DNA of 64,000 bases from contig CANOQG010000003.1 of the NCBI GenBank assembly GCA_947568835.1, positions 826,001-890,000 on the forward strand. The letters are read 5' to 3'. The position numbers were made by a program, and so were the translations under genes. The notes below the pieces were generated by a model. The model saw only the letters and a program-made list of their open reading frames with translations. It did not search any database and had not been told where the DNA came from. The stretch comes from Protonemura montana. Its lineage: Eukaryota > Arthropoda > Insecta > Plecoptera > Nemouridae. Below, one piece after another: positions 1 to 64,000 of this stretch. Position 1 is the first letter of the stretch, and each line of letters begins with the position of its first letter.

Positions 1-1
1 C

Positions 2-1054
2 ATTAAGCGTGGCGCGCTTTGGTCGTTGTTCCGCACCCTCGAGCTGCGCGCGAACATGCGCGCCAACCCAGGCGAAGTAGAGTTCGTCGAGTGGCTCTTG
101 CGTGTCGGAAACGGCGAGATTTTGAATGACTGCCACCTCCCGGATGACACCATCGCATTACCTGTCCAATGCGTCGTGGACTGCGTCATTGACGCCGTCT
201 TCGGCACGAGCATTAGTGCTGCCGAGATGGCCGTGATGCAAGACCATGCCATCCTCTGCCCGAAGAACGTGGAGTCTTTGAACATCAATGACAACGTTCT
301 TGAGCGCCTCGAAGGTGACGTGTTCGAATACTGCAGCGCCGACACTGTCGATGTCAGTGAAGGCGAAGATGGCGACGTTTTGGCTACCGATTATCCCGTA
401 GAATATCTAAATTCATTAACGCCATCCGGGATGCCACCGCACAAGCTTCGTCTGAAAGTTCATGCAATCGTGATGCTCATGAGGAACGTCGACGTGAGAG
501 CCGGCCTATGCAATAAGACTCGACTCAGCGTTGTTGCACTCCACGAGCACGTGATCGACTGCAGGATCATCGGAGGGCGCTGTGCGGGACGACGCACTTT
601 CCTATGTAGAGTCAACCTAACTCCCTCGGACATTGGCATGCCCTTTACGATGACAAGGCGCCAGTTTCCGATCCGTCTGGCATTCGCCATGACCATCAAT
701 AAAGCCCAGGGTCAATCTTTAAAGAGGGTGGGAATTCATTTAGAAAAACCAGTATTCGGACACGGTCAGCTATACGTGGCGCTTTCTCGGGCTCGCTCTT
801 TGGACTCGATCTTCGTGGCAGTCGCCGGTAACGAGGCGCAGGGCAAGTTGATCGTCTCGAGCAACACCACCTTCACCAAGAACATCGTGTACCAGGAGGT
901 GCTCGAGATTCATGCGCCGGACCACCAGGCAGCGGATCCTTCCTCGCGTAGTGGCTATCAAGAGGCTGACCAGCAGGCCCTTGAGCAGTCGCTTAGTCAA
1001 CTCGCTGTATCGGATGCGGATGAAGAAGTTCCAATGGACGCCTCCTCCTCCTAA
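2..1054 (+). CDS. Helitron Rep-helicase, C-terminal 350 residues (partial)
   Basis: This frame is open at the left edge and corresponds to residues 1567-1916 of the intact G2 protein. It covers the end of the PIF1-type helicase: LRANMRA, FAMTINKAQGQSL (motif V-like) and YVALSRA (motif VI, arginine finger region), then the acidic, Ser-rich tail ending MDASSS. One change stands out. The sequence CNGTRL found in the other three copies reads CNKTRL here (G1738K, two adjacent base changes at 515-516). NGTR is strongly conserved in Helitron and PIF1 helicases, so this copy may be impaired. No stop or frameshift is seen in the visible part, and whether the N-terminal part is intact cannot be told from this window. 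PIF1-family helicases unwind DNA 5' to 3'; in Helitrons this is thought to drive strand displacement during rolling-circle transposition. Confidence 0.93.
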   Translation: MKRGALWSLFRTLELRANMRANPGEVEFVEWLLRVGNGEILNDCHLPDDTIALPVQCVVDCVIDAVFGTSISAAEMAVMQDHAILCPKNVESLNINDNVLERLEGDVFEYCSADTVDVSEGEDGDVLATDYPVEYLNSLTPSGMPPHKLRLKVHAIVMLMRNVDVRAGLCNKTRLSVVALHEHVIDCRIIGGRCAGRRTFLCRVNLTPSDIGMPFTMTRRQFPIRLAFAMTINKAQGQSLKRVGIHLEKPVFGHGQLYVALSRARSLDSIFVAVAGNEAQGKLIVSSNTTFTKNIVYQEVLEIHAPDHQAADPSSRSGYQEADQQALEQSLSQLAVSDADEEVPMDASSS

Positions 1055-1344
1055 ATCCTATCATTGTACTATCCCTTACATTTGCAATAGCGGTAACATT
1101 TCCTAGATAAATTTAAATTCAGTAAGGCTGGGTAGGGCAGACCAGGAACCGTGACTAGCACGGCAGGTAGCAACCCAATTCCCATATATTTCACCATGCT
1201 GACACGCTTTTCTGCTGCAGGTGTAAAGCACCGGACGCCGCATAGCCCTTTAACTTCACGACCATTGCGCTCGCATGTGGACACTCTAACGGAACTGCTC
1301 CTCCCAGAGCTAGACAATTATGCATGTACATTAATTGATAGATT

Positions 1345-2093
1345 ATATTGTACATACATTTAGTAAAGTAGTTACTTCTAACTAATAGTATTAGAAATGC
1401 AGCCTGCTGTTTTACAAAAAATGCATGTTCAAAAAAACAAAAAAACAAAAAAAAAATCATAGATTTAGTAAAGTAGTTACTAAGTAGTAAGTAGTAGTAG
1501 TTGGTTAGTAAGTAGTTAATAGTTATGCAACCTGTTGTTTTCCATCTGCATGTCATGCATGTTCAAAAAAACAAAAAAACAAAAAAAAAATCATAGATTT
1601 AGTAAAGTAGTTACTAAGTAGTAAGTAGTAGTAGTTGGTAAGTAAGTAGTTAATAGTTATGCAACCTGCTGTTTTCCATCTGCATGTCATGCATGTTCAA
1701 AAAAATAAAATAAAAAAAAAATCATATATTTAGTAAAGTAGTTACTAAGTAGTAAGTAGTAGTAGTAGTTGGTAAGTAAGTAGTTAATAGTTATGCAACC
1801 TGCTGTTTTCCATCTGCATGTCATGCATGTTCAAAAAAAAAAAATAAAAAAAAAATCATAGATTTAGTAAAGTAGTTACTAAGTAGTTAGTAGTAGTAGT
1901 TGGTAAGCAAGTAGTTTATAGTTATGCAACCTGCTGTTTTCCATCTGCATGTCATGCATGTTCAAAAAAACAAAAAAAAAAAAAAAAATCATAGATTTAG
2001 TAAAGTAGTTACTAAGTAGTAAGTAGTAGTAGTAGTTGGTAAGTAAGTAGTTAATAGTTATGCAACCTACTGTTTTCTATCTGCATGTTTGCA
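1345..2093 (+). repeat. 3' tandem repeat family A, six units
   Basis: Direct repeats of about 131-135 bp (the first is shorter) start near 1359, 1462, 1597, 1728, 1862 and 1995. Each unit runs from TTTAGTAAAGTAGTTACTAA through stacked GTAGTAA/GTAGTAG runs and TGCATGTCATGCATG to an A-rich run that varies in length. The GTAGTA and GCATG motifs are themselves short repeats. The array follows the stop codon by about 290 bp. Confidence 0.9.
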
Positions 2094-2144
2094 ATTTTTT
2101 TAAGGTCACAATCTTACTTTCGTGTCGGTCTTTTTACTGCATGT

Positions 2145-2538
2145 TTCTCTTTTCTTGATTCCATCTTGGAATGTCAAACCAACTAACCACCAAGCATGAT
2201 AGCATTGCACCAGTCTAAAAACTGAACAATGCATCCTACCTATCCGACACAGTTGATCCTTGCATGAATCCTTGCATCTCTCTTCTCGATTCCATCTTGG
2301 AATGCCAAACCAACTAACTACCAAGCATGATAGCATTGCACCAGTCTAAAAACTGAACAATGCATCCTACCTATCCGACACAGTTGATCCTTGCATGTAT
2401 CCTTGCATCTCTCTTCTCGATTCCATCTTGGAATGCCAAACCAACTAACTACCAAGCATGATAGCATTGCACCAGTCTAAAAACTGAACAATGCATCCTA
2501 CCTATCCGACACAGATCCTTGCATGTATCCTTGCATGT
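2145..2538 (+). repeat. 3' tandem repeat family B, 131 bp, three copies
   Basis: GATTCCATCTTGGAATG recurs at 2157, 2288 and 2419, a period of exactly 131 bp. Each unit also contains CAAGCATGATAGCATTGCA and CCTACCTATCCGACACAG. TTCCATCTTGGAA is an inverted repeat within each unit. No coding potential is supported. Confidence 0.9.
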
Positions 2539-2630
2539 CCGCACATCAGAGATTCCTGTTGCTTGCAACGGGCTGCACAATCTTTGATAGTGTAAGGCAG
2601 AGGCGATGTAGTGTGCGACGATCGCCATGC

Positions 2631-2657
2631 TGCCGGGGCGGGATGGGGGCCCCGGCA
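2631..2657 (+). other. GC-rich hairpin in 3' region
   Basis: TGCCGGGGC pairs perfectly with GCCCCGGCA (9-bp stem) around the 9-base loop GGGATGGGG. It is conserved in all four G units and lies in otherwise AT-rich DNA. It is not followed by CTRR, so it is not the element end. It could be a transcript 3' structure or a replication pause site; the sequence alone cannot decide. Confidence 0.75.
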
Positions 2658-2659
2658 TA

Positions 2660-3478
2660 ACAATTATTTTTAAAATTCTCTCAATTAACAGCTTGAATAC
2701 ATTTAGAAACTTTTTTTTTCTCCAAGAATGGTGCCTCTCTCTTGCCGTCTTTTTTATTTTGTTTTAGACCCCCTGCCCCTGCCAATCGTGGAGAAGGAAC
2801 TTCTTTATGGCACCATTGCGGAGATTACTTTCAATTACGAATGAACAGTGGCGATACTGCGACATGGCAGTTCTGCATTGACTGTTGCTTTCAAATGGTC
2901 AATGTTTTTAACGCAAATCGTCGTAACCATGTGAATATTTCTTATATTTGTAAGAATGATCATAATATTGGCAAATAAAAATTACAATAATTAATAGGTA
3001 CATTTTTTTTTGTTTAATCTTCAAAAAAAAACCTTCGTCACTGAAACCAAACCAAAAATATTTGTCCTTTCTGTCCAAAAAGCACACCAAATGGTTGTGT
3101 CCTTATAAGCAATGCTGCTGGTTAGCCATCATCGTTGAAGGTACTGGCGGAAATCAGGTAAGGTATGGTATATCAAGTCGTAAGGGCATAATACTTTGTT
3201 TTCTTGACATTTTCTCAGTACTTTATTTTGTTGTCCCATAAAAGTTTCTTAAATGTATGCGTAGAGGCTACATTAAGTGTAAAGTCTCAGTTCGGTCCCA
3301 GGGCTTAGGGACTAGATTTTGGCCTAGGCCCATATATTTTTGTCATGATCTATCCTATCGGCATATGCCCTATGGGCATAGGGTACTAGAAAAACAGTAG
3401 TGAGCTTTTTGTAATTGTTAATCCAAGTACAAAGACAATACTAATACTAAAATAAAACCACTAGGGATAAGAACAACA
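2660..3478 (+). other. Non-coding 3' region of G0
   Basis: This stretch is AT-rich, without credible ORFs, and conserved in G1, G2 and G3. It contains AATAAA at 2974-2979 as the best candidate poly(A) signal, about 1.9 kb after the stop codon, and the proximal terminus-like hairpin at 3364-3389. Confidence 0.6.
3364..3389 (+). other. Proximal Helitron 3'-end-like hairpin
   Basis: TATGCCC-TAT-GGGCATA is a perfect 7-bp stem with a 3-base loop. GGGTA and then CTAG (3386-3389) follow at once. This copies the layout of the distal terminus at 3479-3506 (hairpin, GGGTACTG, CTAG) 115 bp upstream of it. It is present only in G units. Confidence 0.65.
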
Positions 3479-3523
3479 GGTGCCGTTAGGCATCGGGTAC
3501 TGCTAGTTAACCTTATATAAAAG
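3479..3523 (+). other. Helitron-like 3' terminus and unit junction 1 (G0/N1)
   Basis: GGTGCC-GTTA-GGCATC forms a 6-bp stem (one G-T wobble) with a 4-base loop. After 8 bases comes CTAG at 3503-3506, followed by T. A hairpin a few bases before a CTRR end is the classic Helitron 3' signature. G units and N units share this ~28-bp block although the sequence upstream of it is unrelated, as expected for the 3' end of one Helitron family. Immediately downstream, TTAACC and the TATA-like TATATAAAAG (3514-3523) begin the next unit. Confidence 0.8.
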
Positions 3524-4714
3524 CTTTAAATCGCGATGTTCAACTTTTTAGTTTGTGGGTATATGGCTGGGTGGGTGGCTGGCTGGGATGTAACCGGCTG
3601 CTCTACTGGTAATGGAAATTGCGAAATGCGACTGAAAACGTATGGAAATGGGCTAGAATTTTTCAGAATTAACTTTAACATTGGCAGGCGACATTTTCAC
3701 AGTGATTTAAAATCGTTTTCATGGTGAAAAGTTGCTAAATATGACGGCAAGATATCTCAGAGCCAGGCGATGCAACTCGATTTTTTAAATTCTTTTAAAA
3801 CTCAAATTTTTCTAGCCTCGAGCTTCGCGGTGATTTCATGCATTCGTATTAAAGTTGTTGATGTTATTGAGCGAAAACACATTCAATTGCGATCGTTTTA
3901 CGTGAAAAAGAATTAATTTTGCTAATAAACTGACATCTTTGATCAATTGTTTGCTTTTTTGACACCACGGCAAGGTGTGCGAAATCGTGAATGTATCTTT
4001 TCGGCAGTGAACCTAGGCTATTCAAACGTCAAATTCAACGTCAAAGTCAACGTCAATGTCAAATTAGTTTCGAAATCTCCAGAACTGAAGGAAAAACGTG
4101 TGAAATTGGCTTATATTGGTTCAAATTCAGGTTTACATTCCGCTACGTCTTTTTCACGGTGATTTTTAAGTGCATTATTATAGTAAAGTATCAAAAATAT
4201 TGTTGATGTCTTGGCAAGCAAAGTCAAGGAAAGTTAAACAATCTATTAACACAACTATTGGAATATTTTGTAAATATATTTAAAGATATTTATTGTTAAT
4301 AGTATACGAAAGTCAAGAAATTTCTTAAAATACGACGATTTTTCTCCATCCCCAGCCTAGACAAGATCATACAGTTGATTCCAAGCCATCAATGATATTT
4401 GTGACAATTATGTAAATCAATAGCAATCCTAACTTTCTTTGCAGGTCTTTAAGACATTAGATAGGGTTTTCAAACAAACAAAACATACTTTATTAGTTTT
4501 TTATTGATGATTTTGCCAAAACTAGGTTTAGAGTGACATTGACAGATCAAAGATAAACATTTGACAGATATCTTTCATCGAATCAGGACGCCGTGGATAT
4601 TTATTTTATTTTCGGGGATGCCGTGATCATTCAACAGGTATTTAAATTCAATACGTCATTAATGACAGAGTGCAGTTTTATCAAATCTAATCCAAATACG
4701 CAATCTAAGTTTAA

Positions 4715-7012
4715 TATGGTTTTCTATGGAATTGTATAATATTATATAGTACTTTATGGTGTTATATGGTAGTCTATGTTATTCTATGGTATTCTATGGT
4801 ATTCTATGGAGTTCTAAGGTATTTTATGATATTGTTTGGTATTCTATGATATTTTTGGGTATTGTATGGTATTCTATGGAGTTCTATGGTATTCTATGAT
4901 ATTGTATGGTATACTATAGTATTCTATGGTATACTATGGTATTCTATGGTATTCTATGGTATTATATGGTATTCTATGGTATTCTATAGAATTCTATGGT
5001 ATTCTATGGTATTCCATGGTATTCTATGGAGTTCTATGGTATTCTATGATATTGTATGGTATACTATAGTATTCTATGGTATACTATGGTATTCTATTGT
5101 TTCTATGGTATTTTATGGTATTCTATAGTATTCTATAGTATTCAATGGTAATCTATGGTATTCTATGGTATTCTATGGAGTGCTATGGTACTCTATGGTA
5201 TTCTATGGAGTGCTATGGTATTCTATGATTTTCTATGGTATTGTATGGTATTCTATGGTATTCTATAAAGTGCTATGGTATTCTATGATATTATATGGTG
5301 TGGTATGGTATTCTATGGTATTCTATGGTATTCTATTGATTTCTATTGTATTCTATGATATTGTATGGTATTGTAAGCTATTGTATGGTATTGTATGGTA
5401 TTCTATGGTATTGTTTGGTATTCTATGGTGTTCTATGGTATTGTATGGTATTGTATTGTATTATATGGTATTCTATGGAGTTTAATGGTATTCTATGGTA
5501 TTCTATCATATTCTATGGTATATTATGGTATTCTATGGTATTCTATGGTATATTATGGTATTCTATGGTATTCTATGGTATTTTATGGTATTCTATGGTA
5601 TTCTTTGGTATTCTTTGGTATTCTATGATATTGTATGGTATTCTATGGAGTGCTATGGTATTCTATGGAGTGATATGATATTCTATGATATTGTATGGTA
5701 TTAAATGCTATTGTATGGTATTGTTTAGTATTGCATGGTATTGTATGGAGTTCTATGGTATTCTATGGTATTGTTTGGTATTCTATGGTGTTCTATGGTA
5801 TTGCATGGTATTGTTTTGTATTATATGATATTCTATGGAGTTTAATGGTATTCTATGGTATTCTATCATATTCTATGGTATATTATGGTATTCTATGGTA
5901 TTCTATGGTATATTATGGTATTCTATGGTATTCTATGGTATTTTATGGTATTCTATGGTATTCTTTGGTATTCTTTGGTATTCTATGATATTGTATGGTA
6001 TTCTATGGAGTGATATGATATTCTATGATATTGTATGGTATTATATGCTATTGTATGGTATTGTTTAGTATTGCATGGTATTGTATGGAGTTCTATGGTA
6101 TTCTATGGTATTGTTTGGTATTCTATGGTGTTCTATGGTATTGCATGGTATTGTTTTGTATTATATGATATTCTATGGAGTTTAATGGTATTCTATGGTA
6201 TTCTATGGTATTCTATGGTATTTTATGGTATTCTATGGTATTCTTTGGTATTCTATGGTATTCTTTGGTATTTTTTGGTATTCTCAGGTATTGTATGGTA
6301 TTGTATGGTATTCTATCGTATTGTTTGGTATTCTTTGGTGTTCTTTTGTATGCTATGATAGTTTTTGGTATTCTATGGAATTCTATGGAGTTCTATGATA
6401 TTTAATGATATTCTATGGTTTTCTATGGTTTTCTATGGTATTCTATGGTATTCTATGGTATTCTTTGGTATTATATGGTATTGTATGGTATTCATTGGTA
6501 TTATATGGTATTATTTGGTTTTGTTTGAAAGTGTATGGTATTAAATGTTATTGGATGGTATTCTATAAAATTTTATGGGTTTCTTTGATATAATATGCTC
6601 TCTATGGTATTTGGAGGTATTCGATAGTATTATTTGCTATCCTATGATGTTGCAAGGAATGGTATGGTATTCCATATGTTCTTATGGTTTTCTATATTAT
6701 TTTATGGTATTTTTTGGTATCCTCTGGTATTTTATGAGTTTCAATGGATTTCTATTGTATAAAAAGATACTTTATGGTGTTGCTAGGAATTGAATGGTAT
6801 TCGATGATATAGTTTGACATTCTTAGGTATTGTATGGTATTGTATGGTATTCTAAGTACTCTTTGGTATTGTATGATATTGTTAGGTATTTTATGGGTTT
6901 GTTAGGTATTATATGGGTTCGTTTGGTATTTTATGGCATTTTATGGTATTGTATTGTATTGAATGGAATTTTATGGTTTTCCTAGGGTTTCTTTGGTATT
7001 GAATGGTTTTCT
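4715..7012 (+). repeat. Decamer satellite array of N1
   Basis: Degenerate tandem copies of TATGGTATTC (variants TATGGTATTG, TATGATATTG, TATGGAGTTC). Most of it holds a strict 10-bp register; the last 500 bp is more degenerate. A higher-order repeat is visible: 5461 onward recurs at 5821 (360 bp) and 5701 onward at 6041 (340 bp). The + strand consensus has no stop codon in any frame, which creates meaningless ORFs. Confidence 0.95.
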
Positions 7013-7013
7013 A

Positions 7014-7098
7014 TCAAAGAAAACTCAAAACACGTTAAAAACCAAAATGCCCACTCCCTCAAAATCGTAAGGTGCCGTTAGGCAGCGGGTACTGCTAG
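7014..7098 (+). other. N1 terminal block, TC...CTAG
   Basis: An 85-bp block starts TCAAAGAAAACTC (preceded by A) and ends with the hairpin and CTAG (followed by T). All N units have it, with 84-85 bp and the same left edge, whatever sequence precedes it. Confidence 0.75.
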
Positions 7099-7115
7099 TT
7101 AACCTTATATAAAAG
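7071..7115 (+). other. Unit junction 2 (N1/G1)
   Basis: The hairpin is GGTGCC-GTTA-GGCAGC (5 of 6 pairs), CTAG is at 7095-7098 and the TATA-like box at 7106-7115. The right arm reads GGCAGC where junction 1 has GGCATC. Confidence 0.8.
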
Positions 7116-8326
7116 CCTTAAATTGTGATGTTCAACTTTTTAGTTTGTGGGTATATGGCTGGCTGGCTGGCTGGGTGGCTGGGATGTAACCGGCCGCTCT
7201 ACTGGTTATGGAAATTGTGAAATGAGACTCAAAACGTACGAAAATGGGCTAGAATTTTTCAGAATTAACTTTTACATTGGCAGGCGACATTTTCACAGCG
7301 ATTTAAAATCGTTTTCATGGTGAAAAGTTGCTAAATATGACGGCAAGATATCTCAGAGCCAGGCGATGCAGCTCGATTTGATAATTCTTTTAATACTCAA
7401 GTTTTTCTAGCCTGGAGCTTCTCGGCGCATTTTAATGCATTCGTATTAAAGTTGTTGATGTAATTGAGCGAAAACACATTCAATTGCGATCGTTTTACGT
7501 GAAAAAGAATTAATTTTGCTAATAAACTGACAGCTTTGATCAATTGTTTGCTATTTTGACACCACGGCAAGGTGAACGAAATCGTGAATGTATCTTTTCA
7601 GCAGTGGATCATCAGGCCAAATTAAACGTCAAAATGGGTTGAAATGTCAAACTATCAACTAAAACCCCTTTGTTTCTGGCGAAAATCTGTCAAAAACGAC
7701 AGGAAATGGTTATAATTTGTACCTGATTTCAAAGCACTTTATGAAACGCGACATTTTTAAGGTGAGTTGATGGGATACGGCGATTTAAACAGGATTTTAA
7801 ATTAAACTTCATATGAAACTGGTGAGTAAGGAAAAAGTTTGACTTATAACAGGCGTAAAAATCGTATTTTTACGTATTTTATGTAATATTTATAAATATA
7901 AATATTTTATTATATTGTATTGTATACAAAAGACAAAAAATTCTTTAAAATACGACGATTTTACTCCATCCCCAGCCTAGACAAGATCACGCAGTTGATT
8001 CCAAGCGATCAATGATATTTGTGGCATTAATGCAAATTATCAGTAACTTTAACGGATTTCGCAATCTTTAAAGGCATAAAATAGAGTTTTTTCAACAACT
8101 AAGACACACTTGATTAGTTTCTTATTGATAATTTTGCCAAAACTAGATTTAGAGTGACATTGACAGATCAAAGATAAACATTTGATGGATGTTTTTCATC
8201 GAATCAGGACGCCGTGGATATTTATTTTATTTTCGAGACTGCCGTGATCGTTCAACAGGTATTTAAATTCAAAACGTCATTAATTACAGAGTGCAGCTTT
8301 AAAAAATCTGATCCAAATACGCAATC

Positions 8327-8592
8327 TATGGTTTAATATGGTTTTCTATGAAATTGTATGGTATTGTATTGTATGGTATTGTTTGGTTATTTACGGTATT
8401 CTATGGAATTGTACAGTATTTTATGGTATTGCATGGTAAAGTATGGTATTTTACGGTATTCTATGATATTCTATGGTATTGTATGGTATTGTTTGGTATA
8501 ATATGGAATTGTATGGTATTTTATGGTATTGCATGGTATTGCATGGTATTGCAAGCTAAAGTATGGTATTCTATGGTATTCAATGGTTTTTT
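8327..8592 (+). repeat. Short decamer array in G1 leader
   Basis: About 26 degenerate units of the N-unit decamer, many as TATGGTATTG or with inserts such as GGTAAAG. The array ends at TTTTTTACAGGCG, and the gene-proximal region follows. Confidence 0.9.
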
Positions 8593-9016
8593 ACAGGCGT
8601 AAAAATAGTATATTTATTAAACATTTTGTGTTCAATTGTGTTTCTTTAATGAGTTTTCAGATAACTTTAGTAGTGATTTAACCCGTAATTAATAAGCTAA
8701 CCTCTAAAGACACATTATTATGATCACTGACCACAATAGTTTGACTTCTGGCTTCATTTATTTACAGCGTGTAGCATCGACAGCTTCTTATGGCACGTAA
8801 TTTAAATCGTCGCGCGTGGTGTAAAAGTTTGAATTTGCGTGACGTCATTTTACGTAGCGGGATGTTGGTTACCGCTTTTTGATCGGCATCTACGCTCGGC
8901 AATTAGTCACACTCCCAAAGCTCGCCAACCGCCATTTGCTAAAGCAGTTAGTCGAGCATGAGAGTGCGGATTACCTACACGGCGAAACACGGGGAAGAAT
9001 TTCGTCGCTATTCAAG
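8593..9016 (+). promoter_or_regulatory. Probable promoter and first non-coding exon of G1
   Basis: This region is conserved in G1, G2, G3 and, as far as visible, G4, and precedes the probable 5' splice site at 9016/9017. It contains a perfect palindromic CRE, TGACGTCA, at 8840-8847 (CREB/ATF-type site). A YY1-like ACCGCCATTTGC lies near 8929-8940. No TATA box is obvious next to the gene, so transcription may start from a TATA-less promoter here. The start site is not determined. Confidence 0.5.
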
Positions 9017-9502
9017 GTAATCTTATTTCAGATTTAATTTGCATGTCACAATATCCAGTAATAGTCAACCACTAATATCATCAAGTGATTCAATAATTTA
9101 TAGTGATTTTATAGCGTTAAGCTTCTTAATTATTAAAATTATCGTTCATCATCAAGACTGGAAAGCATACATTTTGCCCGTCTTGTGGATATTTCCATGA
9201 CGTCATTTTTACGTAACATGATGCAATCGCTCGACGCGATTCTCATCCCCCTCCCCAACCCTCCCATGCCCTCCGTTCCAACAATTAGAAGTGTGTTCAA
9301 CATGGCGTCCAAGCTCGCATTCGAAGCAAATTAGCATATTTCTTTGTAAAGAAACTGAAGTGATTGTTGTGCATATTAAAGCATACATTTAGCCTGGCAT
9401 GATATTTGCGTGAGATCATTTTTACGAAACTTCGTGCTCAGCCACGCTCCGCTTCAGCTCGGCGACGCTAGGCACTACTAAAGCCTCGCTTTCTTCACAC
9501 AG
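9017..9502 (+). other. Probable 5'UTR intron of G1
   Basis: The donor TTCAAG|GTAATC and the acceptor CTTTCTTCACACAG| abut the ATG at 9503, giving 486 nt. G2 and G3 have the same signals at equivalent places (496 nt). A second palindromic CRE is at 9198-9205 inside it. A ten-codon ORF (ATGGCGTCC to TAG, near 9301) also lies inside and would be removed by splicing. Confidence 0.5.
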
Positions 9503-12500
9503 ATGCCACCTAAGAAGCGTGTAAATCTGACGTCTCGGAAAGGCGGGAAAGGTGCAGCGGCAAGAGCAGAGAGCGCGGCGAAGAAGAAAAGGGCTGCTGC
9601 TGACGAGAGGGCGAGGACGAGAGAGACGGCCGAGCACGCCGACCATCAGGCGACTGCTAGCCCGTCGTCGTCGACGCTCGACGAGCAGCGTCCTTTTCTT
9701 TCCGCTATTCTCGAAGAAGCCCCGGTGAGTGTCTTAAAGCATGATTTATTATTAGAACAGGCCGCCCCCGCTTCTCTTCCAGCTTTTTATGATCAACCGT
9801 CCACAAGCCGCTATATGCATTCCTTTTCCGACAATGTGCCATCTGTACTCCCATCCCTTGACCAGACCCAGATCCTGGAAAATTCAGTTGGCCAGCTCCA
9901 AGAGGACAAGAACGTGCAAGTAGCAGCAAACAAACGAAGTGACCGACTAGCGGAAAAAGCTAGAAATGCTCGCCAGCGCAGAAAGGCTGAGGATGAGGCC
10001 CAGCGTCTTCTGCGTCTGGCCCAGGTTGCCGAGTCGAAGCGTCGACGACTAGACGAAGCTTCTGAGGGACGACGCCTACAGCTTCTTGCAGAAAAGGCTG
10101 AGTCTGAGCGCCTCCGCTTGACAAAATGTACCGAAGAACAGCGCCTTCAGAGATTGGCCCTTAAGGCAGAGGCAGAGCGTCGCCGCTTGAGTGACGAAGC
10201 TGACCAACAGCGCCTTCAGCGACTGGCCCTTAAGGCAGAGTCAAAGCGTCGCCATTTGAGTGACGAAGCTGACGAACAGCGCCTTCAGCGATTAGCCCTT
10301 AAGGCAGAGGCAGAGCGTCATCGCTTGAGTGAAGAAGCTGACGAACAGCGCCTTCAGCGACTGGCCCTTAAGGCAGAGTCAAAGCGTCGCCACTTGAGTG
10401 ACGAAGCTGACGAACAGCGCCGTCAGCGATTGGCCCTTAAGGCAGAGACAGAGCGTCATCGCTTGAGTGAAGAAGCTGACGAACAGCGCCTTCAGCGACT
10501 AGCCCTTAAGTCAGAGTCAAAGCGTCGCCGCTTGAGTGACGAAGCTGACGAACAGCGCCTTCAGCGATTGGCCCTTAAGGCAGAGGCAGAGCGTCATCGC
10601 TTGAGTGACGAATCTGATGAACAGCGCCTTCAGCGATTAAGCCAGAAGGCAGTTCAAACGCAGTGTGAAAGGCAGCATGAGACTCCAGAGGCGCGCGAGA
10701 GCCGATTAGTCGCCGTGCGGGAGCGATCTCAGCAGCGTCGAAATGCCGAGACCAGGGATAAGCTCGCGGCGTTCGAAGTGGAAGTCTCTCAGCGCGCTGA
10801 GGAGGAGGCATCTCAACGCGCCCAAGAGGCTGAACTAGAGCAAAGCCAGCGAGTCGCGGTCGAGGCTATTGACGTGGCAGACGATCAGTTCGAACCTGAT
10901 CTTGCTCCAGTAAACCTTCATCCTTTCCACTTGGAGGCTGCACGGCAAGACGTCGCTGACGTCGCCCTCTTTCACTGCGGCAGCATGGACGAAGTATGCA
11001 GGGTGTGCGGCGCTCTGTACTTCGCAGGAGAGCGTCCTTCTGACAAAATTTATAAACTCTGTTGTCACTCGGGCAACGTAATCATTGAGCCTCTCCTCGC
11101 GTATCCCGATTTAATGCATGCGTTGCTGACCGGAGATCATTGCGAGTCTAAGAACTTCCGCAAAAACATCCGGTCATACAACAGTTCGCTCTCCTTCGCT
11201 TCAGTCGGAGTTAAGACGGACATCCCCCAGGGCCGAGGCACATACTGTTTTCGTGTCCATGGCAACATCCAGCATAGGATCGGCCATATGGGGCAGGCGG
11301 TGCAGAAGCCCCTTTTATTCGCACCTGTACTTTCTTGACGCGGAACAAGCGAAGACGCATCGAATGGACAGGCGCCAGAATGCTAATCTGCTACCCAACC
11401 TGCTTCATGAGCTGGACGCGCTGGTTCGCGAAATAAATCCTTTTGCCCAAGGGCTTAAAACGTTAGGTCAGGTGGAGGCCGACGACAGGATCCGTGCAGC
11501 TGCCGAGGGGCGACCCGAGGTCATGGCCGAACTGCGTTTCGTGGATGACCGACGGCGGCTGTACGAAAATCCTACGGCCCACGAGGTGGCCGTTGTCTAT
11601 CAGAGCGTTGACGGTGGCATGCCTCCTCTAGGACGTGATATTCGTATCCATACTCGTGGCGGATTTATTGAGCAGCTGTCTGTCCTGTCGCCCAACACGG
11701 ATCCGCTCAGCTACGTGCTGTTGTTCCCGCGTGGAGAACCCGGCTGGCAACGAGGTATGCCGCACACCAGGCAATCTAAGCACAGCGTCGTCACTCAAAT
11801 GGAGTTTTATAGCCATCGACTCCACGAGCGTGTCGGCGCCTTCCATCCAGTGCTGCACGCCGGCAAGCTGACGCAGCAGTTTATGGTAGACGCCTATATC
11901 AAGGTTGAGGGCAATCGCCTTGAGTTCGTCATCAGGAACCAGAAAACGCTGCGCGCCGAACTCTACAGTGGGCTCATGGACCACTTGGCGAACCGTGCTG
12001 AGCGGCAGGGCTGCAATGTCGGGAAGATGGTGATTCTGCCTTCCAGTTTCATCGGAAGCCCCAGGCATTGCCAGCAGCTATATCAAGACGCCATGAGTAT
12101 CGTCACCAAGTTTGGAAAACCCGATCTTTTCCTTACTATGACGTGTAATCCGAAGTGGCCTGAGATTCAGACGAGCCTAGCGGCGTACGAAAGGGCAGAA
12201 GACCGACCCGATCTCACCGCGCGAGTATTCCAACTTAAACTCAAGGAGCTCATGTCTGATCTCACCAAGAGGCACGTGCTGGGCGTTCCCATGGCTCACT
12301 TCCACGTGATCGAGTTCCAAAAACGTGGACTCCCTCACGCTCACATCCTGGTAATCCTTCGCGACGAGGACAAGATCCGCACTCCCGAGGAGGTAGACGC
12401 ACTTATCTGTGCCGAGTTGCCCGATCCGGTGACCGAGGAGAGACTGCACAAGGTCATCGTGTCGTCGATGATCCACGGCCCGTGCGGCGCTCGGAACATG

Positions 12501-15254
12501 TCCTCTGTGTGCATTGAGGACGGAAAGTGTAAGAAGAAGTTCCCCAAGTCGTTCACAGATGTGACTGTGGTCAACGAGGGGGGTTTCACCGTCTATCGCC
12601 GTCGAGAGAGCGGGCAGACGCATTCCATCTCAGGAAGAGTGGTCGACAACCGAGACGTAGTGCCTTACAACAAGTACTTAAGCTCCAAGTTTGACTGCCA
12701 CCTGAACATCGAGCACTGTGGATCCGCGAAGACGGTCAAGTACCTGTGCAAGTACGTGTACAAAGGTCACGACTGTGCCAGGGTCCAGCTCCGCGTCTCT
12801 GTCCCCGCGGAGGGCGATCATGAGCCACGTCCAGCGCACGGTGCCCAGCAAGAGTTGGTGTGGGACGAGGTCTCACAGTTCATCGACTCTCGCTACGTGA
12901 GTCCCCAAGAGGCTGCGTGGAGAATTTTCGGATTTGAAATGCACGAAAAGTCGCACACTATCATCCGTTTGGCGATCCACCTCGAGGGTGACCACATGGT
13001 CACGTTCCGTCCTGGAGACGAGGAAGCCGCAGCAGAACGCGGCAGGGCTGCGCTGACTACGCTGACGGCATGGTTTGCGCTGAATAGTAGCAACCCGGCG
13101 GCACGGCAGTACAAGTACATCGACATCCCGTACCACTTCCGTTTCGAGGGCAAAGCGTGGAAGCCACGAAAGCGAGGTGCCGGCTCCATCATCAGCCGAA
13201 TGTACTCCGTGACGCCCCGGCAGATCGAGCGATACCATCTTCGTCTCCTTTTGCTACACGTCGCCGGCGCCACCTCATTCGAGGAAGTGCGCACGTTCCA
13301 GGGTAGGGTTTACGCTACCTTCAAGGAAGCTGCCATCGCACGCAACCTGCTAATGGACGACGACGAGTGGCAGAAATGTCTGCAGGAGGCGGTTGCTATA
13401 AAGATGCCAAACGAACTTCGTCAGCTGTTTGCTATCATTTGCGCGTTCTGTCAGCCTCTTGACCCGCTGTCTCTATGGGAGCGTTTCAAAGGCGATTTCT
13501 GCGAAGATTTCGCCCGAGAACACGACCCCATCGAGGCAGAACAGTTGGCCCTGAATTCCATCCAGTCCGTCCTTGCCCTACACCGCCTGACCAACGCCGA
13601 AATCGGTTTGCCGGCGCCTCGAGTGCCAGTCATCGTTGCTGTCGACGAGCAGTTCGACCAGACCGCCGAAAGGGAAGAGGCCGAGGAGAACTTGGTGAAG
13701 CTCAACGGCAGGCAGCGCGTGGCATTCGACGCGGTGATGGCAGCAATCGACGACCCGAACGCCGAGCAGAGGTGCTTCTACCTGGACGGCCCGGGCGGCA
13801 GCGGGAAGACCTTCCTATACAACACCCTCATCAGCACGCTGCGAGCCCGAGGCGAGCGAGCCGTGGCCGTCGCGTGGACGGGCATTGCGGCGACGTTACT
13901 GAAGGGAGGGAGGACCTGCCACTCGCGATTTCGATTGCCTGTTCCGATTGTGGAAAACAGCACGTCTGGCGTGAAGCCCAACTCCGCCGAGGGCGCTTCG
14001 CTGAGGGCGGCCAAGGTCATCATCTTGGATGAAGGACCCATGGCGCCTCTGCTGGCCCTGAACGTGATCGAGCGGACGCTAAGAGACGTGACAAACGATG
14101 AGCGTCCGTTCGGCGGAAAGGTGATCGTTATCGGCGGGGATTTTAGGCAGTGCCTCCCAGTCGTTCGAAATGGCAACCGAACGACCATTGTCGAGCAATG
14201 CATTAAGCGTGGCGCGCTTTGGTCGTTGTTCCGCACCCTCGAGCTGCGCGCGAACATGCGCGCCAACCCAGGCGAAATAGAGTTCGTCGAGTGGCTCTTG
14301 CGTGTCGGAAACGGCGAGATTTTGAATGACTGCCACCTCCCGGATGACACCATCGCATTACCTGTCCAATGCGTCGTGGACTGCGTCATTGACGCCGTCT
14401 TCGGCACGAGCATTAGTGCTGCCGAGATGGCCGTGATGCAAGACCATGCCATCCTCTGCCCGAAGAACGTGGAGTCTTTGAACATCAATGACAACGTTCT
14501 TGAGCGCCTCGAAGGTGACGTGTTCGAATACTGCAGCGCCGACACTGTCGATGTCAGTGAAGGCGAAGATGGCGACGTTTTGGCTACCGATTATCCCGTA
14601 GAATATCTAAATTCATTAACGCCATCCGGGATGCCACCGCACAAGCTTCGTCTGAAAGTTCATGCAATCGTGATGCTCATGAGGAACGTCGACGTGAGAG
14701 CCGGCCTATGCAATGGGACTCGACTCAGCGTTGTTGCACTCCACGAGCACGTGATCGACTGCAGGATCATCGGAGGGCGCTGTGCGGGACGACGCACTTT
14801 CCTATGTAGAGTCAACCTAACTCCCTCGGACATTGGCATGCCCTTTACGATGACAAGGCGCCAGTTTCCGATCCGTCTGGCATTCGCCATGACCATCAAT
14901 AAAGCCCAGGGTCAATCTTTAAAGAGGGTGGGAATTCATTTAGAAAAACCAGTATTCGGACACGGTCAGCTATACGTGGCGCTTTCTCGGGCTCGCTCTT
15001 TGGACTCAATCTTCGTGGCAGTCACCGGTAACGAGGCGCAGGGCAAGTTGATCGTCTCGAGCAACACCACCTTCACCAAGAACATCGTGTACCAGGAGGT
15101 GCTCGAGATTCATGCGCCGGACCACCAGGCAGCGGATCCTTCCTCGCGTAGTGGCTATCAAGAGGCTGACCAGCAGGCCCTTGAGCAGTCGCTTAGTCAA
15201 CTCGCTGTATCGGATGCGGATGAAGAAGTTCCAATGGACGCCTCCTCCTCCTAA
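9503..15254 (+). pseudogene. Helitron Rep-helicase with one-base frameshift
   Basis: This is the full-length homologue of the intact G2 and G3 genes. The ATG at 9503 opens a frame that stops at 11338. The remaining protein continues in another frame to 15254. By comparison, CCCCTCTATTCG in G2 and G3 reads CCCCTTTTATTCG here, a net +1 change at about 11313-11316, just after the Cys-rich motif and before the Rep nuclease. As written, the upstream frame makes 611 residues: basic N-terminus, twelve 23-residue repeats and the Cys-rich segment. The downstream frame holds intact Rep (TCNPKWPEI, GLPHAHILVIL, YLCKYVYKG) and helicase motifs (GPGGSGKT, GGDFRQCLPVV, YVALSRA). It should not yield the nuclease-helicase fusion unless frameshifting occurs. 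A sequencing error in the T run is an alternative. Confidence 0.9.
9920..10747 (+). repeat. 69-bp coding repeats (twelve 23-residue STPR-like units) in G1
   Basis: The anchor GCGCCTTCAG recurs every 69 bp from 10141. Of twelve in-register units, the central seven carry the LALKA-type core. In this copy the core units largely alternate between types EAERHRLS and ESKRRHLS. Confidence 0.85.
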
Positions 15255-15611
15255 ATCCTATCATTGTTCTATCACTTACATTTGCAATAGCGGTAACATT
15301 TCCTAGATAAATTTAAATTCAGTAAGGCTAGGTAGGGCAGACCAGGAACCGTGACTAGCACGGCAGGTAGCAACCCAATTCCCATATATTTCACCATGCT
15401 GACACGCTTTTCTGCTGCAGGTATAAAGCACCGGACGCCGTATAGCCCTTTAACTTCACGACCATTGCGCTCGCATGTGGACACTCTAACGGAACTGCTC
15501 CTCCCAGAGCTAGACAATTATGCATGTAAATTAATTGATAGCCCTATCGTAGATTTGGTAAAGGTACTTCAAATTTGAATGCTGTTTAAAAAAAAAAAAA
15601 AAAAAAAAAGT

Positions 15612-16231
15612 ATATTGTACATACATTTAGTAAAGTAGTTACTTCTAACTAATAGTATTAGAAATACAGCCTGCTGTTTTCCATCTGCATGTCATGCATG
15701 TTCCAAAAAAAGAAAAAAAAGAAAAAAACATATCGTAGATTTAGTAAAGTAGTTACTAAGTAGTAAGTAGTAGTAGTTGGTAAGTAAGTAGTTAATAGTT
15801 ATGCAACCTACTGTTTTCCATCTGCATGTCATGCATGTTCAAAAAAACAAAAAAACAAAAAAACATATCGTAGATTTAGTAAAGTAGTTACTAAGTAGTA
15901 AGTAGTAGTAGTTGGTAAGTAAGTAGTTAATAGTTATGCAACCTGCTGTTTTCCATCTGCATGTCATGCATGTTCAAAAAAACAAAAAAACAAAAAAACA
16001 TATCGTAGATTTAGTAAAGTAGTTACTAAGTAGTAAGTAGTAGTAGTTGGTAAGTAAGTAGTTAATAGTTATGCAACCTGCTGTTTTCCATCTGCATGTC
16101 ATGCATGTTCAAAAAAACAAAAAAACAAAAAAAAATATCATAGATTTAGTAAAGTAGTTACTAAGTAGTAAGTAGTAGTAGTAGTTGGTAAGTAAGTAGT
16201 TAATAGTTATGCAACCTGCTGTTTTCTATCT
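15612..16231 (+). repeat. 3' tandem repeat family A in G1, five units
   Basis: Units start near 15625, 15739, 15873, 16009 and 16143, one fewer than in G0. An A run of about 22 bases precedes the array at 15588-15609. Confidence 0.88.
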
Positions 16232-16232
16232 G

Positions 16233-16368
16233 CATGTTTCTCTTTTCTTGATTCTATCTTGGAATGTCAAACCAACTAACCACCAAGCATGATAGCATTG
16301 CATCGGTCTAAAAGCTGAACAATGCATCTCACCTATCCGACACAGTTGATCCTTGCATGAATCCTTGC
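16233..16368 (+). repeat. 3' repeat family B in G1, single copy
   Basis: One copy of the 131-bp unit is present, starting with TGATTCTATCTTGGAATG near 16247. Other G units have three, two and one copies. Confidence 0.8.
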
Positions 16369-16464
16369 ATGTCCGCACATCAGAGATTCCTGTTGCTTGC
16401 AACGGGCTGCACAATCTTTGATAGTGTAAGGCAGAGGCGATGTAGTGTGCGACGATCGCCATGC

Positions 16465-16491
16465 TGCCGGGGCGGGATGGGGGCCCCGGCA
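16465..16491 (+). other. GC-rich hairpin of G1
   Basis: The 9-bp stem and 9-base loop are identical to those in G0. Confidence 0.75.
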
Positions 16492-17323
16492 TATCAACAA
16501 TTTTTTAAAATTTTCTCACCTAACAGCTTGAATACATTTAGAAACTTTTTATTTCTCCAAGAATGGTGCCTCTCTCTTGCCGTCTTTTTTATTTTGTTTT
16601 AGACCCCCTCCCCCTGCCAATCGTAGAGAAGGAACTTCTTCATGGCACCATTGCGGAGATTACTTTCAATTACGGATGAACAGTGGCGCTACTGCGACAT
16701 GGCTGGTCTGCATTGACTGTTGCTTTCAAATGGTCAAAGTTTTCAACGCAAATCGTCGTAAACATGTGAATATTTCTTATATTTGTAAGAATGATAATAA
16801 TATTGGCAAATAAAAATTACAATAATTTATAGGTACATTTTTTTTTTGTTTAATCTTCAAAAAAAAACCTTCGTCACTGAAACCAAACCAAAAATATTTG
16901 TAATGATTCCTTTCTGTCCAAAAAGCACACCAAATGGTTGTGTCCTTATAAGCAATGCTGCTGGTTAGCCAGCATCGTTGAAGGTACTGGCGGAAATCAG
17001 GTATAGTATGGTATATCAAGTCGTAAGGGCACAATACTTTGTTTTCTTGCCATTTTTTCAGTACTTTATTTTGTTGTCCCATAAAAGTTTTTTAAATGTA
17101 TACGTAGAGGCTACATTAAGTGTAAAGTCTCAGTTCGGTCCCAGGGCTTAGGGACTAGATTTTGGCCTAGGCCCATATATTTTTGTCATGATCTATCCTA
17201 TCGGCATATGCCCTATGGGCATAGGGTACTAGAAAAACAGTAGTGAGCTATTTGTAATTGTTAATCCAAGTTCAAAGACAATGCTAATATACTAAAATAA
17301 AACCACTAGGGATAAGAACAACA
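16492..17323 (+). other. Non-coding 3' region of G1
   Basis: AT-rich, without genes. AATAAA at 16809-16814 is the candidate poly(A) signal. The proximal terminus-like hairpin (17207-17223) with CTAG at 17229-17232 lies in it. Confidence 0.6.
17207..17232 (+). other. Proximal 3'-end-like hairpin of G1
   Basis: TATGCCC-TAT-GGGCATA, then GGGTA and CTAG, 119 bp upstream of the terminal CTAG. Confidence 0.65.
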
Positions 17324-17368
17324 GGTGCCGTTAGGCATCGGGTACTGCTAGTTAACCTTATATAAAAG
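17324..17368 (+). other. Unit junction 3 (G1/N2)
   Basis: The GGCATC form of the hairpin. CTAG at 17348-17351, TATA-like box at 17359-17368. Confidence 0.8.
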
Positions 17369-18090
17369 CTTTAAAATTGTGATGTTCAACTTTTTAGTTT
17401 GTGGGTAGGTAGGTGGCTGGGATGTGACCGGCCGCTCTACTGTTTATAGAAATTGCGAAATTCGACTCAAAACGTACGAAAATGGGCTAGAATTTTTCAG
17501 AATTAACTTTTACATTGGCGTGCGACATTTTCACAGCGATTAAAAATCGTTTTCATGGTGAAAAGTTGCTAAATATGACGGCAAGATATCTCAGAGCCAG
17601 GCGATGCAGCTCGATTTTATAACTTTTTTAATACTCAAGTTTTTCTAGCCTTGAGCTCCACGGTTATTTTTCATGCATTTGTAATAAAGTTGTTGATGTA
17701 ATTGAGCAAAAACACATTCAATTGCGATCGTTTAACGTGAAAAAAGAATTTATTTTGCTAATAAACTGACAGCTTTGATCAATTGTTTGCTTTTTTGACA
17801 CCACGGCAAGGTGTACGAAATCGTGAATGTATCTTTTCGGCAGTGCATTCAGGAAATTCAAACGTCAAATTTAAACGTCAAAGTCAACGTCAATGTCAAA
17901 TTCAATTTCAAAATCTCCAAAACTGAACGGAAAACGTGCGAAATTGGCTTCTATTGTTCAAATACAGTTTTACATGCCGCTACGTCTTTTTCACGATGAT
18001 TTAAAAGTGTTTAAGTATAGTAAAGTATCAAAAATATTGTTGGTTTTCGGCTAGCAAGATACAAAAGAGTCACTTGATTGATCTCGACAT

Positions 18091-20501
18091 TGTATCTAAT
18101 TGTATATGATTGTATTATACTGCATGGTATTGTATGGTATTTTATTGTTATGTATGGTATTCTTTGGTATTGGATGTTTTTGGATGGTATTTAATATTAT
18201 TGTTTGATATTGTATGGTATTGAATGAAAATGTATGGTATTCTTTAGTATTCGACAGTATTCTATGGTATTCTTTGGTTTTCTATGGTATTCTATTGTGT
18301 TCTATGGTGTTCTATGGTGTTCTATGGTGTTCTATGGTATTCTATGGTATTCTATGGTATTCTATGGTATTCTATAATATTCTATGAATTTCTATGGTAT
18401 TGTATGGTTTTGTATGGTATTGTATGGTATTCTAATGTATTCTTTGGTATTCTATGGGTTTCTATGGTGTTCTAGTGTGTTCTATGGTGTTCTATGGTGT
18501 TCTATGGTAATCTATGGTATTCTTTGGTATTCTATGGTATTCTATGGTATTCTATGGTATTTAAAGGTATTCAATGGAGTTTTATGGTAATCTATGATAT
18601 TGTATGGAATTATATGGTCTTCTACGGTATTCTATGGTATTCTATGGTATTCTTTTGTATTATATAATATAATATGGTCTTCTATGGTATTCTATTGTAT
18701 TCAATGGTATTCTATGGTATTTTATAATATTCTACGGAGTTCTATGGTATAATATGGAGTTAATGGTATTCTTTGGTGTTCTATGGTGTTCTATGGTGTT
18801 TTATGGTATTCTATTGTGTTCGATGGTGTTTTTATGATATACTATGGTATTCTATGGTGTTCCATGGTGTTCTTCGGTATTCTATGGTATTCTATGGTAT
18901 GCTATAGTATTCTATGGTTTTTCCATGGTATTCAATGGTATTCTATGGTGTTCCATGGTGTTCTATGGTATTCTATGGTGTTCTATGGTATTCTATGGTA
19001 TTCTATGGTATTCTATGGTATTCTTTGGTATTCTTTGGTATTCTTTGGTATTCCATGGTATTTTATAGAGTTATATGGTATTCTATGATATTGTTTGGTA
19101 TTCTATAGTCTTCTACGGTATTCTATGGTTTTCTATTGTATTCTATAGTATTCTATGGTATTCTATGGTATCCTATGGAGTTCTATGCTATTCTATAATA
19201 TACTATGGAAGTCTATGGCATTCTCTGGTATTCTATGGTATTCTATGAAGTTGTATTGTATTCTTTGGTATTCTATGATATTCTATAGTATTCTATGATA
19301 TTCTATGGTATTCTATGGCATTTTATGGTATTCTATGGTATTCTATGGTATTCTATGGGGTTCTATGGTATTCTATGATATTATATTGTATTCTAAGGTG
19401 TTCTATGGTATACTATGGTATTCTATGGTATGCTTTGGAGTTCTATGGTATTGTATGATATAATATGGGGTTCTTTGGTATTCTATGATATTGTATTCTA
19501 TTCTATGGTATTCTATGGTATTCTATGGTATTCTATAGTATTGTATGGTATTGTTTGGTATTCTATGGAATTCTATCGTATTGAATGGTACTGTATGGTA
19601 TTCTATGGTGTTCTATGGTATACTATAGTATACTATGTAATTCTATGGAGTTCTTATGTATTCAATGGTATTCTATGGTATTGTTTGGTATTCTATGGTG
19701 TTCTTTGGTATTCTATGGTATTGTATGGTATTGTATGGTATTGTATGGTATTCTATGGTATTGTATGGTATTTTTGGTATTCTATGGTATTCTATGGTAT
19801 TGTATGGTATTGTATTTTATTCAATGGTATTCTATGGTATACTATGGTATTTTATGGTATTATATGGTATTCTATGGTATTGTATGGTTTTGTATGGTAT
19901 TCTATGGTATTCTATGGTATTGATTGGTATTGTTTGGTATTATATGGTATTGTATGGTATTGTATGGTATTGTATTTTATTCTTTGGTATTCTTTGGCAT
20001 TCTATGGTATCCTATGGTATTCTATGGTATTCTATGGTTTTCTATGGTATTCTATGATATTGTATGGTATTCTATGGTATTTTATGGTATTGTATGGTAT
20101 TGTTTGGTATTCTATGGTGTTCTATGGTACACTATGTTATACTATGTTATTCTCTGGAGTTATATTGTATTCTTTGGTATTCTTTGGTATTGTTTGGTAT
20201 TCTATGGTATTTTTTGGTATTCAATGGTACTGTATGGTATTGTATTTTATTGTATGGTATTCTATGGTATTGTTTGGTATTCTATGGTATTATATGGTAT
20301 TGTATGGTATTGTTTGGTAGTCTTTGGTATTCTATGGTATTGTATGGTATTGTATGGTATTGTTTGGTATTATATGGTATTCTATGGAATTCTATGGTAT
20401 ACTTTGGTATTCTATGGAGTTTTATGATATTGTATGGTATTGTATGGTATTCTTTGGTATTCTATGTTATTGTTTGGTTTTCTATGGTGTTCTTTAGTAT
20501 T
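18091..20501 (+). repeat. Decamer satellite array of N2, main part
   Basis: TATGGTATTC-type repeats. The first half is rich in the TATGGTGTTC variant and the second half (from ~19430) in TATGGTATTG. This gives the longest open stretch in the window (302 codons, 19415-20320), which is only satellite. Confidence 0.95.
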
Positions 20502-20792
20502 GAATGAATGAATGAATGAAAACTTTATTTATGCTTAGAATAATTAGTACATATTCGGTGGCACATTGACTTATATTAACACATTTACTTAATAATAACC
20601 TAAATTCTAACTTAATTCTAACACTCTCTTCCTAAATAATTTAACTGGTGGCCTGTTTTCAAAAACTTTCTCAGGCAACCCGTTCCACTCAGCAATGCCT
20701 TTATCCACCAATGAATTTCTGTTCTTTAACCTCCTTCTAAATGCTTTCACCATAATCTTATAGTAGTGATCATTTCTACCCTTAAAATGAGG
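20502..20792 (-). mobile_element. 5'-truncated CR1/L2-like non-LTR retrotransposon fragment
   Basis: This ~290-bp insertion breaks the decamer array. Read on the minus strand, a frame from about 20792 to the stop at 20607-20609 encodes HFKGRNDHYYK, then IAEWNGLPEKVFENRP, then KLFRKRVLEL. The WN-LP spacing followed by FK-R-L is the usual C-terminal tail of CR1/L2/Jockey-type reverse transcriptase ORFs. After the stop come ~100 bp of 3'UTR, AATAAA and an (ATTC)n tail, a typical 3' end of such elements. Only the extreme C-terminus survives. I saw no clear target-site duplication. Confidence 0.75.
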
Positions 20793-20896
20793 TGTTTGGT
20801 TTTCTATGTTATTCTATGGTATTCTTTGGTATTCTATGGTATTCTATAGTATTCAATGGTGTTCAATGGTATTCTATGGTATTGTATGATATTGCA
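20793..20896 (+). repeat. Decamer satellite of N2, distal part
   Basis: About ten decamers resume after the retrotransposon fragment and end at ATTGCATGGCTGTGG. Confidence 0.85.
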
Positions 20897-20988
20897 TGGC
20901 TGTGGTCCTTTTAGGAGGCTTTGGATAGGGCATCAAAGAAAACTCGAGACACGTTTAAACCAAAATGCCCACTCCCTCAAAATCGTTA

Positions 20989-21033
20989 GGTGCCGTTAGG
21001 CAGCGGGTACTGCTAGTTAACCTTATATAAAAG
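20989..21033 (+). other. Unit junction 4 (N2/G2)
   Basis: The GGCAGC hairpin form. CTAG at 21013-21016, TATA-like box at 21024-21033. Confidence 0.8.
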
Positions 21034-21779
21034 CTTTAAATTGTGATGTTCAACTTTTTAGTTTGTGGGTATAAGGCTGGCTGGCTGGCTGGGTGGCTGG
21101 GATGTAACCGGCCGCTCTACTGTTTATGGAAATTGCGAAATGCGACTGAAAACGTACGGAAATGGGCTAGAATTTTTCAGAATTACCTTTTCCATTGGCA
21201 GGCGACATTTTCACAGCGATTTGAAATCGTTTTCATGGTGAAAAGTTGCTAAATATGACGGCAAGATATCTCAGAGCCAGGCGATGCAGCTCGATTTTTA
21301 TAACTCTTTTAACACTCAAGTTTTTCTAGCCTCGAGCTTCTCGGTGATTTTTCATGCATTCGAATTAAAGTTGTTGATGTAATTGAGCGAAAACACATTC
21401 AATTACGATCGTTTTTCGTGAAAAAGAATTAATTTTGCTAATAAACTGACAGCTTTGATCAATTATTGTTTGCTTTTTTGTCACCACAGCAAGGTGTACG
21501 AAATCGTGAATGTATCTTCTCAGCAGTGGATTATCAGGCCAAATTAAACGTCAAAATGGGTTGAAATGTCAAACTATCTACTAAAACCCCTTTGTTTCTG
21601 GCAAAAATCGGTAAAAAACGACAGTAAATGGTTATAATTTGGACATGATTTCAAAGCACTATATGAAACGCGACATTTTTAAGGTGAGTTGATGGGACAC
21701 GGCGATTTAAACAGGATTTTAAATGAAACTTCATATGAAACAGGTAGGTAAGGAAAAAGTTTAACTCTTTACAGGCGTA

Positions 21780-22600
21780 AAAATTCGTGTAAAATTTGCG
21801 TAAAACATTTTGTGCTCAATTGTGTTTCTTAAGTTTAATTGTGTTTCATAAAGGTATAAACATCTTGCCTATTTAAGCCAAAATTGTTCAAATACGACGC
21901 GTATTATTCAACCCCAGCCTAGACAAAATTCCACCACCAATTTCAAACGGAAATTATATTTCCGACTTTTATGCAAATCACCTGTCGACTGTCAAATAGT
22001 AATAAAAGTAATAGTAATAAAATCCAATAAGACCGCTTTTTACAGGTAACAAGAGCAAGAATTCTTGAAAAAATACATCGAAATATCTGTTCTTTACAAT
22101 TTTTCTGTACTTTTCAACAAAAAATATACTTCAAATGGCATCAAATGAACGAGGTATTGCTACGGTCATAAAGCTATAAACATCTTGCCGATGTAATGCC
22201 TAATTACTGAGAAATTGTTCAAATACGACGCGTATTATTCAACCCTAGGCTAGACAAAATTCCACCACCAATTTCAAACTCAAATGATAATTCTGATTTT
22301 TATGTAAATAACCTGTGGGTTAACTTTCCATTGCTAGCAACCTAAGCATGGAATATGGATTTCTTAACAACCAAACTATACTAAACACGTTTTTTAGAGA
22401 TTATTTCGACAAATCTTGATTTTGAGTGACAGATCGCAAAAACAGGTGACAATTCTTTTGCATCGACGTAAGAAGCCGTGAAAAAAATTAGAATTTTCAA
22501 GACTGCCGTGAATTTGCAACAGGTTTTCAAACGCAAAGTGTTTAGCGAGAACATTTTCACAATTTCTTTGGCACTTTTCAAGGCTGTCCTGAACATTTGG
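21780..22600 (+). other. G2 leader with internal direct repeat
   Basis: TATAAACATCTTGCC and AAATACGACGCGTATTATTC with the following CTAGACAAAATTCCACC occur twice, ~320-330 bp apart. G3 has this segment once (near 41100-41200). A third, shorter match (GCAAATCACC...AGCAACCTAAGCATGGAATA) lies beyond the pentamer array at 22803-22875. No gene is seen. Confidence 0.6.
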
Positions 22601-22800
22601 CATAGCATAGCATAGCATTGCATAGCATAGCAAAGCATAGCATAGCATAGCAAAGCAAAGCATAGCATAGCAAAGCATAGCATAGAATAGCATAGCATAG
22701 CAAAGCAAAGCATAGCATAACATAGCATAGCATAGCATAGCAAAGCATAGCATAACATAACATGGCATAGCAAAGCATAGCATAGAATAACAAAGCATTG
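22601..22800. repeat. AGCAT pentamer array of G2
   Basis: 200 bp of CATAG and CAAAG pentamers in strict 5-bp register, flanked by direct copies of ~75 bp. The minus strand has no stop codons, producing meaningless Met-Leu-Cys-Tyr-Ala ORFs. Confidence 0.95.
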
Positions 22801-22894
22801 CAATCTGACTTTAATGCAAATCACCAGTGGGTTTATTCTCTATTGCTAGCAACCTAAGCATGGAATACGGATTTTACAGATTTTATATCCAGAG

Positions 22895-23003
22895 CTCTAT
22901 CCAGGTTATTTGAGATCAGCTGGCTGGATCCTATGCTCTATCCAGGTTATTTGAGATCAGCTGGCTGGATCCTATGCTCTATCCAGGTTATTTTAAATCA
23001 GCA
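22895..23003 (+). repeat. 41-bp tandem repeat of G2, about 2.6 copies
   Basis: CTCTATCCAGG starts at 22895, 22936 and 22977. Each full unit contains GATCAGCTGGCTGGATC, an imperfect palindrome around the E-box CAGCTG. Confidence 0.9.
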
Positions 23004-23284
23004 GTTTGTAGCTTTATATCTATTGGGCAATGAGCTTTTATAATGCCTTCTGAATGTATATTAAAAGACATATTTTAAATAGAAATATATCCCAGATCTG
23101 AGGACCTAGGTGCCTAGGGCCATATTTGAGTAATGATCTGGCCATCGGGCATGCCCGCAGAGCATAGGGTAGCTACTGGTGAAGAAGTAAAAGGCTTAAT
23201 TAAATTGGAAGGGCCCAAAACTATATTTTCTTATCATTTTCTTAGTTCTTTAGGTGGTGGTCCCATAACAGGCTTTAAAAAGGG
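23004..23284 (+). other. Segment resembling the G-unit 3' region
   Basis: CCTAGGGCCATATTTG, ATGATCTGGCC, ATCGGGCATGCCC and GCATAGGGTAGCTACT occur in the same order as CCTAGGCCCATAT, ATGATCT, ATCGGCATATGCCC and GCATAGGGTACTAG upstream of each G-unit terminus (compare 3335-3389). It is diverged, and CTAG is lost. No gene. Confidence 0.55.
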
Positions 23285-23695
23285 CACAGGTGCACATTTT
23301 GTGTTCAATTGTGTTTCTTTAATGAGTTTTCAGATATATTTAGTAGTGATTTAACCCGTAATTAATTAGCTAACCTCTAAAGACACATTATTATGATCAC
23401 TGACCGCAATAATTTGACTTCTGGCTTCATTCATTTACAGCGTGTAGCATCGACAGCTTCTTATGGCACGTTATTTAAATCGTCGCGCGTGGTGTAGAAG
23501 TTTGAATTTGCGTGACGTCATTTTACGTAGCGGGTTATTGGTTTAGCGCTTTTTGATCGGCATCTACGCTCGGAAATTAGTCACACTCCTAACGCCCGCC
23601 ACCGCCATTTGCTATAGCAGTTAGTATAGCATGAGAGTGCGGATTACCTACACGGCGAAACACTCTTGTGGGGAAGAATTCCGTCGCTATTCAAG
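23285..23695 (+). promoter_or_regulatory. Probable promoter and first exon of G2
   Basis: Aligns with the G1 region. The palindromic CRE is at 23513-23520. Ends at the probable donor TTCAAG|GTAATC. Confidence 0.5.
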
Positions 23696-24191
23696 GTAAT
23701 CTACTTTCATATTTAATTTGCATGTCTCAATATCCAGTAATAGTCAACCCCTAAACTCATCAAGTGATTCAATTATTTATAGTGATTTTATAGCGTTTAG
23801 CTTCTTAATTATTAAAATTATCGTTCATCATCAAGACTGGAAAGCATACATTTTGCCCGTCTTGTGGATATTTCCATGACGTCATTTTTACGTAACATGA
23901 TGCAATCGCTCGACGCGATTCTCATCCCCCTCCCCAACCCTCCCATGCCCACCGTTCCAACAATTAGAAGTGTGTTCAACATGGCGTCCAAGCTCGCATT
24001 CGAAGCAAATTAGCATATTTCTTTGTAAAGAAACTGAAGTGATTGTTGTGCATATTAAAGCATACATTTAGCCTGGCATGATATTTGCGTGAGGTCATTT
24101 TTACGATACATGGCGGTCAGTTCGTGCTCAGCCATTCCCGCTTCAGCTCGGCGACGCTAGGCATTACTAAAGCCTCGCTTTCTTTACACAG
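23696..24191 (+). other. Probable 5'UTR intron of G2
   Basis: 496 nt, GTAATC to CTTTCTTTACACAG, with the acceptor directly before the ATG. The second CRE is at 23877-23884. Confidence 0.5.
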
Positions 24192-27100
24192 ATGCCACCT
24201 AAGAAGCGTGTAAATCTGACGTCTCGGAAAGGCGGGAAAGGTGCAACGGCAAGAGCGGAGAGCGCGGCGGCGAAGAAAAGGGCTGCTGCTGACGAGAGAG
24301 CGAGGACGAGAGAGACGGCCGAGCACGCCGACCATCAGGCGACTGCTAGCCCGTCGACGTCGACGCTTGACGAGCAGCGTCCTTTTCTTTCCGCTGTTCT
24401 CAGAGAAGCCCCGGTGAGTGTCTTAAAGCATGATTCATTATTAGAACAGGCCGCCCCCGCTTCTCTTCCAGCTTTTTATGATCAACCCTCTACAAGCCAC
24501 TATATTCATTCCTTCCCCGACAATGTGCAATCGTTACTCCCATCCCTTGACCAAACTCAGATCCTGGAAAATTCAGTTGGCCAGCTCCAAGAGGACAAGA
24601 ACGCGCAAGTAGCAGCAAACGAACGAAGTGCCCGACTAGCGGAAAAAGCTAGAAATGCTCGCCAGCGCAGAAAGACTGAGGATGAGGCCCAGCGTCTTCT
24701 GCGTCTGGCCCAGGTTGCCGAGTCGAAGCGTCGACGACTAGACGAAGCTTCTGAGGGACGACGCCTACAGCTTCTTGCTGAAAAGGCTGAGTCTGAGCGC
24801 CTCCGCTTGGCAAAATGTACCGAAGAACAGCGCCTTCAGCGACTGGCCCTTAAGGCAGAGTCAAAGCGTCGCCGCTTCAGTGACGAAACTGACGAACAGC
24901 GCCTTCAGCGATTGGCCCTTCAGGCAGAGTCAGAGCGTCGCCGTTTGAATGACGAAGCTGACGAACAGCGCCTTCAGCGATTGGCCCTTAAGGCAGTCGC
25001 AGAGCGTCATCGCTTGAGTGACGAAACTGACGAACAGCGCCTTCAGCGATTGGCCCTTAAGGCAGTCGCAGAGCGTCATCGCTTGAGTGACGAAACTGAC
25101 GAACAGCGCCTTCAGCGATTGGCCCTTAAGGCAGAGTCAGAGCGTCATCGCTTGAGTGAAGAAGCCAACGAACAGCGCCTTCAGCGATTGGCCCTTAAGG
25201 CAGAGTCAGAGCGTCGCCGCTTGAGTGACGAAGCTGACGAACAGCGCCTTCAGCGACTAGCCCTTATGGCAGAGTCCAAGCGTCGCCGCTTCAGTGACGA
25301 ATCTGAGGAACAGCGCCTTCAGCGATTAAGCCAGAAGGCAGTTCAAACGCAGTCTGAAAGGCAGCATGAGACTCCAGAGGCGCGCGAGAGCCGTATAGTC
25401 GCCGCGCGGGAGCAATCTCAGCAGCGTCGAAATGCCGAGACCAGGGATAAGCTCGCGGCGTTCGAAGTGGAAGTCTCTCAGCGCGCTGAGGAGGAGGCGT
25501 CTCAACGCGCCCAAGAGGCTGAACTAGAGCAAAGCCAGCGAGTCGCGGTTGAGGCTATTGACGTGGCAGACGATCAGTTCGAACCTGATCTTGCTCCAGT
25601 GAACCTTCACCCTTTCCACTTGGAGGCTGCCCGGCAAGACGTCGCTGACGTCGCCCTATTTCACTGCGGCAGCATGGACGAAGTATGCAGGGTGTGCGGC
25701 GCTCTGTACTTCGCAGGAGAGCGTCCTTCTGACAAAATTTATAAACTCTGTTGTCACTCGGGCAACGTAATCCTTGAGCCTCTCCTCGCGTATCCCGATT
25801 TAATGCATGCGTTGCTGACCGGAGATCATTGCGAGTCTAAGAACTTCCGCAAAAACATCCGGTCGTACAACAGTTCGCTCTCCTTCGCTTCAGTCGGAGT
25901 TAAGACGGACATTCCCCAGGGCCGAGGCACATACTGTTTTCGTGTCCATGGCAACATCCAGCATAGGATCGGCCATATGGGGCAGGCGGTGCAGAAGCCC
26001 CTCTATTCGCACCTGTACTTTCTTGACGCGGAACAAGCGAAGACGCATCGAATGGACAGGCGCCAGAATGCTAATCTGCTACCCAACCTGCTTCATGAGC
26101 TGGACGCGCTGGTTCGCGAAATAAATCCTTTTGCCCAAGGGCTTAAAACGTTAGGTCAGGTGGAGGCCGACGACAGGATCCGTGCAGCTGCCGAGGGGCG
26201 ACCCGAGGTCATGGCCGAACTGCGTTTCGTGGATGACCGACGGCGGCTGTACGAAAATCCTACGGCCCACGAGGTGGCCGTTGTCTATCAGAGCGTTGAC
26301 GGTGGCATGCCTCCTCTAGGACGTGATATTCGTATCCATACTCGTGGCGGATTTATTGAGCAGCTGTCTGTCCTGTCGCCCAACACGGATCCGCTCAGCT
26401 ACGTGCTGTTGTTCCCGCGTGGAGAACCCGGCTGGCAACGAGGTATGCCGCACACCAGGCAATCTAAGCACAGCGTCGTCACTCTAATGGAGTTTTATAG
26501 CCATCGACTCCACGAGCGTGTCGGCGCCTTCCATCCAGTGCTGCACGCCGGCAAGCTGACGCAGCAGTTTATGGTAGACGCCTATATCAAGGTTGAGGGC
26601 AATCGCCTTGAGTTCGTCATCAGGAACCAGAAAACGCTGCGCGCCGAACTCTACAGTGGGCTCATGGACCACTTGGCGAACCGTGCTGAGCGACAGGGCT
26701 GCAATGTCGGGAAGATGGTGATTCTGCCTTCCAGTTTCATCGGAAGCCCCAGGCATTGCCAGCAGCTATATCAAGACGCTATGAGTATCGTCACCAAGTT
26801 TGGAAAACCCGATCTTTTCCTTACTATGACGTGTAATCCGAAGTGGCCTGAGATTCAGACGAGCCTAGCGGCGTACGAAAGGGCAGAAGACCGACCCGAT
26901 CTCACCGCGCGAGTATTCCAACTTAAACTCAAGGAGCTCATGTCTGATCTCACCAAGAGGCACGTGCTGGGCGTTCCCATGGCTCACTTCCACGTGATCG
27001 AGTTCCAAAAACGTGGACTCCCTCACGCTCACATCCTGGTAATCCTTCGCGACGAGGACAAGATCCGCACTCCCGAGGAGGTAGACGCACTTATCTGTGC

Positions 27101-29942
27101 CGAGTTGCCCGATCCGGTGACCGAGGAGAGACTGCACAAGGTCATCGTGTCGTCGATGATCCACGGCCCGTGCGGCGCTCGGAACATGTCCTCTGTGTGC
27201 ATGGAGGACGGAAAGTGTAAGAAGAAGTTCCCCAAGTCGTTCACAGATGTGACTGTGGTCAACGAGGGGGGTTTCAGCGTCTATCGCCGTCGAGAGAGCG
27301 GGCAGACGCATTCCATCTCAGGAAGAGTGGTCGACAACCGAGACGTAGTGCCTTACAACAAGTACTTAAGCTCCAAGTTTGACTGCCACCTGAACATCGA
27401 GCACTGTGGATCCGCGAAGACGGTCAAGTACCTGTGCAAGTACGTGTACAAAGGTCACGACTGTGCCAGGGTCCAGCTCCGCGTCTCTGTCCCCGCGGAG
27501 GGCGATCATGAGCCACGTCCAGCGCACGGTGCCCAGCAAGAGTTGGTGTGGGACGAGGTCTCACAGTTCATCGACACTCGCTACGTGAGTCCCCAAGAGG
27601 CTGCGTGGAGAATTTTCGGATTTGAAATGCACGAAAAGTCGCACACTATCATCCGTTTGGCGATCCACCTCGAGGGTGACCACATGGTCACGTTCCGTCC
27701 TGGAGACGAGGAAGCCGCAGCAGAACGCGGCAGGACTGCGCTGACTACGCTGACGGCATGGTTTGCGCTGAATAGTAGCAACCCGGCGGCACGGCAGTAC
27801 AAGTACATCGACATCCCGTACCACTTCCGTTTCGAGGGCAAAGCGTGGAAGCCACGTAAGCGAGGTGCCGGCTCCATCATCAGCCGAATGTACTCCGTGA
27901 CGCCCCGGCAGATCGAGCGATACCATCTTCGTCTCCTTTTGCTACACGTCGTCGGCGCCACCTCATTCGAGGAAGTGCGCACGTTCCAGGGTAGGGTTTA
28001 CGCTACCTTCAAGGAAGCTGCCATCGCACGCAACCTGCTAATGGACGACGACGAGTGGCAGAAATGTCTGCAGGAGGCGGTTGCTATAAAGATGCCAAAC
28101 GAACTTCGTCAGCTGTTTGCTATCATTTGCGCGTTCTGTCAGCCTCTTGACCCGCTGTCTCTATGGGAGCGTTTCAAGGGCGATTTCTGCGAAGATTTCG
28201 CCCGAGAACACGACCCCATCGAGGCAGAACAGTTGGCCCTGAATTCCATCCAGTCCGTCCTTGCCCTACACCGCCTGACCAACGCCGAAATCGGTTTGCC
28301 GGCGCCTCGAGTGCCAGTCATCGTTGCTGTCGACGAGCAGTTCGACCAGACCGCCGAAAGGGAAGAGGCCGAGGAGAACTTGGTGAAGCTCAACGGCAGG
28401 CAGCGCGTGGCATTCGACGCGGTGATGGCAGCAATCGACGACCCGAACGCCGAGCAGAGGTGCTTCTACCTGGACGGCCCGGGCGGCAGCGGGAAGACCT
28501 TCCTATACAACACCCTCATCAGCACGCTGCGAGCCCGAGGCGAGCGAGCCGTGGCCGTCGCGTGGACGGGCATTGCGGCGACGTTACTGAAGGGAGGGAG
28601 GACCTGCCACTCGCGATTTCGATTGCCTGTTCCGATTGTGGAAAACAGCACGTCTGGCGTGAAGCCCAACTCCGCCGAGGGCGCTTCGCTGAGGGCGGCC
28701 AAGGTCATCATCTTGGATGAAGGACCCATGGCGCCTCTGCTGGCCCTGAACGTGATCGAGCGGACGCTAAGAGACGTGACAAACGATGAGCGTCCGTTCG
28801 GCGGAAAGGTGATCGTTATCGGCGGGGATTTTAGGCAGTGCCTCCCAGTCGTTCGAAATGGCAACCGAACGACCATTGTCGAGCAATGCATTAAGCGTGG
28901 CGCGCTTTGGTCGTTGTTCCGCACCCTTGAGCTGCGCGCGAACATGCGCGCCAACCCAGGCGAAATAGAGTTCGTCGAGTGGCTCTTGCGTGTCGGAAAC
29001 GGCGAGATTTTGAATGACTGCCACCTCCCGGATGACACCATCGCATTACCTGTCCAATGCGTCGTGGACTGCGTCATTGACGCCGTCTTCGGCACGAGCA
29101 TTAGTGCTGCCGAGATGGCCGTGATGCAAGACCATGCCATCCTCTGCCCGAAGAACGTGGAGTCTTTGAACATCAATGACAACGTTCTTGAGCGCCTCGA
29201 AGGTGACGTGTTCGAATACTGCAGCGCCGACACTGTCGATGTCAGTGAAGGCGAAGATGGCGACGTTTTGGCTACCGATTATCCCGTAGAATATCTAAAT
29301 TCATTAACGCCATCCGGGATGCCACCGCACAAGCTTCGTCTGAAAGTTCATGCAATCGTGATGCTCATGAGGAACGTCGACGTGAGAGCCGGCCTATGCA
29401 ATGGGACTCGACTCAGCGTTGTTGCACTCCACGAGCACGTGATCGACTGCAGGATCATCGGAGGGCGCTGTGCGGGACGACGCACTTTCCTATGTAGAGT
29501 CAACCTAACTCCCTCGGACATTGGCATGCCCTTTACGATGACAAGGCGCCAGTTTCCGATCCGTCTGGCATTCGCCATGACCATCAATAAAGCCCAGGGT
29601 CAATCTTTAAAGAGGGTGGGAATTCATTTAGAAAAACCAGTATTCGGACACGGTCAGCTATACGTGGCGCTTTCTCGGGCTCGCTCTTTGGACTCGATCT
29701 TCGTGGCAGTCGCCGGTAACGAGGCGCAGGGCAAGTTGATCGTCTCGAGCAACACCACCTTCACCAAGAACATCGTGTACCAGGAGGTGCTCGAGATTCA
29801 TTCGCCGAACCACCAGGCAGCGGATCCTTCCTCGCGTAGTGGCTATCAAGAGGCTGACCAGCAGGCCCTTGAGCAGTCGCTTAGTCAACTCGCTGTATCG
29901 GATGCGGATGAAGAAGTTCCAATGGACACCTCCTCCTCCTAA
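24192..29942 (+). CDS. Helitron Rep-helicase (intact, 1916 aa)
   Basis: Single uninterrupted frame. Order of parts: basic N-terminus (PPKKRVNLTSRKGGKG, a likely nuclear signal); a Ser/Thr-rich linker; twelve 23-residue Arg/Glu-rich STPR-like repeats at ~140-415; a helical Glu/Arg segment to ~460; a Cys-rich motif (C499RVC, then LCCHSG). Next are the Helitron_like_N region (~765-890, TCNPKWPEI around C881), the HUH motif H945-A-H947, the two-tyrosine motif Y1080-LCK-Y1084-VYK, and PIF1 helicase motifs GPGGSGKT (1429-1436), D1509-E1510, GGDFRQ (1544-1549), FAMTINKAQG (from 1794) and YVALSRA (1824-1830). In this family the tyrosines nick and join the transposon strand and the helicase displaces it. 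No OTU or endonuclease domain is present, so it is a canonical Helitron, not a Helentron. The ATG is chosen because a 3' splice signal abuts it and the N-terminus is conserved. All catalytic residues I checked are present. Confidence 0.95.
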   Translation: MPPKKRVNLTSRKGGKGATARAESAAAKKRAAADERARTRETAEHADHQATASPSTSTLDEQRPFLSAVLREAPVSVLKHDSLLEQAAPASLPAFYDQPSTSHYIHSFPDNVQSLLPSLDQTQILENSVGQLQEDKNAQVAANERSARLAEKARNARQRRKTEDEAQRLLRLAQVAESKRRRLDEASEGRRLQLLAEKAESERLRLAKCTEEQRLQRLALKAESKRRRFSDETDEQRLQRLALQAESERRRLNDEADEQRLQRLALKAVAERHRLSDETDEQRLQRLALKAVAERHRLSDETDEQRLQRLALKAESERHRLSEEANEQRLQRLALKAESERRRLSDEADEQRLQRLALMAESKRRRFSDESEEQRLQRLSQKAVQTQSERQHETPEARESRIVAAREQSQQRRNAETRDKLAAFEVEVSQRAEEEASQRAQEAELEQSQRVAVEAIDVADDQFEPDLAPVNLHPFHLEAARQDVADVALFHCGSMDEVCRVCGALYFAGERPSDKIYKLCCHSGNVILEPLLAYPDLMHALLTGDHCESKNFRKNIRSYNSSLSFASVGVKTDIPQGRGTYCFRVHGNIQHRIGHMGQAVQKPLYSHLYFLDAEQAKTHRMDRRQNANLLPNLLHELDALVREINPFAQGLKTLGQVEADDRIRAAAEGRPEVMAELRFVDDRRRLYENPTAHEVAVVYQSVDGGMPPLGRDIRIHTRGGFIEQLSVLSPNTDPLSYVLLFPRGEPGWQRGMPHTRQSKHSVVTLMEFYSHRLHERVGAFHPVLHAGKLTQQFMVDAYIKVEGNRLEFVIRNQKTLRAELYSGLMDHLANRAERQGCNVGKMVILPSSFIGSPRHCQQLYQDAMSIVTKFGKPDLFLTMTCNPKWPEIQTSLAAYERAEDRPDLTARVFQLKLKELMSDLTKRHVLGVPMAHFHVIEFQKRGLPHAHILVILRDEDKIRTPEEVDALICAELPDPVTEERLHKVIVSSMIHGPCGARNMSSVCMEDGKCKKKFPKSFTDVTVVNEGGFSVYRRRESGQTHSISGRVVDNRDVVPYNKYLSSKFDCHLNIEHCGSAKTVKYLCKYVYKGHDCARVQLRVSVPAEGDHEPRPAHGAQQELVWDEVSQFIDTRYVSPQEAAWRIFGFEMHEKSHTIIRLAIHLEGDHMVTFRPGDEEAAAERGRTALTTLTAWFALNSSNPAARQYKYIDIPYHFRFEGKAWKPRKRGAGSIISRMYSVTPRQIERYHLRLLLLHVVGATSFEEVRTFQGRVYATFKEAAIARNLLMDDDEWQKCLQEAVAIKMPNELRQLFAIICAFCQPLDPLSLWERFKGDFCEDFAREHDPIEAEQLALNSIQSVLALHRLTNAEIGLPAPRVPVIVAVDEQFDQTAEREEAEENLVKLNGRQRVAFDAVMAAIDDPNAEQRCFYLDGPGGSGKTFLYNTLISTLRARGERAVAVAWTGIAATLLKGGRTCHSRFRLPVPIVENSTSGVKPNSAEGASLRAAKVIILDEGPMAPLLALNVIERTLRDVTNDERPFGGKVIVIGGDFRQCLPVVRNGNRTTIVEQCIKRGALWSLFRTLELRANMRANPGEIEFVEWLLRVGNGEILNDCHLPDDTIALPVQCVVDCVIDAVFGTSISAAEMAVMQDHAILCPKNVESLNINDNVLERLEGDVFEYCSADTVDVSEGEDGDVLATDYPVEYLNSLTPSGMPPHKLRLKVHAIVMLMRNVDVRAGLCNGTRLSVVALHEHVIDCRIIGGRCAGRRTFLCRVNLTPSDIGMPFTMTRRQFPIRLAFAMTINKAQGQSLKRVGIHLEKPVFGHGQLYVALSRARSLDSIFVAVAGNEAQGKLIVSSNTTFTKNIVYQEVLEIHSPNHQAADPSSRSGYQEADQQALEQSLSQLAVSDADEEVPMDTSSS
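24609..25436 (+). repeat. 69-bp coding repeats (twelve STPR-like units) in G2
   Basis: Units start at residues 140, 163, 186 and so on every 23 residues to 393. The pattern is E-x-x-E-Q-R-x-x-R-L-A, then E-x-x-R-R-R. The last unit, ETPEARESRIVAARE, is closest to the STPR consensus as I recall it. Two adjacent units (278 and 301) are identical in protein (AVAERHRLSDETDEQ type), suggesting a recent local copy event. Confidence 0.85.
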
Positions 29943-30232
29943 ATCCTATCATTGTTCTATCCCTTACATTTGCAATAGCGGTAACATTTCCTAGATAAAT
30001 TTAAATTCAGTAAGGCTAGGTAGGGCAGACCAGGAACCGTGACTAGCACGGCAGGTAGCAACCCAATTCCCATATATTTCACCATGCTGACACGCTTTTC
30101 TGCTGCAGGTATAAAGCACCGGACGCCGCATAGCCCTTTAACTTCACGACCATTGCGCTCGCATGTGGACACTCTAACGGAACTGCTCCTCCCAGAGCTA
30201 GACAATTATGCATGTACATTAATTGATAGATT

Positions 30233-30725
30233 ATATTGTACATACATTTAGTAAAGTAGTTACTTCTAGCTAATAGTATTAGAAATGCAGCCTGCTGTTT
30301 TCCATCTGCATGTCATGCATGTTCCAAAAAAAATAAAAATAAAAATAAAAAACATATCGTAGATTTATTAAAGTAGTTACTAAGTAGTAAGTAGTAGTAG
30401 TTGGTAAGCAAGTAGTTTATAGTTATGCAACCTGCTGTTTTCCATCTGCATGTCATGCATGTTCAAAAAAACAAAAAAAAAAAAAAAAAATCATAGATTT
30501 AGTAAAGTAGTTACTAAGTAGTAAGTAGTAGTAGTTGGTAAGTAAGTAGTTAATAGTTATGCAACCTGCTTTTTTCCATCTGCATGTCATGCATGTTCAA
30601 AAAAACCAAAAAACCAAAAAAAAATATCATAGATTTAGTAAAGTAGTTACTAAGTAGTAAGTAGTAGTAGTTGGTAAGTAAGCAGTTAATAGTTATGCAA
30701 CCTGCTGTTTTCTATCTGCATGTTT
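30233..30725 (+). repeat. 3' tandem repeat family A in G2, four units
   Basis: Units start near 30247, 30362, 30496 and 30629. Confidence 0.88.
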
Positions 30726-30779
30726 GCAATTTTTTTAAGGTCACAATCTTACTTTCGTGTCGGTCTTTTTACTGCATGT

Positions 30780-31043
30780 TTCTCTTTTCTTGATTCCATC
30801 TTGGAATGTCAAACCAACTAACCACCAAGCATGATAGCATTGCAGCAGTCTAAAAACTGAACAATGCATCCTACCTATCCGACACAGTTGATCCTTGCAT
30901 GAATCCTTGCATCTCTCTTCTTGATTCCATCTTGGAATGCCAAACCAACTAACCACCAAGCATGATAGCATTGCACCAGTCTAAAAACTGAACAATGCAT
31001 CCTACCTATCCGACACAGTTGATCCTTGCATGAATCCTTGCAT
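30780..31043 (+). repeat. 3' repeat family B in G2, two copies
   Basis: GATTCCATCTTGGAATG recurs at 30792 and 30923, again 131 bp apart. Confidence 0.88.
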
Positions 31044-31137
31044 GTCCGCACATCAGAGATTCCTGTTGCTTGCAACGGGCTGCACAATCTTTGATAGTGT
31101 AAGGCAGAGGCGATGTAGTGTGCGACGATCGCCATGC

Positions 31138-31164
31138 TGCCGGGGCGGGATGGGGGCCCCGGCA
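31138..31164 (+). other. GC-rich hairpin of G2
   Basis: Same stem and loop as in the other G units. Confidence 0.75.
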
Positions 31165-31996
31165 TAACAATTATTTTTAAAATTCTCTCACTTAACAGCT
31201 TGAATACATTTAGAAACTTTTCATTTCTCCAAGAATGGTGCCTCTCTCTTGCCGTCTATTTTTATTTTGTTTTAGACCCCCCCTCCCCCTGCCAATCGTG
31301 GAGAAGGAACTTCTTCATGGCACCATTGCGGAGATTACTTTCAATTACGAATGAACAGTGGCGATACTGCGACATGGCTGGTCTGCATTGACTGTTGCTT
31401 TCAAATGGTCAAAGTTTTCAACGCAAATCGTCGTAAACATGTGAATATTTCTTATATTTGTAAAAATGATCATAATATTGGCAAATAAAAATTACAATAA
31501 TTAATAGGTACATTTTTTGTGTGTTTAATCTTCAAAAAAAAACCTTCGTCACTGAAACCAAACCAAAAATATTTGTAATGATTCCTTTCTGTCCAAAAAG
31601 CACACCAAATGGTTGTGTCCTTATAAGCAATGCTGCTGGTTAGCCAGCATCGTTGAAGGTACTGGCGGAAATCAGGTATAGTATGGTATATCAAGTCGTA
31701 AGGGCACAATACTTTGTTTTCTTGCCATTTTTTCAGTACTTTATTTTGTTGTCCCATAAGAGTTTTTTAAATGTATACGTAGAGGCTACATTAAGTGTAA
31801 AGTCTCAGTTCGGTCCCAGGGCTTAGGGACTAGATTTTGGCCTAGGCCCATATATTTTTGTCATGACTTATCCTATCGGCATATGCCCTATGGGCATAGG
31901 GTACTAGAAAAATAGTAGTGAGCTATTTGTCATTGTTAATCAAAGTTCAAAGACAATACTAATACTAAAATAAAACCACTAGGGATAAGAACAACA
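31165..31996 (+). other. Non-coding 3' region of G2
   Basis: AT-rich. Candidate poly(A) signal AATAAA at 31484-31489. No gene. Confidence 0.6.
31882..31907 (+). other. Proximal 3'-end-like hairpin of G2
   Basis: Perfect 7-bp stem at 31882-31898, CTAG at 31904-31907. Confidence 0.65.
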
Positions 31997-32041
31997 GGTG
32001 CCGTTAGGCATCGGGTACTGCTAGTTAACCTTATATAAAAG
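31997..32041 (+). other. Unit junction 5 (G2/N3)
   Basis: GGCATC hairpin form. CTAG at 32021-32024, TATA-like box at 32032-32041. Confidence 0.8.
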
Positions 32042-35000
32042 CTTTAAATTGCGATGTTCAACTTTTTAGTTTGTGGGTATATGGCTGGCTGGCTGGGTGG
32101 CTGGGATGTAACCGGCCGCTCTACTGTTTATAGAAATTGCGAAATTCGACTAAAAACGTACGGAAATGGGCTAGAATTTTTCAGAATTAACTTTTCCATT
32201 GGCAGGCGACATTTTTACAGCGATTTAAAATCGTTTTCATGGTGAAAAATTGCTAAATATGACGGCAAGATATCTCAGAGTCAGGCGATGCAACTCGATT
32301 TTTATAACTCTTTTTATACCAAAGTTTTTCTAGCCTGGAGCTCCACGGTTATTTTTCATGCATTCGTATTAAAGTTGTTGATGTAATTGTGCAAAAACAC
32401 ATTCAATTGCGATCGTTTGACGTGAAAAAGAATACATTTTGCTAATAAACTGACAGCTTTGATCAATTGTTTGCTATTTTGACACCACGGCAAGGTGTAC
32501 GAAATCGTGAATGTATCTTTTCGGCAGTGCATTCAGGAAATTCAAACGTCAAATTTAAACGTCAAAGTCAACGTCAATGTCAAATTCTTTTAAAAATCTC
32601 CAAAACTGTAGGGAAAACGTGTGAAATTGGCTCATATTGTCCTTATAGAGTTTTACATCGCGCTACGTCTTTTTTACGATGATTAAAAAGTGCTTTAGTA
32701 TAGTAAAGTATCAAAAATATTGTTGGTGTTCGGCTAGCAAGATACAAAAGAGTCACTTGATTCATCTCGACATTGCATGGTATTGTATATGATTGTATTA
32801 TACTGCATGGTATTGTATGGTATTTTATTGTTATATATGGTATTCTATGGTATTCTATGGTATTTTATAATATTCTATGGAGTTCTATGGTATTCTATGA
32901 TATTGTATGGTATTCTATGGTATTCTATGGTATTTTATAATATTCTATGGAGTTCTATGGTATTCTATGATATTGTATGGTATTCTATGGTATTCTATGG
33001 TATTCTATGGTATTCTATGGTATTCCATGGTATTCCATGGAGTAATATGGTATTCTATGATATTATTTGGTATTCTATAGTCTTCTACGGTATTCTATGG
33101 TATTCTATGGTATTCTATTGTATTCTATTGTATTCTATGGTATTCTATGGTATCCTCTGGAGTTCTATGGTATTCTATGGTAATGAATGGTCTTCTATGG
33201 TCTTCTATGGTATTTTATAATATACTATGGTATTCTATGGTATTCTATGGTATTCTATGGTATTCTATGATATTGTATTGTATTGTTTAGAATTCTATGA
33301 TATTCTATGGTATTTTTGGGTATTCTATGGTATTCTATGGCATTTTATGATATTTTTGGGTATTTTTTGGTGTTCTATGATATTGTATTGTATTCTTTGG
33401 TATTCTATGATATTCTATGGTATTCTATTGCATTTTATGGTATTCTATGATATTGTATGGTATTGTATGGTATTGTATGGTATTGTATGATATTCTATGG
33501 TATTCTCTGGTATTTTAATGGATTTCTATAGTATTCTATGATAGTCTATGGTATTCTATAGTAATCTATGGTATTATTTAGAGTTCTATGGTATTCTATG
33601 ATATTGTATGGTATTGTATGGTATTCTATGGGGTTCTATGGTATTCTATGATATTGTATTCTATTCTATGGTGTTCTATGGTATACTATGGTATTCTATG
33701 GTATTCTATGGAGTTCTATAATATTGTATGATATACTATGATATTCTATGGTATTGTATGGTATTCTATGATATTCTATGGTATTCTTTGGTATTCTCTG
33801 GTATTCTCTGGTACTCTTTGGTATTCTTTGGTATTTTATGGAGTTCTATGGTATTCTATTGTATTCTATGGGGTTCTATGGTATTGTTTGGTATTCTATG
33901 GTATTCTCTGGTATTCTCTGGTATTGTATGGTATTGTGTGGTATTCTATGGTGTTCTATGGTATACTATGGTATACGATGTTATTCTATGGAGTTATATT
34001 GTATTATATGGTATTCTATGGTATTGTATGGTATTCTATGGTATTCTTTGGTATTCTATGGTATTCTATGGTATTCTATGGTATTCTATGGTATTGTATG
34101 GTATTGTTTGGTATTCTATGGTATTCTATGGTATTCTATGGTATTGTATGGTATTGTGTGGTATTCTATGGTGTTCTTTGGTGTGCTATGGTATACTATG
34201 TTATTATATGGAGTTATATTGTATTATATGGTATTCTATGGTATTGTATGGTATTCTATGGTATTCTATGGTATTCTTTTGTATCCTATAGTATTCTATG
34301 GTATTCTATGGTATCCTCTGGAGTTCTATGGTATTCTATGGTAATGAATGGTCTTCTATGGTATTTTATAATATACTATGGTATTCAATGGTATTCTATG
34401 GTATTCTATGGTATTCTATGGTATTTTATGGTATTTTTGGGTATTCTATGGTATTCTATGGCATTTTATGGTATTTTTTGGTATTTTTTTGTGTTCTATG
34501 ATATTTTATTGTATTCTTTGGTATTCTATGATATTCTATGGTATTCTATTGCATTTTATGGTATTATATAATATTGTATGGTATTGTATGGTATTGTTTG
34601 GTATTGTATGATATTCGATGATATTCTATGGTATTTTTATGGATTTCTATAGTATTCTATGATAGTCTATGGTATTCTATAGTAATCTATAGTATTATTT
34701 AGAGTGCTATGGTTTTCTATGATATTGTATGGTATTGTATGGTATTTTTTGGTATTCTCTGGTATTCTATGGTACTCTTTGGTATCCTTTGGTATTTTAT
34801 GGAGTTCAATGGTATTCTATGGTATTCTATGGGGTTCTATGGTATTCTATGATATTGTATTGTATTCTATGGTGTTCTATGGAATACTATGGTATTCTAT
34901 GGTATTCTATAGAGTTCTATAATATTGTATGATATACTATGATATTCTATGGTATTCTATGGTATTCTATGATATTCTATGGTATTCTTTGGTATTCTCT

Positions 35001-36019
35001 GGTATTCTCTGGTACTCTTTGGTATTCTTTGGTATTTTATGGAGTTCTATGGTATTCTATGGTATTCTATGGGGTTCTATGGTATTCTATGATATTGTGT
35101 GGTATTCTATGGTGTTCTATGGTATACGATGTTATTCTATGGAGTTATATTGTATTATATGGTATTCTATGGTATTGTATGGTATTCTATGGTATTCTTT
35201 GGTATGATATGGTATTCTATGGTATTCTATGGTATTATATGGTATTCTATGGTATTGTATGGTATTGTTTGGTATTCTATGGTATTGTTTGGTATTCTAT
35301 GGTATTCTCTGGTATTGTATGGTATTGTATGGTATTGTGTGGTATTCTATGGTGTTCTATGGTATACGATGTTATTCTATGGAGTTATATTGTATTATAT
35401 GGTATTCTATGGTATTGTATGGTATTCTATGGTATTCTTTGGTATTCTATGGTATTCTATGGTATTCTATGGTATTCTATGGTATTCTTTGGTATTGTAT
35501 GGTATTGTTTGGTATTCTATGGTATTCTATGGTATTCTATGGTATTGTGTGGTATTCTATGGTATTCTATGGTGTTCTTTGGTGTGCTATGGTATACTAT
35601 GTTATTCTATGGAGTTATATTGTATTATATGGTATTCTATGGTATTCTTTGGTATTCTATGGTATTCTATGGTATTCTATGGTATTCTATGGTATTCTAT
35701 GGTATTCTATGGTATACTTTGGTATTCTATGGAGTTCTATGATATTGTATGGTATTGTATGGTATTCTTTGGTATGCTATGTTATTGTTTGGTATTTTAT
35801 GGTGTTCAATAGTATTCTATGATATTGTTTGGTATTCTATGGTATTCTATAGAATTCTATGGTTTTCAATGGTATTCAATGGTATTGTATGGTATTGTAT
35901 GGCTGTGGTCCTTTTAAGAGGCTTTGGATAGGGCATCAAAGAAAATTCGAGACACGTTTAAACCAAAATGCCCACACCCTCAAAATCTTAAGGTGCCGTT
36001 AGGCAGCGGGTACTGCTAG
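32025..36019 (+). mobile_element. N3: non-autonomous unit
   Basis: Leader 32025-32770 of the N2-N6 type, decamer array 32771-35900, then CTGTGGTCCTTTTAAGAGGC and the terminal block 35936-36019. It is almost identical to N5 (3995 versus 3996 bp). Confidence 0.75.
32771..35900 (+). repeat. Decamer satellite array of N3
   Basis: A higher-order repeat is clear. GGTATACGATGTTATTCTAT occurs at about 35121 and 35361, exactly 240 bp (24 decamers) apart, with related copies near 33971, 34191 and 35591. A second long repeat joins ~33520-33850 to ~34660-34820 and ~34910-35050. Confidence 0.95.
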
Positions 36020-36036
36020 TTAACCTTATATAAAAG
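35992..36036 (+). other. Unit junction 6 (N3/N4)
   Basis: GGCAGC hairpin form. CTAG at 36016-36019, TATA-like box at 36027-36036. N follows N here, so the junction does not depend on gene units. Confidence 0.8.
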
Positions 36037-39000
36037 CTTTAAAATTGTGATGTTCAACTTTTTAGTTTGTGGGTGGGTGGCTGGGTGGATGGGTGGCTGG
36101 GATGTAACCGGCCGCTCTACTGGTTATGGAAATTGCGAAATGCCACTCAAAACGTACGGAAATGGGCTAGAATTTTTCAGAATTAACTTTTCCATTGGCA
36201 GGCGACATTTTGACAGCGATTTGAAATCGTTTTCATGGTGAAAAGTTGCTAAATATGACGGCAAGATATCTCAGAGCCAGGCGATACAGCTCGATTTTTA
36301 AAACTCTTTTTATACCAAAGTTTTTCTAGCCTTGAGCTCCACGGTTATTTTTCATGCATTTGTAATAAAGTTGTTGATGTAATTGAGCAAAAACACATGC
36401 AATTGCGATCGTTTAACGTGAAAAAGAATTAATTTTGCTAATAAACTGACAGCTTTGATCAATTGTTTGCTTTTTTGACACCACGGCAAGGTGTACGAAA
36501 TCGTGAATGTATCTTTTCGGCAGTGCATTCAGGAAATTCAAACGTCAAATTTAAACGTCAAAGTCAACGTCAATGTCAAATTCAATTTCAAAATCCCCGA
36601 AACTGAACTGAAAACGTGTGAAATTGGCTTCTATTGTTCAAATACAGTTTAACATCCCGCCACGTCTTTTTCACGATGATTTAAAAGATTTTTAGTATAG
36701 TAAAGTATCAAAAATATTGTTGGTGTTCGGCTATCAAGATACAAAAGAGTCACATGATTGATCTCGACATTGTATGGTATTGTATATGATTGTATTATAC
36801 TGCATGGTATTGTATGGTATTGTATGGTATTGTATGGTATTGTTTGGTATTTTATTGTTATGTATGGTATTCTTTGGTATTGGATGTTTTTGGATGGTAT
36901 TTAATATTATTGTTTGATATTGTATGGTATTGAATGAAAATGTATGGTATTCTTTATTATTCGACAGTATTCTATGGTATTCTATGGTATTCTATGGAAT
37001 TCTATGGTATTCTATGGTGTTCTATGGTGTTCTATGGTGTTATATGGTGTTCTATGGTGTTCTATGGTATTCTATGGTATTGTATGGTATTTTATGGTAT
37101 TCTATAATATTCTATGAATTTCTATGGTATTCTATGGTATTGTATGGTATTGTATGGTATTGTATGGTATTCTAAGGTATTTTTTGGTATTCTATGGTGT
37201 TCTATGGTGTTCAATGGTGTTCTTTGGTGTTCTATGGTATTCTATGATATTGTATGGTATTCTATGGAGTTATATGGTATTCTATGATATTGTATGGTAT
37301 TCTATGATCTTCTATGGTATTCTATGGTATTCAATGGTATTCCATGGTATTTTATAATATTCTACGGAGTTCTAGGGTATTATATGGAGTTAATGGTATT
37401 CTATGGTGTTCTATGGTGTTCTATGGTGTTTTATGGTATTTTTTTGTGTTCTATGGTGTTCTATGGTATACCATGGTATTCTATGGTATTCTTTTGTGTT
37501 CTATGGTATTCTTTGGTGTTCTTTGGTATTCTATGGTATTCTATGGTATTCTATGGTATTTTATAATTTTCTATGGTATTCTATGGAGTTCTATGGTATT
37601 CTATGATATTGTATGGTATTCTATGGTATTCTATGGTATTCTTTGGTATTCTATGGAGTTCTATAGTATTCTATTATAAACTATGGTATTCTATAGAGTT
37701 CTTTGGTATTCTATGATATTCTATGGTATTCTATGGTCTTCTATGGTATTCAATGGAGTTCTATGGTATTCAATGGAGTGCTATAATATTATATGGAGTT
37801 AATGGTATTCTATGGTATTCTATGGTATTCTATGGTATTCTTTAATATTCTAAGAATTTCTATGGTAGTCTATGGTATTGTATGGTATTGTATGGTATTG
37901 TATGGTATTCTAAGGTATTCTTTGGTATTCTATGGTGTTCTATGGTTTTCTATGGTGTTCTTTGGTGTTCTATGGTATTCTATGGTATTTTATGGTATTC
38001 TATGGAGTTATATGGTATTCTATGATATTGTATGGTATTCTATGATCTTCTACGGTATTCTATGGTATTTTATGGTATTCTTTTGTATAATATAATGTAA
38101 TATGGTATTCTATGGTATTCTTTGGTATGCGTTGGTATTCAATGGTATTCCATGGTATTTTATAATATTCTACGGAGTTCTAGGGTATTATATGGAGTTA
38201 ATGTTATTCTATGGTTTTCTATGGTGTTCTATGGTGTTTTATGGTATTCTTTTGTGTTCTATGGTGTTCTATGGTATACTTTGGTATTCTTTGGTGTTCC
38301 ATAGTGTTCTTTGGTGTGCTATGGTATTCTATGGTATTCTATTGTGTTCTATGGTATTCTTTGGTGTTCTATGGTATTCTATGGTTTTATATGGTATTCT
38401 ATGGTATTCTATGGTATTCTATGGTATTCTATAGTATTTTATAATGTTCTATGGTATTCTATGGAGTTATATGGTATTCTATGGTATTCAATGGAGTTCT
38501 ATGGTATTCAATGGAGTTCTATAATATTATATGGAGTTAATGGTATTCTATGGTGTTCTATGGTGTTTTATGGTATTCTATTGTGTTTTATGGTGTTCTA
38601 TGGTGTTCTATGGTATTCAATGGTATTCTATGGTGTTCTATGGTGTGCTATGGTATTCTATTGTGTTCTATGGTATTCTTTTGTGTTATATGGTATTCTA
38701 TGGTAATCTATGGAATTCTATGGTATTCTATGGTGTTCTATGGTGTTTTATGGTATTCTATTGTGTTCTATGGTGTTCTATGGTGTTCTATGGTGTTCTA
38801 TGGTATTCAATGGTATTCTATGGTATTTTATGGTATTTTATGGTATTCTATGGAGTTCTATGGTATTCTATGATATTGTATGGTATTCCATGGTATTCTT
38901 TGGTATTATTTAGAGTTCTTTGGTATTCTATGATATTCTATGGTATTCTATGATATTCTGTGGTATTCTTTGGTATTCTATGGAAATCTATGGAGTTCTA

Positions 39001-40272
39001 TGGTATTCTATGAGGTTCTATGGTATTCTATGGCATTCTTTGGCATTCTATGGTATTCTATGGTATTCTATGGAGTTCTATGGAATTCTATGGTTTTCTA
39101 TGGTATTCTGTTGTAATCTAAGAATTCTATGGTATTCTATGGTATTCTATGGTATTCTAAGGTATTTTATGGTATTATATGGTATTCTATGGTATTCTAT
39201 GGTATTCTTTGGTATTCTTATGTATTCTTTGGTATTCTATGGTATTCTTTAGTATTCTATGGTATTCCAAGGTATTCTATGGAGTTCTATGGTATTCTTT
39301 GATATTGTATGCTATTCTATGGTATTCTATGGTTTTCTATTATATATTATGGTATTCTATGGTATTCTATGGTATTCTATGGTATTCTATGGTTTTCTAT
39401 TATATATTATGGTATTCTATGGTAATCCATGGTATTCTTTGGTATTCTAAGGTATTCTTTGGTATTCTATTGTATTCTTTAGTATTCTTTGGTATTCTAT
39501 GGAATTCTATGATATTGTATGGCATTGTATGGTATTCTATGGTATTCTATAGTATTCTTTGATATTGTATGGTATTCTTTGGTATTTTATGGAATTCTAT
39601 GATATTGTATGGTATTCTATGGTATTCTATGGTTTTATATGGTATTCTATGGTATTGTATTGTATTCTATGGTATTCTATGGTATTCTATGGTATTCTAT
39701 GGTATTGTTTGGTTTTGTTTGGAAGTGTATGGTATTAAATGTTTTTGGATGGTATTCTATGAAATTTTATGGGTTTCTTTGATATAATATGGTTCTCTAT
39801 GGTATTTGGAGGTATTCGATAGTATCATTTGGTATCCTATGATGTTGTATGGAATGGTATGGTATTCCATATGTTCCTATGGGTTTCTATATTATTTTAT
39901 GGTATTTTTTGGTATCCTCTGGTATTTTATGAGTTTTAATGGTTTTCTATGGTTTAAGAAGATACTTTATGGTGTTGTTAGGAATTGAATGGTATTTGAT
40001 GATACAGTTTGGTATTTTTAGGTATTCTATGGTATTGTATGGTATTCTAGGTCCCCTTTGGTATTGTATGATATTGTTTGGTATTTTATGGGTTTGTTTG
40101 GTATTTTATGGCGTTTTATGGTATTTTATTGTATTGAATGGAATTTTATGGTTTTCTTAGGGTTTCTTTGGTATTGAATGGTTTTCTATCAAAGAAAACT
40201 CGAGACACGTTTAAACCAAAATGCCCACTCCCTCAAAATCGTAAGGTGCCGTTAGGCATCGGGTACTGCTAG
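36020..40272 (+). mobile_element. N4: non-autonomous unit
   Basis: Leader 36020-36769 of the N2-N6 type. The decamer array is the longest in the window. Its end is the degenerate type (GGTATTGAATGGTTTTCT) also found in N1 and N6. Terminal block 40189-40272. Confidence 0.75.
36770..40187 (+). repeat. Decamer satellite array of N4
   Basis: About 3.4 kb. The middle is dominated by the TATGGTGTTC variant, with repeated blocks containing TATATGGAGTTAATGG (near 37380, 37790, 38190, 38530), which show higher-order duplication with spacings of roughly 340-410 bp. The last 500 bp matches the ends of N1 and N6. Confidence 0.95.
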
Positions 40273-40289
40273 TTAACCTTATATAAAAG
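40245..40289 (+). other. Unit junction 7 (N4/G3)
   Basis: GGCATC hairpin form on an N unit. CTAG at 40269-40272, TATA-like box at 40280-40289. Confidence 0.8.
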
Positions 40290-41610
40290 CTTTAAAATGT
40301 GATGTTCAACTTTTTAGTTTGTGGGTGGATGGCTGGCTGGGTGGGTGGCTGGCTGGGATGTAACCGGCCGCTCTACTGGTTATAGAAATTGCGAAATTCG
40401 ACTAAAAACGTACGGAAATGGGCTAGAATTTTTCAGAATTAACTTTTACATTGGCGTGCGACATTTTCACAGCGATTAAAAATCGTTTTCATGGTGAAAA
40501 GTTGCTAAATATGACGGCAAGATATCTCGGAGCCAGGCGATGCAGCTCGATTTGATAACTCTTTTAATACTGAAGTTTGTCTAACCTCGAGCTTTGCGGT
40601 GATTTTTTATGCATTCGTAATAAAGTTGTTGATGTAATTGAGCGAAAACACATTCAATTGCGATCGTTTTACGTGAAAAAGAATTAATTTTGCTAATAAA
40701 CTGACAGCTTTGATCAATTGTTTGCTATTTTGACACCACAGCAAGGTGTACGAAATCGTGAATGTATCTTCTCAGCAGTGGATCATCAGGCCAAATTAAA
40801 TGTCAAAATGGGTTGAAATGTCAAACTATCTACTAAAACCCCTTTGTTTCTGGCGAAAATCGGTCAAAAACGACAGGAAATGGTTATAATTTGTACATGA
40901 TTTCGAAGCATTATATGAAACGCGACATTTTTAAGGTGAGTTGATGGCATACGGCGATTTGACAGGATTCCAAATGCCACTTTATATGAAACAGGTAGGT
41001 AAGGAAAAAGTTTGACTCTTTACAGGCGTGAAAATTGTATTTTTATTGCACATTTTGTGTTCAATTGAATTTCTATAGTTTAATTGTGTTTCATAAAGGT
41101 ATAAACATCTTGCCGATTTAAGCCGAAATTGTTCAAATACGATGCGTATTATTCAACCCCAGCCTAGACAAAATTCCACCACCAATTTCAAACGGAAATG
41201 ATATTTCCGACTTTTATGCAAATCACCTGTGGGTTAACTTTCCATTGCCAGCAACCTAAGCATGGAATATGGATTTCTTAACAACCAAACTATACTAAAC
41301 ATGTTTTTTAGAGATTATTCCGACAAATCTTGATTTTGAGTGACAGATCGCAAAAACAGGTGAAAATTCTTTTGCATCGACGTAAGAAGCCGTGAAAAAA
41401 ATTATAATTTTCAAGACTGTCGTGAATTAGCAACAGGTTTTCAAACGCAAAGTGTTTAGTGAGAACATTTTTATTTAAATTTGTGTTTTTTTTACCGCGC
41501 AAATACGTAATTGGTACCTATATCAAGGTACCTATTAATTGTTTTGAATGCGAAAACTCAATGCATTCACAATTTCTTTGGCAATTTTAAAGGCTGTCCT
41601 GAACATTTGG

Positions 41611-42537
41611 CATAGCATAGCACAGCAAAGCATAGCATAGCATAGCAAAGCATAGCATAGCATAGCAAAGCATAGCATAGCATAGCAAAGCATAGCATAG
41701 CATAGCATAGCTTATCAAAGCATAGCATAGCAAAGCAAAGCATATCATAGCAAAGCATAGCATAGCAAAGCAAAGCAAAGCAAAGCATAGCATAGCATAG
41801 CATAGCATACCAAAGCATTGCATAGCATAGCAAAGCATAGCATAGCATAGGTTAGCAAAGCATAGCATAGCAAAGCAAAGCATAGCATAGCATAGCATAG
41901 CATAGCATAGCAAAGCATTGCATAGCATAGCAAAGCAAAGCATAGCATAGCATAGCAAAGCATAGCATAGCATAGCAAAGCATAGCATAGCATAGCATAG
42001 CAAAGCATAGCATAGCATAGCATAGCAAAGCATAGCAAAGCATAGCATAGCAAAGCATAGCAAAGCATAGCATAGCATAGCATAGCAAAGCATAGCAAAG
42101 CAAAGCAAAGCATAGCATAGCATAGCATAGCATAGCATAGCATAGCATAGCATAGCAAAGCATTGCATAGCATAGCAAAGCATAGCATAGCAAAGCATAG
42201 CATAGCATAGCATAGCATAGCATAGCATAGCATAGCAAAGCATATCATAGCAAAGCATAGCATAGCAAAGCATAGCAAAGCATAGCAAAGCATAGCATAG
42301 AATAGCATAGCATAGCTTATCAAAGCATAGCATAGCAAAGCAAAGCACATCATAGCAAAGCATAGCATAGCAAAGCAAAGCAAAGCATAGCAAAGCATAG
42401 CATAGCATAGCATAGCATAGCAAAGCATAGCATAGCATAGCAAAGCATAGCAAAGCAAAGCAAAGCATAGCATAGCAAAGCATAGCATAACATAACATAG
42501 CATAGCATAGCATAGCATAGAATAACAAAGCATAGCA
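41611..42537. repeat. AGCAT pentamer array of G3
   Basis: 927 bp of CATAG and CAAAG pentamers, 4.6 times longer than in G2. The segment around 41711-41790 resembles that around 42316-42390 (both contain AGCTTATCAAAGC), so there is duplication above the pentamer level. Flanked by direct copies of ~75 bp (near 41210 and 42539). Confidence 0.95.
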
Positions 42538-42629
42538 ATCTGACTTTAATGCAAATCACCTGTGGGTTTAATTTCTATTGCTAGCAACCTAAGCATGGAA
42601 TACGGATTTTACAGGTTTTATATCTAGAG

Positions 42630-43024
42630 CTCTATTCAGGTTATTTGAGATCAGCTGGCTGGATCCTATGCTCTATCCAGGTTATTTGAGATCAGCTGGC
42701 TGGATCCTATGTTCTATCCAGGTTATTTGAGATCAGCTGGCTGGATCCTATGCTCTATCCAGGTTATTTGAGATCAGCTGGCTGGATCCTATGCTCTATC
42801 CAGGTTATTTGAGATCAGCTGACTGGATCCTATGCTCTATCCAGGTTATTTGAGATCAGCTGACTGGATCCTATGCTCTATCCAGGTTATTTGAGATCAG
42901 CTGGCTGGATCCTATGGTCTATCCAGGTTATTTGAGATTAGCTGGCTGGATCCTATGCTCTATCCAGGTTATTTGAGATCAGCTGGCTGGATCCTATGCT
43001 CTATCCAGGTTATTTGAGATCAGC
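42630..43024 (+). repeat. 41-bp tandem repeat of G3, about 9.6 copies
   Basis: Starts fall at 42630 and every 41 bp to 42999 with few differences (GGCTGG or GACTGG in the centre). G2 has about 2.6 copies. Confidence 0.93.
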
Positions 43025-43309
43025 TGTTAGTATCTTTACATCTATTGGGCAATGGGCTTTAATAATGCCTTCTGAATGTACATTAAAAGATATATTTTAA
43101 AAAGAAATATATCCCAGGTCTGAGGACCTAGGTAATGGACAAGGGCCATATTTGAGTAATGATCTGGCCATCGGGCATGCCCGCAGAGCATAGGGTAGCT
43201 ACTGGTGAAGAGGCAAAATGCTTATTTAAATCGAAAAGGCCAAAAACTATATTTTCTTATTCATTTTCTTAGTTCTTTGGGTGGTGGTCCCATAAAAGGC
43301 TTTAAAAAG
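43025..43309 (+). other. Segment resembling the G-unit 3' region, G3
   Basis: Same relic as in G2: GGGCCATATTTGAG, ATCGGGCATGCCC and GCATAGGGTAGCTACT near 43144-43203. No gene. Confidence 0.55.
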
Positions 43310-43721
43310 GCACAGGTGCATATTTTGTGTTCAATTGTGTTTCTTTAATGAGTTTTCAGATAAATTTAGTAGTGATTTAACGCGTAATTAATTAGTTAAC
43401 CTCTAAAGACACATTATTATGATCACTGACCACAATAATTTGACTTCTGGCTTCATTCATTTACAGCGTGTAGCATCGACAGCTTCTTATGGCACGTAAT
43501 TTAAATCGTCGCGCGTGGTGTTCAAGTTTGAATTTACGTGACGTCATTTTACGTAGCGGGTTGTTGGTTACCGCTTTTTGATCGGCATCTACGCTCGGCA
43601 ATTAGTCACACTCCCAAAGCTCGCCAACCGCCATTTGCTAAAGCAGTTAGTCTAGCATGAGAGTGTGGATTACCTACACGGCGAAACACTCTTGTGGGGA
43701 AGAATTTCGTCGCTATTCAAG
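43310..43721 (+). promoter_or_regulatory. Probable promoter and first exon of G3
   Basis: Aligned with G1 and G2. Palindromic CRE at 43539-43546. Ends at the probable donor TTCAAG|GTAATC. Confidence 0.5.
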
Positions 43722-44217
43722 GTAATCTTATTTCAGATTTAATTTGCATGTCACAATATCCAGTAATAGTCAACCACTGATATCATCAAGTGATTCAATT
43801 ATTTATAGTGATTTTATAGCGTTTAGCTTCTTAATTATTAAAATTATCGTTCATCATCAAGACTGGAAAGCATACATTTTGCCCGTCTTGTGGATATTTC
43901 CATGACGTCATTTTTACGTAACATGATGCAATCGCTCGACGCGATTCTCATCCCCCTCCCCAACCCTCCCATGCCCACCGTTCCAACAATTAGAAGTGTG
44001 TTCAACATGGCGTCCAAGCTCGCATTCGAAGCAAATTAGCATATTTCTTTGTAAAGAAACTGAAGTGATTGTTGTGCATATTAAAGCATACATTTAGCCT
44101 GGCATGATATTTGCGTGAGGTCATTTTTATTGAACATGGCGGTCGGTTCGTGCTCAACCATTCCCGCGTCAGCTCGGCTACGCTAGGCATTACTAAAGCC
44201 TCGCTTTCTTTACACAG
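43722..44217 (+). other. Probable 5'UTR intron of G3
   Basis: 496 nt, as in G2, with TTTCTTTACACAG just before the ATG. Second CRE at 43903-43910. Confidence 0.5.
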
Positions 44218-47200
44218 ATGCCACCTAAGAAGCGTGTAAATCTGACGTCTCGGAAGGGCGGGAAAGGTGCAACGGCAAGAGCGGAGAGCGCGGCGGCGAG
44301 GAAAAGGGCTGCTGCTGACGAGAGAGCGAGGACGAGAGAGACGGCCGAGCGCGCCGACCATCAGGCGACTGCTAGCCCGTCGACGTCGACGCTTGACGAG
44401 CAGCGTCCTTTTCTTTCCGCTATTCTCGAAGAAGCCCCGGTGAGTGTCTTAAAGCATGATTCATTATTAGAACAGGCCGCCCCCGCTTCTCTTCCAGCTT
44501 TTTATGATCAACCCTCTACAAGCCGCTATATGCATTCCTTTCCCGACAATGTGCCATCTGTGCTCCCATCCCTTGACCAGACCCAGATCCTGGAAAATTC
44601 AGTTGGCCAGCTACAAGAGGACAAGAAAGTGCAAGTAGCAGCAAACGAACGGAGTGCCCGACTAGCGGAAAAAGCTAGAAATGCTCGCCAGCGCAGAAAG
44701 GCTGAGGATGAGGCCCAGCGTCTTCTGCGTCTGGCCCAGGTTGCCGAGTCGAAGCGTCGACGACTAGACGAAGCTTCTGAGGGACGACGCCTACAGCTTC
44801 TTGCTGAAAAGGCTGAGTCTGAGCGCCTCCGCTTGGCAAAATGTACCGAAGAACAGCGCCTTCAGCGACTGGCCCTTAAGGCAGAGGCAGAGCGTCGCCG
44901 CTTGAGTGACGAAGCTGACCAACAGCGCCTTCAGCGACTAGCCCTTAAGGCAGAAACAAAGCGTTGCCGCTTGAGTGACGAAGCTGACGAACAGCGCCTT
45001 CAGCGACTGGCCCTTAAGGCAGAGTCAAAGCGTCGCCGTTTGAGTAACGAAGCTGACGAACAGCGTCTTCAGCGATTGGCCCTTAAGGCAGAGGCAGAGC
45101 GTCATCGCTTGAGTCACGAAGCTGACGAACAGCGCCTTCAGCGACTAGCCCTTAAGGCAGAGGCAGAGCGTCATCGTTTGAGTGACGAAGCTGACGAACA
45201 GCGCCTTCAGCGATTGGCCCTTAAGGCAGAGGCAGAGCGTCATCGCTTGAGTGACGAAGCTGACCAACAGCGCCTTCAGCGACTAGCCCTTAAGGCAGAG
45301 TCAAAGCGTCGCCACTTGAGTGACGAATCTGAGAAACAGCGCCTTCAGCGATTAAGCCAGAAGGCAGTTCAAACGCAGTCTGAAAGGCAGCATGAGACTC
45401 CAGAGGCGCGCGAGAGCCGTATAGTCGCCGCGCGGGAGCGATCTCAGCAGCGTCGAAATGCCGAGACCAGGGATAAGCTCGCGGCGTTCGAAGTGGAAGT
45501 CTCTCAGCGCGCTGAGGAGGAGGCGTCTCAACGCGCCCAAGAGGCTGAACTAGAGCAAAGCCAGCGAGTCGCGGTCGAGGCTATTGACGTGGCAGACGAT
45601 CAGTTCGAACCTGATCTTGCTCCAGTGAACCTTCATCCTTTCCACTTGGAGGCTGCACGGCAAGACGTCGCTGACGTCGCCCTATTTCACTGCGGCAGCA
45701 TGGACGAAGTATGCAGGGTGTGCGGCGCTCTGTACTTCACAGGAGAGCGTCCATCTGACAAAATTTACAAACTCTGTTGTCACTCGGGCAACGTAATCCT
45801 CGAGCCTCTCCTCGCGTATCCCGATTTAATGCATGCGTTGCTGACCGGAGATCATTGCGAGTCTAAGAACTTCCGCAAAAACATCCGGTCGTACAACAGT
45901 TCGCTCTCCTTCGCTTCAGTCGGAGTTAAGACGGACATCCCCCAGGGCCGTGGCACATACTGTTTTCGTGTCCATGGCAACATCCAGCATAGGATCGGCC
46001 ATATGGGGCAGGCGGTGCAGAAGCCCCTCTATTCGCACCTGTACTTTCTTGACGCGGAACAAGCGAAGACGCATCGAATGGACAGGCGCCAGAATGCTAA
46101 TCTGCTACCCAACCTGCTTCATGAGCTGGACTCGCTGGTTCGCGAAATAAATCCTTTTGCCCAAGGGCTTAAAACGTTAGGTCAGGTGGAGGCCGACGAC
46201 AGGATCCGTGCAGCTGCCGAGGGGCGACCCGAGGTCATGGCCGAACTGCGTTTCGTGGATGACCGACGGCGGCTGTACGAAAATCCTACGGCCCACGAGG
46301 TGGCCGTTGTCTATCAGAGCGTTGACGGTGGCATGCCTCCTCTAGGACGTGATATTCGTATCCATACTCGTGGCGGATTTATTGAGCAGCTGTCTGTCCT
46401 GTCGCCCAACACGGATCCGCTCAGCTACGTGCTGTTGTTCCCGCGTGGAGAACCCGGCTGGCAACGAGGTATGCCGCACACCAGGCAATCTAAGCACAGC
46501 GTCGTCACTCTAATGGAGTTTTATAGCCATCGACTCCACGAGCGTGTCGGCGCCTTCCATCCAGTGCTGCACGCCGGCAAGCTGACGCAGCAGTTTATGG
46601 TAGACGCCTATATCAAGGTTGAGGGCAATCGCCTTGAGTTCGTCATCAGGAACCAGAAAACACTGCGCGCCGAACTCTACAGTGGGCTCATGGACCACTT
46701 GGCGAACCGTGCTGAGCGGCAGGGCTGCAATGTCGGGAAGATGGTGATTCTGCCTTCCAGTTTCATCGGAAGCCCCAGGCATTGCCAGCAGCTATATCAA
46801 GACGCTATGAGTATCGTCACCAAGTTTGGAAAACCCGATCTTTTCCTTACTATGATGTGTAATCCGAAGTGGCCTGAGATTCAGACGAGCCTAGCGGCGT
46901 ACGAAAGGGCAGAAGACCGACCCGATCTCACCGCGCGAGTATTCCAACTTAAACTCAAGGAGCTCATGTCTGATCTCACCAAGAGGCACGTGCTGGGCGT
47001 TCCCATGGCTCACTTCCACGTGATCGAGTTCCAAAAACGTGGACTCCCTCACGCTCACATCCTGGTAATCCTTCGCGACGAGGACAAGATCCGCACTCCC
47101 GAGGAGGTAGACGCACTTATCTGTGCCGAGTTGCCCGATCCGGTGACCGAGGAGAGACTGCACAAGGTCATCGTGTCGTCGATGATCCACGGCCCGTGCG

Positions 47201-49968
47201 GCGCTCGGAACATGTCCTCTGTGTGCATGGAGGACGGAAAGTGTAAGAAGAAGTTCCCCAAGTCGTTCACAGATGTGACTGTGGTCAACGAGGGGGGTTT
47301 CACCGTCTATCGCCGTCGAGAGAGCGGGCAGACGCATTCCATCTCAGGAAGAGTGGTCGACAACCGAGACGTAGTGCCTTACAACAAGTACTTAAGCTCC
47401 AAGTTTGACTGCCACCTGAACATCGAGCACTGTGGATCCGCGAAGACGGTCAAGTACCTGTGCAAGTACGTGTACAAAGGTCACGACTGTGCCAGGGTCC
47501 AGCTCCGCGTCTCTGTCCCCGCGGAGGGCGATCATGAGCCACGTCCAGCGCACGGTGCCCAGCAAGAGTTGGTGTGGGACGAGGTCTCACAGTTCATCGA
47601 CTCTCGCTACGTGAGTCCCCAAGAGGCTGCGTGGAGAATTTTCGGATTTGAAATGCACGAAAAGTCGCACACTATCATCCGTTTGGCGATCCACCTCGAG
47701 GGTGACCACATGGTCACGTTCCGTCCTGGAGACGAGGAAGCCGCAGCAGAACGCGGCAGGGCTGCGCTGACTACGCTGACGGCATGGTTTGCGCTGAATA
47801 GTAGCAACCCGGCGGCACGGCAGTACAAGTACATCGACATCCCGTACCACTTCCGTTTCGAGGGAAAAGCGTGGAAGCCACGAAAGCGAGGTGCCGGCTC
47901 CATCATCAGCCGAATGTACTCCGTGACGCCCCGGCAGATCGAGCGATACCATCTTCGTCTCCTTTTGCTACACGTCGCCGGCGCCACCTCATTCGAGGAC
48001 GTGCGCACGTTCCAGGGTAGGGTTTACGCGACCTTCAAGGAAGCTGCCATCGCACGCAACCTGCTAATGGACGACGACGAGTGGCAGAAATGTCTGCAGG
48101 AGGCGGTTGCTATAAAGATGCCAAACGAACTTCGTCAGCTGTTTGCTATCATTTGCGCGTTCTGTCAGCCTCTTGACCCGCTGTCTCTATGGGAGCGTTT
48201 CAAGGGCGATTTCTGCGAAGATTTCGCCCGAGAACACGACCCCATCGAGGCAGAACAGTTGGCCCTGAATTCCATCCAGTCCGTCCTTGCCCTACACCGC
48301 CTGACCAACGCCGAAATCGGTTTGCCGGCGCCTCGAGTGCCAGTCATCGTTGCTGTCGACGAGCAGTTCGACCAGACCGCCGAAAGGGAAGAGTCCGAGG
48401 AGAACTTGGTGAAGCTCAACGGCAGGCAGCGCGTGGCATTCGACGCGGTGATGGCAGCAATCGACGACCCGAACGCCGAGCAGAGGTGCTTCTACCTGGA
48501 CGGCCCGGGCGGCAGCGGGAAGACCTTCCTATACAACACCCTCATCAGCACGCTGCGAGCCCGAGGCGAGCGAGCCGTGGCCGTCGCGTGGACGGGCATT
48601 GCGGCGACGTTACTGAAGGGAGGGAGGACCTGCCACTCGCGATTTCGATTGCCTGTTCCGATTGTGGAAAACAGCACGTCTGGCGTGAAGCCCAACTCCG
48701 CCGAGGGCGCTTCGCTGAGGGCGGCCAAGGTCATCATCTTGGATGAAGGACCCATGGCGCCTCTGCTGGCCCTGAACGTGATCGAGCGGACGCTAAGAGA
48801 CGTGACCAACGATGAGCGTCCGTTCGGCGGAAAGGTGATCGTTATCGGCGGGGATTTTAGGCAGTGCCTCCCAGTCGTTCGAAATGGCAACCGAACGACC
48901 ATTGTCGAGCAATGCATTAAGCGTGGCGCGCTTTGGTCGTTGTTCCGCACCCTCGACCTGCGCGCGAACATGCGCGCCAACCCAGGCGAAGTAGAGTTCG
49001 TCGAGTGGCTCTTGCGTGTCGGAAACGGCGAGATTTTGAATGACTGCCACCTCCCGGATGACACCATCGCATTACCTGTCCAATGCGTCGTGGACTGCGT
49101 CATTGACGCCGTCTTCGGCACGAGCATTAGTGCTGCCGAGATGGCCGTGATGCAAGACCATGCCATCCTCTGCCCGAAGAACGTGGAGTCTTTGAACATC
49201 AATGACAACGTTCTTGAGCGCCTCGAAGGTGACGTGTTCGAATACTGCAGCGCCGACACTGTCGATGTCAGTGAAGGCGAAGATGGCGACGTTTTGGCTA
49301 CCGATTATCCCGTAGAATATCTAAATTCATTAACGCCATCCGGGATGCCACCGCACAAGCTTCGTCTGAAAGTTCATGCAATCGTGATGCTCATGAGGAA
49401 CGTCGACGTGAGAGCCGGCCTATGCAATGGGACTCGACTCAGCGTTGTTGCACTCCACGAGCACGTGATCGACTGCAGGATCATCGGAGGGCGCTGTGCG
49501 GGACGACGCACTTTCCTATGTAGAGTCAACCTAACTCCCTCGGACATTGGCATGCCCTTTACGATGACAAGGCGCCAGTTTCCGATCCGTCTGGCATTCG
49601 CCATGACCATCAATAAAGCCCAGGGTCAATCTTTAAAGAGGGTGGGAATTCATTTAGAAAAACCAGTATTCGGACACGGTCAGCTATACGTGGCGCTTTC
49701 TCGGGCTCGCTCTTTGGACTCGATCTTCGTGGCAGTCGCCGGTAACGAGGCGCAGGGCAAGTTGATCGTCTCGAGCAACACCACCTTCACCAAGAACATC
49801 GTGTACCAGGAGGTGCTCGAGATTCATGCGCCGGACCACCAGGCAGCGGATCCTTCCTCGCGTAGTGGCTATCAAGAGGCTGACCAGCAGGCCCTTGAGC
49901 AGTCGCTTAGTCAACTCGCTGTATCGGATGCGGATGAAGAAGTTCCAATGGACGCCTCCTCCTCCTAA
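44218..49968 (+). CDS. Helitron Rep-helicase (intact, 1916 aa)
   Basis: Same length and residue numbering as the G2 protein: HUH at 945-947, tyrosines 1080 and 1084, Walker A 1429-1436, GGDFRQ at 1544, YVALSRA at 1824. Outside the 23-residue repeats I counted about 15 substitutions relative to G2, so the copies are young. Notable differences are T880M, directly before C881 of the Rep motif TCNPKWPEI (usually TCNP in this family), and E-to-D changes in SFEDVRTF and TLDLRANMR. No stop or frameshift is present. It may be functional, but the T880M change leaves G2 as the better candidate for the active gene. Its C-terminal tail matches G0 and G1 rather than G2 (IHAPDHQ against IHSPNHQ). Confidence 0.95.
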   Translation: MPPKKRVNLTSRKGGKGATARAESAAARKRAAADERARTRETAERADHQATASPSTSTLDEQRPFLSAILEEAPVSVLKHDSLLEQAAPASLPAFYDQPSTSRYMHSFPDNVPSVLPSLDQTQILENSVGQLQEDKKVQVAANERSARLAEKARNARQRRKAEDEAQRLLRLAQVAESKRRRLDEASEGRRLQLLAEKAESERLRLAKCTEEQRLQRLALKAEAERRRLSDEADQQRLQRLALKAETKRCRLSDEADEQRLQRLALKAESKRRRLSNEADEQRLQRLALKAEAERHRLSHEADEQRLQRLALKAEAERHRLSDEADEQRLQRLALKAEAERHRLSDEADQQRLQRLALKAESKRRHLSDESEKQRLQRLSQKAVQTQSERQHETPEARESRIVAARERSQQRRNAETRDKLAAFEVEVSQRAEEEASQRAQEAELEQSQRVAVEAIDVADDQFEPDLAPVNLHPFHLEAARQDVADVALFHCGSMDEVCRVCGALYFTGERPSDKIYKLCCHSGNVILEPLLAYPDLMHALLTGDHCESKNFRKNIRSYNSSLSFASVGVKTDIPQGRGTYCFRVHGNIQHRIGHMGQAVQKPLYSHLYFLDAEQAKTHRMDRRQNANLLPNLLHELDSLVREINPFAQGLKTLGQVEADDRIRAAAEGRPEVMAELRFVDDRRRLYENPTAHEVAVVYQSVDGGMPPLGRDIRIHTRGGFIEQLSVLSPNTDPLSYVLLFPRGEPGWQRGMPHTRQSKHSVVTLMEFYSHRLHERVGAFHPVLHAGKLTQQFMVDAYIKVEGNRLEFVIRNQKTLRAELYSGLMDHLANRAERQGCNVGKMVILPSSFIGSPRHCQQLYQDAMSIVTKFGKPDLFLTMMCNPKWPEIQTSLAAYERAEDRPDLTARVFQLKLKELMSDLTKRHVLGVPMAHFHVIEFQKRGLPHAHILVILRDEDKIRTPEEVDALICAELPDPVTEERLHKVIVSSMIHGPCGARNMSSVCMEDGKCKKKFPKSFTDVTVVNEGGFTVYRRRESGQTHSISGRVVDNRDVVPYNKYLSSKFDCHLNIEHCGSAKTVKYLCKYVYKGHDCARVQLRVSVPAEGDHEPRPAHGAQQELVWDEVSQFIDSRYVSPQEAAWRIFGFEMHEKSHTIIRLAIHLEGDHMVTFRPGDEEAAAERGRAALTTLTAWFALNSSNPAARQYKYIDIPYHFRFEGKAWKPRKRGAGSIISRMYSVTPRQIERYHLRLLLLHVAGATSFEDVRTFQGRVYATFKEAAIARNLLMDDDEWQKCLQEAVAIKMPNELRQLFAIICAFCQPLDPLSLWERFKGDFCEDFAREHDPIEAEQLALNSIQSVLALHRLTNAEIGLPAPRVPVIVAVDEQFDQTAEREESEENLVKLNGRQRVAFDAVMAAIDDPNAEQRCFYLDGPGGSGKTFLYNTLISTLRARGERAVAVAWTGIAATLLKGGRTCHSRFRLPVPIVENSTSGVKPNSAEGASLRAAKVIILDEGPMAPLLALNVIERTLRDVTNDERPFGGKVIVIGGDFRQCLPVVRNGNRTTIVEQCIKRGALWSLFRTLDLRANMRANPGEVEFVEWLLRVGNGEILNDCHLPDDTIALPVQCVVDCVIDAVFGTSISAAEMAVMQDHAILCPKNVESLNINDNVLERLEGDVFEYCSADTVDVSEGEDGDVLATDYPVEYLNSLTPSGMPPHKLRLKVHAIVMLMRNVDVRAGLCNGTRLSVVALHEHVIDCRIIGGRCAGRRTFLCRVNLTPSDIGMPFTMTRRQFPIRLAFAMTINKAQGQSLKRVGIHLEKPVFGHGQLYVALSRARSLDSIFVAVAGNEAQGKLIVSSNTTFTKNIVYQEVLEIHAPDHQAADPSSRSGYQEADQQALEQSLSQLAVSDADEEVPMDASSS
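44635..45462 (+). repeat. 69-bp coding repeats (twelve STPR-like units) in G3
   Basis: Unit number and register equal G1 and G2, but the order of unit types differs: three EAERHRLS-type units lie together at positions 7-9 of the array. One unit has Cys (KRCRLSDE). Confidence 0.85.
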
Positions 49969-50329
49969 ATCCTATCATTGTACTATCCCTTACATTTGCA
50001 ATAGCGGTAACATTTCCTAGATAAATTTAAATTCAGTAAGGCTAGGTAGGGCAGACCAGGAACCGTGACTAGCACGGCAGGTAGCAACCCAATTCCCATA
50101 TATTTCACCATGCTGACACGCTTTTCTGCTGCAGGTATAAAGCACCGGACGCCGCATAGCCCTTTAACTTCACGACCATTGCGCTCGCATGTGGACACTC
50201 TAACGGAACTGCTCCTCCCAGAGCTAGACAATTATGCATGTAAATTAATTGATAGACCTATCGTAGATTTGGTAAAGGTACTTCAAATTTGAATGCTGTT
50301 AAAAAAAAAAAAAAAAAAAAAAAATATAT

Positions 50330-50685
50330 CAAACCTACATTTAGTAAAGTTTTTACTTCTAACTAATAGTATTAGAAATGCAGCCTGCTGTTTTCCATCT
50401 GCATGTCATGCATGTTCAAAAAAAAAAAAAAAAAAAAAATACATATCGTAGATTTAGTAAAGTAGTTACTATGTTGTAAGTAGTAATTAATAGTTGGTAA
50501 GCAAGTAGTTAATAGTTATGCAACCTGCTGTTTTTTATCTGCATGTCATGCATGTTCCAAAAAAAAAAAAAAAAAAATTAAACATATCGTAGATTTAGTA
50601 AAGTAGCTACTAAGTAGTAAGTAGTAGTAGTTGGTAAGTAAGCAGTTAATAGTTATGCAACCTGCTGTTTTCTATCTGCATGTTT
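50330..50685 (+). repeat. 3' tandem repeat family A in G3, three units
   Basis: Units start near 50339, 50452 and 50592, with long A runs between them. An A run of ~24 bases precedes the array. Confidence 0.85.
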
Positions 50686-50735
50686 GTAATTTTTTAACGT
50701 CACAATCTTACTTTTGAGTCGGTCTTTTTACTGCA

Positions 50736-50872
50736 TGTTTCTCTCTTCTTGATTCTATCTTGGAATGTCAAACCAACTAACCACCAAGCATGATAGCATT
50801 GCATCAGTCTAAAAACTGAACAATGCATCCTACCTATCCGACACAGTTGATCCTTGCATGAATCCTTGCATG
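50736..50872 (+). repeat. 3' repeat family B in G3, single copy
   Basis: One copy with TGATTCTATCTTGGAATG. Its 3' half starts the near-identical duplicated block. Confidence 0.8.
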
Positions 50873-50965
50873 TCCGCACATCAGAGATTCCTGTTGCTTG
50901 CAACGGGCTGCACAATCTTTGATAGTGTAAGGCAGAGGCGATGTAGTGTGCGACGATCGCCATGC

Positions 50966-50992
50966 TGCCGGGGCGGGATGGGGGCCCCGGCA
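50966..50992 (+). other. GC-rich hairpin of G3
   Basis: Identical stem and loop to G0, G1 and G2. Confidence 0.75.
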
Positions 50993-51824
50993 TAACAATT
51001 ATTTTTAAAATTCTCTCACTTAACAGCTTGAATACATTTAGAAACTTTTCATTTCTCCAAGAATGGTGCCTCTCTCTTGCCGTCTATTTTTATTTTGTTT
51101 TAGACCCCCCCTCCCCCTGCCAATCGTGGAGAAGGAACTTCTTCATGGCACCATTGCGGAGATTACTTTCAATTACGAATGAACAGTGGCGATACTGCGA
51201 CATGGCTGGTCTGCATTGACTGTTGCTTTCAAATGGTCAAAGTTTTCAACGCAAATCGTCGTAAACATGTGAATATTTCTTATATTTGTAAAAATGATCA
51301 TAATATTGGCAAATAAAAATTACAATAATTAATAGGTACATTTTTTGTGTGTTTAATCTTCAAAAAAAAACCTTCGTCACTGAAACCAAACCAAAAATAT
51401 TTGTAATGATTCCTTTCTGTCCAAAAAGCACACCAAATGGTTGTGTCCTTATAAGCAATGCTGCTGGTTAGCCAGCATCGTTGAAGGTACTGGCGGAAAT
51501 CAGGTATAGTATGGTATATCAAGTCGTAAGGGCACAATACTTTGTTTTCTTGCCATTTTTTCAGTACTTTATTTTGTTGTCCCATAAGAGTTTTTTAAAT
51601 GTATACGTAGAGGCTACATTAAGTGTAAAGTCTCAGTTCGGTCCCAGGGCTTAGGGACTAGATTTTGGCCTAGGCCCATATATTTTTGTCATGACTTATC
51701 CTATCGGCATATGCCCTATGGGCATAGGGTACTAGAAAAATAGTAGTGAGCTATTTGTCATTGTTAATCAAAGTTCAAAGACAATACTAATACTAAAATA
51801 AAACCACTAGGGATAAGAACAACA
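50993..51824 (+). other. Non-coding 3' region of G3
   Basis: AT-rich. Candidate poly(A) signal AATAAA at 51312-51317. No gene. Confidence 0.6.
51710..51735 (+). other. Proximal 3'-end-like hairpin of G3
   Basis: 7-bp stem at 51710-51726, CTAG at 51732-51735. Confidence 0.65.
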
Positions 51825-51869
51825 GGTGCCGTTAGGCATCGGGTACTGCTAGTTAACCTTATATAAAAG
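51825..51869 (+). other. Unit junction 8 (G3/N5)
   Basis: GGCATC hairpin form. CTAG at 51849-51852, TATA-like box at 51860-51869. Confidence 0.8.
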
Positions 51870-54800
51870 CTTTAAATTGCGATGTTCAACTTTTTAGTTT
51901 GTGGGTATATGGCTGGCTGGCTGGGTGGCTGGGATGTAACCGGCCGCTCTACTGTTTATAGAAATTGCGAAATTCGACTAAAAACGTACGGAAATGGGCT
52001 AGAATTTTTCAGAATTAACTTTTCCATTGGCAGGCGACATTTTTACAGCGATTTAAAATCGTTTTCATGGTGAAAAATTGCTAAATATGACGGCAAGATA
52101 TCTCAGAGTCAGGCGATGCAACTCGATTTTTATAACTCTTTTTATACCAAAGTTTTTCTAGCCTGGAGCTCCACGGTTATTTTTCATGCATTCGTATTAA
52201 AGTTGTTGATGTAATTGTGCAAAAACACATTCAATTGCGATCGTTTGACGTGAAAAAGAATACATTTTGCTAATAAACTGACAGCTTTGATCAATTGTTT
52301 GCTATTTTGACACCACGGCAAGGTGTACGAAATCGTGAATGTATCTTTTCGGCAGTGCATTCAGGAAATTCAAACGTCAAATTTAAACGTCAAAGTCAAC
52401 GTCAATGTCAAATTCTTTTAAAAATCTCCAAAACTGTAGGGAAAACGTGTGAAATTGGCTCATATTGTCCTTATAGAGTTTTACATCGCGCTACGTCTTT
52501 TTTACGATGATTAAAAAGTGCTTTAGTATAGTAAAGTATCAAAAATATTGTTGGTGTTCGGCTAGCAAGATACAAAAGAGTCACTTGATTCATCTCGACA
52601 TTGCATGGTATTGTATATGATTGTATTATACTGCATGGTATTGTATGGTATTTTATTGTTATATATGGTATTCTATGGTATTCTATGGTATTTTATAATA
52701 TTCTATGGAGTTCTATGGTATTCTATGATATTGTATGGTATTCTATGGTATTCTATGGTATTTTATAATATTCTATGGAGTTCTATGGTATTCTATGATA
52801 TTGTATGGTATTCTATGGTATTCTATGGTATTCTATGGTATTCTATGGTATTCCATGGTATTCCATGGAGTAATATGGTATTCTATGATATTATTTGGTA
52901 TTCTATAGTCTTCTACGGTATTCTATGGTATTCTATGGTATTCTATTGTATTCTATTGTATTCTATGGTATTCTATGGTATCCTCTGGAGTTCTATGGTA
53001 TTCTATGGTAATGAATGGTCTTCTATGGTCTTCTATGGTATTTTATGATATACTATGGTATTCTATGGTATTCTATGGTATTCTATGGTATTCTATGATA
53101 TTGTATTGTATTGTTTAGAATTCTATGATATTCTATGGTATTTTTGGGTATTCTATGGTATTCTATGGCATTTTATGATATTTTTGGGTATTTTTTGGTG
53201 TTCTATGATATTGTATTGTATTCTTTGGTATTCTATGATATTCTATGGTATTCTATTGCATTTTATGGTATTCTATGATATTGTATGGTATTGTATGGTA
53301 TTGTATGGTATTGTATGATATTCTATGGTATTCTCTGGTATTTTAATGGATTTCTATAGTATTCTATGATAGTCTATGGTATTCTATAGTAATCTATGGT
53401 ATTATTTAGAGTTCTATGGTATTCTATGATATTGTATGGTATTGTATGGTATTCTATGGGGTTCTATGGTATTCTATGATATTGTATTCTATTCTATGGT
53501 GTTCTATGGTATACTATGGTATTCTATGGTATTCTATGGAGTTCTATAATATTGTATGATATACTATGATATTCTATGGTATTGTATGGTATTCTATGAT
53601 ATTCTATGGTATTCTTTGGTATTCTCTGGTATTCTCTGGTACTCTTTGGTATTCTTTGGTATTTTATGGAGTTCTATGGTATTCTATTGTATTCTATGGG
53701 GTTCTATGGTATTGTTTGGTATTCTATGGTATTCTCTGGTATTCTCTGGTATTGTATGGTATTGTGTGGTATTCTATGGTGTTCTATGGTATACTATGGT
53801 ATACGATGTTATTCTATGGAGTTATATTGTATTATATGGTATTCTATGGTATTGTATGGTATTCTATGGTATTCTTTGGTATTCTATGGTATTCTATGGT
53901 ATTCTATGGTATTCTATGGTATTGTATGGTATTGTTTGGTATTCTATGGTATTCTATGGTATTCTATGGTATTGTATGGTATTGTGTGGTATTCTATGGT
54001 GTTCTTTGGTGTGCTATGGTATACTATGTTATTATATGGAGTTATATTGTATTATATGGTATTCTATGGTATTGTATGGTATTCTATGGTATTCTATGGT
54101 ATTCTTTTGTATCCTATAGTATTCTATGGTATTCTATGGTATCCTCTGGAGTTCTATGGTATTCTATGGTAATGAATGGTCTTCTATGGTATTTTATAAT
54201 ATACTATGGTATTCAATGGTATTCTATGGTATTCTATGGTATTCTATGGTATTTTATGGTATTTTTGGGTATTCTATGGTATTCTATGGCATTTTATGGT
54301 ATTTTTTTGGTATTTTTTTGTGTTCTATGATATTTTATTGTATTCTTTGGTATTCTATGATATTCTATGGTATTCTATTGCATTTTATGGTATTATATAA
54401 TATTGTATGGTATTGTATGGTATTGTTTGGTATTGTATGATATTCGATGATATTCTATGGTATTTTTATGGATTTCTATAGTATTCTATGATAGTCTATG
54501 GTATTCTATAGTAATCTATAGTATTATTTAGAGTGCTATGGTTTTCTATGATATTGTATGGTATTGTATGGTATTTTTTGGTATTCTCTGGTATTCTATG
54601 GTACTCTTTGGTATCCTTTGGTATTTTATGGAGTTCAATGGTATTCTATGGTATTCTATGGGGTTCTATGGTATTCTATGATATTGTATTGTATTCTATG
54701 GTGTTCTATGGTATACTATGGTATTCTATGGTATTCTATAGAGTTCTATAATATTGTATGATATACTATGATATTCTATGGTATTCTATGGTATTCTATG

Positions 54801-55848
54801 ATATTCTATGGTATTCTTTGGTATTCTCTGGTATTCTCTGGTACTCTTTGGTATTCTTTGGTATTTTATGGAGTTCTATGGTATTCTATGGTATTCTATG
54901 GGGTTCTATGGTATTCTATGATATTGTGTGGTATTCTATGGTGTTCTATGGTATACGATGTTATTCTATGGAGTTATATTGTATTATATGGTATTCTATG
55001 GTATTGTATGGTATTCTATGGTATTCTTTGGTATGATATGGTATTCTATGGTATTCTATGGTATTCTATGGTATTCTATGGTATTGTATGGTATTGTTTG
55101 GTATTCTATGGTATTGTTTGGTATTCTATGGTATTCTCTGGTATTGTATGGTATTGTATGGTATTGTGTGGTATTCTATGGTGTTCTATGGTATACGATG
55201 TTATTCTATGGAGTTATATTGTATTATATGGTATTCTATGGTATTGTATGGTATTCTATGGTATTCTTTGGTATTCTATGGTATTCTATGGTATTCTATG
55301 GTATTCTATGGTATTCTTTGGTATTGTATGGTATTGTTTGGTATTCTATGGTATTCTATGGTATTCTATGGTATTGTGTGGTATTCTATGGTATTCTATG
55401 GTGTTCTTTGGTGTGCTATGGTATACTATGTTATTCTATGGAGTTATATTGTATTATATGGTATTCTATGGTATTCTTTGGTATTCTATGGTATTCTATG
55501 GTATTCTATGGTATTCTATGGTATTCTATGGTATTCTATGGTATACTTTGGTATTCTATGGAGTTCTATGATATTGTATGGTATTGTATGGTATTCTTTG
55601 GTATGCTATGTTATTGTTTGGTATTTTATGGTGTTCAATAGTATTCTATGATATTGTTTGGTATTCTATGGTATTCTATAGAATTCTATGGTTTTCAATG
55701 GTATTCAATGGTATTGTATGGTATTGTATGGCTGTGGTCCTTTTAAGAGGCTTTGGATAGGGCATCAAAGAAAATTCGAGACACGTTTAAACCAAAATGC
55801 CCACACCCTCAAAATCTTAAGGTGCCGTTAGGCAGCGGGTACTGCTAG
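51853..55848 (+). mobile_element. N5: non-autonomous unit, near-copy of N3
   Basis: Leader 51853-52599, decamer array 52600-55730, terminal block 55765-55848. It differs from N3 at only a handful of bases. Confidence 0.75.
52600..55730 (+). repeat. Decamer satellite array of N5
   Basis: Same higher-order pattern as N3, including the 240-bp spacing (GGTATACGATG near 54950 and 55190). Confidence 0.95.
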
Positions 55849-55865
55849 TTAACCTTATATAAAAG
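55821..55865 (+). other. Unit junction 9 (N5/N6)
   Basis: GGCAGC hairpin form. CTAG at 55845-55848, TATA-like box at 55856-55865. Confidence 0.8.
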
Positions 55866-58739
55866 CTTTAAAATTGTGATGTTCAACTTTTTAGTTTGTG
55901 GGTGGGTGGCTGGGTGGATGGGTGGCTGGGATGTAACCGGCCGCTCTACTGGTTATGGAAATTGCGAAATGCCACTCAAAACGTACGGAAATGGGCTAGA
56001 ATTTTTCAGAATTAACTTTTCCATTGGCAGGCGACATTTTGACAGCGATTTGAAATCGTTTTCATGGTGAAAAGTTGCTAAATATGACGGCAAGATATCT
56101 CAGAGCCAGGCGATACAGCTCGATTTTTAAAACTCTTTTTATACCAAAGTTTTTCTAGCCTTGAGCTCCACGGTTATTTTTCATGCATTTGTAATAAAGT
56201 TGTTGATGTAATTGAGCAAAAACACATGCAATTGCGATCGTTTAACGTGAAAAAGAATTAATTTTGCTAATAAACTGACAGCTTTGATCAATTGTTTGCA
56301 TTTTTGACACCACGGCAAGGTGTACGAAATCGTGAATGTATCTTTTCGGCAGTGCATTCAGGAAATTCAAACGTCAAATTTAAACGTCAAAGTCAATGTC
56401 AAATTCAATTTCAAAATCTCCAAAACTGAACGGAAAACGTGTGAAATTGGCTTCTATTGTTCAAATACAGTTTAACATCCTGCTACGTCTTTTTCACGAT
56501 GATTTAAAAGTGTTTTAGTAAAGTAAAGTATCAAAAATATTGTTGGTGTTCGGCTAGCAAGATACAAAAGAGTCACTTGATTCATCTCGACATTGCATGG
56601 TATTGTATATGATTGTATTATACTGCATGGTATTGTATGGTATTTTATTGTTATGTATGGTATTCTTTGGTGTTGGATGTTTTTGGATGGTATTTTATAT
56701 TATTGTTTGATATTGTATGGTATTCTTTAGTATTCGACAGTATTCTATGGTATTCTATGGTATTCTATGGTATTCTATGGTATTCTATGGTGTTCTATGG
56801 TGTTCTATGGTGATCTATGGTGTTCTATGGTATCCCATGGTATTCTTTGGTATTCTATGGTATTCTATAATATTCTATGAATTTCTATGGTATTGTATGG
56901 TATTGTATGGTATTGTATGGTATTCTAAGGTATTCTTTGGTATTCTTTGGTGTTCTATGGTGTTCTATGGTGTTCTATGGTATTCTATGGTATTCTATGG
57001 TATTCTATAATATTCTATGACGTTCTATGGTATTCTATGATATTGTATGGTATTGTATGGTATTGTATGGTATTCTATGGTATTTAATGGTATTCTATGG
57101 AGTTATATGGTATTCTATGATATTGTATGGTATTCTATGGTCTTCTAAGGTATTCTATGGTATTCTATGGTATTCTTTTGTATAATATAATATTATATAG
57201 TATTCTATGGTATTCAATGGTATTCTATGGTATTTTATAATATTCTTCGGAGTTCTATGGTATTATATGGAGTTAATGGTATTCTATGGTGTTCTATGGT
57301 GTTCTATGGTGTTTTATGGTATTTTATTGTGTTCTTTGGTGTTCTATGGTATACTATGGTATTCTTTGGTGTTCCATGGTGTTCTATAGTATTCTATGGT
57401 ATTCTATGGTATTCTATTGTGTTCTATGGTATTCCATGGAGTTCTATGGTATTCTATGGTATTCTTTAGTATTCTATGGAGTTATATAGTATTCTATTAT
57501 ATACTATGGTATTCTATAGAGTTCTATGGTGTTCTATGATATTCTATGGTATTCTATGGTCTTCTATGGTATTCTATGGTATTCTATGGTAATCTTTGGT
57601 GTTCTATGGTATTCTATGGTGTTCTATGGTATTCTAAGGTATTCTATGGTATTCTTTAGTATTCCATGGTATTCTAAGGTATTCTATGGAGTTCTATGGT
57701 ATTCTTTGATATTGTATGGTATTCTATGGTATTCTATGGAATTCTATGATATTGTATGGCATTGTATGGTGTTCTATGGTATTCTATGGTATTCTATGAT
57801 ATTCTACGGTATTCTATGGTATTCTATGGTATTTTATGGTATTCTATGGTATTCTTTGGTATTCTATGGTAATCCATGGTATTCTATGGTATTCTTTGGT
57901 ATTCTAAGGTATTCTTTGGTATTCTATGGTGTTATTTGGTATTCTATGGTATTCTTTGATATTGTATGGTGTTCTATGGTATTCTATGGAATTCTATGAT
58001 ATTGTATGGCATTGTGTGGTATTCTATGGTATTCTATTGTATTCTTTGATATTGTATGGTATTATATGGTATTCTTTGGAATTTTATGATATTGTATGGT
58101 ATTCTATGGTATTCTATGGTATTTTATTGTATTGTATTGTATTCTATGGTATTCTATGGTATTGTATGGTATTGTTCGGTTTTGTTTGGAAGTGTATGGT
58201 ATTAAATGTTTTTGGATGGTATTCTATGAAATTTTATGGGTTTCTTTGATATAATATGTTTCTTTATGGTATTTTAAAGTATTCGATAGTATTATTTGGT
58301 ATCCTATGATGTTGTATGGAATGGTATGGTATTCCATATGTTCCTATGGGGTATTATATTATTTTATGGTAGTTTTTGGTATCCTCTGGTATTTTATGAC
58401 TTTCAATAGATTTCTATTGTATAAGAAGATACTTTATGGTGTTGTTAGGAAATGAATGGTATTCGATGATACAGTTTGGTATTTTTAGGTATTCTATTGT
58501 ATTGTATGGTATTCTAGGTCCCATTTGGTATTGTATGATATTGTGTGGTATTTAATGGGTTTGTTTGGTTTTTTATGGCATTTTATGGTATTGTATTGTA
58601 TTGAATGGAATTTTATGGTTTTCTTAGGGTTTCTTTGGTATTGAATGGTTTTCTATCAAAGAAAACTCGAGACACGTTTAAACCAAAATTCCCACTCCCT
58701 CAAAATCGTAAGGTGCCGTTAGGCATCGGGTACTGCTAG
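55849..58739 (+). mobile_element. N6: shortest non-autonomous unit
   Basis: 2,891 bp. Its first ~450 bp belongs to the near-identical block shared with N4. The decamer array is only ~2.1 kb. The degenerate array end (GGTATTGAATGGTTTTCT) is like N1 and N4. Terminal block 58656-58739. Confidence 0.75.
56591..58654 (+). repeat. Decamer satellite array of N6
   Basis: Related to N4 (TATATGGAGTTAATGG at ~57267, 340-410 bp blocks) but shorter, suggesting loss or gain of higher-order blocks since the two units split. Confidence 0.95.
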
Positions 58740-58756
58740 TTAACCTTATATAAAAG
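58712..58756 (+). other. Unit junction 10 (N6/N7)
   Basis: GGCATC hairpin form. CTAG at 58736-58739, TATA-like box at 58747-58756. Confidence 0.8.
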
Positions 58757-61700
58757 CTTTAAAATGCGATGTTCAACTTTTTAGTTTGTGGCTGGCTGGC
58801 TGGGTGGGTGGCTGGCTGGGATGTAACCGGCTGCTCTACTGGTAATGGAAATTGCGAAATGCGACTGAAAACGTATGGAAATGGGCTAGAATTTTTCAGA
58901 ATTAACTTTTACATTGGCAGGCGACATTTTCACAGTGATTTAAAATCGTTTTCATGGTGAAAAGTTTCTAAATATGACGGCAAGATATCTCAGAGCCAGG
59001 CGATGCAGCTCGATTTTTATAACTCTTTTAATACCAAAGTTTTTCTAATCTCGGGCTTTTCGGTTATTTCACATGCATTCGTATTAAAGTTGTTGATGTA
59101 ATTGAGCGAAAACACATTCAATTGCGATCGTTTTACGTGAAAAAGAATTAATTTTGCTAATAAACTGACATCTTTGATCAATTGTTTGCTCTTTTGACAC
59201 CACGGCAAGGTGTACGAAATCGTGAATGTATCTTTTCGGCAGTCTACCTAGGATTTTCAAACGTCAAATTCAAACGTCAAAGTCAACGTCAAAGTCAACG
59301 TCAATGCAAATTCTTTTCAAAATCTCCAGAACTGAAGGAAAAACGTGTGATTATTTTGGTTCTTTATTCAGGATTTAATCCCGCTACGTCACGGTGATTT
59401 TAAAGTGCATTATTATTATTAGAGTAAAGTATCAAAAATATTGTTGGTGTCTTGGCTAGCAAGATGAAAAATAGCCACTTGACAAGCCCGTGGCATTCTT
59501 GTGGAGGTTATTTACACGTCAAAAAGGTTTGAAAAGTTAAACAATCTATTAACACAACTATTGGAATCTTTTGTAAACATATTTAAAGATATTTATTGTA
59601 AATAGTATACGAATGACGAGAAATGTCGTGAAAATACGACGATTTTTCTTCATCCCCTGCCTAGATAAGATCACACAGTTGATTCCAAGCCATCAATGAT
59701 ATTTGTAACTATTATGTAAATCAATAACAATCCTAACTTTCTTTGCAGGTCTTTAAGACATTAAATAGGGTTTTTAAACAAACAAAACACACTTCATTAG
59801 TTTTTTATTGATAATTTAGCCAAAACTAGATTTAGAGTGACACTGACAGATCAAAGATAAACATTTGACAGATATCTTTCATCGAATCAGGACGCCGTGG
59901 ATATTTATTTTATTTTTGAGGATGCCGTGATCATTCAACAGGTATTTAAATTCAAAACGTCATTAATGACAGAGTGCAGTTTTATCAAATCTAATCCAAA
60001 TACGCAATCTAAGTTTCATATGGTTTTTTATGGAATTGTATAATATTGTATAGTAATTTATGTTGTTATATGGTAGTTTATGGTTTATAGTTATGGTAGT
60101 TTATTTAGTTCTATGGTATTGGATGTTATTGGATGGTATTAAATATTATTGTTTGATATTGTATGGTATTGAATGAAGATGTATGGTATTCTATAGTATT
60201 CGACAGTATTTAATGGTATTCTATGGTATTCTATGGTATTCTATGGTATTCTATGGTATTCTATGGTATTCTATGGTATTCTTTGGTATTCCATGGTATT
60301 CTATGATATTGTATTGTATTCTTTGGTATTCTATTATATTCTCTGGTATTCAATGGCATTTTATGGTATGATATGGGTATATATGGTATTATTTGGTATT
60401 CTATGTAGTTCTTTGGTATTATATGATATTGTTTTGTATTCTTTGGTATTCTATGGTATTCTATGGTATTCTATGAAGTTATTTGATGTTAAAAGATATT
60501 GTATGGTATTGTATAGTATTCTCTGATATTCTATGGTACTCTTTGGTATTCTTTGGTATTTTATGGAGTTCTATGGTTTTGTATGATATACTATGGTATT
60601 CTATGGTATTCTATGGTTTTCTATGGTATTGTTTGGTATTCTATGTTGTAATATGGTATACTATGGTATTCTATAGTATTCTATGGAGTTCTATGGTATT
60701 GTATGTTATACTATGGTATCCTATGGTATTCTATGATATTCTATGATATTCTTTGGTATTCTTTAGTATGCTATGGAGTTCTATGGTATTCTATGATATT
60801 CTATGGAGTTCTATGATATTGTATGGTATTCTATGGTATTCTATGGTATTCTTTGGTATTCTATGGAGTTCTATAGTATTCTATTATATACTATGGTATT
60901 CTATAAAGTTATTTGGTATTCTATGATATTCTATTGTGTTCTATGGTGTTCTATGGTATTCTATGGTATTCTATGGTTTTCTTTGGTGTTCTATGGTGTG
61001 CTATGGTTTTCTATGGTATTCTTTGGTATTGTTTGGTATTTTATGGTATTGTATGGTATTGTATGGTATTGTATGATATTCTTTGGTATTCTTTGGTATT
61101 CTATGGTGTTTAATGATGTTCTATGGTATTCTATGGTGTTCTATGGTATTCTTTGGTATTCTTTGGTATTCTTTGGTATTGTATGGTATTTTATGGTATT
61201 GTATGGTATGGTATGGTATTGTATGATATTCTTTGGTATTCTTTGGTATTCTTTGGTATTTTATGGAGTTCTATGGTATCCTATAATATTGTATGGTATT
61301 CTATGGTATTCTTTGGTATTCTTTGGTATTCAGATGATAAAGTATGGTATTCTTTTGTATTGTATGGTATTCTATGAAGAAATATGGTATTCTATGATAT
61401 TGTATGGTATTGTATGGTATTCTATAGATTTCTTTGGTTTTCTATGATATTGTATAGTATTCTATGGTATTCTTTGGTATTCTCTGGTATTCTATGGTAC
61501 TATTTGGTATTTAATGGAGTTCTATGGTATTATCTGGTATTCTATGGTATTATATGGGGTTCTATGGTACTCTAAGATATTGTATGGTATTCTATGGTAT
61601 TCTATGGTATTCTATGGAGTTCTATTGTATTTTATGTTATTCTATGGAGTTCTATGGTATTCTTTGATATTGTTTGGTATTCTATGATATCGTATGATTT

Positions 61701-62164
61701 TGTTTGGTATTCTATGGTATTCTATGGTATTGTATGGTATTCTATGGTAATCTATGGTATTTTATGGTATTCTATGGTATACTTTGGTATTCTATGGTGT
61801 TCTCTGGTATTTTATAGTATTCAATGGAGTTTTATGGTATTCTATGATATTGTTTGTTATTCTTTGATATTGTTTAGTATTGTATGGTATTCTTTGGTAT
61901 TCTATGGTATTGTTTGGTATTCTATGGTGTTCTATAGTATTCTATGATATTGTTTGGTATTCTATGGTATTCTATGGTATTCTATGGTATCCTTTAGTAT
62001 TCTATGGTGTTCAATGGTATTCTATGGTATTGTATGGTATTGCATGGCTGTGGTCCTTTTAAGAGGCTTTGGATAGGGCATCAAAGAAAACTCGACAAAC
62101 GTTTTAACTAAAATGGCCACACCCTCAACATCAACTGCAGCCGTTAGGCAGCGGGTACTGCTAG
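58740..62164 (+). mobile_element. N7: non-autonomous unit
   Basis: The leader 58740-60011 is of the N1 type (CCTAGATAAGATCACAC, ACGCCGTGGATATTTATTTT), while its array end (CTGTGGTCCTTTTAAGAGGC) is like N2, N3 and N5. It therefore combines the leader of one subtype with the tail of another. Terminal block 62081-62164. Confidence 0.75.
60012..62046 (+). repeat. Decamer satellite array of N7
   Basis: Degenerate TATGGTATTC repeats. Two similar stretches near 61040-61110 and 61170-61250 repeat with ~150 bp spacing. Confidence 0.95.
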
Positions 62165-62181
62165 TTAACCTTATATAAAAG
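62137..62181 (+). other. Unit junction 11 (N7/G4)
   Basis: Left arm altered: GCAGCC-GTTA-GGCAGC (5 of 6 pairs, with an A-A mismatch). CTAG at 62161-62164, TATA-like box at 62172-62181. Confidence 0.75.
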
Positions 62182-63356
62182 CTTTAAAATGGCGATGTTC
62201 AACTTTTTAGTTTGTGGCTGGCTGGGTGGGTGGATGGGTGGCTGGGATGTAACCGGCCGCTCTACTGGTTATGGAAATTGTGAAATGCGACTGAAAACGT
62301 ACGGAAATGGGCTAGAATTTTTCAGAATTAACTTTTCCATTGGCAGGCGACATTTTCACAGCGATTTAAAATCATTTTCATGGTGAAAAGTTGCTAAATA
62401 TGACGGCAAGATATCTCAGAGCCAGGAGATGCAGCTCGATTTTTATAACTCTTTTAATACTCAAGTTTTTCTAGCCTGGAGCTCCACGGTGATTTTTCAT
62501 GCATTCATATTAAATTTGTTGATGTAAATGAGCGAAAACACATTTAATTGCGATCGTTTTACGTGAAAAAGAATTAATTTTGCTAATAAACTGACAGCTT
62601 TGATCAATTGTTTGCTTTTTTGACACCACGGCAAGGTGTACGAAATCGTGAACGTATCTTTTCAGCAGTGAATCTTTAGGCCAAATTAAACGTCAAAATT
62701 GGTTGAAATGTCAAACTTTCTACTAAAACCCCTTTGTTTCATGCGAAAATCTGTCAAAAACGACAGGAAATGGTTATAATTTGTACATGATTTCAAAGCA
62801 CTTTATGAAACGCGACATTTTTAAGGTGAGTTGATGGGATACGGCGATTTAAACAGGATTTTAAATTAAACTTCATATGAAACAGGTGAGTAAGGAAAAA
62901 GTTTGACTTATAACAGGCGTAAAAATCGTAATTTTACGTATTGTATGTAATTGTATACAAAAGACAAAAAATTCTTTAAAATACGACGATTTTACTCCAT
63001 CCTCAGCCTAGACAAGATCACGCAGTTGATTCCAAGCGATCAATGATATTTGCGGCATTAATGCAAATTATCAGTAACTTTAACGGATTTCGCAAGCTTT
63101 AAAGGCATAAAATAGAGTTTTTTCAACAACTAAGACACACTTGATTAGTTGTTTATTGATAATTTTGCCAAAACTAGATTTGGAGTGACACTGACAGATC
63201 AAAGATAAACATTTGATGGATGTTTTTCATCGACTCAGGATTCCGTGGATATTTATTTTATTTTCGAGAATGCCGTGATCATTCAACAGGTATTTAAATT
63301 CAAAACGTCATTAATTACAGAGAGCAGTTTAAACAAATCTGATCCAAATACGCAAT

Positions 63357-63723
63357 CTATGGTTTAATATAGTTTTCTATGGTAAATTGTATGAAACTCT
63401 TTGGTGTTATATGGTATTCTATGGTATTACGTGATATTATATGGTATTGTTTGGTTATTTATGGTATTCTATGGAATTGTACGGTTTTGTATGGTATTGT
63501 ATTGTATGGTATTCTATGGTATTCTATGATATTGTATGGAAATGTATGGTATCGTTTGGTATTCTATGTTATTCTTTGGTATTGTATGTTATATGTTATT
63601 CAATGGTATTCATTGGTATTGTATGGTTCTGTATGGTACTCTATGATATGGTATTGGTATTGTATGGTATGGTATGGTATTTCAAGGTAAAGTATGGTAT
63701 TCTATGATATTCTATGGTTTTTT
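63357..63723 (+). repeat. Short decamer array in G4 leader
   Basis: About 36 degenerate decamers with local breaks in register (GGTATGGTATGG). Ends at TTTTTTAACAGGCG, as in G1. Confidence 0.9.
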
Positions 63724-64000
63724 AACAGGCGTCCAAATTGTATTTTTAATGCACATTTTGTATTCAATTGTGTTTCAAAAATGAGTTTTCAGATATATTC
63801 AGTAGTGATTTAACCCGTAATTATTTAGCTAACCTCTAAAGACACATTATTATGATCACTGACCGCAATAATTTGACTTCTAGCTTCATTCATTTACAGC
63901 GTGTAGCATCGACAGCTTCTTATGGCAAGTAATTTAAATCGTCGCGCGTGGTGTAAAAGTTTGAATTTGCGTGACGTCATTTTACGTAGCGGGATGTTGG
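63724..64000 (+). promoter_or_regulatory. Start of G4 promoter-like region
   Basis: Aligns with the G1 region from 8593. Palindromic CRE TGACGTCA at 63972-63979. Cut by the window edge. Confidence 0.5.

Follow-up and report, generated by a model that had tools for sequence, protein, structure and literature searches.

The window analysed here, i.e., the terminal 64 kb of the 890,000-bp contig C8 in the 258-Mb assembly of Protonemura montana, belongs to a very long array in which complete Helitrons, both RepHel-encoding and non-autonomous, follow one another head to tail, and which was probably extended by 5' self-insertion. While tandem Helitrons are already known, very long, mixed arrays of complete units with polar growth look new.

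Organization of the array

The window contains 11 copies of CTAGTTAACC, exclusively on the plus strand (starting at 3503, 7095, 17348, 21013, 32021, 36016, 40269, 51849, 55845, 58736, and 62161), as compared to 0.11 on average and at most 2 after shuffling. At all 11 junctions, the 3' terminus CCGTTAGGCA[T/G]CGGGTACTGCTAG abuts the 5' terminus TTAACCTTATATAAAAGC with nothing between, and these CTAG-TTAACC joins split the window into 12 units on one strand, the ten full ones each having both ends. The head-to-tail Helitron array with exact junctions that an earlier note had claimed is thus upheld, as are the lack of host sequence between units and the common ends of gene-bearing (G) and gene-less (N) partners. 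The unusual length that it had attributed to the array is also borne out. The array continues outside the window, with unit 1 carrying on upstream in C8.

All units, delimited by their junctions, lie on the plus strand. Unit 1 (G, 1..3506) is present by its 3' part only, which ends with the junction at 3503 and encodes C-terminal Pif1-type domains; the 4 kb upstream continue this unit. Unit 2 (N, 3507..7098) contains a ATGGTATTC satellite (4715-7014), as carried by the non-gene units. It is followed by unit 3 (G, 7099..17351), recognized from its reading frames and domains, and by unit 4 (N, 17352..21016), a satellite-bearing relative of the C8 unit hosting the nested array described below, of which it displays the exact empty site. 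Unit 5 (G, 21017..32024), identified by its domains, precedes units 6 (N, 32025..36019) and 7 (N, 36020..40272); unit 8 (G, 40273..51852), with a GCATA satellite (41610-42537) and a 41-bp repeat (42629-43026), precedes units 9 (N, 51853..55848), 10 (N, 55849..58739, in which the same empty site as in unit 4 is seen), and 11 (N, 58740..62164). Units 5-7 and 8-10 form a duplicated block that starts at the end of a G unit and extends into the second of the N units after it: units 5 and 8 are 99.7-100% identical across their last ~1.1 kb, units 6 and 9 are 99.92% identical, and the first 520 bp of unit 7 are 99.8% identical to unit 10. Unit 12 (62165..64000) is ended by the contig end and is only probably a G unit, as it resembles the start of unit 3 (two similar stretches, together spanning 1.8 kb) but holds no gene. 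For units 1-11, the arrangement given in the earlier note (G N G N G N N G N N N G) is correct, its final G being probable. The series of N counts between genes that it had pointed out (1, 1, 2, 3) is not meaningful, as duplication (units 6/9, 7/10, and 5/8) accounts for some of the arrangement.

An intact frame of 1,916 codons is found in two of the four G units, namely units 5 (24192..29942) and 8 (44218..49968), whose genes differ at 32 synonymous and 55 non-synonymous codons. The unit 3 gene is frameshifted near codon 600 (frames 9503-11338 and 11253-15254), and that of unit 1 has a single in-frame stop, ~1.1 kb upstream of the window. In the unit 5 protein, STPR repeats are combined with a Rep domain (Pfam Helitron_like_N, E 5.8e-61) fused to a Pif1-type helicase (PIF1, E 3.7e-56), the fusion that characterizes the Helitron superfamily. 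Residues 372-1868 align with Helraiser (7lcc_A, 1278 bits), the reconstructed form of the canonical bat Helitron Helibat1. The alignment includes the GLPHAHI and KYLCKYVYKG stretches, which we take to be catalytic. The 5' STPR repeats are prominent here, unlike in Helraiser. As regards the host, a STING-domain search and a comparison with solved structures yielded no more than weak similarity to STING chains (best E 3.1e-05).

Ends, target site, and classification

Genome-wide, 944 exact 5' ends were found, of which 635 follow CTAG, 284 follow A, and 25 follow neither; A thus precedes 284 of the 309 non-junction ends, in agreement with insertion between A and T. Among sampled copies, the base before an exact non-junction 5' end is A in 10 of 11 cases and T in one, and T comes next at 18 of 18 non-junction 3' ends, two of which (L016 and L021) have the same flank. 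One further 5' end, with three mismatches, is preceded by C. The earlier note had held that solitary copies with different true ends would speak against the array; those looked at run from A-TTAACC to CTAG-T, i.e., have the same ends, and an exact empty site exists. This site, TTGTTA-TGTATGG (the hyphen marking the join), is exact in the four relatives inspected at the base level, which indicates that no target-site duplication is made; other N units align across it with gaps.

The 3' CTRR of canonical Helitrons (Helitron1) is present as CTAG at all 11 window junctions. The canonical 5' TC is replaced by TTAACC, both at these junctions and at the copies inspected, and the family is therefore filed under the Helitron superfamily without being strictly canonical. 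Canonical Helitrons have a hairpin 10-15 nt from the 3' end, and the 3' end of Helraiser carries CTAG and a hairpin. Here, the terminus of unit 5 (31997..32024, plus strand, one of 11) can fold into a 6-bp stem located 12 nt before the end (-3.9 kcal/mol), no better than shuffled sequences (z -0.77), and the interrupted stem of unit 2 is not significantly better than shuffles either (z -1.57). Helentrons and Helitron2 elements insert between T and T, which does not match this family, where A is the base before 284 of the 309 exact ends outside junctions. They are also described in PMC4067079 as having sub-terminal inverted repeats near both ends.

Small arrays at other loci

Tandem formation is not limited to giant arrays, as 17 of 24 insertion sites on contig C1 carry 2-5 units, the largest exact array there having five. 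The edges of small arrays show A at 8 of 8 inspected 5' edges and T at 8 of 8 inspected 3' edges, three arrays of the D locus having some flanks in common. In a sample of 10 arrays comprising 39 neighboring unit pairs, twins (at least 99% identity) are seen once, and the best alignment covers less than 90% of the longer unit in 22 pairs. Where a full-length relative exists elsewhere, 35 of 39 units are nearer to a copy at another sampled locus than to their neighbor; A4 (on C2) and B3 (on C1), for instance, show a 99.4% match to solitary copies on other contigs. This mixed composition favors insertion at the 5' end of an older copy over circles.

Concatemers or duplications also occur, as suggested by the twins B1/B2 (99.7%), the repeated dimer A5A6/A7A8, and the three alike units of array C (97-99.7%). 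At C1:282.5-297.4 kb, three adjacent arrays have two 3' units in common (98.3-99.4% and 99.9-100% identical), and their additional units, unlike each other, sit on the 5' side. Arrays a and b have the same 3' flank, and b and c the same 5' flank; recombination must have taken part at this locus, since the three arrays lack a full set of common flanks. An age gradient from 3' to 5' was sought in small arrays using nearest-relative identities and none was clear, the 5'-most units F1 and G1 not being the youngest by this measure.

A nested array with an exact empty site

A 398-kb minus-strand block on C8, with edges at 277,534 and 675,427, occupies a single A-T site within a plus-strand unit. This nested block was foretold from one edge, the second being located afterwards, and joining the flanks 398 kb apart restores the exact empty site of the four relatives. 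The same insertion site is occupied on a second contig, C7, by a block of 363 kb. We infer the internal contiguity of these giant arrays from their edges and the listed ends.

The 3'-edge units of the C7 and C8 blocks (4,274 and 4,283 bp, respectively) are 98.2-100% identical in 500-bp windows, and the identity then falls to 90% and 83% in the next unit inward. The 5' heads also differ: on C7, there are 3,248- and 4,355-bp units whose 3' ends are of the N type, and on C8 a 9,236-bp unit whose 3' end is of the G type. A common 3'-edge unit followed by a different next unit and a different 5' head suggests that growth took place at the 5' edge, although conversion of the head could produce the same pattern. 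Together with C1:282.5-297.4 kb, this block makes up the evidence for polarity, i.e., two loci. Within the block, C7 and C8 have in common three successive G spacings (about 14.1, 10.1, and 9.2 kb), which lie toward the 5' side at a distance of 50-87 kb from the head, indicating that exchange or conversion acts too. Despite the same nested insertion, C7 and C8 agree only in short runs of G spacings, so that simple collinear alleles are unsupported along their length.

Origin of the arrays

An element integrated between A and T would retain an A-T site at its own 5' boundary, made of the host A and the first T of TTAACC. RepHel, which needs to bind and nick the 5' end, may favor this resident site as a target; each new copy would then be set exactly upstream of the older one, generating CTAG-TTAACC. 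Growth would be restricted to the 5' edge, as the G-T junction provides no A-T site. Later unequal exchange or conversion would duplicate blocks, such as units 5-7 and 8-10. Since self-insertion of this kind yields identical letters, the junction is rejected as the sign of a circular intermediate that the earlier note had seen in it.

The alternative in which a few founder arrays were amplified by unequal exchange, conversion, and segmental duplication, with little contribution of transposition, is unlikely. It accounts for the near-identity of units 6 and 9 and the duplicated block around them, for spacing runs that recur in C7 as well as across C7 and C8, and for a 375-bp spacer repeated between the arrays of the D locus. 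However, exchange alone does not bring unlike units together, yet the arrays sampled from chromosome-scale contigs consist of such mixtures, and A4 and B3 match solitary copies elsewhere; moreover, interior exchange should leave both edges intact, and the 5' heads differ. Rolling-circle concatemers, produced by replication past the 3' terminator or repeatedly around a circle and inserted whole, have been put forward in the literature for bat and silkworm arrays (PMC4067079) and for truncated plant arrays (PMC12628747). Such an origin would suit B1/B2, array C, and the dimer of array A, but simple concatemers poorly fit most sampled junctions: 38 of 39 neighboring pairs are not twins, with 22 of the 39 best alignments falling short of 90% of the longer unit, window units retain both ends, in contrast to arrays without terminators, and the unit adjoining the common 3'-edge unit differs between the two nested blocks. 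As a general explanation they are improbable.

Less probable still is multi-unit transposition, whereby RepHel would begin at one 5' end, pass terminators, and carry several units along. Bypass of Helitron ends is documented (PMC5148889); however, both members of a neighboring pair were common at 98% or more in none of 639 cross-locus comparisons, a limited sample from 10 arrays. Finally, the contig ends at exactly 890,000 (C8) and 925,000 (C7) resemble a curation cut, though this reason is a guess. An assembly artefact is nonetheless very improbable, given that units differ from one another, that small arrays with their own flanks carry the same junctions on several contigs, and that the nested block has an exact empty site. 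Insertion at the 5' end of resident copies, complemented by exchange, thus remains the preferred reading.

Relation to known Helitrons and significance

Helraiser is a reconstructed element rather than an array. Its 5' end is described as TC, as opposed to the TT of the Protonemura family, and circles with exactly joined ends have been reported for it. PMC4067079 and PMC5876387 cite tandem Helitrons of bat and silkworm; these are head-to-tail copies, as here, which according to PMC4067079 are thought to arise by terminator bypass. Plant centromeric arrays (Xiong 2016, as summarised in PMC12628747 and PMC5148889) reach from several to several hundred tandem repeats. From these summaries, they consist of truncated copies, many with several 5' ends but a single 3' end (PMC12628747), whereas in the window both ends are present in the units, some of which also contain intact genes. 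For Metarhizium acridum, PMC5148889 describes three tandem copies of FoHeli-like fungal elements, in a passage that offers no test to tell the alternatives apart.

The same passage of that article leaves open whether tandem Helitrons originate by terminator bypass, from circles, or at the 5' end of an older copy. The mixed composition, the exact empty site of a 398-kb block, and the common 3' edge but unlike 5' edges of its two copies make this question directly testable. There is an even chance that the family targets the A-T site at which its resident copies begin, and thereby builds self-extending arrays of intact autonomous and non-autonomous transposons, a satellite-like chromosome component of hundreds of kilobases that grows at one end and whose units are individually mobile. 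If true, this would be a route turning intact, potentially active transposons into satellite-like DNA hundreds of kilobases long.

The array in the window

The window holds 11 copies of the junction sequence CTAGTTAACC, always on the plus strand, against 0.11 copies expected, and at 11/11 junctions the conserved 3' terminus of one unit directly abuts the conserved 5' terminus of the next (CTAG|TTAACC). These same-strand junctions delimit twelve units (U1 to U12, numbered 5' to 3'), and the head-to-tail array of twelve Helitrons described in an earlier note is thus borne out. The mixture of gene-bearing (G) and gene-less (N) units claimed there holds for four G units (U1, which is cut, U3, U5 and U8) and seven N units, each of the latter with a ATGGTATTC satellite of 10-bp period; the last unit, cut by the contig end, is only probably gene-bearing. 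Both types have their first ~500 bp in common (e.g., 92.9% over 508 bp between U11 and U8), as well as their last ~30 bp. In U5 and U8, respectively, the repeat finder lists a GCATA satellite (window 22600-22802 and 41610-42537) and a 41-bp repeat (22894-23002 and 42629-43026), with strongly unequal lengths between the two units; it lists neither for U3, which instead has a GTATTGTATG stretch at 8356-8587.

The reading frame of U5 is intact and codes for a RepHel protein of 1,916 aa, with STPR repeats and Helitron_like_N, PIF1 and Pif1_2B domains, that aligns over residues 372 to 1868 with the solved chain of the reconstructed bat Helitron Helraiser (7lcc_A, 1278 bits). The gene is also intact in U8, is frameshifted near codon 600 in U3 and has one in-frame stop in U1. 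A protein search of the genome, whose counts are lower bounds (25 of 2,074 candidates scored), returned at least 30 matches, at least 20 of them whole-length, and 18 of these 20 are stop-free. Between the genes of U5 and U8 there are 32 synonymous and 55 non-synonymous codon differences; of the latter, 41 fall within the first 408 residues, the region of the STPR repeats (69 bp, ~7 copies; window 10136-10638, 24825-25327 and 44851-45351), which suggests that the N-terminal part evolves fast or is shuffled.

Element ends and target site

Non-junction 3' ends were read at 17 places, chosen by eye among the first 100 of 980 3' ends, outside the listed junctions. T follows 18/18 of the ends read (L016 and L021 have the same flank, and the stretch L010 also holds a junction beside its non-junction end). 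Of the exact 5' ends read outside junctions, 11 in all including one on C7, 10 are preceded by A and one by T; a further 5' match with three mismatches is preceded by C. From these flanking bases, the Helitron unit extends from TTAACC to CTAG and is inserted between A and T, with an ambiguity of one base, since CTAG is followed by the same base with which the element begins. Its first two bases are TT, in contrast to the TC of canonical Helitrons. The earlier note had considered that solitary copies might have different true ends; they have the same ones, A|TTAACC and CTAG|T. Of the 944 exact 5' ends of the genome, 635 are preceded by CTAG and 284 by A, with 25 preceded by neither.

At C2:3,103,206-3,106,652 (L011), a copy that has inserted in reverse orientation close to the 5' end of another has T, not A, as its 5' flank. 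An extra 11-bp copy of the element 5' end precedes an array head at C1:282,869-282,879 (L001; TTAACCTTATA|TTAACC) and resembles the multiple 5' termini described for Fusarium (PMC5148889).

Small arrays and their composition

The formation of tandems is a general feature. C1 has 24 exact heads (A|TTAACC) and 34 exact junctions, which resolve into 17 arrays with 2-5 units each and 7 copies that stand alone, each junction lying less than 20 kb from a same-strand head, and the small arrays read have A at 8/8 visible 5' edges and T at 8/8 visible 3' edges. The starts of two arrays on opposite strands lie head to head at C1:3,725,577 and 3,726,009, with 431 bp between them.

Head-to-tail junctions and tandem Helitron arrays are already known from plant and bat genomes (PMC5876387). 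Arrays of bats and silkworm are thought to arise by bypass of the termination signal (PMC4067079), and those of plants are built of truncated copies, with several 5' ends but a single 3' end in many arrays (PMC12628747). For three copies, 5' self-insertion and rolling-circle replication have been posed as alternatives (PMC5148889). A literature search by titles and abstract starts, with subscription journals mostly outside its scope, recognised no long mixed Helitron arrays.

Composition was compared among 49 units, taken from the window and from nine arrays at seven additional loci (A, B, C, Da/Db/Dc, E, F and G; B5 is incomplete, ending with the stretch read). Simple rolling-circle concatemers fit most sampled junctions poorly: 1/39 neighbouring pairs is a twin (at least 99%), the best alignment spans less than 90% of the longer unit in 22/39, and 35 of the 39 units having a full-length relative elsewhere (A9 and nine window units being excluded) are nearer to a relative at another sampled locus than to either neighbour. 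For instance, the solitary copy L009 (C1) is 99.7% identical to F4 (C1) and 99.4% to A4 (C2), and the solitary copy L022 (C5) 99.4% to B3 (C1); F3 and G2 are 99.0% identical. There are exceptions: B1 and B2 are twins, A5A6 and A7A8 repeat one dimer, and in array C all three units are alike (97-99.7%), so that this array may represent either a true concatemer or duplication in place. Transposition of several units at once also fits most sampled junctions poorly, as 0 of 639 cross-locus comparisons of neighbouring pairs have the two members in common at an identity of at least 98%; four pairs do recur, all within A or within locus D. A diverged non-autonomous subfamily of ~920 bp, ~81-85% identical to most other units, is present in L029 (three alike neighbours, 97-99.7%) and L038 (one related unit, 96-98%).

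Large arrays and a nested insertion

The genome comprises 258.5 Mb in 34 contigs, and the window is the last part of C8 (826001-890000). At up to three mismatches, there are 177 copies of the 48-base sequence that ends G units on the 3' side; among the first 100 places, all exact, C7 accounts for 48 (between 18.7 and 920 kb) and C8 for 29 (none beyond 740 kb), to which the four exact ends of the window were added by script. Their strand order is + (18), - (17), + (13) on C7 and + (8), - (16), + (9, including the window's four) on C8. C8 stops at 890,000. On C7 the first unit starts at 8,789 with A|TTAACC; in the filtered comparison output, the 8.8 kb ahead of that unit did not match the window. 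From edges and listed ends sampled on C7 and C8, we infer unbroken contiguity over 0.9 Mb; these statements draw on the first 100 places and ~290 kb of sequence read in one assembly. The opposite end of C8 (1-10000, L027) carries a 30-bp satellite across all 10 kb (~333 copies, 74% matches). The start of the chromosome-scale contig C4 (1-10000, L028) carries 105-bp and 89-bp satellites (98% matches), and from ~70 kb onward there are ends and junctions of Helitrons in either orientation.

At C8:675,427, an array on the minus strand has its 5' end directly against the satellite of an N unit on the plus strand. On the premise that the entire minus block was inserted in this satellite, its 3' end was expected beforehand in antisense satellite, between the last plus and the first minus G end, and a pattern search then found it at C8:277,534, with the same edge at C7:341,157 and eight further rows at other contigs or places. 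The flanks, 398 kb apart on C8, join into a continuous N unit (805 + 2,196 bp), and this empty site (TTGTTA|TGTATGG) matches the related units S12 and S14 and window units 4 and 10, with no base gained or lost. The right-hand edge has, at up to three mismatches, exactly two genome copies (C8:675,427 and C7:704,021) and the left edge is the same; one insertion is therefore present on two contigs, as blocks of 398 kb (C8) and 363 kb (C7).

Probable polarity of growth and a possible mechanism

On the 3' side of the nested block, C7 and C8 have in common the flank (99.6% over 1,096 bp) and the last unit (4,274 bp on C7, 4,283 bp on C8; 98.2-100% in 500-bp windows), and identity falls to 90% and 83% in the unit next to last. 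At the 5' edge, the unit that starts from this common A|T is not alike on the two contigs: C7 has a 3,248-bp then a 4,355-bp unit, both with N-type 3' ends, and C8 a 9,236-bp unit with a G-type 3' end. Three adjacent arrays at C1:282.5-297.4 kb likewise have two 3' units in common (98.3-99.4% and 99.9-100%) and differing extra units on the 5' side; recombination took part here, since array a has its 3' flank in common with b, and b its 5' flank with c. Internal exchange should leave the two edges of an array intact, so that 5' addition is the better reading of these two loci. Conversion at a head could imitate it. A spacing run that C7 and C8 have in common, toward the 5' edge of the nested block, counts against it, and so does the small arrays' showing no age gradient, which was looked for along them.

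Growth by 5' addition could proceed as follows. An integrated copy would keep A|T, a legitimate target, at its own 5' boundary, and a new copy placed there would create the CTAG|TTAACC junction; because the G|T of the junction is not a target, growth would remain confined to the 5' edge. Later exchange would have given rise to the duplicated block in the window and to repeated spacing runs. Any preference for the 5' A|T would need a cause, and a role of RepHel is proposed. As in Helraiser, RepHel would work on its own 5' end in transposition; it could present this end as a target, which would account for the preference for a single site.
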